Positions 1 through 43,615 of a stretch of 43,615 nucleotides of DNA are shown one piece after another. Made by a program: the position numbers and the translations under genes. The stretch lies in NCBI GenBank assembly GCA_945901155.1, contig CAMDKO010000012.1, forward strand, positions 1 through 43,615. Reading direction: 5' to 3'. Position 1 is the stretch's first letter, and the number at the start of each line of letters is the position of its first letter. The notes beneath the pieces are model-generated. The model did not search any database. It was given only the letters and a program-made list of their open reading frames with translations, and was not told the origin of the DNA. Origin of the DNA: Pedobacter schmidteae. GTDB lineage: Bacteria > Bacteroidota > Bacteroidia > Sphingobacteriales > Sphingobacteriaceae.

Positions 1-94
1 CTTCGACTTTGATTCTCTTAAAGCCTTCACTAAAGTACCGATTGATTCGCACATCTTTTTTTTGATTTGCAAGTTGTTCTGGTTTTGCCATCAT
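1..94 (-). CDS. Unknown protein, N-terminal fragment cut by window edge
   Basis: Reading leftward from an ATG at 94 (a second ATG follows at once, at 91) gives 31 codons without a stop up to the window edge. The start is MMAKPEQLANQKKDVRINRY, followed by a basic, mostly hydrophilic stretch. There is no signal peptide or recognisable motif in this short piece, so I do not assign a function. It is divergent from the rRNA methyltransferase gene; the space between them holds a heptad repeat. Confidence 0.45.
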   Translation of the reverse strand, partial: MMAKPEQLANQKKDVRINRYFSEGFKRIKVE

Positions 95-183
95 TTTTGA
101 GTTAAATGTTAATTCAAAAACGGTCAAGCTATTTCAGGCAACCATAGAAAAAAGCAGGAAATTTCAAATGAGCACTGAATTGT

Positions 184-232
184 CCTTGTTCTTTGATCCT
201 TTGTCTTGGCTCTTGGTTCTTGGCTCTTTGTC
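184..232. repeat. Heptanucleotide tandem repeat, CTTGGCT type
   Basis: Seven consecutive 7-base units can be read: ccttgtt, ctttgat, cctttgt, cttggct, cttggtt, cttggct, ctttgtc. The period is strict while the sequence drifts. It lies between the divergent fragment at 1-94 and the methyltransferase start at 265. The unit differs from the GCTGAAA-type heptads elsewhere in the window but has the same period and the same purine/pyrimidine strand bias. Confidence 0.7.
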
Positions 233-264
233 TTATCAAGTATTCCTGTATTTTTGAATCAATT

Positions 265-1632
265 ATGACAAGCAAACTTCCTCCGGCACTAATTCGTTCT
301 TTAATAGAAAATTATCAAATTGAGGACCAAGAATTTATCGCAATACATACTAATGGCGAACAGCTGACCTCTTTAAGACTAAATCCGTTCAAGCCTTCAC
401 AAGCTTTTGCAACTTCTGAACCAATGCCCTGGTGTACTAATGGTAGATATCTAACTGAACGCCCTTCATTCACAGCAGATCCTTTATTTCATGCAGGCTG
501 TTATTATGTACAAGAGGCTTCGTCGATGTTTTTGGAGCATGTTCTTAAAAATACTGTAGACCTATCAGAAAATCTAAAAGTTCTTGATTTGTGTGCCGCC
601 CCGGGTGGAAAAAGTACTTTAATTAGCTCTTTATTAACTAAAGATAGCTTATTGCTGGCCAATGAGATCATCAAAACCAGAGTACCTGTACTTTGCGATA
701 ATCTGAACAAATGGGGGCCAGAGAATACATTTGTAAGTAATAATGATCCGAAAGACTTTAAAAGACTCGAAGGTTATTTCGACGTATTAGTAGTTGACGC
801 ACCCTGTTCTGGCTCTGGCATGTTCAGAAAAGATCCTGCAGCAATTAATGAATGGTCGGAAAGTGCAGTACAACTTTGCAGCCAACGGCAACAGCGCATA
901 CTTGCCGACGTAATTGAATCATTAAAACAAAACGGGACCCTAATTTATTCTACCTGCTCCTATTCTAAACAAGAAAATGAAGAAATATCAGACTGGCTTT
1001 TTGAAACTTTCGAACTGGAAAGCATCAGAATACCGCTAGAAACTGAATGGGGAATCGTAGAAACACAATCTGATAATCACCAATGTTATGGATATCGGTT
1101 TTATCCTCATAAAGTAAAAGGAGAAGGATTTTTTATTGCTGCTTTTAGAAAGAAATCAATAAGTGCATTCCCGCAGATTAGGAGAGCCAGAGAAAATACG
1201 GTCAATATAAAGAACGAAGAAATTATCAGAAGATGGCTGATAGATTCTGAGGGAATCAGATTAATAAATCTGCAAGAGGAGTTTTTTGCTATTCCTGCAA
1301 GTCTTGAAGCAGACTTATCCTATTTACAATCCAGAATTTATCTCAAAAAATCAGGCATTAGGATTGGAAAAGTAATGGGGAAAGACCTGGTTCCAAATCA
1401 TGAACTGGCGGTAAGCCTCTTAAATAACCAAGCTCTTCATCGGATCAACCTGACACATGAGCAGTCAATATCCTATTTAAAGCGAGAAGAGCTACGATTG
1501 GAATCAGATTACAGAGGCTGGGCATTGATGTGCTTTGAAGAACAACCGCTGGGCTGGGCCAAAATCCTAGATAATCGACTGAATAACTACTTTCCGAAGG
1601 AGATAAGAATTACCAATCCGAATGTGCTTTAG
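265..1632 (+). CDS. RsmF/NOP2-family rRNA cytosine-C5 methyltransferase
   Basis: A SAM-dependent RNA m5C methyltransferase of the NOL1/NOP2/Sun family, most like RsmF (YebU), which acts on 16S rRNA. The SAM-binding motif CAAPGGKS is followed by the two catalytic cysteine motifs of the family, DAPCSGSG (motif IV) and YSTCSYSKQENE (motif VI). After the catalytic domain comes a region of about 130 residues resembling the RsmF C-terminal RNA-binding part. The open frame extends upstream to a TTG at 193, but that extension translates the heptad repeat. I place the start at the ATG at 265 (MTSKLPPALI), giving 455 aa, normal for RsmF-like proteins. Its end overlaps by 4 nt the end of the convergent CoA-binding protein gene. 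The exact target base cannot be read from sequence. Confidence 0.88.
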   Translation: MTSKLPPALIRSLIENYQIEDQEFIAIHTNGEQLTSLRLNPFKPSQAFATSEPMPWCTNGRYLTERPSFTADPLFHAGCYYVQEASSMFLEHVLKNTVDLSENLKVLDLCAAPGGKSTLISSLLTKDSLLLANEIIKTRVPVLCDNLNKWGPENTFVSNNDPKDFKRLEGYFDVLVVDAPCSGSGMFRKDPAAINEWSESAVQLCSQRQQRILADVIESLKQNGTLIYSTCSYSKQENEEISDWLFETFELESIRIPLETEWGIVETQSDNHQCYGYRFYPHKVKGEGFFIAAFRKKSISAFPQIRRARENTVNIKNEEIIRRWLIDSEGIRLINLQEEFFAIPASLEADLSYLQSRIYLKKSGIRIGKVMGKDLVPNHELAVSLLNNQALHRINLTHEQSISYLKREELRLESDYRGWALMCFEEQPLGWAKILDNRLNNYFPKEIRITNPNVL

Positions 1633-1988
1633 TATTGACCCGTAGCAAGTAAAACCAATGTGCAAGCCTCTGTGCATTCTATCCCCTGCGCTTTTGCTAA
1701 TTCTTCAAGTTCGGGATTTTCAGTGCCGGGATTAAATATAATTCTCTCTGGCTTAGATTTCAGGATATAATCATAATAAGGAATCTGATTATCAGGTCCC
1801 AGATATAGAGTAATTGTATCGAGATCATGATGGATGGTTTCGGGTATTTCAATCGGAACACCTGCAACCTCGCCCGGCTTCATTCCTACATTCACTATCG
1901 GATGACCATGCTCAACCAAACGATGTGCCGCAAGGTTGGAATAACGTGACGGATTAGTACTTGCTCCCAGAATGAGTGTCTTCTTCAT
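1629..1988 (-). CDS. CoA-binding domain protein (YccU-like)
   Basis: A 119-residue single-domain protein with a Rossmann-like CoA-binding fold (CoA_binding_2 type). It starts MKKTLILGASTNPSRYSN, a nucleotide-binding loop, and contains the family-like segments VNVGMKPGEVAG and IIFNPGTENPELEELA. Relatives are small cytoplasmic proteins that bind CoA; their physiological role is poorly defined. It may be cotranscribed with the FAD-dependent oxidoreductase upstream (21-nt gap). Its 3' end overlaps the stop codon of the convergent methyltransferase gene. Confidence 0.85.
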   Translation of the reverse strand: MKKTLILGASTNPSRYSNLAAHRLVEHGHPIVNVGMKPGEVAGVPIEIPETIHHDLDTITLYLGPDNQIPYYDYILKSKPERIIFNPGTENPELEELAKAQGIECTEACTLVLLATGQY

Positions 1989-2009
1989 GTCTTTATTTTT
2001 AGTTAAGTA

Positions 2010-3557
2010 TTAATTCAGTTTTTTGAAAGCAGCATCCGCACAGTTCATCCCATCAATTGCAGCAGAAACTATACCACCTGCATAACCTGCCCCTTCTCCA
2101 CATGGGAATAGCCCCAAAAGCTGGGGATGCTGCAAGGTTTCTTTATCTCTGGGAATTCGTAGAGGTGATGATGTTCTAGATTCCACACCAACCAAAATGG
2201 CTTCATTTGTATAATAACCATTCATCTTTTTCCCAAATACCGGTAATGCCTTTTGTAATCTTTTGTAGATAAATTCAGGTAATACGGATGCCAGATCAGC
2301 AGACCTTGTTCCGGGAATATAAGAATTAGTTGGCAGATCTGTAGATACCCTGTTATTCACAAAGTCAACCATACGTTGAGCTGGCGCAACCAAATGACCT
2401 CCTCCTGCATTGAATGCAAGCTTTTCGATCTCAGCCTGAAACTTCAGCATTTTAAACGGATCCTCAATACTCCCTGGAACATCCTCCATATTGATCTGAA
2501 CTACTGTTCCTGAGTTGGCAAATGGATTATTCCGTTTAGATGGCGACCAACCGTTAACCACAATTTCGTTCTGATCGGTAGAACATGGGGCAATAATCCC
2601 TCCAGGGCACATGCAAAAAGAAAATACCCCTCTGTTATCAACCTGTTCTACTAAACTATAATAAGAAGGAGGTAAATAAGGTCCCCGATCGCTGCAATGA
2701 TACTGAGCTTGGTCAATGATATTTTGAGGATGTTCGATCCTGACCCCAAGGGCAAAAGGTTTAGCCTCAATTAATATGTTGTGTTTCTCTAACAAATAAT
2801 ATATATCGCGTGCTGAATGTCCGGTTGCGAGAATAACGCTTTGAGCTTCAAACTTTTTATCGCCAACTAGAACTCCTTTTAGCGTATTTCCAGAAATTAT
2901 CAAATCTGTCACACGACAATCAAAATGAATTTCGCCGCCGTCATTAAGAATTCTGTCACGAATTGATACAATAATATTAGGAAGCTTATTTGTACCTATA
3001 TGAGGTCTTGCATCAATTAATATGTCTGTTGTGGCACCATGGGATACAAATGTTTTTAATACATATTGAATGTCACCACGTTTATTGGACCGAGTATATA
3101 ATTTCCCATCCGAATAAGTGCCAGCACCGCCTTCGCCAAAGCAATAATTTGAATCGGGATTAATGATGCCTTCTTTATTAATTAAAGCAAGGTCTCTCCT
3201 GCGCTGCTTAACATCCTTTCCCCGCTCTATAATAATAGGTTTTAGTCCAATTTCAATACATCTCAAAGCAGCAAATAAACCTGCAGGACCAGCCCCGATT
3301 ATTAAAACTGGCTTTTTGTCGCTGACATTTTGATAAGAATCTGTAATTATTTCAGGTTCAAAAACTTCATCAATAAAAACATTTAGCCTTATTCTGAATA
3401 CCACTTTGCGGCTACGTGCATCGATTGAGCGCTTGATAATTTGTACGTTTTTTACACGTTCAGGGCTGATATTTACTAATTTACATGCTGAGTCTCTGAT
3501 GAAATTCTCATCATCAGAATGTTCCGGAAGGAGAACCAGTTCAATTTCTTTGATCAT
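2010..3557 (-). CDS. FAD-dependent dehydrogenase, COG2509 type
   Basis: A 515-residue cytoplasmic flavoprotein. An N-terminal domain of about 80 residues precedes the dinucleotide-binding motif GAGPAGL (residues 88-94). ERGKDVKQRRRDL and NYCFGEGGAGTYSDGKLYTR follow, typical of the uncharacterised FAD-dependent dehydrogenases of COG2509. The C-terminal FPCGEGAGYAGGIVSAAIDG is the second FAD contact. There is no signal peptide. Substrate and partner are unknown for the family. A short GC hairpin (CCGGG/CCCGG, 3566-3581) lies just ahead of the start on the transcript side. It is divergent from lemA. Confidence 0.85.
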   Translation of the reverse strand: MIKEIELVLLPEHSDDENFIRDSACKLVNISPERVKNVQIIKRSIDARSRKVVFRIRLNVFIDEVFEPEIITDSYQNVSDKKPVLIIGAGPAGLFAALRCIEIGLKPIIIERGKDVKQRRRDLALINKEGIINPDSNYCFGEGGAGTYSDGKLYTRSNKRGDIQYVLKTFVSHGATTDILIDARPHIGTNKLPNIIVSIRDRILNDGGEIHFDCRVTDLIISGNTLKGVLVGDKKFEAQSVILATGHSARDIYYLLEKHNILIEAKPFALGVRIEHPQNIIDQAQYHCSDRGPYLPPSYYSLVEQVDNRGVFSFCMCPGGIIAPCSTDQNEIVVNGWSPSKRNNPFANSGTVVQINMEDVPGSIEDPFKMLKFQAEIEKLAFNAGGGHLVAPAQRMVDFVNNRVSTDLPTNSYIPGTRSADLASVLPEFIYKRLQKALPVFGKKMNGYYTNEAILVGVESRTSSPLRIPRDKETLQHPQLLGLFPCGEGAGYAGGIVSAAIDGMNCADAAFKKLN

Positions 3558-3652
3558 ATTTTTTGCCGGGTATTATCCCGGATATGTAACAAAGGTATGA
3601 AAATTGATTCCAATAGTGTAAATTTATAGACTAGAGAAACCTTAATTTAATT

Positions 3653-4231
3653 ATGAAAAAAATAGTATTGAATATCATTGGATTTTTCGCCGTGCTTTCA
3701 TTAAGCTCTTGCGGATATAACAGTATGGTTAAATTGGATGAGCAGGTAACGTCACAATGGGCTCAGGTAGAGAATGTGTACCAACGCAGGGCGGATCTTA
3801 TTCCAAATCTGGTAAACTCTGTAAAAGGAGCTGCGAATTTTGAGAAAGAAACCTTAACTCAGGTTATCGAGGCACGTGCCAAAGCTACTTCAGTTAATGT
3901 TGATCCGACCAAACTTACTCCAGAATCAATCGCGCAATTTCAGGCAGCTCAAGGGGCTATAAGCCAATCTTTAGGACGCTTACTTGCCACTGTTGAAGCA
4001 TACCCTGAACTGAAAGCAAATCAAAATTTTCTTGAGCTTCAGGCACAATTGGAAGGATCTGAAAACAGAATTACTGTTGAACGTCAAAAATTCAATTCAG
4101 TAACTCAGGAGTATAACTCTTCAATCAGAACGTTCCCAAATAACCTGACTGCAGGCATGTTTGGATTTAAAACCAAAGGATACTTTCAGGCAGAAGCCGG
4201 TGCAAATAAAGCTCCAAAGGTTGAGTTTTAA
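3653..4231 (+). CDS. lemA: LemA family lipoprotein
   Basis: A 192-residue envelope protein. Residues 1-20 form a lipoprotein signal ending in the lipobox LSSC with Cys20. The rest is the helical LemA fold, seen in SQWAQVENVYQRRADLIPNLVNSVKG and the later RQKFNSVTQEYNSSIRTFPNN. LemA proteins in Bacteroidota usually lie with TPM-domain genes, as here; the triad's function is not established, though an envelope role is generally assumed. The next gene begins 70 nt downstream, after a strong hairpin. Confidence 0.92.
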   Translation: MKKIVLNIIGFFAVLSLSSCGYNSMVKLDEQVTSQWAQVENVYQRRADLIPNLVNSVKGAANFEKETLTQVIEARAKATSVNVDPTKLTPESIAQFQAAQGAISQSLGRLLATVEAYPELKANQNFLELQAQLEGSENRITVERQKFNSVTQEYNSSIRTFPNNLTAGMFGFKTKGYFQAEAGANKAPKVEF

Positions 4232-4263
4232 GTATAGCTAACCGTATTTATTGATTAACATTG

Positions 4264-4290
4264 ATCGCCGGAATCTAATTCCGGCGATTT
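4264..4290 (+). terminator. GC-rich hairpin between lemA and the first TPM gene
   Basis: An 11-bp perfect inverted repeat (ATCGCCGGAAT, 4264-4274; ATTCCGGCGAT, 4278-4288) with a 3-nt loop. It is followed by TT and AT-rich sequence rather than a clean T-tract. It could act as a partial terminator or processing site that sets lemA mRNA levels relative to the TPM genes. Confidence 0.5.
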
Positions 4291-4301
4291 AAATTTAAGC
4301 C

Positions 4302-4736
4302 ATGTCAATTTTTAGTGAAAAAGAGCAACAGCTTATCAGTGAGGCTGTTGAATCAGCAGAACGATTCACATCAGGAGAGATCCGAATATGTGTTGAGAAG
4401 ACTTGCAGCGAACCGGTTCTGGATCGTGCTGCAACCTATTTCAAAAAACTTGGAATGAACAAAACAGGCCAAAGGAATGGCGTTCTGATCTATATTGCTA
4501 CTCAGGATAAGCAATTTGCGATAATTGGTGATGCAGGTATTAATAAATTAGTCACACATGATTTTTGGGATAGCACCAAGGATGCAATGTTAGGCTATTT
4601 CAAGGAAGGAAATATGACTGGCGGAATCATTGCAGGTGTAAAAATTGCCGGTGAACAGCTCCAAACATTTTACCCATATCTTGATGGAGATGTGAATGAA
4701 TTACCCAATGAGATCACTCAGATGGATGGTAAATAG
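4302..4736 (+). CDS. TPM-domain protein without signal peptide
   Basis: A 144-residue TPM-domain (TLP18.3/Psb32/MOLO-1) protein. Recognisable segments are SAERFTSGEIRICVE at the start of the domain, NGVLIYIATQDKQFAIIGD and the ending GGIIAGVKIAGEQLQTFYP. There is no signal peptide or membrane segment, so it is probably cytoplasmic or membrane-associated through partners. It lies between lemA and a secreted TPM protein, the usual Bacteroidota three-gene order. The biochemical role is unknown; some TPM domains have been reported as acid phosphatases. Confidence 0.85.
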   Translation: MSIFSEKEQQLISEAVESAERFTSGEIRICVEKTCSEPVLDRAATYFKKLGMNKTGQRNGVLIYIATQDKQFAIIGDAGINKLVTHDFWDSTKDAMLGYFKEGNMTGGIIAGVKIAGEQLQTFYPYLDGDVNELPNEITQMDGK

Positions 4737-4764
4737 TGAAATTTATAATTCAATAAAGCTTCAA

Positions 4765-5550
4765 ATGAAATTTAAACACCTATTTTCTACAGTCGTATTT
4801 CTATTTTTAAGTGTAGTGCTTTTGGCACAAACTTTCCCGGAAAAGCCTAACCGACTTGTGAATGATTACACCCAAACTCTTTCACCAGACCAGATCAATC
4901 AGCTTGAGCAAAAATTAGTTGTCTTTAATGACTCAACAAGTACACAAATTGCGGTAGTTCTGATCAAATCGTTAGAGGGTTACGATGTAGCAGATTATGG
5001 CGTTCGATTAGCAGAAGCATGGGGAATTGGAGGTGCAAAAAATAATAATGGGGTATTATTGCTTATCTCACTTGGCGACAGAAAAGTAACCATTCAAACG
5101 GGTTATGGTGTAGAGGGTGCATTGCCTGATGCGATCACCAAAAGAATTATTGAACGTGAGATCACTCCAAATTTCAAAACTGGCGACTACTTTTCTGGCC
5201 TGGATCAAGGTACAAATGCAATCATTTCTTACACAAAAGGTGAATATAAAAATGATGCTCCTAAGAAAAAAGGGAGTAAAAGCGGAAGTGGAATTGGATT
5301 TATAATCATCATGATCATTATCATACTCCTTGCAATCAAAAAAGGTGGAGGAGGAAGTGAAGTAATTGGCAGTCGTGGAAGTGCAAGTCCTTTTTGGTGG
5401 TTATTAATGGGTTCACAGCTGGGCAGAGGTAATAGTGGTGGATTCGACGGATTTTCTGGTGGCGGCGGCGGCTTTGGTGGTGGAGGAGGTGGTTTCGGTG
5501 GCTTTGGCGGTGGAAGTTTTGGTGGTGGGGGATCTAGTGGTAGCTGGTAG
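4765..5550 (+). CDS. YgcG-like TPM-domain membrane protein with Gly-rich tail
   Basis: A 261-residue envelope protein. Residues 1-22 are a signal peptide (cleavage near LLAQ). The TPM domain covers about 28-165 (RLVNDYTQTLSPDQINQLE; NNNGVLLLISLGDRKVTIQTGYG). A transmembrane helix spans about 176-192, and the last 40 residues are almost all Gly/Phe/Ser. The open frame runs back to 4696, overlapping the previous gene, but the ATG at 4765 directly precedes a proper signal peptide, so I use it. Tails of this kind are normal for YgcG-like proteins. The heptad repeat begins 4 nt after its stop codon. Confidence 0.88.
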   Translation: MKFKHLFSTVVFLFLSVVLLAQTFPEKPNRLVNDYTQTLSPDQINQLEQKLVVFNDSTSTQIAVVLIKSLEGYDVADYGVRLAEAWGIGGAKNNNGVLLLISLGDRKVTIQTGYGVEGALPDAITKRIIEREITPNFKTGDYFSGLDQGTNAIISYTKGEYKNDAPKKKGSKSGSGIGFIIIMIIIILLAIKKGGGGSEVIGSRGSASPFWWLLMGSQLGRGNSGGFDGFSGGGGGFGGGGGGFGGFGGGSFGGGGSSGSW

Positions 5551-5554
5551 TTGA

Positions 5555-5659
5555 GGGGAAAGCTGAAAGCTGAAAGCCTAAAGCTGAAAGTTAAAAGGAG
5601 AAAGGGGAAAGCTGAAAGCTGAAAGCCTAAAGCTAAAAGCTGAAAGCTGAAAGTTAAAA
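5555..5659 (+). repeat. Heptanucleotide tandem repeat, GCTGAAA type (15 units)
   Basis: Fifteen units of 7 bases follow the YgcG-like stop codon. They are mostly gctgaaa with variants gcctaaa, gctaaaa, gttaaaa, ggagaaa and ggggaaa. A higher-order pattern is visible: the order gctgaaa, gctgaaa, gcctaaa appears at 5562 and again at 5611, 49 bases (7 x 7) apart. The purine-rich strand is the coding strand of the upstream gene. Confidence 0.9.
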
Positions 5660-5692
5660 GGGACAAGAAAGAAGTAATTTCTCAGACAAGAA

Positions 5693-7849
5693 TCAATTAC
5701 TCTTAGCGTCAGGTAAAGCAAAGGCTACATAACTATCGCCTGATTTTGCGCCTAATTTACCGCCTCCGCAAGCAATTACCAGAAATTGCTTTCCATTGAT
5801 CATATAAGTAGCAGGACTCGCAAAGCCTGCGGCAGGTAATTTAGATTCCCAAACCATTTTACCAGATTTTTTATCAAATGCTCTTATCTTTTCATCTGGA
5901 GTGGCTGCAATAAATACCAGGCCTCCCTTTGTAACTACTGGTCCGCCATAATTACGTGAGCCAGTTATTCCAAATCCACTTTTGATCAATTCTGCATATT
6001 CACCCAAAGGCACTTTCCACAAAAGCTTTCCGCTATTTAGATCCACGGCATTTAAGGTGCCCCATGGAGGTTTAATGCCAGGATAACCATCCTTATCCAC
6101 AAAACGATCATAGCCTTTCATGATGAATGGGATCTGACTTTTCTTGGTTACCACAGTCTTGAGAACAGCGTTTTTTTCTTTGGATTCAGCTTCCATTTGT
6201 AGTAAAAATGAAATCACTGATTTTTGTTCTGATTCAGGTATATGCTTAAATGAAGGCATTCTGTTCCGGCCTTGTTTAATAACTTGACTTAACTGTACTA
6301 CATTATACTTCTTATTTAAATTCTGCAAAGAAGGATATTCAGTTCCGCTGCCCTTTAATTCGGGGCCATGACAACTGATGCAATGTTTATTATAAACTGA
6401 TCTACCAGGTGTAATACCTGACCCTTCGGTTTGCGGAGCATTAAGCATAATCTGTGTTGAAGGCACTTCATTGCTATTGACATAAAGGATCTTTGTTTCC
6501 ATATCCACTGCAGCACCTCCCCATTCACCACCTCCCCCAAAATCAGGATATATCCAGTTACCCTCTTTAGATGGAGGGGTAAACTGTTTTCTATTTTTGA
6601 CCTGAACATACCTTTCAGTCAATTCTCTTTGGGTTTCAGGACTGATGTTACTGATATCTTCCGGGCCGAATTTCTGTCTTGAAAATGACTCTGGAAGTGT
6701 TGGTATTGGCTGAGTTGGCCAAGGTTTTTCACCGGCGAGGGCTTCTTGAGGTACCGGAACTTCTGGGATTGGAAAAATAGGCTTCCCGTTTGTACGATCT
6801 AGTAAATAAATATAGCCTTGCTTGGTGATCTGGGCCAATGCATCAATATTTTTCCCATTGTTCTTTACCGTAATCAGATTGGGAGCTGCTGGTAGATCAC
6901 GATCCCAAAGATCATGGTGAACTACCTGATAATGCCAAATATACTTTCCAGTAGCAGCCTCGAGAGCAATAATACTATTCGCAAAAAGATTTGATCCTTT
7001 ACGGGTACCGCCATAAAAGTCGGGAGATGCTGTACCAGTTGGCACATAAACTATACCTCTCTCTTCATCGAGCGACATGCCCGTCCAGTTATTGGCACCC
7101 CCGATATTTTTCCATGCTTCCTGATCCTCCCAACTATCATATCCAAATTCACCTGGCTGAGGGATGGTATGAAATATCCATTTACGTTTTCCTGTTCTGA
7201 CATCAAATGCTCGGACATGACCAGGCAAGGCATCAGCATCTTCAGAAAGACTCATCCCCACAATTAAAAGATCTTTGAAAATTACCCCAGGAGTTTTGAG
7301 TAGCAAAGATCCATCCTGTGATTCTGGGATATCAAGGCCTTCCTTCAATTCAATCGATCCCTCATTTCCAAAATCTTTAATGGGCTCACCATTTATTGCA
7401 TTCACTGCATAAAGTTTAGAGGCAGCGCCATAAAAAATACGTTTATCGGTTCCCTTTTCATCTTGCCAGTACATTAATCCGCGGTTTATTCCAAAACCCA
7501 TTTTCTCAACTGAGTTTGCTGAAGGATCAAAAACCCATTTTTGTTTCCCGCTTGTTGGATCTAAGGCAAATAACTTGAATTTTGAACTAGTAACATACAA
7601 TGTTCCATCGATAACGATCGGGTTACACTGCATCTCACTTCGGTTGGCAGTGTCTTTATCGCCTGTATTAAAAACCCATGCCTCCTCTAAACCTGTAACA
7701 TTCTCTAAATTGATCTGATCAATAGACGAATATCGGTTAGCATCTTTAGTCCCGCCATAATTGGCCCAGCCAGAATAATCGTCAGATACAGAGTTTGAAC
7801 AGGAATTAAAGAGAGTAATGCTAATTACTAAAAGGAATACTGTTTTCAT
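5693..7849 (-). CDS. PQQ-dependent dehydrogenase lipoprotein with c-type haem domain
   Basis: A 718-residue periplasmic, membrane-anchored quinoprotein dehydrogenase of the membrane glucose/quinate dehydrogenase type. The signal ends in the lipobox-like FNSC (Cys17). The beta-propeller begins near DWANYGGTKDANRYS-type sequence at about residue 27. It is interrupted by a cytochrome c domain with one CxxCH (CISCH, 490-494) and a possible Met ligand at 531 (RMPSF), then resumes (PPWGTLNAVDLNSGKLLW). Members oxidise sugars or alcohols in the periplasm and pass electrons to the respiratory chain. The built-in haem suggests transfer to a cytochrome acceptor. No PQQ synthesis genes are in the window. 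Substrate cannot be told; aldose or polyol is likely. Confidence 0.85.
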   Translation of the reverse strand: MKTVFLLVISITLFNSCSNSVSDDYSGWANYGGTKDANRYSSIDQINLENVTGLEEAWVFNTGDKDTANRSEMQCNPIVIDGTLYVTSSKFKLFALDPTSGKQKWVFDPSANSVEKMGFGINRGLMYWQDEKGTDKRIFYGAASKLYAVNAINGEPIKDFGNEGSIELKEGLDIPESQDGSLLLKTPGVIFKDLLIVGMSLSEDADALPGHVRAFDVRTGKRKWIFHTIPQPGEFGYDSWEDQEAWKNIGGANNWTGMSLDEERGIVYVPTGTASPDFYGGTRKGSNLFANSIIALEAATGKYIWHYQVVHHDLWDRDLPAAPNLITVKNNGKNIDALAQITKQGYIYLLDRTNGKPIFPIPEVPVPQEALAGEKPWPTQPIPTLPESFSRQKFGPEDISNISPETQRELTERYVQVKNRKQFTPPSKEGNWIYPDFGGGGEWGGAAVDMETKILYVNSNEVPSTQIMLNAPQTEGSGITPGRSVYNKHCISCHGPELKGSGTEYPSLQNLNKKYNVVQLSQVIKQGRNRMPSFKHIPESEQKSVISFLLQMEAESKEKNAVLKTVVTKKSQIPFIMKGYDRFVDKDGYPGIKPPWGTLNAVDLNSGKLLWKVPLGEYAELIKSGFGITGSRNYGGPVVTKGGLVFIAATPDEKIRAFDKKSGKMVWESKLPAAGFASPATYMINGKQFLVIACGGGKLGAKSGDSYVAFALPDAKSN

Positions 7850-7954
7850 TTATTATTTCATAGGAATGTTCAAACAAGTACAAATACAAGAAGCAATTAA
7901 GGAATAAATGCAAATAAAAGCAAGTAAATAGGTAATATTCAAGTAATTACTAAA

Positions 7955-7996
7955 TAAAAATCTCATATACCAGTACTAAGCAGTGGCCTATGAGAT
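7955..7996 (-). terminator. Intrinsic terminator of dnaA
   Basis: An imperfect inverted repeat (7960-7972 with 7984-7996; 11 of 13 positions pair, stem core ATCTCATA/TATGAGAT) lies just downstream of the dnaA stop. In the leftward transcript it is followed by a run of five U. It separates dnaA from the PQQ-dehydrogenase gene. Confidence 0.7.
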
Positions 7997-8033
7997 CTTA
8001 AATAGAGAAATAAAATTGAGCTTAAAAGAGCAT

Positions 8034-9461
8034 TTAGCTCATTTTTAGTTTCTTTTGAATATCGGCTACATAGCCTTTGAATTTTTTGTCTGTATCAATA
8101 AGATCATCTACTGTTTGACAGGCGTAGATCACTGTTGAGTGGTCGCGTCCACCAAAGAAGGCACCAATTGACTTTAATGAAGTTTTAGTATGAAGCTTTG
8201 CCAGGTACATTGAGATTTGACGAGCCTGAACAATTTCGCGTTTTCTGGTTTTAGATTTCACCATTTCGATAGGAACCTCAAAATATTCGCATACAAGTTT
8301 CTGAATATATTCCATTGAAATTTCTTTACTTGAATTCTTGATGAAATTCTTAAGCATTGATTTAGCCAGGTTCAGATCAATCTCCTTTTTGTTGAGGGTA
8401 GATTGAGCCAATAGCGATACCATGGCACCTTCAAGCTCCCGAACATTATTATCGATATTATGAGCTACATATTCAATTACTTCAGAAGGAAGTTCAATTC
8501 CATCGAAATACATTTTTTTGTTAAGAATAGCCATTCTAGTTTCAAGATCAGGGATCTGAAGGTCGGCTGATAAGCCCCATTTGAAACGAGACAAAAGACG
8601 TTCTTCCAAACCGGATAGATCTTTTGGTGCTTTGTCTGAAGTAATGATCAACTGTTTACCTGATTGATGCAGGTGATTGAAAATATGGAAGAAAATATCT
8701 TGAGTCTTTTCTTTACCGGCAAAATTATGAACGTCGTCCATAATAAGAACATCCATTGCCTGATAGAAATTTACAAAATCATTAATATTATTATTCTTTA
8801 AAGCGTCAACAAATTGCTGTGTAAATTTCTCACAAGAAACATAAAGCACCAATTTATCTGTCAGAGTACGTTTAATTTCATTTCCAATTGCCTGTACAAG
8901 GTGAGTTTTACCTAATCCAACTCCACCATAAATCATCAGCGGATTGAATGAAGTGCCCCCAGGCTTACCAGCTACTGCATAACCAGCTGATCGTGCTAAC
9001 CGATTGCAATCACCTTCAATAAAATTTTCAAACGTATAATTCTGATTTAACTGAGGGTCGACCTGCAATTTTTTAAGCCCCGGAATTACAAAAGGATTTT
9101 TTATATCCTTGTTCAGGGAAATTGGCATTGGCATCGATTGGTTTTTACCCTCAGCACCATTACCATTGGATGGCATATTGGTGGTGTAGGGAATACTGGT
9201 TGAAGACTTTTCCACAACAATATTGTACTCAAGCCTGCCATCTTCTCCCAATTGCTTTTTTACTGTTTTTCTGAGTAGGCCAACATAGTGTTCTTCAAGC
9301 CATTCGTAAAAAAATAAACTCGGCACCTGTATAGTAAGAACATTACCCTCAAGACGTAAGGCTTTTATAGGCTCAAACCAGGTTTTAAAACTCTGAGCCG
9401 GGATGTTATCCTTAATAATCTGAAGACAGTTATTCCATACATGTGAAGAAGTTTTTTCCAT
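8034..9461 (-). CDS. dnaA: Chromosomal replication initiator DnaA
   Basis: A 475-residue initiator with all four DnaA domains. Domain I is about 1-82 (VWNNCLQIIKDNIPAQSFKTWF), followed by a short linker rich in N, S, G and M. The AAA+ domain has Walker A GGVGLGKT (179-186), Walker B LIMDD (239-243) and LLSRF (289-293). The C-terminal DNA-binding domain has the signature GRDHSTV (438-444). It binds ATP and DnaA boxes to open the origin. There is no dnaN or recF beside it, which is common in Bacteroidota. A gene-free AT-rich region of about 600 bp lies directly upstream and a terminator follows the stop. Confidence 0.97.
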   Translation of the reverse strand: MEKTSSHVWNNCLQIIKDNIPAQSFKTWFEPIKALRLEGNVLTIQVPSLFFYEWLEEHYVGLLRKTVKKQLGEDGRLEYNIVVEKSSTSIPYTTNMPSNGNGAEGKNQSMPMPISLNKDIKNPFVIPGLKKLQVDPQLNQNYTFENFIEGDCNRLARSAGYAVAGKPGGTSFNPLMIYGGVGLGKTHLVQAIGNEIKRTLTDKLVLYVSCEKFTQQFVDALKNNNINDFVNFYQAMDVLIMDDVHNFAGKEKTQDIFFHIFNHLHQSGKQLIITSDKAPKDLSGLEERLLSRFKWGLSADLQIPDLETRMAILNKKMYFDGIELPSEVIEYVAHNIDNNVRELEGAMVSLLAQSTLNKKEIDLNLAKSMLKNFIKNSSKEISMEYIQKLVCEYFEVPIEMVKSKTRKREIVQARQISMYLAKLHTKTSLKSIGAFFGGRDHSTVIYACQTVDDLIDTDKKFKGYVADIQKKLKMS

Positions 9462-10057
9462 ATTATTTTACTAATAAACTGATTTACAATCTGTACCGAA
9501 AGAAATGTTGATAACTCTTTGGAGAATCAATTATCGGAAAAAAAATTGATTAAAAAATTATAATTTGAAATTAGTTACAACTCATTGAAAATCAGAAGAA
9601 TAACTTATTATTTTTATCATTTAACTATCAAGATAAAAAAGCGATTATTTAATAAAATTTTGATTGAAATAGTGTACTATTTATAGCAAAATTTACAGTA
9701 TGTAATGTATTTATGAACATACGCATTTAAAAGTAATTTTTATTACTGAATCATGAAACTTTCTGAATAATTATTTTTCCATTGGCCAACAATTCTGATT
9801 AAATAAACAAAACTTAATTTTCTGTACTATTTCAATTAATAATGGTTTTATTCTGTCGAATAATCACATAAATATTCTGAATTTCATGGTTGCCGAGAAA
9901 AATTTTTATTCTACTACTGGTTAATAGAGATGCTTTAGTTATAACATGTTTTAAAACAATAGCCTAGAAAATAAGAATATCCCGCATCAATAGTGTTCAA
10001 TAATAAATTGAATGATAACAAAACAAAAGTATTGGAAGACATTAGAAAATTTAGGCC
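9462..10057. other. AT-rich gene-free region upstream of dnaA; weak oriC candidate
   Basis: About 600 bases very rich in A and T without a credible ORF, between dnaA and the methylmalonyl-CoA mutase gene. It holds two sequences one mismatch away from the DnaA box TTATNCACA: TGTTGATAA (9506-9514, reverse orientation) and TTATGAACA (9711-9719). It also holds a 7-bp inverted repeat AAATAGT-GT-ACTATTT (9667-9682), whose GTACTATTT recurs at 9824-9832. These could be an origin, dnaA autoregulation sites or chance in AT-rich DNA. A dnaA promoter should lie here, but I could not pick a clear one. Confidence 0.3.
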
Positions 10058-11602
10058 TTAATATTCGCCAAACTCTTTTCTAAAAGCATCAGCAATCTCA
10101 CCCAAAGTAGCATAAACCTCTACTGCAGCTATAATATAAGGCATAGTATTCAAGCCATTCTGTACAGAAACACTCAAGGCTTGCAAAGCTTTATCAACAG
10201 CCAATCCGTCTCTTTTGGCCTTAAGACTGATCAGTTTATCAATCTGTACTTTACGGATAGAATCATCTACGCGGAAAACTTCAGGTTTTAATCCTTCTGC
10301 ATCTACATATTTATTTACTCCCACCAAAGTAGCTTCTCCACTTTCTATATTTTTTTGATACTGATAAGCCGAATTAGCAATTTCATTCTGAATATACCCT
10401 TCTTCAATTGCCGCTACTGAACCCCCTTTTGCGTCAATAATTTCGATATATTTCCATGCAGCTGCTTCAATTTCATCAGTTAAAGATTCTACGAAAAAGG
10501 AGCCTGCAAGTGGATCTACAGTATCAGCAACCCCACTTTCGAATGCGATGATCTGCTGTGTTCTTAAGGCCACTTTGGCTGCAGCCTCAGTAGGCAATGA
10601 AAGTGCTTCATCAAATCCATTGGTATGTAAGGATTGTGTTCCACCTAGCACTGCCGCCATTGCCTGATTAGTTACCCTGATTACATTATTAAGAGGCTGT
10701 TGAGCTGTTAATGTTGAGCCTCCTGTTTGCGTATGAAAACGCAGTTTCTGTGCAGCTGGATCTGTTGCACCCAGACTTTTTGTAAGTTGTGCCCACATTC
10801 TTCTCGCAGCACGAAATTTTGCTATTTCCTCAAAGAAATTATTGTGGCAGTTAAAAAAGAAAGACAGTCGTTTGGCAAAAACATCAATATCCAAACCTTT
10901 GTCTATAGCTGCCTGAAGATAGGCCTTACCATTGGCTAATGTAAAAGCGAGTTCCTGCACCGCCGTTGACCCTGCCTCCCGAATATGATAGCCAGATATA
11001 GAAATGGTATTCCATTTTGGAAGTTCTTTACTACAGAATTCAAAAACGTCTGTAATAAGTCGCATGGATGCTTTAGGTGGATAAATATAAGTTCCGCGAG
11101 CAGCATATTCCTTCAATATATCATTCTGAATTGTCCCTGAAATCTGTTTTAGATCGGCACCCTGCTTTCTTGCCAGGCAAATATACATGGCCAATAAGAT
11201 TGGTGCAGTAGCATTAATAGTCATTGAGCTAGTTACTTTACTAAGATCGATTCCATCAAAAAGAATCTCCATATCCATAAGTGAATCAATAGCCACGCCT
11301 ACTTTTCCAACTTCACCATCAGACATTTCATGGTCTGAATCGTAGCCAATCTGTGTAGGAAGGTCAAAGGCCACAGATAAGCCGGTTGTACCCTGTGAAA
11401 GCAAATAATGATAACGCTTATTTGATTCAAAAGCAGTCGAAAATCCTGCATACTGACGCATAGTCCACATTCGACCCCTATACATATCCTTTTGAATTCC
11501 ACGAGTAAAGGGGAACTCACCGGGCAATTCCAGACTTTTAGGTTCTGTATAGACTTCCTTTATTTCAATTCCAGAACTGGTTTGAATCTTTTTTTCACTC
11601 AT
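10058..11602 (-). CDS. Methylmalonyl-CoA mutase, large (catalytic) subunit without B12 domain
   Basis: A 514-residue TIM-barrel catalytic chain of the acyl-CoA mutase family. [16 protein letters not shown] (40-55) carries the Tyr (Y51) that marks methylmalonyl-CoA mutases where isobutyryl-CoA mutases have Phe. [15 protein letters not shown] keeps the Arg (R169) that binds the substrate carboxylate. [16 protein letters not shown] and [23 protein letters not shown] are family signatures. The chain ends without the DxHxxG cobalamin-binding domain, so it must work with a separate B12-binding subunit coded elsewhere. It interconverts methylmalonyl-CoA and succinyl-CoA (propionate metabolism). A small membrane protein gene lies just upstream (4-nt gap). 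Confidence 0.9.
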
Positions 11603-11606
11603 TGGT

Positions 11607-12140
11607 TTAAAATAAAGACTGAATATCTTTTTTTACAATGCTCAGCGCAAGGTCATATGGGTTTTCGCTTTCCAAATTCGCCAGATGTTTGAGAACCGAT
11701 TTACTTAAGTCCATCGCACTTGCTTCAGCTGGCAAAGCATTTGCAGCACTGCTGATCATTCCAATTGTCTGTTCTTTAATTCCTTTTACTACAGACCAGG
11801 ACATTTCAGTCACGTAAATCTGCTGAGAGATATTGTGCTGATATTCAGCTCGAATTTCAGATATGATAAGTTTGTGCATTTCAATAGCACTCATACCGGG
11901 CACATGCAGACGAACCAATAAATTTGAAGGATTGATTCTTTCTAAGAATAATACTGTACGCTCATAAGCCTGTAACCTTAATGGAAGGGTATGTATAAGT
12001 CCGGCTTTCTTTAATTCCAGCCTTTGAAAATTAAGCTTTTGCAATAGCAATGGCTTCACAAAATACCAGGCAGCAAAGAATACTAATAGTCCTGAAAGTG
12101 TATATTTAATTATATCAAATAAAAAATTAATATCATTCAT
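11607..12140 (-). CDS. Uncharacterised single-pass membrane protein upstream of mutase gene
   Basis: A 177-residue protein with one N-terminal membrane helix (about 8-30, [20 protein letters not shown]). A charged cytoplasmic-type region follows with [25 protein letters not shown], a pattern I associate with a conserved Bacteroidota family of unknown function. The remainder is mainly helical, including [24 protein letters not shown]. It is separated by only 4 nt from the mutase gene, so the two are probably coexpressed, but nothing in the sequence shows a direct role in mutase function. Confidence 0.75.
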
Positions 12141-12205
12141 AATTCTGCAATTATTAAAAGATGGTCAAAAAACTATGGATCAAAACAAAAGTGAGCAATT
12201 TCATG

Positions 12206-12213
12206 TATATTTG
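12206..12213 (+). promoter_or_regulatory. Bacteroidota-type -7 box (TATATTTG) for the Fe-S carrier gene
   Basis: TATATTTG matches the TAnnTTTG -7 consensus exactly and ends 21 nt before the ATG at 12235. I do not see a clear TTG-type -33 element at the usual distance, so this is a partial promoter match. Confidence 0.45.
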
Positions 12214-12234
12214 TAGCAAGATTTTAAAAGAAAT

Positions 12235-12588
12235 ATGAGCACAGAAATTGCAAATCTTACAGCACCAGTTACCTTAACGGATGGGGCTAAGAAAGAAATA
12301 AAAAAACTTATTCAACAGCAGGAACTAGGTTCAGATTACGGATTACGTTTGGGAGTTGAAGGAGGCGGATGTGCAGGAATGAATTATATTTTAGGTTTTG
12401 ATCAGAAGAAGGAAGGCGATCAGGAATATAGTATTGATGAGATCACTGTCTTTATGCATAAGGCACATGGTTTATATTTAGCCGGCATGGAAGTTGATTT
12501 CAAGGATGGATTAAATGCTCGTGGATTTACTTTCAGCAACCCGAATGCCAGCAGCACTTGCGGTTGTGGCACGTCATTCTCAGTTTAA
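12235..12588 (+). CDS. A-type iron-sulfur cluster carrier (IscA/ErpA/HesB family)
   Basis: A 117-residue cytoplasmic Fe-S carrier. The three conserved cysteines are present: Cys46 in EGGGCAGMNY, and Cys109 and Cys111 in the C-terminal STCGCGTSF. VTLTDGAKKEIKKLI is the usual N-terminal helix. A-type proteins receive or carry [2Fe-2S]/[4Fe-4S] clusters to target enzymes. Length is typical. It is monocistronic by context: its own -7 box lies upstream and a strong terminator downstream. Confidence 0.92.
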   Translation: MSTEIANLTAPVTLTDGAKKEIKKLIQQQELGSDYGLRLGVEGGGCAGMNYILGFDQKKEGDQEYSIDEITVFMHKAHGLYLAGMEVDFKDGLNARGFTFSNPNASSTCGCGTSFSV

Positions 12589-12612
12589 AATATATTTTTG
12601 TAACATTTTATT

Positions 12613-12643
12613 AAGTCCTGCTGTCAAACTAGCAGGACTTTTT
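12613..12643 (+). terminator. Intrinsic terminator of the Fe-S carrier gene
   Basis: A perfect 10-bp stem AAGTCCTGCT (12613-12622) / AGCAGGACTT (12631-12640) with an 8-nt loop, running into a T-tract (12639-12643). It ends 12 nt before the permease ATG, so the permease needs its own promoter or readthrough. Confidence 0.88.
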
Positions 12644-12654
12644 ATATTTATACT

Positions 12655-13899
12655 ATGGCGGGAACAATGAGTTATTCTGAAAATGTCAAGGTTGCTTTGC
12701 AATCTGTGAAGGGCAATAAGCTTCGGACATTTTTAACTGCAATAATCATAGCAATTGGCATAACCGCATTAGTTGGTATTTTAACGTCTATTGATGCAAT
12801 TGAAGGATCTTTGAATAATACATTCTCAAGCATGGGAGCTAATTCATTTACCATCAGAAATAGAGGTATCGGAATCCGGATTGGTGGAAGTGGCCAGAGG
12901 CCTAAAAGATATAAATCAATAGATTACAGACAGGCTACTGCATTTAAAAGTAATTTTGACTTCCCTGCAACCATATCCGTAAATACCTTCGCTTCATTTG
13001 GAGGAACTGCAAAGTATGGAAACGAAAAGACCAACCCGAATATTTCTGTAATAGGTGCAGACGAAAATTATTTAATGTCGGCAGGATACAAAATAGCTAA
13101 TGGCAGAAACTTTTCTCAGGCAGAACTTGAATATGGAACTAGCGTAGTAATTATAGGCGATGAAATTAAGACCCGACTCTTTCCTAATGTAGATCCGATC
13201 AACAGAACAATCAGTATTGGAAATAATAAATTCCGAATCGTAGGACTACTTGCCGCTAAAGGCTCGAGTGTTGGTTTTGGTGGCGACAAGATCTGTGTCA
13301 TCCCTCTACTTCGTGCCAAGCAGGTGATGACCATCGCAAATCCATCTTACACTATTTCTGTAATGAGTGATGATCCAGCACAAATGGAATATGCAATTGG
13401 CGAGGCAACAGCCTTATTCAGGAATGTCAGAAATTTGAAAATATCTGATGAAAATAATTTTGAGATAACAAAAAGTGATGCTATTGCTCAGACACTTGTT
13501 GAAAACCTGAAATTTGTTCGAATTGGAGGAATTGTTATTGGGGCTATCACACTTATTGGGGCTGCAATTGCACTGATGAATATCATGATCGTTTCAGTAA
13601 CAGAGCGAACTCGCGAAATTGGAATCCGCAAGGCTATTGGTGCAACACCTTTGGTTATTCGCAGACAATTCCTGATTGAGGCAATCGTTATTTGTTTGAT
13701 GGGAGGTATCACAGGGGTATTTCTAGGAATCCTCATTGGTAATTTACTCTCCATGGTGATGGGCGGATCATTCATTATGCCTTGGGTCTGGACTATCCTT
13801 GGATTAACTCTTTGTATTGGCGTTGGCTTAATGTCTGGGCTTTACCCTGCAGTTAAGGCATCTAAGTTGGATCCTGTGGATTCGCTTAGGTATGAGTAA
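12655..13899 (+). CDS. FtsX/MacB-type ABC transporter permease
   Basis: A 414-residue inner-membrane permease. The first transmembrane helix is at about 24-45 (KLRTFLTAIIIAIGITALVGIL). A MacB-like periplasmic domain follows (about 50-275), then three helices near the C terminus. VTERTREIGIRKAIGATPLVIRRQFLIEA is the diagnostic FtsX-domain coupling segment. Such permeases pair with an ATP-binding LolD/MacB-type subunit and move lipoproteins, peptides or drugs, or act as mechanotransmitters. No ATPase gene is adjacent, so the substrate cannot be inferred. A heptad repeat starts 5 nt after the stop. Confidence 0.9.
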   Translation: MAGTMSYSENVKVALQSVKGNKLRTFLTAIIIAIGITALVGILTSIDAIEGSLNNTFSSMGANSFTIRNRGIGIRIGGSGQRPKRYKSIDYRQATAFKSNFDFPATISVNTFASFGGTAKYGNEKTNPNISVIGADENYLMSAGYKIANGRNFSQAELEYGTSVVIIGDEIKTRLFPNVDPINRTISIGNNKFRIVGLLAAKGSSVGFGGDKICVIPLLRAKQVMTIANPSYTISVMSDDPAQMEYAIGEATALFRNVRNLKISDENNFEITKSDAIAQTLVENLKFVRIGGIVIGAITLIGAAIALMNIMIVSVTERTREIGIRKAIGATPLVIRRQFLIEAIVICLMGGITGVFLGILIGNLLSMVMGGSFIMPWVWTILGLTLCIGVGLMSGLYPAVKASKLDPVDSLRYE

Positions 13900-13904
13900 A
13901 GGGA

Positions 13905-14016
13905 GCTGAAAGCTAAAAGCTGAAAGCCTAAAGCTGAAAGGTTAAAGGGGAAAGGGGAAAGCTAAAAGGGGAAAGCTAAAAGCTGAAAGGTTAAAGCTGA
14001 AAGGTTAAAGCTGAAA
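13905..14016 (+). repeat. Heptanucleotide tandem repeat, GCTGAAA type (16 units)
   Basis: Sixteen 7-base units directly after the permease stop codon: gctgaaa, gctaaaa, gcctaaa, ggttaaa and ggggaaa variants in register. The purine-rich strand is the coding strand of the permease. The repeat fills almost the entire gap to the 3' end of the convergent rfbB gene, where a bidirectional terminator would be expected. Confidence 0.9.
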
Positions 14017-14031
14017 GGGGAATTTAACATT

Positions 14032-15084
14032 TTAGCTCTTTCCGTACTGATCATTATAATAAGATTGATAATTGCCAGAGGTAACACTTTGAAGCCACTC
14101 CTCATTATTCAAAAACCATTCAACAGTTTTTTCAAGCCCTTCTTCAAATTTTAGGCTCGGCTTCCATCCCAGATCTGACTGAAGTTTTGACGAATCAATT
14201 GCATATCTAAGGTCATGCCCAGCGCGATCTGTTACATAAGTGATGAGTTTTGCTGATGAACCAGGTTCTCTTCCTAATTTTTGATCCATGATCTTACACA
14301 ATAACCGAATCAGATCAATATTTGTCCACTCGTTATTCCCTCCAATATTGTAGGTGCTTCCAGCAGGAGCTTGATGAAAAATCAAGTCAATTGCACGGGC
14401 ATGATCTTCTACCCATAACCAGTCACGGATATTTTCGCCTTTCCCATAAACCGGAATAGGAAGGTTATTTTTGATGTTATTAATAGAAAGCGGAATCAGC
14501 TTTTCTGGAAAATGAAACGATCCATAGTTATTAGAACAATTAGAGATCACAGCATCAATTCCGTATGTATCATGGTAGGATCTAACAAAATGATCAGAGC
14601 TAGCTTTAGAAGCTGAATAAGGGCTATGGGGATCATATGCTGTTTCTTCAGTAAATAAACCTGTTTCTCCCAGACTTCCATAAACTTCGTCTGTAGAAAC
14701 ATGATAGAAGCGATGATTGTTATACGCGTGTTTCCATTGATGACGAGCTGCATTCAATAGATTTACAGTACCAAGAACATTGGTCATAACAAACTCTAAA
14801 GGATTACTTATTGATCTGTCGACATGAGATTCAGCTGCAAGGTGTATCACAGAATCGATCTGCTCTTCAGAGAATAAGTTATCAATGAATACCGCATCAA
14901 CGATATCACCTTTTATGAATTTATAGTTGGAGTTTTGCTCAATATCCTTAAGGTTAAGAAGATTTCCGGCATAGGTTAATTTATCAAGATTAATAATCTG
15001 GTAATTGGGATAGTTATTTACAAATCGCCTAACAACATGAGAGCCAATAAAACCTGCTCCACCGGTTATCAAAATTTTCTTCAT
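14032..15084 (-). CDS. rfbB: dTDP-glucose 4,6-dehydratase
   Basis: A 350-residue extended short-chain dehydrogenase that converts dTDP-glucose to dTDP-4-keto-6-deoxyglucose, the entry to rhamnose and other deoxysugars. It has the NAD-binding GGAGFIG (8-14), HLAAESHVDRSI, STDEVYGSLGE, and the catalytic YSASKASSDH (YxxxK). NNYGSFHFPEKLIPL and GENIRDWLWVEDHARAI fit RfbB rather than GalE. It is the last gene of the leftward nucleotide-sugar operon. No rfbA, rfbC or rfbD lies in the window, so the end sugar is not known. Confidence 0.93.
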   Translation of the reverse strand: MKKILITGGAGFIGSHVVRRFVNNYPNYQIINLDKLTYAGNLLNLKDIEQNSNYKFIKGDIVDAVFIDNLFSEEQIDSVIHLAAESHVDRSISNPLEFVMTNVLGTVNLLNAARHQWKHAYNNHRFYHVSTDEVYGSLGETGLFTEETAYDPHSPYSASKASSDHFVRSYHDTYGIDAVISNCSNNYGSFHFPEKLIPLSINNIKNNLPIPVYGKGENIRDWLWVEDHARAIDLIFHQAPAGSTYNIGGNNEWTNIDLIRLLCKIMDQKLGREPGSSAKLITYVTDRAGHDLRYAIDSSKLQSDLGWKPSLKFEEGLEKTVEWFLNNEEWLQSVTSGNYQSYYNDQYGKS

Positions 15085-15141
15085 TTTTAAAATAGATTTT
15101 TTATTAAGGAAACATCTGCTCCAAAAGGTATTTTACACTAT

Positions 15142-16167
15142 TTAAAGAGGATTCTGTTTTATATATTTCTCCCATTCCCATGCAGAGCTCATCATATCCA
15201 ATAAACCGAGCTCAGCTTTCCATGAAAGATCACGCTCAGCTTTAGTTACATCACCAAAGATCCTAATAATATCACCGGGTCTTCTAGGGCCTATAGAATA
15301 ATTCAATTTTTGGCCAGTTGCCTTTTCAAAGGCATGAATCACTTCTAAAACAGAATTTCCACGACCGGTGCCAATATTATAAATATCAAATTGCTCTGGC
15401 TCAGCTTCTAATTTCTTTAATGCGGCAACATGCGCCTTTGCAAGGTCAACTACATGGATATAATCTCTGATACAAGTACCATCGATCGTATCGTAATCAT
15501 CGCCAAAAACAATGATATTGCCTCTTTTACCGATTGCAGCCTGTGTAATGAAAGGAACCAAATTCTGAGGAACACCAATGGGAAGCTCTCCAATCAATGC
15601 CGAAGAATGAGCTCCTACCGGATTAAAATAACGAAGTGCGATTACCTTTAAGTTTTGGTTTACCCGGGCAGTTTCACTTAAAATCTCTTCGGCAATCTGC
15701 TTCGTGTTTCCGTAGGTTGATTCTGCTCTTTTTACTGTGGCCAGCTCATTTACAGGCAGGCTATCTGGCTCTCCATAAACAGTACAGCTCGATGAAAAAA
15801 CAATATTCATCTTTCGTTCTGAAGCAGCCAAAAGTAAATTGACTAGCGAGTAAATATTATTTTTATAATACTTTAAAGGTTCTTTTTCTGATTCACCAAC
15901 ACTTTTAAATGCTGCGAAGTGTACTATCCCTTCTATATCCGGGTGAGTATCAAGAAATTGACGAGTTAACTTTTCATCGCACAGATCAAAATTAAAGAAA
16001 TCAGGCTTTTTGCCAGTGATCTTCATGATCTGATCAATTATTTGAGGGCTTGAATTAGAAAGATTGTCGACAATTACTGGCTCATAACCTGCATTGATCA
16101 ATTCAACAACGGTATGCGAGCCTATATAACCTGTACCACCTGTGACTAAAATTTTCTTTCCGGGCAT
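15142..16167 (-). CDS. galE: UDP-glucose 4-epimerase
   Basis: A 341-residue extended SDR interconverting UDP-glucose and UDP-galactose. Key features are GGTGYIGSH near the N terminus, FSSSCTVYGEPD with the catalytic Ser/Thr, YGNTKQIAE (YxxxK), and GTCIRDYIHVVDLAKAHVAAL, a GalE signature. Its start overlaps the stop of the UDP-xylose synthase gene by one base (TAATG arrangement), which suggests translational coupling. Confidence 0.93.
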   Translation of the reverse strand: MPGKKILVTGGTGYIGSHTVVELINAGYEPVIVDNLSNSSPQIIDQIMKITGKKPDFFNFDLCDEKLTRQFLDTHPDIEGIVHFAAFKSVGESEKEPLKYYKNNIYSLVNLLLAASERKMNIVFSSSCTVYGEPDSLPVNELATVKRAESTYGNTKQIAEEILSETARVNQNLKVIALRYFNPVGAHSSALIGELPIGVPQNLVPFITQAAIGKRGNIIVFGDDYDTIDGTCIRDYIHVVDLAKAHVAALKKLEAEPEQFDIYNIGTGRGNSVLEVIHAFEKATGQKLNYSIGPRRPGDIIRIFGDVTKAERDLSWKAELGLLDMMSSAWEWEKYIKQNPL

Positions 16168-17153
16168 TATTTAGTATTATAATATGTAAAATCTTTATGC
16201 TTTATTTCATGCTCTGGCAGTGATTTAAAGTAATCATAAGTGATCTTTAACCCTTCTGCTCGGTTAATTTTAGGCTCCCAGGAAAGTATTTTTCTGGCAT
16301 TAGTAATATCCGGCCGGCGTTGTTTAGGGTCGTCGGTAGGCAGAGGATTATAAATCATTTTTTGCTTTGTTCCTGTGAGCTTAATGATCTCTTCACCAAA
16401 TTCTTTTATAGTGATTTCATCAGGATTGCCAATATTTACAGGCATGGAATAATCTGAGAATAGCAAGCGATAAATTCCTTCAACCAGATCATCAACATAA
16501 CAGAATGAACGGGTTTGAGAGCCATCACCAAACACGGTTAGGTCTTCACCTCTTAAGGCCTGACCAATAAATGCAGGTAGTACCCTGCCATCATTCAGAC
16601 GCATGCGCGGGCCATAAGTATTGAATATCCTGACAATTCGAGTCTCTAAACCATGAAATGTATGATAAGCCATGGTCATTGCTTCCTGAAAACGCTTGGC
16701 TTCATCATAAACTCCTCGCGGTCCTACAGGGTTAACATTGCCCCAATACTCTTCAGGTTGAGGGTTTACGGTTGGATCACCATAAACCTCGGATGTTGAA
16801 GCAATCAGAATCCTAGATTTCTTAGACCGTGCTAAACCCAGCAGATTATGAATACCCAAAGAACCAACCTTTAGGGTTTGTATTGGAATTTTAAGATAAT
16901 CGATAGGGCTTGCTGGAGAGGCGAAGTGAAGAATATAATCCAGTTCACCTGCTACATAAACAAATTTAGAGACATCATGATTATAGAATTCAAAATTTTC
17001 AAGGGGAAATAAATGTTCAATATTACGGAGATCACCTGTAATCAGATTGTCCATGCCAATCACATGAAAACCTTCCTTAATAAACCGGTCGGATAAGTGT
17101 GAGCCAAGAAATCCGGCTGCTCCTGTTATTAATATTCGTTTTCTTGGGATCAT
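16167..17153 (-). CDS. UDP-glucuronate decarboxylase (UDP-xylose synthase)
   Basis: A 328-residue extended SDR that decarboxylates UDP-glucuronate to UDP-xylose. Features are [14 protein letters not shown] near the N terminus, [21 protein letters not shown] (YxxxK), and [20 protein letters not shown] followed by [21 protein letters not shown], the pattern of bacterial and plant UXS. It starts inside the stop codon of ugd (ATGA overlap), whose product supplies its substrate. The pair therefore gives a direct UDP-glucose to UDP-xylose route for envelope glycans. Confidence 0.92.
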
Positions 17154-18463
17154 ATGCTGATGGTTTTTCTACCTATACTGTTATAATAATAGCCACTGTC
17201 AATCATTTTTTGCAAATCATATAAGTTCCGGCCGTCAAAAATAACTTTACTTTTCAAAAGTGACCCAACCCTGTCAAAATCAGGAGTTCTGAAAACCGAC
17301 CACTCTGTTACGATAACAAGTGCATCTGCATCTTTCAAAATATCATATTGATTCTCTCCAAAGTGAATTTTATCACCCACAACCTTTTTTACATTGCTCA
17401 TTGCCTCGGGATCAAATGCGCTTATAATCGCACCATCTTTGAGTAACTCCTCTAAAATATAAAGAGCAGGAGCTTCGCGGATATCATCTGTTTCAGGTTT
17501 AAATGCAAGACCCCAAATAGCAATTTTCTTTCCTTTAAGCTGTCCGCCATAGTACTTCCTCATTTTCTCAACTAATACCTTCCTTTGGATATCATTGACT
17601 TCCATGACAGATTCGAGAATTTTAAAATCATACTTATTCTCTCTTGCTGAATGTGCTAAAGCCTGGACATCTTTAGGAAAGCAACTGCCGCCATAACCTA
17701 CACCAGGGAATAAAAAGCGCTTCCCAATACGATCATCAGAGCCTATTCCTTTTCTAACGGCATCCACATCAGCCCCAACAAGCTCACACAGATTCGCAAT
17801 TTCATTCATAAATGTAATTTTTGTGGCTAGGAATGAATTTGCCGCATATTTAGTTAGTTCTGACGAACGAGCATCCATGAATATAATTGGGTTTCCCTGT
17901 CTAACATATGGGCCATACAACTCGGCCATTAGCTTTTGTGCTTTCACACTTTCTGTACCTACAACAACACGGTCTGGTTTCATAAAATCTTCAACCGCAA
18001 CCCCTTCGCGAAGGAATTCAGGATTCGAAACTACATCAACTTCAACCGAGGTATTGTCTTTGAAAACCTTAATCACTTTATCTGCAGTTCCAACTGGCAC
18101 AGTTGATTTAGTAACTATGACCTTATATTCTGTAATCAATTTTGCAATATCTTTTGCAGCTCCTAGAACATAACTGAGATCTGCTGCTCCATCGCCATTT
18201 GGTGGTGTAGGCAAGGCCAAATAAATGATTTGGGCATCTGAAATGGCATCTGCTAGATTGGTAGTAAATTTCAACCTTCCCTGGTCAATGTTTCTGTGAA
18301 AAAGCAAATCTAGGCCGGGCTCATATATGGGCAATTTAAATGCCTGCATCATTTTTACCTTTTCCTCATTAACGTCGACACAGGTAACTGTATTTCCTGT
18401 TTCTGCCAGGCATGTACCCGTTACTAAACCAACATATCCTGTACCTACAACTGCAATTTTCAT
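17150..18463 (-). CDS. ugd: UDP-glucose 6-dehydrogenase
   Basis: A 437-residue cytoplasmic enzyme that oxidises UDP-glucose twice with NAD to UDP-glucuronate. The N-terminal Rossmann motif is [16 protein letters not shown]. The catalytic Cys lies in [38 protein letters not shown] marks the C-terminal domain. Length is typical. It is the first gene of the leftward operon with UXS, galE and rfbB, divergent from the Kdo transferase gene. Confidence 0.95.
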
Positions 18464-18656
18464 ACGTATTTTTTGTTTGTTATGCCCATGAATTTATGTC
18501 CGGCACCAGATTGGAAGACCTCCATTACCCATTTTATTTTTTAATTGAGTTTTACAGACAGTTAAGAGGCAAACCGCTGTTTTTCTCGCCTAAAAGAGAG
18601 GAGTAAAAATAAAAAATTAAATATTAACTTCGATGAAGAAATTAATTTAATTAAAA

Positions 18657-19904
18657 ATGCTTTTTTTATACAATGCTGGAATCTGCCTTTACACCCTACT
18701 GATCACACTTGTATCACTCAAAAATAAAAAAGCTGCCCAGTGGTTAAATGGGCGAAAAGGAATTCTGGAACGAATTGAAAGTAGTATTGATAAAAATAAA
18801 CGGTACGCCTGGTTTCACTTTGCTTCATTAGGAGAGTTTGAACAGGGCAGATCCGTTTTGGAAAAACTGAAGGCTGATTATCCAGGCACATCCATAGTTA
18901 TAACTTTCTTTTCGCCATCCGGATACGAGATCAGAAAAAACTATGCTTTGGCTGATCATGTTTTTTACCTACCCATAGATACTAGATACAATGCCAGGAA
19001 GTTTGTAAGCCTGATAAACCCCACTATTGCTGTTTTTACAAAATATGAATACTGGTATCACTATTTTGAAGCACTCCATGATCATAAAACCCCTCATTAC
19101 ATCATATCAGGAATATTCAGGAAAGATCAGGCATTTTTTAAATGGTACGGGAGTTTACATCGCAAAATGTTAAGCTGGGTTTCACATGTATTTGTTCAGA
19201 ATAAAGAAAGTAGAGAACTATTAGGACTCATTGGCATTAAGCAGGTGACGGTAAGCGGCGATACCCGATTCGATCGGGTAGAGTTTAATGCAAAAAACCC
19301 GATCAAAATCAAGGCTATTGAAGAATTCTGTGAAAGCGCCCCTGTTTTTATTGGTGGAAGTACCTGGCCGGATGATGAAAAAATAATTTCAAATTTAGTA
19401 CTGATGTATCCAAAATGGAAATTTATTATCGCTCCTCATGAAGTAAATACTGCCCGAATTGAGGGTATTGAGAAACAATTTCCAAACTCAGTTAAATTAT
19501 CATCAATTCAAAAGCAGGAGATTGAAATACAAACTAATGAAACTCCACAAGTTTTGATCATTGATAGCATCGGATTACTTTCTTCCATTTATCAATATGG
19601 GCATATAGCTTATATAGGTGGAGGATTTGGAGTGGGTATTCATAATACACTTGAAGCTGCAGCATTTGGCTTACCCCTTATTTTTGGACCAAATTATTCA
19701 ACATTTATAGAAGCTGTTGAACTAATAAAAAACGGATCTGCTTTTTCAGTCAATGACTCAAAACAATTAAATACCCAAATGGAACTACTTTCAAAGGAGG
19801 AAAACCGTATCAAAAGTGGATTAACTGCCCGAGAATATATAAGTAGTCATACTGGAGCTACAAAAAGTTTCTTGGATTATATTTACAAGAACGGTTTTAA
19901 TTGA
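18657..19904 (+). CDS. waaA: 3-deoxy-D-manno-octulosonic acid transferase
   Basis: A 415-residue GT-B glycosyltransferase that adds Kdo from CMP-Kdo to lipid A at the inner membrane. An N-terminal hydrophobic anchor (about 1-22) precedes the catalytic WFHFASLGEFEQG with its essential Glu. ITFFSPSGYEIRKN, KYEYWYHYFEAL and the C-terminal YIGGGFGVGIHNTLEAAAFG-like nucleotide-binding segment are WaaA/KdtA hallmarks. Its stop is 1 nt from the stop of the convergent ferrochelatase gene. Kdo addition implies a Gram-negative outer membrane with lipid A. Confidence 0.93.
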   Translation: MLFLYNAGICLYTLLITLVSLKNKKAAQWLNGRKGILERIESSIDKNKRYAWFHFASLGEFEQGRSVLEKLKADYPGTSIVITFFSPSGYEIRKNYALADHVFYLPIDTRYNARKFVSLINPTIAVFTKYEYWYHYFEALHDHKTPHYIISGIFRKDQAFFKWYGSLHRKMLSWVSHVFVQNKESRELLGLIGIKQVTVSGDTRFDRVEFNAKNPIKIKAIEEFCESAPVFIGGSTWPDDEKIISNLVLMYPKWKFIIAPHEVNTARIEGIEKQFPNSVKLSSIQKQEIEIQTNETPQVLIIDSIGLLSSIYQYGHIAYIGGGFGVGIHNTLEAAAFGLPLIFGPNYSTFIEAVELIKNGSAFSVNDSKQLNTQMELLSKEENRIKSGLTAREYISSHTGATKSFLDYIYKNGFN

Positions 19905-19905
19905 T

Positions 19906-20922
19906 CTAGCCTTTAACCAGGCCTTCTAAAGAGTCGATCCATAAAGGATGATCATTCAAGCTTTCTACCAGCTGCACATGTTCACCACCCATTTCCTTAA
20001 ATTCATCGCCATACTCAACAGAAACCTCGTAAACAGTTTCAAGGCAATCTGCGACAAAGGCAGGGCAGAATACAAGTAATCTTTTAACCCCTTTTTTTGC
20101 CAACTCTTCAATTACAACACTTGTATAAGGCTGAACCCATGGATCTTTTCCAAGACGTGATTGAAAACAAACCGAATATTTTTCCTTTGGCAATTCCAGT
20201 TTTTCAGCGATTAGTCGTGCGGTATCATGACACTGGGCAGAGTAACAAAATTTATTATTTTCAATCAGTACCGAGCAGCAATTTTCAACCTTCTGACAGT
20301 GCAACTTAGAATGGTCTGATTTGCGAAGCTGTCTTTGGGGTAAGCCGTGGAAACTAAATAAAATATGATCATACGTTTCGGGCTGATGCTTTCTACCATT
20401 ATCAGAAAAAGCCTCGATCATTCGTTCATCATCATGAAATGAATTAATGAATGAAATATTTGGAATGGTTTGCCACTTTCTGACTAGTTTCATTACTTTA
20501 TCCATTACCGAGCCTGTACTAGCAGAAGCGTAATGAGGAAACATGGGTATAACTTTTATACTGTTAACCTGTGCTTCTTTCAACAATTTTAAAGCACTCT
20601 CAATAGAAGGGTTTTGATAACGCATGGCCAGCTCAACATGGTAATCTTCACCTAAGCGCTGCTGCAAAAGATCTTTTTGAATAATGCTATAGTGCATCAA
20701 TGGAGAACCTGTAGTATCAGACCATATTGCCTTATATAATTTAGCAGATTTTGGTCCGCGGAAAGGGACAATGATTCCTTTTACCAGTATAGCCCGTAAA
20801 ACAAGGGGTACGTCTATTACCCTTCCATCCATTAAAAATTCTCCCAGATAGGTTCTGACATCACTCGTTGAGGGACTGTTAGGAGTACCTAAATTTACCA
20901 ACAAAACACCTTGCTTACCCAT
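19906..20922 (-). CDS. hemH: Ferrochelatase
   Basis: Inserts iron into a porphyrin, the last step of haem synthesis. KQGVLLVNLGTPNSPS at the start, DHILFSFHGLPQRQLRKSD with the active-site His, CFQSRLGKDPWVQPYT and CPAFVADCLETVYEVS with the catalytic Glu are all present. The frame can extend to a TTG at 20943, but the ATG at 20922 gives the usual start just before the first beta strand, so I use it (338 aa). It lies 86 nt downstream of crtW and may be read from the carotenoid operon. Confidence 0.94.
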   Translation of the reverse strand: MGKQGVLLVNLGTPNSPSTSDVRTYLGEFLMDGRVIDVPLVLRAILVKGIIVPFRGPKSAKLYKAIWSDTTGSPLMHYSIIQKDLLQQRLGEDYHVELAMRYQNPSIESALKLLKEAQVNSIKVIPMFPHYASASTGSVMDKVMKLVRKWQTIPNISFINSFHDDERMIEAFSDNGRKHQPETYDHILFSFHGLPQRQLRKSDHSKLHCQKVENCCSVLIENNKFCYSAQCHDTARLIAEKLELPKEKYSVCFQSRLGKDPWVQPYTSVVIEELAKKGVKRLLVFCPAFVADCLETVYEVSVEYGDEFKEMGGEHVQLVESLNDHPLWIDSLEGLVKG

Positions 20923-21008
20923 ATATTTATTAAAGAAAGTCAAAGATAGTCTTACAGATCATTAGTTGGAAATGCTTCATTCCATTTGACTTAAAAGAAA
21001 CAATTGTT

Positions 21009-21686
21009 TTACGAATTTTTCAGTTCCCATAATCTCCACCAGGGTGTTCCGGGCGAATCATGATGCTCAAAGTGGTAACCAAAAAAATAACAGGTGAGAA
21101 AAGCAAGAATATGATTTTTTCTTTGTGAGCTTGATTGATGCTTATTGGCATGTTCCCCATGATGAGGAAGCCAGGTGCCAAAATAAAATAATTGGATTGT
21201 GCTTAAAAGTGAAGGTAGTACCCAAAACAAAAATAAATTGAGCTCAGGCACCCATATTTTTAATAAATTAAAGATCGATGCCATTAGCACAACCTGCCAC
21301 CAGGAAAGATATTGTTTAATAAAGTTAAGATACCAAATAAAAAAGTTTCCTTCCGAGTAATCCGGGTCCTTGTCTGTATGAACATATTGGTGATGCTCAT
21401 GATGTTTGGTATATAGACTACTAAATGGAAAACAGGCGTACAAGGCAGTACAAAGTTGACCGATTAGCTTATTAAGTTTTGGATTGGGGGAAACCGTACT
21501 ATGCATTGCATCGTGCGCCGTAATAAAGAGTCCGGTATATAAATGCATTTGAACCAGAATCAATGCATAAAGGAGTGGATTTTTAAAATTAATCTCCCAA
21601 TTCATCAGAAAAAAAATACTTAGAAACCAGAGGCAGATAATTATAAAAGCAATAATAACCCCTGTTTTTGACTGATTAACTAGCAT
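21009..21686 (-). CDS. crtW: Beta-carotene ketolase, CrtW type
   Basis: A membrane di-iron oxygenase of the fatty-acid-desaturase-like family that puts a keto group at C-4 of a beta-ionone ring. The histidine boxes are HDAMH (58-62), KHHEHHQYVH (about 94-103) with HTDKDPDY, FGTWLPHHGEH and GYHFEHHDSPGTPWWRL near the C terminus. This set is typical of CrtW rather than of lipid desaturases. Four or so membrane helices are evident. The open frame runs to an ATG at 21767, 67 nt inside ispH. The ATG at 21686 starts in front of the first helix and gives 225 aa, so I choose it. A lipid desaturase is the main alternative. Confidence 0.8.
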   Translation of the reverse strand: MLVNQSKTGVIIAFIIICLWFLSIFFLMNWEINFKNPLLYALILVQMHLYTGLFITAHDAMHSTVSPNPKLNKLIGQLCTALYACFPFSSLYTKHHEHHQYVHTDKDPDYSEGNFFIWYLNFIKQYLSWWQVVLMASIFNLLKIWVPELNLFLFWVLPSLLSTIQLFYFGTWLPHHGEHANKHQSSSQRKNHILAFLTCYFFGYHFEHHDSPGTPWWRLWELKNS

Positions 21687-21700
21687 CGGCTGAGCAAATT

Positions 21701-22549
21701 TCAATATTCTTGAAGAGTAGATTTTACTCTTTCCATTAACCACATTGGAGTAGATGTAGCTCCACATATTCCAACCTTATCTGCAGGAGTAAACATTCCT
21801 AAATCTAATTCTTGTTCACTACTAACAAAATAGGTGTTCGGATTAAATTGCTTGCAAACCTCAAAAAGAACTTTTCCATTAGACGATTTCTTACCAGAAA
21901 CAAATACAATTTTATCGTAACTGATGACAAATTTTCTTAAGTCTTCATATCTGTTTGAAACCTGCCTGCAGATTGTGTCATTCGCTTTGATATCGTAGCC
22001 ACGTTTAATCAGTTCATCTTTTATCTCATAGAACTTATCTGTACTTTTGGTGGTTTGACTATACAGGGTAAATTTTTGTGGAAGATCAACATTATCAAGC
22101 TCTGCAATATCTTGGAATACAAGCGCTTCATTATTGGTCTGACCTTGCAAGCCAATCACCTCGGCATGCCCATGTTTACCAAAAATTAAAACCTTTTCCT
22201 TAAGATCGTACGTATTTTTTATTCTGTTCTGCAACTTTAAAACCACCGGACAAGAAGCATCGATCAGAGTTATATTATTATCAAGGGCCAGACGATAGGT
22301 TTCAGGTGCTTCGCCATGAGCACGAATCAAAACTTTCTCGTTTCTTATGTTGAGAAGATCTTCATGCGAAATGATTTTAAGCCCTTTTAATTTCAAACGG
22401 CTTACTTCTTCATCATTGTGAACAATGTCTCCAAGGCAGTAGAGATACCCGTCTTCATCTAGGATCTCTTCAGCCATATCAATCGCATAAACTACTCCAA
22501 AACAAAAGCCTGAATCAGTATCGATTGTTATGTCAAGATTATATTTCAT
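21701..22549 (-). CDS. ispH: 4-hydroxy-3-methylbut-2-enyl diphosphate reductase
   Basis: The last enzyme of the MEP isoprenoid pathway, making IPP and DMAPP with a [4Fe-4S] cluster. The three cluster cysteines are Cys16 (SGFCFGV), Cys100 (DASCPVV) and Cys194 (TICRQVSNRYEDL). The catalytic region KHGHAEVIG is intact, as are KSSNGKVLFEVCK and GATSTPMWLMERV. At 282 aa it is a typical length. Its position among carotenoid genes links precursor supply to pigment synthesis. A promoter-like box lies upstream in the 64-nt gap after cruF. Confidence 0.95.
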   Translation of the reverse strand: MKYNLDITIDTDSGFCFGVVYAIDMAEEILDEDGYLYCLGDIVHNDEEVSRLKLKGLKIISHEDLLNIRNEKVLIRAHGEAPETYRLALDNNITLIDASCPVVLKLQNRIKNTYDLKEKVLIFGKHGHAEVIGLQGQTNNEALVFQDIAELDNVDLPQKFTLYSQTTKSTDKFYEIKDELIKRGYDIKANDTICRQVSNRYEDLRKFVISYDKIVFVSGKKSSNGKVLFEVCKQFNPNTYFVSSEQELDLGMFTPADKVGICGATSTPMWLMERVKSTLQEY

Positions 22550-22593
22550 TAGCTAAGCTTAATTCTTTTTTTGGCCAGAAAGTTTTTGGTTTA

Positions 22594-22601
22594 CAAAAAT
22601 A
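22594..22601 (-). promoter_or_regulatory. Bacteroidota-type -7 box (TATTTTTG) upstream of ispH
   Basis: On the minus strand TATTTTTG matches TAnnTTTG exactly, about 45 nt before the ispH ATG. TTTG sequences occur 15 and 22 nt further upstream, one of which could serve as the -33 element. If real, ispH, crtW and possibly hemH can be transcribed independently of crtD-cruF. Confidence 0.45.
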
Positions 22602-22613
22602 CTAAATAGTTTA

Positions 22614-23252
22614 TCACAAAGCCCAAAAATTCAATACTAGGAAAAATACTAATTGAGCAAAAAGCAATGCAATCGCAGCTTTGTTTTGTTTTTGAAAGTC
22701 AAGCCTTCTAAAAATCCATAATAATAAGCAAGAAAATAGATACCATCCCAAGTAGTTTTGCAATGGAATTTTACCTCCAGCCCAAGACCAGTAATTAAAT
22801 CTTATTGCGATGGGCTCAATTAAAAAATCAAGGCTTAAAAGTACTAAAGCGCCTATTAAGCAAAAAAATAAAGCATTCTTTATTTTAAATTGTTCAAGAA
22901 AAACACCAGTACAATAGACCAATATTAACCAGTTGACACCGATAAGAAGAGGAGTTGAGAATAGCTTAAAACCTAAGGCTTTGCCATAGGTGTATGAACC
23001 GAAAATAAGGCCTGTATTGACTCCGATTACCTCTATGAAAAAGCCTGCCAGGTAAACAATGATTGCAAAGTTCCTGATATTTAAAGAAAAATCATTCGTG
23101 CTAATAACCAGCAAACTAAGCATTAACAATAAATGAAAAGGAACGAGAACTATGAAAAGCTTTTCCAGCTCTGAGTTTAAAAAACCATATAAGCCCACCA
23201 GGTGAAACATCACGATGAAAATACTGCAAATGATAGTTTTGTTCAGTTTCAT
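22614..23252 (-). CDS. cruF: Carotenoid 1,2-hydratase, CruF type
   Basis: A 212-residue integral membrane protein with about seven hydrophobic helices. The signature GFFIEVIGVNTGLIFGSYTYG and LLIGVNWLILVYCTG match the CruF/DUF422 family, which adds water to the terminal double bond of a psi end group to give a 1'-hydroxy carotenoid. The frame extends to a TTG at 23276, but an ATG at 23252 overlaps the glycosyltransferase stop in an ATGA junction, so that is the start. Neighbouring crtD would act next on its product. Confidence 0.85.
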   Translation of the reverse strand: MKLNKTIICSIFIVMFHLVGLYGFLNSELEKLFIVLVPFHLLLMLSLLVISTNDFSLNIRNFAIIVYLAGFFIEVIGVNTGLIFGSYTYGKALGFKLFSTPLLIGVNWLILVYCTGVFLEQFKIKNALFFCLIGALVLLSLDFLIEPIAIRFNYWSWAGGKIPLQNYLGWYLFSCLLLWIFRRLDFQKQNKAAIALLFAQLVFFLVLNFWAL

Positions 23253-24340
23253 TGTCTTATTGCCCGCCCTTTCCAAACGATAGTTTTAGTAAAGTGTTTT
23301 TTTACAGCGATTACAGAGATGAATACCATACAAAGTAATTGCAATGGATGGAGAAGCACATTTTGCCATACACTTTGTCTGGCAGAAAGTGATATCATTA
23401 CCCTGCTTAAAACAATCAAAGATAGGGCAAAGAGACCTAAATCAGGGCTCAAAAAAAAGGCAATTGCAATCGGCCCCATTACAACAAGCAGCAAATAAAG
23501 AAAAAGCCCAAGCACATTATTATTAAATCCGGCTAGAAAATTCTTACTAAAACCATCAACGGCTTCGCTAAAGCTTTTATACATCCTGCAATTTATGAAC
23601 CCGTTAGCCAACAATGCTTCACCATTATATCCAAAACCTTTGATCAGTTTCATGATCTCCACATCTTCAACAACCTGATGTTTTACCTGCTCATGCCATT
23701 GATTCTGCTTGTAGTGTTCTCCATCAAACATCATAAACTGTCCACTTGCGGCTGAAAATGAGGAATTTTTTGAAAGCCTGACCAATCTGAGGGGCAATAG
23801 ATTTAACAATACAAAATGCATGAGAGGCACAACCAGACGTTCACCCCAAGTTAGCATGATTTGATCAGTAAAAAGACTTAACAAGCTTAATTGATTTAGT
23901 TTCATGCGATGAATAGAATTATTAATCAAGCCATCAGAAATGGTTTCATCAGCATCCAAAAAAATCAAGTACTTGCCATGAGCGGCCTTGGCCAACTGGA
24001 AGCAGGCAAAATTTTTTCCGAGCCAGCCTTTGGGAAGAGGGGCACCTGGCAAAAGTTTGAAACGTTTATGCTGATCACAAAAATCCTGACAAACTTGAGA
24101 AGTACGATCAGTAGAATTATCATCAAGAATGATAACCTCATAGTTCTGATAATTTTGTATGCTGATGGAATGAAGCAACTGCTGTATATCAGCTTCTTCA
24201 TTTCGTGCAGGTATCAGTATGGAGACGAAATCGTCATACTGCCTAAACGAATTTGTTAGCTTTGGATTCGATAAAAAATTAAACAGAGTAACCGTAAACC
24301 GCAGAACTAAAAAGAAGAAAATCAGGTAAATTAGTATCAT
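23249..24340 (-). CDS. Family 2 glycosyltransferase, probable carotenoid glycosyltransferase (CruC-like)
   Basis: A 363-residue membrane-anchored GT2. An N-terminal helix (about 1-20) precedes VSILIPARNEEADIQQLL and ILDDNSTDRTSQ. The DxD motif lies in LIFLDADETISDGL. Two C-terminal hydrophobic segments follow. GT2 enzymes next to cruF and an acyltransferase resemble CruC of green sulfur bacteria, which glycosylates the 1'-hydroxyl of carotenoids. I infer that role from context; the sequence alone only shows a GT2. It is 2 nt downstream of the acyltransferase gene and overlaps cruF by 4 nt. Confidence 0.75.
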   Translation of the reverse strand: MILIYLIFFFLVLRFTVTLFNFLSNPKLTNSFRQYDDFVSILIPARNEEADIQQLLHSISIQNYQNYEVIILDDNSTDRTSQVCQDFCDQHKRFKLLPGAPLPKGWLGKNFACFQLAKAAHGKYLIFLDADETISDGLINNSIHRMKLNQLSLLSLFTDQIMLTWGERLVVPLMHFVLLNLLPLRLVRLSKNSSFSAASGQFMMFDGEHYKQNQWHEQVKHQVVEDVEIMKLIKGFGYNGEALLANGFINCRMYKSFSEAVDGFSKNFLAGFNNNVLGLFLYLLLVVMGPIAIAFFLSPDLGLFALSLIVLSRVMISLSARQSVWQNVLLHPLQLLCMVFISVIAVKKHFTKTIVWKGRAIRQ

Positions 24341-24342
24341 TC

Positions 24343-24966
24343 TTAAACGGCAGCCGCGGTTTGATTTTGCCGCGATAATTCATAATGTTTATTAAAGGCG
24401 CTTTTAATTAATTGCAGGCTTGTAAACTCAGCCCCTTCCCACTCCTGCAAAAAACAGTTAATAGTAGGCTTACGATTTTCAAAATAATCAGTAAAACTAG
24501 CTGCAAATATATACTGGAAAGTTTTTGAAGAAATATTTATCAAATTCATCAAGCCCTTTTCAAATTGTATTTGTTCTACATGACCTGAATATAGCTTCCC
24601 TTGCGGGAAGATGAGAACCAAATTTTTGGGATCATCCAGTAAATGACCTGCGTATTCGAGTGTTTCAATTATACTCCTTGAATTCTTTTTTACTGAAAAA
24701 CTGCCAAGATACTTCATGAACCAAACCTTCTGATAGTTTTCCTGGGTGATCATCACATGAAAATTTTTTCTGAAATAGAGACGGTTGATTTGAAAAAGAA
24801 CAAATCCATCCCACCAAGAAAAGTGATTGGCTATTAACAGAATCGACTTGCTCTGATCAATACTGATTTTATTGAATTTCAGTTCTTGAAAATCAGATTT
24901 AATAATTCTGTTTATATACCAAGAAAAGAATTTAAAAACTATCCAATTTTTGCGCGGTTCAAGCAT
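24343..24966 (-). CDS. PlsC-like acyltransferase, probable carotenoid glycoside acyltransferase (CruD-like role)
   Basis: A 207-residue lysophospholipid-acyltransferase-fold protein. The catalytic HX4D motif is NHFSWWDGF (His48, Asp53), and FPQGKLYSG corresponds to the substrate-binding block usually written FPEGTRS. Adjacent glycosyltransferase and carotenoid genes suggest that it esterifies the sugar of a carotenoid glycoside with a fatty acid. A phospholipid-synthesis role remains possible. It is followed by the GT2 gene with a 2-nt gap. Confidence 0.75.
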   Translation of the reverse strand: MLEPRKNWIVFKFFSWYINRIIKSDFQELKFNKISIDQSKSILLIANHFSWWDGFVLFQINRLYFRKNFHVMITQENYQKVWFMKYLGSFSVKKNSRSIIETLEYAGHLLDDPKNLVLIFPQGKLYSGHVEQIQFEKGLMNLINISSKTFQYIFAASFTDYFENRKPTINCFLQEWEGAEFTSLQLIKSAFNKHYELSRQNQTAAAV

Positions 24967-25028
24967 ACGTTAAAGTAATCATTTTTTAGCATTTTGAAAA
25001 TTCCCGGAACACTTGACAAAAGCATATT

Positions 25029-26489
25029 TTATTTTATCAAACCCTCTACAATTTTTGCTGACAACAAGGCAAGGGGTATCCCACCACCGGGGTGCACACT
25101 TCCACCTACAAAAAATAAATTTTCAATTTTTGATGAAAAATTTGCGTGCCTTAAAAAAGCTGAGAATTGACTGTTGGAACTGCTACCATAAAGTGACCCC
25201 TGATAAGAAAATGTTTTCGAGTCGATGCTTCTTGGATCCAAAATTGCCTCGCAAACGATCAGCTTGCTTACATCTAAACCAAGTATTTTAGATAATTTCT
25301 CAATGATATTTTTGCGGGCCTCAATGATTAAAACATCCCAATCCTGCCCTGTATTAGCGGGCACATTGATCATTGTAAACCAGTTTTCGGATCCTACAGG
25401 TGCATCTTCTACTTTATTTTTGGAACTTATATTTACATAGATAGTAGGATCATTATAAATTATTTTATCGTCCCATATCTTTTTAAATTCTTCTCTATAA
25501 TCTTCTGTAAAAAAGATATTATGTAGTTCAAGCTCGGAAAAAGACCTATTGATACCCCAGTAAAAGATCAGGGCAGAACTGCTGCGTTCCTGCTGTTTAA
25601 TACGATCGGGAACTTCGAATCCTTTTAACAATTTTTGGTAAGTATACCAGATATCCATATTGGAAATCACAAGGTCTGCAGGATAGCTTAGACCCTTGAC
25701 CTTTACACCAGAAACCTGATCGTTATTCAATTCTATCTCGTCAACATAACTATTGAAATTGAATTTTACACCCAAATCAATCGCAAGTTTTACCAGTGAA
25801 CTAGCTATTGAATACATACCCCCAACGGGGAAATAAGCTCCAAAATGCTGTTCAAAATGAGGTATAACATTTAATGTTGCCGGAGCTTTATAAGGATTAG
25901 AACCGTTATATGTTGCATAGCGATTAAAAAAACGAATTGTTTTATAATCTTTAAAATTAGCCTCAATGGCTTGATTCATTGACCGAAATGCATCAATTTC
26001 AGAAAATCGGAGTAAAGATTTAAAGGTCTTCCAATTAAAATAACTACTGAACTTATGCAATGATCTTTGAAGGAATACAGCGTTTGTGATTTCGTAGATA
26101 TCTTTACTTTTTTCAAGGAATTTGATAACAGATTCAGCGCTATCCTTCGTTTTTTCAGCTATTTCTTCAGAGAATTTAGTTCGATCTGCAAATGCACTGA
26201 TGCGAGTGCCATCTTCATAGAAATAATTGCAGACAGTTTCGAGCTTTTCATATTGGAAATAATCTGCTGAATTTTTACCCGCCAGGGTAAAAAGTTCATC
26301 AACGTATTGAGGCATTGTAAACAAACTTGGACCTGTATCAAATCGGAAATCACCCAAATTGAGTTCGGAAAGCTTACCACCTGCTAAAGAACCCGCTTCA
26401 AAGACCTCTACCTGATATCCTTTTATAACCAGACGAATTGCAGAAGCAATACCGGCAATACCTGCACCAATTACAATGGCTTTAGACAT
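25029..26489 (-). CDS. crtD: CrtI-family carotenoid desaturase, probable 1-hydroxycarotenoid 3,4-desaturase (CrtD)
   Basis: A 486-residue FAD-dependent desaturase. The N-terminal FAD motif is IGAGIAGIASA, followed by EAGSLAGGKLSE and FDTGPSLFTMP. The CrtI-type C-terminal signature is FVGGSVHPGGGIPLALLSAK. YATYNGSNPYKAPATLNVIPHFE and the placement beside cruF favour CrtD, which desaturates C3-C4 of 1-hydroxy carotenoids, over a phytoene desaturase. A CrtI assignment is the main alternative. It is the first gene of the carotenoid group, 62 nt from the acyltransferase gene and 85 nt from the PBP gene upstream. Confidence 0.8.
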   Translation of the reverse strand: MSKAIVIGAGIAGIASAIRLVIKGYQVEVFEAGSLAGGKLSELNLGDFRFDTGPSLFTMPQYVDELFTLAGKNSADYFQYEKLETVCNYFYEDGTRISAFADRTKFSEEIAEKTKDSAESVIKFLEKSKDIYEITNAVFLQRSLHKFSSYFNWKTFKSLLRFSEIDAFRSMNQAIEANFKDYKTIRFFNRYATYNGSNPYKAPATLNVIPHFEQHFGAYFPVGGMYSIASSLVKLAIDLGVKFNFNSYVDEIELNNDQVSGVKVKGLSYPADLVISNMDIWYTYQKLLKGFEVPDRIKQQERSSSALIFYWGINRSFSELELHNIFFTEDYREEFKKIWDDKIIYNDPTIYVNISSKNKVEDAPVGSENWFTMINVPANTGQDWDVLIIEARKNIIEKLSKILGLDVSKLIVCEAILDPRSIDSKTFSYQGSLYGSSSNSQFSAFLRHANFSSKIENLFFVGGSVHPGGGIPLALLSAKIVEGLIK

Positions 26490-26574
26490 AGTACGAAATT
26501 ACAGTATTTCAATCTCCTTTAAATAAGAACAAAGAAAAATGACGGGATTATTTCAAAACGATTTCTGCAAACTA

Positions 26575-27987
26575 CTATTTTAAGGTATTAAGAACAGTAA
26601 ACATTTTTTGCCTGGCTGTTGAGCTACTCCCCTTATAATTATTGATAATAAACGAAAATACTAATGGAGTTCCATTTGAGCTTGTCTGATACCCGGTATA
26701 CGCAATTACATCGCTTATGCTTCCACTTTTCATTTTCATATCATTATAGACCGGCAAACTTTCATAAAATCCAGCAAACCAACTTTCTTTTTTAATTGAA
26801 TGAAGTACCTGTGCCATTGCCAGTGTGGTGATCCTATTTGAAGGCGACAATCCGCTACCATCATAAATATTCATTGCATCAGGATCAATTCCTTCTTTTT
26901 TAGACCAGAAATCTTTCAGTACCCTAGCTCCATTTGTAGTAGTAATTTCTTTAGCCTCTTTCCAGGCAATAGTTTTAATCAAATGTTCTCCAAAAAGATT
27001 GATACTTTTTTGATTGAACCAATAAATGATTTTATCAAGATTTGCTGAAGTGTGGATATCAATAATCTTTGAAGGAGCTTGAAAAAGCTGGTTATTCAAT
27101 GACAGTTCTCTGGCTGTTACAGCGTCCTTTTCAACCGAAATACCCGACTGTTTCAACCTACTCAAGAATTGATAGGCCAGATGGTATGCAGGATCAGGAA
27201 CAGAGGCAGCAATTGCTTTTTTGAGATCAATACCATAAGTGCCTCTCAAATATATCACAGTAGAATAAGGTGCAGAATAAGCATATACATTATCTCCAGA
27301 ACCTGGAGCACCGGTCAATACTTCATTCACAATTTTAAGGTAGTTCATTTGTGGTTCTGTACCAATCAGTTCTGCAGGCTCACCTACTCGATTTGCCGGC
27401 TTAAAAATAAGGTCAAACTGGTTCTCCCTCCAGGATAAAGAGGATGGCCCAGCACCGTAATAATTGCCCATATCCTGCCAGGTCCAACCTCCGGGCATCG
27501 TTTGAGTGCCAAATAAACGATCATCAGCGATTATTGAACCGGTAATATTCTTTATTCCTGAGCGAGCAATTGCCTCTGTCCATTTCTTAAGAATAAGTTC
27601 AGGCCTGGTTTGATCATACCTATCGCTACCCAAACTTGGATCGCCAGCTCCAGTTATGATCACATCACCATTCAATGTACCATTTGATGAAATTGTTCCA
27701 TTGTAACCCAGGCTGGTCTCCCAAACAAAATCTTTACCCAACAAGTGGTAGGCAGTTGCTGCTGTTATTGTTTTTAAGGTTGAGGCACTGGCTAGACCCA
27801 CATTCTCATTTTTAGCATAAACTATAGCTCCAGTTTCTGCATTCAATATGCTAATTGAACTTATCCCAAACTTCATTTGAGAATCATTTTCAAAACGCGA
27901 ATAGGCCATTTCGATTTTCTGCTTTAACGATTGCGCAGAAAGTGATGAAACGAATAATAGAAGGAAAAAAGAAAAAATATTTTTCAT
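26575..27987 (-). CDS. dacB: PBP4-type D-alanyl-D-alanine carboxypeptidase/endopeptidase (peptidase S13)
   Basis: A 470-residue periplasmic penicillin-binding protein that trims or opens peptidoglycan cross-links. A signal peptide covers about 1-19. The active-site SxxK is STLK (69-72). YDGSGLSPSNRI carries the second motif, and MKSGSISDVIAYTGY carries KSG in place of the common KTG. The insert domain typical of class C PBPs lies between. Length is normal. It is leftward, between glycerate kinase and crtD, with no obvious functional link to either. Confidence 0.92.
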   Translation of the reverse strand: MKNIFSFFLLLFVSSLSAQSLKQKIEMAYSRFENDSQMKFGISSISILNAETGAIVYAKNENVGLASASTLKTITAATAYHLLGKDFVWETSLGYNGTISSNGTLNGDVIITGAGDPSLGSDRYDQTRPELILKKWTEAIARSGIKNITGSIIADDRLFGTQTMPGGWTWQDMGNYYGAGPSSLSWRENQFDLIFKPANRVGEPAELIGTEPQMNYLKIVNEVLTGAPGSGDNVYAYSAPYSTVIYLRGTYGIDLKKAIAASVPDPAYHLAYQFLSRLKQSGISVEKDAVTARELSLNNQLFQAPSKIIDIHTSANLDKIIYWFNQKSINLFGEHLIKTIAWKEAKEITTTNGARVLKDFWSKKEGIDPDAMNIYDGSGLSPSNRITTLAMAQVLHSIKKESWFAGFYESLPVYNDMKMKSGSISDVIAYTGYQTSSNGTPLVFSFIINNYKGSSSTARQKMFTVLNTLK

Positions 27988-28042
27988 ATGTTGAAAGCCA
28001 ATAGATTCGACGAATTGCGTTAATCAAAGACCTAAAATTACA

Positions 28043-29182
28043 TTAAATAGTTTTGGGTAAGGAAAGAAATTTACCAATTACACTAGCGGTCCTGATTAGA
28101 TTAGATGTGGTAAAACTCATGGCTGTTTGGAGGTCAGTAGGCTCATTGCCAATAGGCATAATAATATCAAAATACCTGTTCAGGTCTGCATTTTCATTGA
28201 GTGGCACGCTGCCTGCAATCCCAATAACCGTGATATTGCATTCTTTTGCAAGTTTAGCAACAGCAAAAGGGCCCTTTCCCTGTAAGGTCTGCTCATCGAG
28301 ACAACCTTCGCCGGTTATGAGAAGGTCTGCATTTTTCAATCTTTTTTCAAAGTCAGTAAGCTCCAGAAAATGTTCAGCTCCATTCACTAATCTGGCATTT
28401 AGAAAAGTGAACAATGAAGCCGCTATACCACCTGCAGCACCTCCATGAAGAATTTCATTCATATTGATTCCGGTAGATTGAAAAGCCAGATCCCTGAGGT
28501 TTGTTAAAGCCAGATCCAAAAGTTTTATATCTGAGGGGCTAGCTCCTTTCTGAGGACCAAAAATCACTGCTGAGCCCTGATCACCTAATAATAAATTATC
28601 AACATCGCATAAAACTGTAATCTGGCAATTAAAAATACGAGAGTCGAAACCCGACATATCAATTTGACGGAATCGGGATATATTGATGGGTAAAGCTGCT
28701 AACTCAGCTCCATCAGCATCTCGAAATTTGATACCAAGAGCACTTAAAATTCCTATCCCTCCATCAACAGTTGCCGAACCACCAAGTCCAATGATGATGC
28801 GTGATACGTTTCTGTCGAGTGCAAATCGAATCAATTCGCCGGTGCCAAAAGAAGAAGCCATTAATGGCAACATTTCATCACTGCGAACTAAGCGAATACC
28901 CGATGCATCCGCCATTTCAATTACAGCCGTTTTACCCTGATCAATAATACCTAAGGGAGCTTTGATCAATCTTCCTAATGGATCATGAACATCGTATTTA
29001 TGCCAGAGGCCACCACATTTTTCTACGATCAAATGGCCTGTACCATCACCTCCATCGGCAATTGGAAAGCACTCAGAAGTGCAGGTTGCACCACTCCGTT
29101 TTAAACCTTCCTGAATAGCTTCTGCAATCTCATTTGCCGAGAGGCTATGTTTAAAGGCATTAGGAGCAATCAGAATATGCAT
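28043..29182 (-). CDS. Glycerate 2-kinase (GarK/GlxK type)
   Basis: A 379-residue cytoplasmic kinase producing 2-phosphoglycerate from D-glycerate. MHILIAPNAFKHSLSANE, the glycine-rich FPIADGGDGTGHL, IIIGLGGSATVDGGIGIL and LLITGEGCLDEQTLQGKGP are classic for the type I glycerate kinase family. It lies 20 nt after the first RidA gene and is the final gene of the long leftward catabolic group. It would feed glycerate made by the hydroxypyruvate-reductase-like enzyme at 30.5-31.4 kb into glycolysis. Confidence 0.93.
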   Translation of the reverse strand: MHILIAPNAFKHSLSANEIAEAIQEGLKRSGATCTSECFPIADGGDGTGHLIVEKCGGLWHKYDVHDPLGRLIKAPLGIIDQGKTAVIEMADASGIRLVRSDEMLPLMASSFGTGELIRFALDRNVSRIIIGLGGSATVDGGIGILSALGIKFRDADGAELAALPINISRFRQIDMSGFDSRIFNCQITVLCDVDNLLLGDQGSAVIFGPQKGASPSDIKLLDLALTNLRDLAFQSTGINMNEILHGGAAGGIAASLFTFLNARLVNGAEHFLELTDFEKRLKNADLLITGEGCLDEQTLQGKGPFAVAKLAKECNITVIGIAGSVPLNENADLNRYFDIIMPIGNEPTDLQTAMSFTTSNLIRTASVIGKFLSLPKTI

Positions 29183-29202
29183 AATACAGATTGAACTGTG
29201 TT

Positions 29203-29763
29203 TTAATCTTCAAACTCAATGACCATTTCGATTTCTATGGCCCAATTTGCAGGAAGTGCTGACATACCCACTGCTGAGCGGGCATGTTTACCTTTTTCTC
29301 CAAATACTTGAACCATCAGATCAGAAAATGCATTCATAACCTTTGGCTGATCTTTAAATTCGGGAGTAGATTGAACCATCCCTAAAACCTTGACAATTCG
29401 CTTTACTTTATTCAAGTCGCCAAGTTCTGCCTTTAAGCTCGAAAGCAATGAAATTGCGGTTAATCGCGCAGCTTGCTGGCCCTGTTCAAGAGTCAGATCA
29501 TCTCCAACTCTTCCGGTAACTCTGGTACCGTCTGGTTTATCAGGGCCATGCCCGGCTGTAAAAATGAGATTACCAACTCGCACAATCTTTACATAGCTGG
29601 CTAATGGCGCACTTGGCTTTGCTAAAACGATGTTGAGGTCATTTAGGCGCTTATCAAAATCAATAACTTCAGCTTTTGAGCCCCCTTTTACTTGCGCTTT
29701 GGATGCATAATTGCAACCAAGTAAAGCAATTGCGATTATTGTTATTACGAAATACTTCTTCAT
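29203..29763 (-). CDS. RidA-family lipoprotein (copy 1)
   Basis: A 186-residue RidA/YjgF/UK114 protein that, unlike normal RidA (about 130 aa, cytoplasmic), has a lipoprotein signal (LLGC, Cys17) and should sit in the periplasm or outer membrane. The domain starts near residue 35; VGNLIFTAGHGPDKPDG, VKRIVKVLGMVQSTPEF and KHARSAVGMSALPANWAIEIEM follow. The Arg of HARSAV is the conserved substrate-binding residue of deaminating RidA. RidA hydrolyses enamine/imine products of PLP enzymes. A close copy lies upstream, separated by a terminator hairpin. Confidence 0.9.
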   Translation of the reverse strand: MKKYFVITIIAIALLGCNYASKAQVKGGSKAEVIDFDKRLNDLNIVLAKPSAPLASYVKIVRVGNLIFTAGHGPDKPDGTRVTGRVGDDLTLEQGQQAARLTAISLLSSLKAELGDLNKVKRIVKVLGMVQSTPEFKDQPKVMNAFSDLMVQVFGEKGKHARSAVGMSALPANWAIEIEMVIEFED

Positions 29764-29803
29764 AATTTTAATTCTGAGAAATTTAAATTAAATCAATTTC
29801 TGT

Positions 29804-29856
29804 AAAAAAATTAATGCTGATTTACTAAATCTTTAAGAATAGTAAATCAGCATTAA
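29804..29856 (-). terminator. Intrinsic terminator between the two RidA genes
   Basis: A perfect 17-bp inverted repeat (29811-29827 with 29840-29856, inner sequence GCTGATTTACTA) with a 12-nt loop. In the leftward transcript it is followed by seven U (29804-29810). It lies after the upstream RidA stop and would stop or attenuate operon transcription before RidA copy 1 and glycerate kinase. Confidence 0.88.
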
Positions 29857-29885
29857 GAATAGAAATGTTTGTATTTAGGAAGTTA

Positions 29886-30452
29886 TTAATCCTCTACTTC
29901 AACGATCATTTCAATTTCAATGGCAATATTACCTGGAAGTGCTGACATACCTACAGCTGAACGAGCATGCTTTCCTTTAACTCCAAAAATAGCAACCATC
30001 ATATCAGAAAATGCATTCATTACTTTAGGTTGATCCTTAAACTCTGGAGTAGACTGAACCATTCCTAAAACTTTAACTATACGCTTAACCTTGCTTAAGT
30101 CGCCGATCTCTGCTTTTAAGCTTGAAAGCAATGATACACCGGTTAAGCGAGCTGCTTCCTGACCTTGCTCTAAGGTAAGGTCATCACCTACTCTACCGGT
30201 TAGGGGTCCACCTTCTGCTCTGTCTGGTCCGTGACCTGAAGTATAAACCAAATTACCTACGCGTACTGTTTTTACAAAGTTTGCAGTTGGCGGCTTAGGA
30301 GTTGTTAGCTCTATATTCAATTCCTTTAAACGAGCTTCGATATTCACTGTATCAGCGGCAGCATCTGTTTCCTTTTTTGCAGCATCTTCCTGCTTTGGAT
30401 TACAACTTAATAAGGCAGCCGTGATAAGAAATAATAGGGAGTACTTTTTCAT
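29886..30452 (-). CDS. RidA-family lipoprotein (copy 2)
   Basis: A 188-residue exported RidA paralogue. The signal ends in LLSC (Cys17). A Lys/Asp/Glu/Ala linker (QEDAAKKETDAAADT) precedes the RidA domain, which is very similar to copy 1: VGNLVYTSGHGPDRAEGG, RIVKVLGMVQSTPEFKDQP and KHARSAVGMSALPGNIAIEIEM. The substrate-binding Arg and the later Glu are kept. The two are clearly a tandem duplication. It lies 19 nt downstream of the dehydrogenase gene and is followed by a strong terminator. Confidence 0.9.
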   Translation of the reverse strand: MKKYSLLFLITAALLSCNPKQEDAAKKETDAAADTVNIEARLKELNIELTTPKPPTANFVKTVRVGNLVYTSGHGPDRAEGGPLTGRVGDDLTLEQGQEAARLTGVSLLSSLKAEIGDLSKVKRIVKVLGMVQSTPEFKDQPKVMNAFSDMMVAIFGVKGKHARSAVGMSALPGNIAIEIEMIVEVED

Positions 30453-30471
30453 AATAATTTAATTTTAGGTT

Positions 30472-31431
30472 TTATTTATTTACAATATTAATAGGTTTTT
30501 GATTCAGGAATGAAGATAAATTATTTTCTGCAATTCCCATCAATCTACCTCTAGCTTCTTTCGTTGCCCACGCAATATGAGGGGTGATCATACAATTTTT
30601 TGCTTTAAAAAGAGGATTGTCGGCTGAAGGTGGTTCGACCGAAAGAACGTCAATTCCGGCACCCGCAATTACTCCTTCATTCAGGGCATCAGCCAGATCC
30701 TGATCTACCATGAGTGGCCCTCTGGAGGTATTCAAAAAGAAGGCTGACTTCTTCATTAACTTCAAAGTATCTTTATTGATCATACCCTGGGTATCAGGAA
30801 ATAAAGGGCAGTGAATACTGACCACATCTGAATGGGTAAGAAGCTTGTTCAATTCTACCCAACTGAAGTTTTTACGATGCGATTGATCAGACTGGCTGCG
30901 GGAATATGCCATTATATTCATTCCAAAGGCTGCAGCAACATCCGCAACTTTTTGTCCGATCATGCCAAAACCGATTATACCTATGGTTTTTCCTTCTAGT
31001 TCAACCAAGGGATAATTCCAATAACAAAAATCGGGCGAAGCTGCCCAGCCACCCTTAAAAACTGAATCACTATGACTTTGAACATGCTGACATAACTCAA
31101 GTAAAAGTGCAAATGTCATTTGCACGACTGATGCCGTACCATATCCTGGGATATTAGCCACTGCAATACCTCTTTTTTTGCTATAATCAACATCTACCAC
31201 ATTATAACCAGTTGCCAAAACACCAATGTATTTAAGATCAGGAAGCTGTTCGAGACTATGTTCTCTAAGCGGTGTCTTATTCGTAAATATGATCTCTGCA
31301 CCTCTGCATCGCTCCACAATCTGGCTCTCGGGAGTTCTGTCATGCACCTGCAGATCACCAAACTGCTTTAATCCATCCCATGTAAGATCTCCTGGATTTA
31401 AGGTATACCCATCTAATACAACTAACTTCAT
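30472..31431 (-). CDS. D-2-hydroxyacid dehydrogenase, hydroxypyruvate reductase/glycerate dehydrogenase-like
   Basis: A 319-residue cytoplasmic NAD(P)-dependent dehydrogenase. The cofactor motif is GFGMIG (154-159) and the catalytic triad is Arg237 (TSRGPLM), Glu266 (DVLSVEPPS) and His285 (TPHIAW). The sequence style (NKTPLREHSLEQLPDLKYIGVLATGYNVVD) fits the HprA glycerate dehydrogenase group, which reduces hydroxypyruvate or tartronate-type keto acids to D-glycerate. The nearby glycerate kinase supports this. A repeat tract lies in the 102-nt gap to the upstream isomerase gene. Confidence 0.88.
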   Translation of the reverse strand: MKLVVLDGYTLNPGDLTWDGLKQFGDLQVHDRTPESQIVERCRGAEIIFTNKTPLREHSLEQLPDLKYIGVLATGYNVVDVDYSKKRGIAVANIPGYGTASVVQMTFALLLELCQHVQSHSDSVFKGGWAASPDFCYWNYPLVELEGKTIGIIGFGMIGQKVADVAAAFGMNIMAYSRSQSDQSHRKNFSWVELNKLLTHSDVVSIHCPLFPDTQGMINKDTLKLMKKSAFFLNTSRGPLMVDQDLADALNEGVIAGAGIDVLSVEPPSADNPLFKAKNCMITPHIAWATKEARGRLMGIAENNLSSFLNQKPINIVNK

Positions 31432-31461
31432 GCTTATTCTAATTCTATAATTACTTTTTAC

Positions 31462-31531
31462 TTTCCCTTTTAGCTTTCTGCTTTCTGCTTTCTGCTTTTA
31501 GCTTTAAGCTTTAAGCTTTCTCCTTTAAGCT
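31462..31531 (-). repeat. Heptanucleotide tandem repeat, GCTTAAA/GCAGAAA type (10 units)
   Basis: Ten 7-base units read on the plus strand as tttccct, tttagct, ttctgct (three times), tttagct, ttaagct (twice), ttctcct, ttaagct. On the minus strand, which is the coding strand of the neighbouring genes, they become purine-rich AGCTTAA/AGCAGAA units of the same family as the repeats at 5.6 and 13.9 kb. The tract begins 2 nt after the isomerase stop codon, inside an otherwise compact operon. Confidence 0.88.
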
Positions 31532-31533
31532 CA

Positions 31534-32445
31534 CTAAACCCTTGCCCATGCCAGATTCAGCACACGCTTTGCATTTGCAATGACGATATCAGCATCTTCA
31601 TCTCCAAAAGGCTTGATCTCAAAACTTACCACCGGAGGGGTCTGAGTGTTCAGAAAGCCAATATCTAATAGTACCCTGAGATAATCTACAACTTCATCCA
31701 CATCATTTTCGCCATTTGGGAATCCGAAGCGGGGATGAACATCGCCATATGCTGGCATTTCAGGATCCTTCATCACACAATTTCCGATATGCGCATGAAC
31801 AATGTAATCCTTTACAGGTAGCAAAGATTCTTCAATCGTTTCATGGATCAAAGGAATATGACTTAAATCAACCATCAAGCCAAAATGATCGTGGCTTTTT
31901 CGGATCTCTTTGGCATAACGTAGTGCAAGGTCTGCCGGACCGATCAGGCTTCTTTTATCTACATCATAATCAAAAACCTCTAATGCAATTCTCATATCGC
32001 CTTTACTTTTTGCATATCGGCAAATTTCATTGGTAGAATTAACCAGAGCCTGAAAAGCTTCCTCCTTCCGGCTTTCTTCATAGTTACCACTCAAAAAAGC
32101 AAAACTGGTTGCGCCTATCTCATAAGCCTCGTCAATTCCTGCCATTAAATTTTGCAATGCCTTTTGGCGTTCCTCCTCAACCAGATGGTTAATGTTTAGA
32201 CCAGTAGTTAATAATCTTGGCTGAGCACCATAAGCGATGGTCATATGCGATGTTTCAAGCATTTTTTTTACTGCCATTCGTTGCTCAGGGTCTTTAATCG
32301 TTGTGATCTCAATGGCACTAAAATAGTCATCTACAGCAATCTTTCGAATGGTTTCAAGCACCGGACCTTCGCCTTTGATTGTTGCAGGAAAGGCCATAAA
32401 GTGGACCAGACCAACTCTCATGTATTTATAAAGTGATTCGTTCAT
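31534..32445 (-). CDS. Sugar phosphate isomerase/epimerase family TIM-barrel protein
   Basis: A 303-residue AP-endonuclease-2-like TIM barrel without signal peptide. Likely metal ligands sit in RIALEVFDYD (Glu), GLMVDLSHIP (Asp and His), IVHAHIGNC (His) and PVVSFEIKPFG (Glu). Such proteins isomerise or epimerise keto sugars and keto acids. The substrate is not evident. Because it lies directly after the KDPG-type aldolase gene (24 nt), I infer that it handles an intermediate of the same pathway. An alternative start is the ATG at 32421 (MRVGLVHFMAFP). Confidence 0.8.
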   Translation of the reverse strand: MNESLYKYMRVGLVHFMAFPATIKGEGPVLETIRKIAVDDYFSAIEITTIKDPEQRMAVKKMLETSHMTIAYGAQPRLLTTGLNINHLVEEERQKALQNLMAGIDEAYEIGATSFAFLSGNYEESRKEEAFQALVNSTNEICRYAKSKGDMRIALEVFDYDVDKRSLIGPADLALRYAKEIRKSHDHFGLMVDLSHIPLIHETIEESLLPVKDYIVHAHIGNCVMKDPEMPAYGDVHPRFGFPNGENDVDEVVDYLRVLLDIGFLNTQTPPVVSFEIKPFGDEDADIVIANAKRVLNLAWARV

Positions 32446-32469
32446 TTTTTGATAGACTATTCAAAATTA

Positions 32470-33141
32470 TTATTTCTTAAAACTTTCTCTGATTAAACTG
32501 ATCAGCTCAAGCGCTCTTTTAGACTCTGCGGCTAACTGATCATATCGCTTATTTTCAATCACGTCTTTGGTAATCATTTTACTGCCACCAACTGCGCAAA
32601 CTCCAACTTTAAACCAGCTTCTAAGATTTTCTTCGTTAAGTTCGATCCCGCCTGTAGGTAAAAAAACAATATCTTGAAAAAGTGCCTGCACTGCTTCAAT
32701 AAAGGATGGGCCTAAGGTATTTGCTGGGAAAAGCTTAACGATCTTTGCCCCGCAAGTTTCGGCTCGAATAATTTCGCTGGGAGTCATGCAACCAGGAACA
32801 CAAAGAAGGTCATTCTTATCAGACAATTCAATAACTGACTCCAAAATTCCCGGACAGACCAAAAACTCTGCGCCTTCATCCATATAAGTTTGGGCAGATT
32901 CTAAAGTTTTTATTGTACCAATACCTAATCGCATTCCGGGCAATTCCGCATCACATACTTTGCGCATCTCACGGAAATTCTTCAATGCTCGATCACCGCG
33001 ATCTGCATATTCAGTAGTCCTAATGCCCCCTGCATACATTGCCCTCATCAAATCAATACTCACTTCAGCATCAGCCGAGTAGTACAATGGCACAATTCCC
33101 TGTTCTTTTATAAGCCTTGAAAGCTCTGTTTTTAAATTCAT
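32470..33141 (-). CDS. KDPG/KHG-type aldolase
   Basis: A 223-residue class I aldolase of the Eda/DgaF family, which splits 2-keto-3-deoxy-6-phosphogluconate or related 2-keto-3-deoxy acids to pyruvate plus an aldehyde. The Schiff-base Lys is K136 in AKIVKLFPAN. The catalytic Glu is E44 in GIRTTEYADRG. LGIGTIKTLESAQTYMDEGAEFLVCPG and FLPTGGIELNEENL match the family. In other bacteria DgaF works with the DgaE ammonia-lyase; DgaE-like proteins are coded upstream in the same operon here. No edd gene is present. It lacks a signal peptide, so cleavage is cytoplasmic. Confidence 0.92.
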   Translation of the reverse strand: MNLKTELSRLIKEQGIVPLYYSADAEVSIDLMRAMYAGGIRTTEYADRGDRALKNFREMRKVCDAELPGMRLGIGTIKTLESAQTYMDEGAEFLVCPGILESVIELSDKNDLLCVPGCMTPSEIIRAETCGAKIVKLFPANTLGPSFIEAVQALFQDIVFLPTGGIELNEENLRSWFKVGVCAVGGSKMITKDVIENKRYDQLAAESKRALELISLIRESFKK

Positions 33142-33150
33142 CTTTTAAAA

Positions 33151-33579
33151 TTATAGCTTATAGCCTTGTCGAGCGAGCAGCTTCCACTTCCCTTGCTTTT
33201 TCTGCCAAACCATTATGTTACCAAATTTTAAATCCACTGGATTCCCTTTATTTTCAGCCTTAGCAGTTACAATATTTCTTACAATTGCATTTTTACCTGC
33301 CATTGTAATTTTCTGATCTAAGGGGTCAATACTTTTAAAAAATGTAGGCCCGTTCAATACTCCTGCAATAAATTCCTTCTGATTCTGTATTAAACCGGCA
33401 GAATGCCCATAGCTTAATTCGTCGCAAGTGAGGTCCTTTAAAGTAAGACTGTCTGTATTAATGATTGCATTATTAATAGCGATGACCAGCTTTGCGATTT
33501 GTGTTTCATTTTTGGATTGAGCCTGTGCATTCAGACTAATCACAGTAAGTAAAGTGAAGATTTTTAAGTACTTGAGCAT
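33151..33579 (-). CDS. Secreted NTF2-like/DUF4440 protein
   Basis: A 142-residue protein with a signal peptide (about 1-21, ending LNAQAQ). An NTF2-like fold follows: AIINTDSLTLKDLTCDELSYGHS, VRNIVTAKAENKGNPVDLKFGNIMVWQKKQGKWKLLARQGYKL. The ending with KWKLLARQ is typical of DUF4440/SnoaL-like families. The catalytic role is unknown. It is packed between the transporter and aldolase genes (18 and 9 nt), so it belongs to the catabolic unit. Confidence 0.82.
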   Translation of the reverse strand: MLKYLKIFTLLTVISLNAQAQSKNETQIAKLVIAINNAIINTDSLTLKDLTCDELSYGHSAGLIQNQKEFIAGVLNGPTFFKSIDPLDQKITMAGKNAIVRNIVTAKAENKGNPVDLKFGNIMVWQKKQGKWKLLARQGYKL

Positions 33580-33597
33580 GATTATTTATTTTAATTG

Positions 33598-34698
33598 TTA
33601 ATTAATTTCATCTTTTCCATCACTATCTGCAATGGGTTTTCCTTTCCAGTAAGAGGCCAGAATAGAACCTGTGATGTTCATCATTGGGCCATAGATCATT
33701 GGTGCAAGCCCAACGGTTCCAAGCTTACCCATTCCATAGGCTAGGCCTTTTGAAAGGCCTGCATTCTGCATCCCTACATTAATTGCAATAGTTCTGGAAT
33801 CTTTTTCACTCATTTTAAACAAGCGAGCAAACCAATATCCTAAGGTATAACCCATGAGGTTATGAATCAAAACTAATAGAATAAGAAGTGGCCCGACTTT
33901 TAAAAGACTTTCACGACCCACGGCGGTAACAATAATAATAATAAATGCGATACCAAACATGGATACAATGGGCATTACTGCATTGATCCACTTCATTTTA
34001 TCCTTCAGGAGTTCATTGACTACCATAGCTAGAGTAACCGGCAAAATGACCATTTTCATAATGTCCCACATCATATCAAGTACATTGATCTCAATGAATG
34101 AACCTCCTAATAACTTCATCAGTAGTGGTGTGAGAAAAGGAGCTAGTAAGGTTGCGATTGAAGTAAGTGTGATAGATAGGGCAAGGTTTGCCTTTGCCAG
34201 ATATGAAATAACATTGGCTGCAACAGCATTCGGTGCACATCCGATCAGAATCATACCTGCTGCAATCTCGGGAGTAAAACCACTGATGGTTGCCAATCCA
34301 AACCCAAGTAAAGGCATGATTATAAAATGGCTTGAAACCCCTACAAGAACCCCTTTAGGAGATTTAAATACTCCAATAAAATCTCTGTAGCTCATAGTTA
34401 TACCCATTCCAAACATGATTAGCTGAATGAGGGGAGTGATCAGGCCAGATAATTTATAGCCATTGATCTCAAGAAAATAGTGAGGAAAGATCATTGCTGT
34501 AGAAACTACACCGAAGATCATTACAGGATAGGCAAATCCTTTTAAAGCTGATGCACCCCGAATTCCGATGGCAATTGATAGGAGTGATGCGATCAAAAAT
34601 GGCTCGGCATCAGTAGATCTGTTGAGCAGATACAAGGTAAGTGCAGCGAGCATGCATGCAATGCCAATTACCAAAACGATTTTAAAAACAGGTTTCAT
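33598..34698 (-). CDS. Bile acid:sodium symporter (BASS) family transporter
   Basis: A 366-residue inner-membrane protein with about ten helices. Segments typical of the BASS/PanS family are LIMFGMGITMSYRDF, FIIMPLLGFGLA, ILIGCAPNAVAANVISYLAKANLALSI and AINVGMQNAGLSKGLAYG. Members carry organic anions with sodium; bacterial PanS takes up ketopantoate, and plant relatives move pyruvate or glycolate/glycerate. In this operon, importing a 2-keto acid formed outside the cytoplasm would fit, but that is inference. Confidence 0.9.
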   Translation of the reverse strand: MKPVFKIVLVIGIACMLAALTLYLLNRSTDAEPFLIASLLSIAIGIRGASALKGFAYPVMIFGVVSTAMIFPHYFLEINGYKLSGLITPLIQLIMFGMGITMSYRDFIGVFKSPKGVLVGVSSHFIIMPLLGFGLATISGFTPEIAAGMILIGCAPNAVAANVISYLAKANLALSITLTSIATLLAPFLTPLLMKLLGGSFIEINVLDMMWDIMKMVILPVTLAMVVNELLKDKMKWINAVMPIVSMFGIAFIIIIVTAVGRESLLKVGPLLILLVLIHNLMGYTLGYWFARLFKMSEKDSRTIAINVGMQNAGLSKGLAYGMGKLGTVGLAPMIYGPMMNITGSILASYWKGKPIADSDGKDEIN

Positions 34699-34720
34699 CC
34701 GATTTATTTAAGTAAAAATA

Positions 34721-35644
34721 TTACCAAGTTCTTTTTAACATAAACTGATCAAGCTGAGCGCGGCTGATCTTTTTTTCTTTTGGATTTTTTTCCAGCCACT
34801 TCATATATTCTACTCTGATATCTTCGCTCCATTGGGTATCAACCTGACCCGCTTTATACACTCCGTTTTTGATCATCTCATGGCCAAAACGATCTTTTGA
34901 AGCAATAAATTCTGCAGTAGCAATAACCTGTTCAGCCATATGAGCAGGAATAAATACTACCCCAGCACGGCCAGCAATCACTAGATCTCCAGGTAAAACA
35001 ATGGCTTGTCCAATTGTAACCGGAGTATTCAAACCCATCAACACAACACCTTGCAAAAATTGAGGTGCAAAATCTCTCACAAATGCATTAAATCCCTTGA
35101 TCTCGGCCAATCCATCCACATCGCGGGCAAATCCATCAAATATTACTCCATTCCCCGAGTTTTTATAGATTACATTCCCAAGATTATCACCCATCAGTGA
35201 CCCTACTCTACCTTCATTATCAGCAACATACACATCGCCTTTGCTAAGCATATTGATAGGCCAGTGCAAATGCCTGCCTTGCTTGCCTTCTGCGGCAGCA
35301 CGATCTACAATATTCTTCTCCACATCAGGACGAATAGGCATATAAAAAGCCGTTAAAGCCCTTCCAATAACTTTTTCATCTTCATGCAATATTTTCCAGT
35401 TTCGCTCATATTGATACAGATAGCCTTCATTATTTAATATTTGCCAGGCCTCTTCAATCCCAATTGATTTTGCACGGTTCAACAACTCGTCAGGAATCCG
35501 TGGCCGACCATCCTCAAAACGTTCACCTTTCCAGGCAGAAGTCAAAAAGATCAGTTCCTCTTTAGGAATAGCTTGAGCAAACAAAGATTTGAAGGGTAAT
35601 ATCAGCAAGCAAAAGGAAAGCAATAACTGGAAACTATATCTCAT
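34721..35644 (-). CDS. Secreted RraA-like protein
   Basis: A 307-residue RraA-superfamily protein, longer than the usual 160-230 aa, with a signal peptide (about 1-24, LFAQA). The core shows GDNLGNVIYKNSGNGVIFDGFARDVDGL, keeping the Arg-Asp pair (R174, D175) used for pyruvate/metal binding in the aldolase-type members. The usual acidic GDxxxxDxxGVVVVP block reads GDLVIAGRAGVVFIP, so the Asp is replaced. Relatives are 4-hydroxy-4-methyl-2-oxoglutarate aldolases/oxaloacetate decarboxylases or RNase E inhibitors. Export rules out RNase control. A role on a keto acid in the periplasm is possible. Confidence 0.82.
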   Translation of the reverse strand: MRYSFQLLLSFCLLILPFKSLFAQAIPKEELIFLTSAWKGERFEDGRPRIPDELLNRAKSIGIEEAWQILNNEGYLYQYERNWKILHEDEKVIGRALTAFYMPIRPDVEKNIVDRAAAEGKQGRHLHWPINMLSKGDVYVADNEGRVGSLMGDNLGNVIYKNSGNGVIFDGFARDVDGLAEIKGFNAFVRDFAPQFLQGVVLMGLNTPVTIGQAIVLPGDLVIAGRAGVVFIPAHMAEQVIATAEFIASKDRFGHEMIKNGVYKAGQVDTQWSEDIRVEYMKWLEKNPKEKKISRAQLDQFMLKRTW

Positions 35645-35711
35645 GTGTGTAATAATAAGTATTATCTATGTAGCAATTTTAATTTTATGTCGTTAAGTTC
35701 AAAATTTACAT

Positions 35712-36665
35712 TCAGGATTTCCCAGGAAATTTCCATATACCGAGGGCATTTTTTCCCATGATTAGGTCAAGATCGTTATCCGTATAAAAATTACAGTACT
35801 TATCCATGAATTCTAGTTCTTTATCCATTGGCAGTTCCCATCTTGGGAAAGGATAACCAGTACCCCAGATAATCTGCTTGGCTCCAAACTCTTCATAAAT
35901 GGCCTTATAAAACGGCAAGGTATCTTCATAGGGATACTTCTTGATCTCTGACATTTCATAAGGCTCTGAATTACTTATCCAAACATTTGAGAAACGGCTG
36001 AGTTTAAACATTTTTTTGAATTCAGGCCAGCAATCAGCAGCTTTCAGATCAGGTTTGCCGGCATGGTCAACTACAATTTTCACACCCGGAAAACGCTCTG
36101 CCATATCTGCCAGCATTGGCATTTGATGAGGAACAATATAATAGTTGAAGCAAAGCCCCAGTTTTTCTGCTTCCTTCCAAAGAGGATAATGTTCAGGGGA
36201 GTTTAACCAGGTTTCTTTGGGCGTGTAAATCGGACTGAAACGCATCCCCTGAAAACCATGTTCATTTACCCAATATCTGAGGTTATCCACTATTTTGGGA
36301 TCATGTGGATTCAATAAACCATGCGCAACAAAATGATTGGGATAAGTTTTAACACAATGAGCCTTATAAGAATTATCCCATCCATAATAACGCGGATTTA
36401 TTAATACCCCATAGGTTATGTTGAAATCCTTCATCTGCTTCACCTGGTTTTCAATAGGTGCTTCAATTGCCACTTTTAAATTTGGATTCTCAGGATGTTT
36501 AAAAGGGAATCTTGAATCAAAATTCCAGGTCTCAACATGAGTATCAATTACCAGGCGCTTTTTGAAGTTTTTGCCTGAATTTGAGGCTAAAACAGATGCA
36601 AACGGATTGAAAGCACCAACTAATGGCACTGCGGCAATTCCTTTAATTAAATCTCTACGTTTCAT
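35712..36665 (-). CDS. Exported amidohydrolase-2 family protein with altered metal-site residues
   Basis: A 317-residue TIM-barrel protein of the Amidohydro_2 (lactonase/decarboxylase) family with a twin-arginine-type leader, KRRDLIKGIAAVPLVG. Expected motifs are only partly kept. The first HxH position reads DTHVETW (His then Glu), KIVVDHAGKPD keeps its His, and the C-terminal GSDxPH-like block reads IIWGTGYPFP, without Asp. It may therefore be a metal-independent lactonase or a non-catalytic protein. It follows the PLP enzyme gene by 35 nt. Confidence 0.8.
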   Translation of the reverse strand: MKRRDLIKGIAAVPLVGAFNPFASVLASNSGKNFKKRLVIDTHVETWNFDSRFPFKHPENPNLKVAIEAPIENQVKQMKDFNITYGVLINPRYYGWDNSYKAHCVKTYPNHFVAHGLLNPHDPKIVDNLRYWVNEHGFQGMRFSPIYTPKETWLNSPEHYPLWKEAEKLGLCFNYYIVPHQMPMLADMAERFPGVKIVVDHAGKPDLKAADCWPEFKKMFKLSRFSNVWISNSEPYEMSEIKKYPYEDTLPFYKAIYEEFGAKQIIWGTGYPFPRWELPMDKELEFMDKYCNFYTDNDLDLIMGKNALGIWKFPGKS

Positions 36666-36700
36666 GTTAAAATGGTTTAATATTTATTAACTATTTATGA

Positions 36701-38362
36701 TTAGGTAGCTAAAGGCTGACCTCCCGGAATCATGACTTTTTGACGCGGAAGCTTAGTTTTATTTCGCTTTGCTGTAAATTTTGCTGTTAGGTATTCACCC
36801 ATATGGATATCTCCAGATATGGTATCACCACTCACTTTTCCGGAGAAAAGGTAAATAATAATATTCCCAACGATAGGAATCGTACTCTTAATCTTCACTT
36901 CATCTCCATCAATTGTACCCACCATGTTTTTAGTATCAAAATCTCCCTTATGAGTACCCTGAATCCAGTTTCCATCCTGTTCAATCGTAAACGAATGCTG
37001 GCTGGCACTTAATGCATATTGAACTTCAACATCCCAGCGTCCGCTTAGGTTAGTTGTGGGCGTTTTCATCTCGGGCTTAGGGCTGCGCTTCTTTGATAAT
37101 ACTTCGAATAACCGATCGGCAACAATCTTTTCTTCACCCGCTTGCATATGCCCGGGCGTAATTTGTATGGAGCTTGTACCATCAGGTTCATCCCGATTTC
37201 CAAGGGCTATTCTTGGCTTATTTCTTCCCACTTCTTCTGCAATTTCATATCCTGTAACGTAAAATTTTTCAGGATCCCAGATAATATGAAGTACCGGATA
37301 CTTATTGTTTAAATTGATGGGTTCAACAACCTTGGTACTTATGCCATTGATCTGATTAACTTTCTTTGATATGACCTCAAGCCAGCTAAGCCATCTTTTC
37401 CACTCCCCATCATGATCCCGTTCTAACCAGTCTTCAACTGCTACAACCATTCCTACTATTTCATCTCGATCTAGTTTATTGTCGCGGCCCGGGCCATGAT
37501 GCGGAGCACTTGCCTGCCATGCGGCTAATAAAATATTTTTATTTCCGAGCATTAATCCTGCCGACTGCGGGCCGCGGATAGTTTTACCCCCGCTGTATGC
37601 TACAATATCTGCTCCTCTCTTTAAATGATAGGGAGGAATGGTCAGACTCTCTGCTGCAGCATCCATCAAAATTGGAATATTTTTTGGTTTAGCTATTGAG
37701 GCAATCACCTCCAAAGATAAGGGCTGACCTGTATCAGAAGCAGCCCCCGGAGTGCCAGATGTGAGGTAGATCATTGCCGTTTTTGAATTGATGGCCTTTT
37801 CTAATTCTTCAGGAGTAGATACAGTGATTATTTTCACACCAATATTCCGGACCGCATGATCATAATGCTGGCGGGAATATCTTGGAATGATAACCTCCGT
37901 TTTTTCAAATCCGGTAAGATCAGGAATGCGAATGAGTCTTTCTGGGCTTCCGCCAGTAACGCAAGCTGCCGTGATATGTTTTACGCCGGCTGCACATCCT
38001 GAAGAAACCATTCCCCATTCTGATTTTGTAAGTTCTGCAAGACGCTTTCCAACAGCTTCAGCAAGCTCATCAAGCTGTACAAAATTTGTGCTGGCCGCTT
38101 CTAATGCAAGTTTGACTTTTGGCCTTTTGATTGACCCTCCTATAATGGTATAAGAGCCCCTACAATTGATGATGGGCTCAACACCCATTGCTCTGTATAT
38201 ATTTGTTTCTGATAAAAAGGAATTCAATGTAGTTAGCGATTCTGAACTTTGCGCTAAAGATTTATCTGCTGTAACAGTTCCTGCCAAAACCGAGTTGCTT
38301 GAAAGAACACTTCCAACAACCGGTAACATGGCTAATCCCTTAATTACATTTCTGCGTTTCAT
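36701..38362 (-). CDS. Exported SelA/DgaE-like PLP enzyme with C-terminal beta domain (copy A)
   Basis: A 553-residue PLP enzyme of the SelA / D-glucosaminate-6-phosphate ammonia-lyase type. A twin-arginine-like leader (KRRNVIKGLAMLPVVGS) precedes the catalytic domain (about 55-425). Asp234 (ILMDAAAE) should pair with the pyridine nitrogen and Lys260 (AYSGGKTIRGPQ) forms the Schiff base. Residues about 438-533 (NLSGRWDVEVQY to KFTAKRNK) form an added lipocalin-like beta domain, ahead of a conserved tail ending PGGQPLAT. Tat export fits a cofactor-loaded folded enzyme. Predicted chemistry is ammonia elimination from a 2-amino-3-hydroxy acid; the substrate is unknown. Confidence 0.85.
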   Translation of the reverse strand: MKRRNVIKGLAMLPVVGSVLSSNSVLAGTVTADKSLAQSSESLTTLNSFLSETNIYRAMGVEPIINCRGSYTIIGGSIKRPKVKLALEAASTNFVQLDELAEAVGKRLAELTKSEWGMVSSGCAAGVKHITAACVTGGSPERLIRIPDLTGFEKTEVIIPRYSRQHYDHAVRNIGVKIITVSTPEELEKAINSKTAMIYLTSGTPGAASDTGQPLSLEVIASIAKPKNIPILMDAAAESLTIPPYHLKRGADIVAYSGGKTIRGPQSAGLMLGNKNILLAAWQASAPHHGPGRDNKLDRDEIVGMVVAVEDWLERDHDGEWKRWLSWLEVISKKVNQINGISTKVVEPINLNNKYPVLHIIWDPEKFYVTGYEIAEEVGRNKPRIALGNRDEPDGTSSIQITPGHMQAGEEKIVADRLFEVLSKKRSPKPEMKTPTTNLSGRWDVEVQYALSASQHSFTIEQDGNWIQGTHKGDFDTKNMVGTIDGDEVKIKSTIPIVGNIIIYLFSGKVSGDTISGDIHMGEYLTAKFTAKRNKTKLPRQKVMIPGGQPLAT

Positions 38363-38399
38363 GCTATTATAGTGTATTTCAATTTAAAAATTCCTAAAT

Positions 38400-39668
38400 C
38401 TATTTTGTGTAAGGCGTGGCTGCCAGACCATTCAGATCCCAAATAATTCGACCAGCTCTTACTGTCAATTCGGCTTCAAACTTTTGATTACCTTCTATCC
38501 GGTTACCACCCGAATCTACATATCCATATTTACCGTTTATAATACTTAAAACAGCAATATCAGCTACAGAACCAACACTCAAATTACCAAGATCTTCTCT
38601 TTTAATTGATTTGGCAGGTTTCCAGCTTCCGCTGGCAATGATATCAGGAATGGTCATGCCTATTGTCAGGTATTTTGACATCACATTCAGCATATTCTTC
38701 ATGCCTGCATTCATGCTTGTTCTATGTTCATCTGTACCAAAAGAATTTGGAAGAAGCCCCTGTTTCAATGCAGGTATTGCCTGGTTAAACCAAAATCCAA
38801 CACCTCCATGACCTACATCAAACAAAACCCCTCTATTTTGTGCCTCCAGAACAAAGGCCCTTAGTTTACCCTGTTCATCTACAATAGGCATCCGTTCTGA
38901 TACGTTTTCAAAAGAGTGGGTAATGATATCACCAGAACGCATTTTTTTTAATTGATCTTCTAGAGAATACTCAGGCATATGACATTCTACAAAAAGAGGC
39001 CTATCCGTAATTTGGGCAGCTTCAGAAGCCTTATTAAAAGGGATCCAGCTTTTACCTTTATAATGCCCTATGCGGGTACCTGCAATAAAATCAGGATATT
39101 TTTTGATGGCATCCACAGTCATTTGAACATCCAATGTATTTAAATCGGGTTCAATTGCAGAGCCTGCGCTAAAACCAGTCTCGAAAATATTGATAAAAGC
39201 TAAAACTCGGGTTAAAGAAGGATCAACCACCTTTGCCTTAAAATCAGGGAAGGTACGCCAACCGGTAGTACCGGCATCAACTACCGTGGTAATACCAGAT
39301 CGAGGTGCAAAGGCATCTGGTAACTGGCTTGATTGACCATCAGCAAAGCCCGGTTTACTTCCTGCATATACGTGAGTATGGATATTGATCAATCCCGGAG
39401 ATACTATCATTCCGCTAACATCCAATACTTTTTTTGCACTTGAAGATGGGATCTCAGCTGCAATACGATAAATCTTACCATCTTTTACAGCAACATCCAT
39501 TTTTGAATCAATACTATTTTTGGGATCCAATAGTCGCCCTCCTTTTAACAACAGATCGATTTCCTGGGCTTGTATCAACCGAGGCAATATTAAAAATGCA
39601 AATAATGCGATTAAGCGTATTTTAAACACACAAATTTTTGAATCGGAATTACTTTTATTAGTTGTCAT
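38400..39668 (-). CDS. Exported amidohydrolase/deacetylase, COG3964 type (copy A)
   Basis: A 422-residue metallohydrolase with a Sec signal (about 14-35, LIQAQ). Motifs are HTHVYAG (97-103), ITTVVDAGTTGWRTFPDF, ECH (His230), GDIITHSF (His251), DVGHGG and FGTDEH. This matches the amidohydrolase/deacetylase family (EF_0837/Atu3266 type), members of which remove acetyl groups from hydroxy or amino acids. At the position where the neighbouring copy has Lys (GIK), the likely carbamylated bridging residue, this copy has Arg199 (GTRIGHY), so metal binding or activity may differ. It lies 37 nt downstream of PLP copy A. Confidence 0.87.
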   Translation of the reverse strand: MTTNKSNSDSKICVFKIRLIALFAFLILPRLIQAQEIDLLLKGGRLLDPKNSIDSKMDVAVKDGKIYRIAAEIPSSSAKKVLDVSGMIVSPGLINIHTHVYAGSKPGFADGQSSQLPDAFAPRSGITTVVDAGTTGWRTFPDFKAKVVDPSLTRVLAFINIFETGFSAGSAIEPDLNTLDVQMTVDAIKKYPDFIAGTRIGHYKGKSWIPFNKASEAAQITDRPLFVECHMPEYSLEDQLKKMRSGDIITHSFENVSERMPIVDEQGKLRAFVLEAQNRGVLFDVGHGGVGFWFNQAIPALKQGLLPNSFGTDEHRTSMNAGMKNMLNVMSKYLTIGMTIPDIIASGSWKPAKSIKREDLGNLSVGSVADIAVLSIINGKYGYVDSGGNRIEGNQKFEAELTVRAGRIIWDLNGLAATPYTK

Positions 39669-39692
39669 TATCCTTAAAATTATTTTACCTTT

Positions 39693-41012
39693 TTATTTTT
39701 CTATCGTCCATTTCTGTCCGCTTAAGCCATTCAGATCCCATACCACTGTACCTGCTCGAATCGTTAATTCTGCTTCTAGCTTTTTAGTTCCGGCTACGGC
39801 TATTTTGCGCACGTCAGTGTAGCCAAATTCTCCTTCTCTAATATTAAAAACTGCCAGATCAGCCTCGGCGCCAACACTCAAATGACCAAGGTCTAGGCGT
39901 TTAATTACCTGTGCTGGATTCCAGGTAGACCTTAAAACAACATCCTGAAAACTCATTCCCATAGCTAGAAATTTAGACATCACATTTGCCATATCCTTCA
40001 TTCCGCTATTCATACTCAGATCATGCAAGTCTGAACTGATCACATTCGGATAAAAGCCCTGCTGAAATGCAGGAACGGCCTGTGCCCATGAAAATGCACC
40101 GCCACCGTGTCCAACATCAAAAATAACGCCCCGTTTTTGGGCTTCAAATACAAAAGGTTTTACTTTTCTTGTTTTTTCATCCACAATTGATTCGCGTCCA
40201 CCGGTAGTCTTTGAAATTGCATGTTCGGAGAAGGTATGGGTAAAAATATCTCCCGGACGAAGGTGTTTTAAAAATAAAGACTCAATAGAATTAGCCGGAT
40301 TATGCTCGCCAAAATCAACCATAATTGGCACATTTGCAAGCTTACCTGACTCAACAGCCTTATCTACAGAGGTGAATTCACCCCAATAATGAGCAGATTT
40401 AATACCAACAAGAATAGTTGGATAAAGTCTGTTGATCATATGAGCATTCATGACAGGATTCATGTCATTCACATCTTGTTCCTGAAAACGGCCAATCATT
40501 CCATTGCCAATTACGTTTAGGAAAGCCAGAATTCTTGTTTGCGATTTATCAATGGTTTGTTCTTTAAACAATGGGAAATTCCTCCAGCCAGAAGATCCGG
40601 CATCTACAACAGTAGTAACACCTGTTCTGAAAGAAAATGCATCAGCTTGCTGACTGCGTGAAGAATTACCAACCGATGTACTGTATTTATCGGTACCCTG
40701 AAAAACATGAACATGCATATCGATTATCCCGGGAGTGATATAAAATCCAGTTACATCAATGATTTTTGCAGCGGATCCTATAGGAATATCTTTAGCTACA
40801 CGAGCTATCTTTCCATTTACAATTCCCACATCCATTTTGGAATCGATCTTGTTTTTGGGATCAATAAGATGTGCGCCTTTTAACAGAATATCAATTTCCT
40901 GAGCATAGCTAAATTGACAAATTATCAATAGAACAAAACCTATTGAGAACCTGCAATAAACCTTTTTATAAATAGCAATTTTATTGAAAAAAAAACTCAT
41001 GTTAACTGTCAT
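39693..41012 (-). CDS. Exported amidohydrolase/deacetylase, COG3964 type (copy B)
   Basis: A 439-residue paralogue of the next gene with an N-terminal signal (about 20-37, CQFSYAQ). Motifs are MHVHVFQG (99-106), GVTTVVDAGSSGWRNF, the probable carbamylated Lys205 in LVGIKSAHYWG, GDIFTHTF (His259), DVGHGGGAFSW and ISSDLHDLSMNSGMKDM. This copy keeps the full family pattern. The last line, RAGTVVWDLNGLSG, also ends the truncated third copy at the window edge. An ATG at 41000 (MSFFFNK) is an alternative start. It would release an acyl group from the pathway substrate before the PLP step (inference). Confidence 0.88.
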   Translation of the reverse strand: MTVNMSFFFNKIAIYKKVYCRFSIGFVLLIICQFSYAQEIDILLKGAHLIDPKNKIDSKMDVGIVNGKIARVAKDIPIGSAAKIIDVTGFYITPGIIDMHVHVFQGTDKYSTSVGNSSRSQQADAFSFRTGVTTVVDAGSSGWRNFPLFKEQTIDKSQTRILAFLNVIGNGMIGRFQEQDVNDMNPVMNAHMINRLYPTILVGIKSAHYWGEFTSVDKAVESGKLANVPIMVDFGEHNPANSIESLFLKHLRPGDIFTHTFSEHAISKTTGGRESIVDEKTRKVKPFVFEAQKRGVIFDVGHGGGAFSWAQAVPAFQQGFYPNVISSDLHDLSMNSGMKDMANVMSKFLAMGMSFQDVVLRSTWNPAQVIKRLDLGHLSVGAEADLAVFNIREGEFGYTDVRKIAVAGTKKLEAELTIRAGTVVWDLNGLSGQKWTIEK

Positions 41013-41029
41013 TAATATGGGTACCCGTT

Positions 41030-41767
41030 TTACTGAAAATTTAATATCCCGAAAAATTGAGGTAAATGAAATTGTGGCTTAGGATTTTTAACTTCATTCC
41101 ATGTGATATAATGCTTATTGGAATTTATTTCTGCGATCTTATAAAAATTAGCTCTCCAAGAAACACCGGCCTTTGGGCGAACCACATTGGTATATTTTTC
41201 TAGCATTTCTAAAGGTATTTTGAAAGACATGGTCCAGGTAACACGTTCGGTTATTTCTGGATCAACCACCTTTGGCAATGAGGCTGCGATCTCTATTTTT
41301 TGAATATCCTCAACTGTTGGTTTTCCTTTCTTATGATGAAACAAAGGGGTTCCTCCACAATTGATCTCCAGGTTAAAGTAATTGATTGGATTATTTGCTT
41401 CAGGCGAGAAAAAGAATTCAACTGCTGAATCTTCCCACACTTTACCGTTGATTTTTTGGGTTATGCTGCGAACGTAGCGATCTTTTACTCTGTAGATCAC
41501 GTAAATAAAATTATCATCATATACCATTTTTGCCTCTGCCTGAGGTTTAAATTTGGGCATTTCGCCCATATAATTTTGAATTTTAACTGATTCTACACTC
41601 TTCCAGGAAGCATCACTCCATTTATCGTTCACATTCACTCCCTGAACGGCTCTTTTTACAGAGTAGGCTGAAAGTTCGGCATTAGTTGATGAATTCTGTG
41701 AATAAACCATTGGTATAAAAACTGTTAACAGAAGAATAACAGAGGTAATCATTCTTAATTTTTTCAT
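41030..41767 (-). CDS. Secreted CBM9-like carbohydrate-binding protein
   Basis: A 245-residue secreted protein with a signal peptide (about 1-24, VYSQ). One CBM9-like beta-sandwich domain follows: DKWSDASWKSVESVKIQNYMG, AKMVYDDNFIYVIYRVKD, VWEDSAVEFFFSP and YFNLEINCGGTPLFHH. Such stand-alone CBM9-like proteins are common in Bacteroidota and are thought to bind sugars at the cell surface. Its place in the operon (17 nt before deacetylase copy B) is the best hint that the substrate has a sugar-like part. Confidence 0.83.
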   Translation of the reverse strand: MKKLRMITSVILLLTVFIPMVYSQNSSTNAELSAYSVKRAVQGVNVNDKWSDASWKSVESVKIQNYMGEMPKFKPQAEAKMVYDDNFIYVIYRVKDRYVRSITQKINGKVWEDSAVEFFFSPEANNPINYFNLEINCGGTPLFHHKKGKPTVEDIQKIEIAASLPKVVDPEITERVTWTMSFKIPLEMLEKYTNVVRPKAGVSWRANFYKIAEINSNKHYITWNEVKNPKPQFHLPQFFGILNFQ

Positions 41768-41863
41768 TAAATTATTGGTAGTTTTTTGATTAATAATTCT
41801 AAAAATTTATGAAACTTTCTAAACAAAATATCCTGCTGGAGCTATCAACATCAGGAAAATTAA

Positions 41864-43507
41864 TTAAGTAGCCAAAGGTGGACCACCAGGAATCTGAATT
41901 CTTTTCCGTGCAGGTTTTGCAGAATTTCGGATAGCAGTAAATTTGGCCGTTCTGTACTCACCCAAGTGAATATCTCCAGACATGGTATCACCATTTACTG
42001 TGCCCTGGAACAAGTAGTTAATATTGTCAGCAATGATTCTTATTGTACTCTCAAATTTGATTTGACCACCATCAATAGTACCAGATAGGTTTCTAGTGTC
42101 AAAATCTGCCTTATGTGTACCAGAAAACCAGTTACCATCCTGAACTATAGTAAAGCTATGCTGACTTGTACTACTAAAGAATTTTATACTCACATCCCAA
42201 GTACCATTCAAATTAGCTGCAGGAGCTGACATTTCAGGCTTAGCTTGACGATTTTTGGAAAGCACTTCATACAAGCGCTCGGCAATGATTTTTTCTTCTC
42301 CAGCCTGCATTTGTCCGGTTGTAATATTTACAGAAGTTATTCCATCGCTTTCGTCTCTTGCAGCTAGAGCAATTCTTGGTTTATTCCGTCCCAGTTCTTC
42401 GGCTATTTCAAAACCAGTTACATGCAATTTTGCAGGATCCCAGCTTACTTTCAATACCGGCGACTTATTTGACAAACCGGTTGGTTCTGTGATTGTGGCC
42501 TTAATTCCATCAATACCTGATATTTTCTTTGAAATAGTATCTAACCAGGATAACCATTTTTTCCAATCGCCGGCATGATCGCGTTTTATCCAATCTTCAA
42601 CTGCCGCCATCATACCAATCATTTCTTCACGCCCTACTTTATTATCACGTCCGGGACCATGGTGCGGAGAACTTGCCTGCCATGCCGACATTAAAATAGA
42701 CTTATCACCGAGCATGAGTCCGGCGCACTGCGGGCCACAAATTGCCTTTCCACCACTATATGCCACCAAGGTAGCACCTCTTTTAAAATGAACTGGAGGA
42801 ATGGTTAGGTTTTGAGCGGCAACATCAATTAAGACTGGAATATTTTTTGGCTTTGCAATTGCAGAGATAGCCTCTAATGAAAGTGGCTGTCCAGCTTCAG
42901 ATTGCGAGCCTGCAGTTAGATAGATCATTGCAGTTTTCGAATTTATTGCATTCTCAAGTTCTTCGGGGGTACTTACATGAACAATGGTTACACCTATATT
43001 TCGTATACCATGATCATAGGCATTGCGGGAATACCGTGGGATGATCACTTCAGTTTTATCAAAACCGGTCAAATCAGGAATACGGATCAGCTTTTCAGGG
43101 TTACCCCCTGTAACGCAAGCCGCAGTAATATGTTTAAGCCCAGCGGCACATCCGGCAGAAACCATTCCCCATTCTGCACCGGTAAGATCTGCAAGCCGCT
43201 GTCCGATAGCATCAGCCAATTCATCATATTGCACAAAGTTATGAGCTGCCGCTTCCATTGCCTCACGAACAGCTGGCCGTTCAATTGAACCCCCAATTAT
43301 TGTGTATGTACCCATGCAATTAATAACGGGTTCTACACCAATCCTGCGGAAGATATTTGTATCAGCCATAAATGATGCTTCGGTCACAGGTAATATATTG
43401 ACAGAGTTTGCATGTGTAATTGGTGAAGCAACAACAGACTTTTGAGAAATAATACTCCCCGCTACTGGAAGCAAGGCCAGGCCTTTAATTACATTTCTGC
43501 GTTTCAT
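41864..43507 (-). CDS. Exported SelA/DgaE-like PLP enzyme with C-terminal beta domain (copy B)
   Basis: A 547-residue paralogue of copy A along its full length, with the same twin-arginine leader KRRNVIKGLALLPVAGS. Catalytic residues are Asp228 (VLIDVAAQ) and Lys254 (AYSGGKAICGPQ). Where copy A reads IRGPQ this copy reads ICGPQ, changing a residue next to the PLP lysine. PHHGPGRDNK and GFEIAEELGRNKPRIAL are shared. The C-terminal beta domain (NLNGTWDVSIKFFSSTSQHS) and the tail PGGPPLAT are retained. A 96-nt gap separates it from the CBM9-like gene, and the third deacetylase copy lies 32 nt upstream. Confidence 0.85.
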   Translation of the reverse strand: MKRRNVIKGLALLPVAGSIISQKSVVASPITHANSVNILPVTEASFMADTNIFRRIGVEPVINCMGTYTIIGGSIERPAVREAMEAAAHNFVQYDELADAIGQRLADLTGAEWGMVSAGCAAGLKHITAACVTGGNPEKLIRIPDLTGFDKTEVIIPRYSRNAYDHGIRNIGVTIVHVSTPEELENAINSKTAMIYLTAGSQSEAGQPLSLEAISAIAKPKNIPVLIDVAAQNLTIPPVHFKRGATLVAYSGGKAICGPQCAGLMLGDKSILMSAWQASSPHHGPGRDNKVGREEMIGMMAAVEDWIKRDHAGDWKKWLSWLDTISKKISGIDGIKATITEPTGLSNKSPVLKVSWDPAKLHVTGFEIAEELGRNKPRIALAARDESDGITSVNITTGQMQAGEEKIIAERLYEVLSKNRQAKPEMSAPAANLNGTWDVSIKFFSSTSQHSFTIVQDGNWFSGTHKADFDTRNLSGTIDGGQIKFESTIRIIADNINYLFQGTVNGDTMSGDIHLGEYRTAKFTAIRNSAKPARKRIQIPGGPPLAT

Positions 43508-43539
43508 ATTATATATATTTTAGATTTTTTGTTTTTTAA

Positions 43540-43615
43540 TTACTGAGTTGTGGCCATACTTTTGGCGGATAGCCCGTTCAGATCCCAAATTATTTTTCCA
43601 GCCCTCACCGTTAGC
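43540..43615 (-). CDS. Amidohydrolase/deacetylase C-terminus (copy C), cut by window edge
   Basis: The last 24 codons of a leftward gene read LTVRAGKIIWDLNGLSAKS and end MATTQ before a TAA. This matches the C-terminal line of copies A and B (ELTVRAGRIIWDLNGLA; ELTIRAGTVVWDLNGLSG), so a third deacetylase copy precedes PLP copy B. The rest lies outside the window. Confidence 0.85.
   Translation of the reverse strand, partial: LTVRAGKIIWDLNGLSAKSMATTQ

Follow-up and report, generated by a model that had tools for sequence, protein, structure and literature searches.

Amidohydrolases of the cog3964 family, which includes EF_0837/AHA_3915 (TIGR03583; solved examples 2ogj and 8je0), act on N-acetyl-D-amino acids and acetyl-mandelate, and in Gram-positives their genes adjoin a gene for a DgaE-like PLP enzyme, a neighbourhood that recurs at the locus described here. 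SelA, which has the same fold as DgaE, acts on seryl-tRNA, and Cap15, another enzyme of this fold, is not known to have an export signal or a deacylase partner. DgaE itself (DGL, 7lc0) acts on 2-amino-3-hydroxy acids, and its H163A variant gives off an enamine (PMC9529869). Cap15 (8t7j) is a PLP-dependent monooxygenase-decarboxylase of antibiotic biosynthesis, which carries out an oxidative decarboxylation on the same substrate type, i.e. β-hydroxy-α-amino acids (PMC7497351).

In its chemistry, the closest cytoplasmic analogue is the ong pathway of Pseudoalteromonas prydzensis for GlcNAc1A from oxidised chitin, with which the locus has genes for TonB-dependent uptake in common and would also share N-deacetylation, a phosphorylation-free PLP deamination and a 2-keto-3-deoxy acid product; a RidA protein is needed in vivo in the ong pathway (PMC9537276), and RidA proteins may play a similar role here. 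However, the deacylase and the lyase of the ong pathway are cytoplasmic and belong to other families (D-aminoacylase type and D-amino-acid-deaminase-like), whereas both enzyme classes carry signals here; import precedes deamination there, whereas the reverse order is proposed here; and the ong pathway uses a KDG kinase, whereas the operon encodes a glycerate kinase and no KDG kinase. Since the genome, which is 93% complete, contains no match to the AA10 LPMO family (PF03067), oxidised chitin, the LPMO-derived source of the ong pathway, is no obvious source here. An earlier note on this DNA knew of no described pathway with such a topology, and nothing to the contrary appeared among the open-licence papers listed by our searches, as far as their titles and abstract openings show. 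With the chances about evenly balanced, we propose that the operon serves to process 2-amino-3-hydroxy acids that carry an N-acyl group, in all likelihood amino-sugar acids, and that most of this takes place outside the cytoplasm by means of enzymes usually located inside cells.

Gene order and genomic context

The window, i.e. the whole stretch of 43,615 nucleotides that was analysed, is an entire contig of a Daejeonella-type genome and carries a compact run of 15 genes on the minus strand (28043-43507). All gene classes named in the earlier note were found in place on this strand, and the tight leftward spacing described there is borne out by the 14 intergenic gaps of 9-122 bp. Two genes had been overlooked, which encode the lactonase-like, Tat-type Amidohydro_2 protein AmdH2 (35712-36665, minus strand; PF04909 2.4e-35; closest solved structure 2ffi, a putative 2-pyrone-4,6-dicarboxylate hydrolase, 2.3e-12) and a predicted exported DUF4440 protein (33151-33579, minus strand; PF14534 1.3e-12; signal ending in AQAQ).

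The contig ends 108 bp upstream of PLP1 and the operon is therefore cut. As its relatives show, the run is the downstream portion of an operon that also encodes SusC, SusD and a Tat-type M19 dipeptidase: Pfam assigns the upstream genes of one relative (G019, locus L119) to an ECF sigma factor, FecR, SusC, SusD and an M19 dipeptidase, and the upstream part in relatives includes one further PLP gene, the third, as well as two to four additional amidohydrolase genes. Contig C74 of the window's own genome (G000) harbors a SusC/SusD/M19/PLP3/amidohydrolase set, which looks like the counterpart of the missing upstream part, with the SusC, SusD and M19 calls on it made from position and N-terminus only.

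The presence of an M19 dipeptidase would suit peptides better than sugars, which argues against amino-sugar acids as the substrate. In a rather unlikely alternative, the operon would degrade N-acyl-D-amino acids or D-amino-acid peptides from peptidoglycan or humic-type remains; the M19 dipeptidase and the amidohydrolases would free D-serine, D-threonine or D-hydroxyaspartate-like residues, from which the PLP enzymes, as exported D-hydroxyamino-acid dehydratases, would make simple keto acids for the BASS carrier. This would fit the substrates of cog3964 enzymes named above as well as a gamma-glutamyltranspeptidase gene and an M81 gene at the PLP cluster on contig C4. The deacylase and the ammonia-lyase of the ong pathway, too, are closest to D-amino-acid enzymes (PMC9537276). 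However, such a function leaves the aldolase, the lactonase-like AmdH2 and the glycerate kinase unexplained, as it does the aldose dehydrogenase and gluconolactonase encoded at the sister locus C60.

As for conservation, the gene set is co-conserved, with its order common to eight other genomes of the genus. One of these is a disturbed assembly. A single amidohydrolase gene, not two, lies between CBM9 and PLP2 at L021 and L022, and AmdH2/RraA is duplicated at L039. Several relatives' contigs stop before the glycerate kinase gene. Four runs could be followed to their downstream end, in G019, G009, G004 and G007, and all finish with hydroxyacid dehydrogenase, RidA2, RidA1 and glycerate kinase at gaps of ≤133 bp. 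As a point against the proposal, G003 carries at the same place a locus reduced to PLP1, CBM9, dehydrogenase and kinase.

Strong PLP matches were found in 15 of 60 genomes (own genome included; E ≤5.8e-69, others no better than 9.9e-8) and strong matches to the amidohydrolase DeAc1/DeAc2 type in the identical 15 (E ≤3.1e-134, others no better than 1.6e-10). Among 395 genomes of the phylum (own included, E ≤1e-40), all 8 with the PLP enzyme are within the 12 with the amidohydrolase. The pairing is not universal, as can be seen from PLP loci that lack the amidohydrolase in the fetched stretches, whose lengths vary: these make up 18 of 61 in Bacteroidota, among which are the loci of the C60 type and six from Dyadobacter, and in Acidobacteriota just 2 of 17 have it.

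The genome contains 15 matches to the SelA/DgaE-fold PLP enzyme, many of them adjoining genes for exported RidA and cog3964-type amidohydrolases; up to 18 matches per genome were counted, fragments among them. Locus C60 encodes a glucose/sorbosone dehydrogenase, an SMP-30-type lactonase, a Tat-type RidA, a PLP enzyme, RraA, BASS and DUF4440, a layout that recurs at L032, L033, L035 and L038 and also at L034, there without a called RidA ORF. RraA, a PQQ dehydrogenase and an Amidohydro_2 protein, which is only distantly related to that of the window (31% over 42 residues), are encoded together on contig C70. Such numbers could also reflect a lineage-specific paralog expansion serving many unrelated substrates, in which the cytosolic neighbours form a separate sugar-acid module and no single pathway exists. 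Consistent with this, the 15 matches fall into two length classes with differing neighbours, PLP loci may be reduced (G003) or lack the amidohydrolase, and the TIM barrel protein of the run is confined to the genus among the genomes searched (at 1e-30, own genome alone among the 395, with orthologs in relatives within the genus). We nevertheless consider it improbable, given the gene order common to eight other genomes, the short gaps in the four runs followed as far as the glycerate kinase gene and the second locus that repeats PLP, RidA, RraA, BASS and DUF4440.

Export signals and catalytic residues

The N-termini agree with the earlier claim that the deacylase-like, PLP and RidA proteins bear export signals and that the aldolase, dehydrogenase and kinase have none, and the signal types described there match those seen. 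PLP1 (MKRRNVIKG), PLP2 and AmdH2 share a Tat-like KRRxxxIKG motif followed by a hydrophobic stretch, TatC is encoded in the genome, and the RR...K motif is present in 89 of 115 complete PLP homologs. RidA1 and RidA2 have lipoboxes, and a hydrophobic N-terminus, after which come a small residue and Q, was scored for DeAc1, DUF4440 and the CBM9-like protein (41030-41767, minus strand; PF16011 7e-38; signal ending in VYSQ) and judged by eye for DeAc2 and RraA. No hydrophobic N-terminal segment is present on the glycerate kinase, the hydroxyacid dehydrogenase, the TIM protein or the aldolase. From these motifs we infer that the PLP, deacylase-like and RidA proteins are probably exported.

PLP1 (41864-43507, minus strand) matches TIGR01437 (1.8e-42) and NF047797 (2.9e-41), both under cut-off, and PLP2 (36701-38362, minus strand; TIGR01437 8.3e-42, below cut-off) is 67% identical to it in the genome search. 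The AF2 model of PLP1 (pLDDT 88.3) is closest to the folds of Cap15, DgaE and SelA (Foldseek: Cap15 8t7j 1.1e-26; DGL 7lc0 4.9e-26, TM-score 0.86 by target), and a calycin-like β-barrel is modelled at the C-terminus of the protein. The earlier description as DgaE/SelA-like holds for the fold but not for DgaE itself, an identity that we reject: the membership scores are 141.7 and 121.0 bits at a cut-off of 600; His162 and His163 are missing in all 15 paralogs of the genome and, among 101 others, His162 occurs in 0 and His163 in 1; and no Arg is present at any of the three phosphate-binding columns (R301/R332/R346) in the 15 paralogs, in a region where the alignment has low identity. The substrate is therefore expected to be unphosphorylated. 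The Schiff-base Lys is invariant (15/15 paralogs, 101/101 others), and an aldolase partner and a probable 2-amino-3-hydroxy acid substrate are further features in common with DgaE, which differs in that the Tat signal, the extra barrel and the RidA and amidohydrolase partners are found here. Because they lack the proton-donor His of DgaE, the PLP enzymes are proposed to release an enamine, the type of compound cleared by RidA.

Since the best fold match carries out oxidative decarboxylation rather than elimination, the PLP enzymes could instead be exported Cap15-like, O2-dependent decarboxylases that convert β-hydroxy-α-amino acids to carboxamides, as described for Cap15 (PMC7497351), with RidA acting on an imine side product. 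This seems very improbable, however, because DGL is favoured over Cap15 by sequence (109.1 versus 89.1 bits), and a keto acid, not an amide, is what one would expect from the presence of the aldolase, the dehydrogenase and the kinase.

The elimination proposed above would be preceded by deacylation. DeAc1 (39693-41012; 425.9 bits) and its paralog DeAc2 (38400-39668; 389.2 bits), both on the minus strand, score above the NF006689 amidohydrolase-deacetylase cut-off of 371, so that the label "deacetylases" stands at the level of the cog3964/EF_0837 family, with which HxH, strand-6 His and strand-8 Asp are shared. It is weakened at the metal site: DeAc1 also keeps the Lys but has the strand-5 His replaced by Asp, and DeAc2 has Glu at this position and Arg in place of the bridging Lys. 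The strand-5 His is exchanged for Asp or Glu in all copies examined (15/15 in the genome, 92/92 elsewhere), none of which keeps the full ligand set of 2ogj and 8je0; the Lys is replaced in 2 of the 15 (DeAc2 and a homolog on C74) and in 17 of the 92. These predicted exported proteins are therefore no more than candidate N-deacylases, and the activity of DeAc2 is doubtful.

The lipoproteins RidA2 (29886-30452; PF01042 2.7e-13, PF14588 1.5e-13; lipobox LLSC) and RidA1 (29203-29763; PF14588 3.3e-15; lipobox LLGC) both lie on the minus strand; the two scores obtained for this pair with TIGR00004, 36.3 and 31.9 bits, are below its cut-off of 106.25. Eight of the 13 RidA genes of the genome lie ≤8 kb from a PLP gene (binomial 3.4e-8), and 6 of 11 without the window's own two (5.2e-6). 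By eye, 10 of the 13 have export signals, C15 and C50 have none, and C4:61296 has no visible start. A conserved Arg, which we take to be Arg105 from alignment with the canonical copy, is kept in all 12 genes aligned, both lipoproteins among them (C123 lies outside the alignment); a fragment on C140 stops short of this column. In E. coli TdcF, Arg105 is essential for RidA activity (PMC4433059).

The remaining genes, all on the minus strand, would serve import and cleavage. The BASS/PanS-like protein (33598-34698; PF01758 1.6e-36; NF047939 PanS 2.3e-62, below cut-off) is a predicted inner-membrane importer, and the signal-less KDPG/KHG-type class I aldolase (32470-33141; PRK07114 2.8e-59, below cut-off) also matches solved KDPG/KHG aldolases. 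The earlier view, in which nothing but the keto acid enters the cell and is split there, is called into question by the predicted exported RraA-like protein (34721-35644; PF03737 2.3e-17), a candidate pyruvate aldolase: its DGFARD motif keeps the Arg-Asp that is the catalytic motif of class II pyruvate aldolases, and cleavage may therefore also start outside. Of the suggested C3 route to 2-phosphoglycerate, the glycerate kinase (28043-29182; TIGR00045 399.1 bits, cut-off 168.45) is present, and the D-2-hydroxyacid dehydrogenase (30472-31431; PF02826 8.4e-59; 5tx7 1.2e-107) also matches glycerate dehydrogenase 6p2i (8.6e-46). The isomerase step fared less well: the xylose-isomerase-like TIM barrel protein (31534-32445; PF01261 4.7e-17; IolO model 2.8e-11, far below cut-off) matched no NCBIfam hydroxypyruvate-isomerase model at E ≤0.001.

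Proposed pathway and its meaning

The sequences show which genes make up the set, how these are ordered and conserved, which signal motifs and altered residues their products have, and that they co-occur. As proposed from this, the pathway would begin with transport of the substrate through the outer membrane by the SusC/SusD pair. The exported M19 dipeptidase and/or AmdH2 may free or open it, amidohydrolases of the DeAc1 type would take off the N-acyl group, and the Tat-exported PLP enzymes would eliminate the 3-hydroxyl and release an enamine, which lipoprotein RidA would hydrolyse to a 2-keto-3-deoxy acid and ammonia. The BASS carrier would import this acid, unless RraA cleaves it outside first, the KDPG/KHG-type aldolase would split it, and the C3 part would be converted via glycerate to phosphoglycerate by the dehydrogenase and the kinase. 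The earlier interpretation is thus upheld in part, i.e. for co-conservation and signals, and had to be given up or qualified for the DgaE identity, the metal ligands, the import-only step and the isomerase. As a possible, though somewhat doubtful, generalization, Daejeonella and some other Bacteroidota may carry out a general sugar-acid and amino-sugar-acid metabolism outside the inner membrane, from the oxidation of aldoses and the opening of lactones through N-deacylation, ammonia elimination by PLP enzymes and imine hydrolysis by RidA to aldol cleavage by RraA, with about 15 paralogous PLP enzymes, and import only keto acids.

If this is true, a complete PLP-elimination pathway has been relocated out of the cytoplasm together with its own imine-clearing RidA proteins, which would account for RidA-family proteins bearing lipoprotein or Tat signals. 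It would represent a natural example of enamine-producing chemistry separated from cytoplasmic PLP enzymes, in which these are kept from reactive enamines and ammonia is set free outside, and the annotations "SelA-like" and "EF_0837-like" would gain a testable role. The expansion of the PLP enzymes hints that standard sugar-pathway annotation overlooks a source of nitrogen and carbon.

Extent and conservation of the operon

The window is one entire contig (C12) of a 2.74 Mb genome that is 93% complete, and the closest named loci come from Daejeonella and Sphingobacteriaceae genomes, with identities to PLP1 of up to 98%. The operon (window 28043-43507, minus strand) comprises 15 genes separated by gaps of 9-122 bp, in the order PLP1 (a predicted exported DgaE/SelA-fold PLP enzyme), CBM9, DeAc1 and DeAc2 (cog3964/EF_0837-type amidohydrolases), PLP2, AmdH2 (an Amidohydro_2 protein), RraA (a candidate pyruvate aldolase), BASS (a putative inner-membrane importer), DUF4440, a KDPG/KHG-type aldolase, TIM (a xylose-isomerase-like barrel), HADH (a D-2-hydroxyacid dehydrogenase), RidA2, RidA1 and GlyKin (a glycerate kinase). 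The genes named in the earlier note were correct, but AmdH2 and DUF4440 were absent from its list. Since a promoter scan gave no excess (47 found vs 49.4 expected) and the excess in a terminator scan was modest (20 vs 13.4, sd 3.6), the limits of the operon were not taken from either scan. Outside the operon, a PQQ-type dehydrogenase with a cytochrome c domain is encoded at window 5693-7849 (minus strand), which is possibly a periplasmic aldose oxidase.

The run is present in eight genomes besides its own, all of the same genus (loci L020, L021, L022, L023, L024, L025, L036 and L039, of which L023, L024, L025 and L036 belong to genomes G009, G019, G004 and G007). L021 and L022 are variants with a single DeAc gene between CBM9 and PLP2, L039 has a disturbed assembly with AmdH2 and RraA in two copies, and in L020, L022 and others the stretch ends before GlyKin. 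Further stretches of four of these genomes, L118 (G019), L120 (G009), L121 (G004) and L123 (G007), show the order of the window and end with HADH, RidA2, RidA1 and GlyKin, followed by a PBP4 gene, while G003 carries a reduced form of the operon. Of two Daejeonella isolates, H1SJ63 has the operon (L025/L121) and JGW-45 its reduced form (L027).

The operon is larger than the run within the window. In L119 (G019), Pfam assigns genes upstream of the run to an ECF sigma factor, to FecR, to SusC and SusD and to an M19 dipeptidase, which is of the Tat type; PLP3 and more amidohydrolases come next. L020 has the same layout, with an M19 gene according to Pfam and 92-99% identity in the genes shared with the window. 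In the genome of the window itself, contig C74 carries apparent SusC, SusD and M19 genes, which were assigned from position and N-terminus, together with PLP3 and three amidohydrolases; by analogy, C74 could be the missing half of the operon.

Association of PLP enzymes with amidohydrolases and RidA proteins

PLP1 has 15 matches in its own genome. Among the 20 genomes of the genus (own included), 14 contain 6-18 matches each, contig-edge fragments being counted in some cases, and the remaining six yield a single weak match or no match at all. Among 60 genomes, strong PLP matches (E at most 5.8e-69) occur in 15, i.e. the 14 in the genus and G034, and strong DeAc matches (E at most 3.1e-134) occur in exactly the same 15; the best matches in the other 45 are 9.9e-8 for PLP and 1.6e-10 for DeAc. 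The raw tallies at E<=0.001 are 22/60 and 54/60 genomes, respectively, the latter consisting mostly of other amidohydrolases. Across 395 genomes of the phylum (own included, E<=1e-40, the first three or four candidates of each genome being scored), PLP is found in 8 and DeAc in 12 genomes, with all 8 among the 12 and the four genomes with DeAc but without PLP belonging to one genus (hypergeometric 3.6e-14, uncorrected for relatedness).

The pairing is looser for loci than for genomes. DeAc lies within the fetched stretch at 43 of 61 Bacteroidota PLP loci, in which one operon may be counted more than once, and RraA and BASS at 18 each. Six Dyadobacter loci (L049, L050, L051, L053, L054 and L056), whose PLP homologs are 61-62% identical, have no DeAc-type gene within the fetched stretch. 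At 17 Acidobacteriota loci the PLP homologs are 60-65% identical to PLP1, and DeAc was seen in two. These homologs (L064, L067, L072, L073, L077, L084 and others), mostly without amidohydrolase neighbours, are nearer to PLP1 than many paralogs of its own genome are, and gene transfer is possible.

Within the genome, at least 15 of 27 DeAc matches are near PLP genes, with ten of the 27 not placed, and this was not counted as evidence. The enrichment of GSDH genes near PLP genes is weak (3/11 within 5 kb, one of them scoring below the Pfam cut-off; p 0.009 uncorrected), as is that of RraA (1/4 within 5 kb, 2/4 within 8 kb) and BASS (2/5 and 3/5), both counts including the window's own gene.

The genome has 13 genes of the RidA imine hydrolase family (PF01042; 15 matches, three of them in one ORF), of which 8 have a PLP gene at a distance of up to 8 kb (p 3.4e-8) and 6 at up to 5 kb (p 7.3e-6); excluding the two of the window, 6/11 have one within 8 kb (p 5.2e-6). 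Judged by eye, ten carry export signals, those on C15 and C50 look cytoplasmic, and C4:61296 has no visible start; RidA1 and RidA2 both have lipoboxes. The proteins were first suspected to be of the inactive Rid4-7 type, which was ruled out because the column of the arginine reported as essential for RidA activity (PMC4433059) is kept in 12/12 genes aligned, with C123 left out and the C140 fragment too short for the column. The partner glutamate is replaced by glutamine in the C120 and both C153 copies. On the short contig C153 (L127, 446-4034), where no PLP gene was seen, two Tat-type RidA genes adjoin genes for a neutral-ceramidase-like protein and an esterase, and on C123 (L128, 2721-3914) a single ORF with a signal-like N-terminus contains three RidA-type domains.

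Active-site residues and predicted export

The predicted model of PLP1 (pLDDT 88.3, pTM 0.83) matches the folds of Cap15 (1.1e-26), the DgaE structure 7lc0 (DGL; 4.9e-26) and SelA (1.3e-19). The Schiff-base lysine is invariant in 15/15 paralogs of the genome and 101/101 others; the lysine of DGL is numbered 217 in PMC9529869 and 213 in chain 7lc0, whereas the histidine and arginine numbers of the paper agree with the chain. In an alignment of about 25% identity, none of the 15 paralogs has His162, His163 or the three phosphate arginines of DGL. According to PMC9529869, catalysis is nearly intact in DGL H163A but an enamine is released, and the authors connect His163 with avoiding enamine damage and mention RidA. 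The window's PLP enzymes are missing the His163 equivalent, and RidA is encoded within the operon. The long-form paralogs have an additional, conserved C-terminal eight-stranded barrel (window 41867-42226, minus strand, in PLP1), which has no Pfam family match and weak fold matches to calycins and fatty-acid-binding proteins.

DeAc1 and DeAc2 exceed the NF006689 cut-off and retain HxH, the strand-6 histidine and the strand-8 aspartate. However, the strand-5 histidine of 2ogj and 8je0 is aspartate or glutamate in 15/15 copies of the genome and 92/92 others, and the bridging lysine is replaced in 2/15 (DeAc2 and its C74 homolog) and 17/92 (16 Arg, 1 Cys), so that "deacetylase" is a lead from sequence, and DeAc2 is predicted to be inactive. 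The C140 copy (L013:3461) also has no second histidine of HxH. Known substrates of cog3964 enzymes are N-acetyl-D-amino acids and acetyl-mandelate.

Several features are sequence signs of predicted export. PLP1, PLP2 and AmdH2 start with MKRRxxIKG, RR...K occurs in the first 25 residues of 89/115 complete PLP homologs, and TatC is present in the genome. An N-terminal hydrophobic stretch is found in 102/106 complete DeAc homologs, and a small residue precedes Q ahead of the domain in 92/92 scorable ones (14 could not be scored), a pattern described as the Bacteroidetes Q-rule (PMC5837995).

Substrate clues and the favoured route

Other loci of the genome point to sugars as substrates. C60, which has no DeAc, encodes a glucose/sorbosone dehydrogenase with cytochrome c, PLP, an SMP-30-type lactonase, Tat-RidA, RraA, BASS and DUF4440; a similar layout is seen in L032, L033, L035 and L038, and also in L034, where no RidA ORF was called. 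Apart from PLP, RraA, BASS and DUF4440, the genes around these loci were assigned by length, position and N-terminus. On C70 (L130, 2265-6348), RraA, a PQQ/cytochrome c dehydrogenase and an Amidohydro_2 protein distantly like AmdH2 adjoin. On C89 (L131, 614-9040), four tandem genes for mandelate-racemase-type members of the enolase superfamily and one for a UxuA protein resembling mannonate dehydratase, with RR-type N-termini by eye, are followed by a gene for RraA with predicted export, so that the dehydration of sugar acids may likewise take place outside the cytoplasm. C93 (L016, 1409-8915) combines genes for PLP and amidohydrolase proteins with those for a Gfo/Idh/MocA oxidoreductase, a 3-keto-disaccharide hydrolase and a TIM barrel.

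The M19, gamma-glutamyltranspeptidase and M81 genes are counter-evidence, since they suit amino acids or peptides. A mercapturate (cysteine-conjugate) pathway, prompted by M19, gamma-glutamyltranspeptidase and PLP beta-lyase chemistry, was set aside because it leaves the aldolase and the glycerate kinase unexplained. Oxidised chitin via LPMO was rejected as a source, as the genome has no AA10 LPMO. TIM was rejected as a hydroxypyruvate isomerase, since none of the NCBIfam models for that enzyme was matched at E<=0.001; its nearest models, 5-keto-L-gluconate epimerase and psicose epimerase, are far below cut-off. A search for distant orthologs that might point to its substrate matched its own genome alone among 395 at E<=1e-30.

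We favour a route in which the substrate would be taken up across the outer membrane, released or opened from a lactone, N-deacylated, subjected to PLP elimination and hydrolysed by RidA, whereupon the keto acid would be imported and cleaved in an aldol reaction and glycerate phosphorylated. RraA keeps DGxxRD, the motif in which class II pyruvate aldolases carry their Arg-Asp pair, and cleavage by RraA may therefore also occur outside the cytoplasm. No exported version of the pathway appeared among the open-licence papers listed in a literature search (titles and abstract openings), which is weak evidence of absence. The nearest described pathway is ong, the breakdown of GlcNAc1A from oxidised chitin, which the candidate pathway, known here from genes, resembles in deacylation, PLP deamination and RidA. 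As reported for ong, deacylation and PLP deamination take place in the cytoplasm and a RidA protein is needed for growth (PMC9537276), whereas in the favoured route the corresponding steps would be exported.
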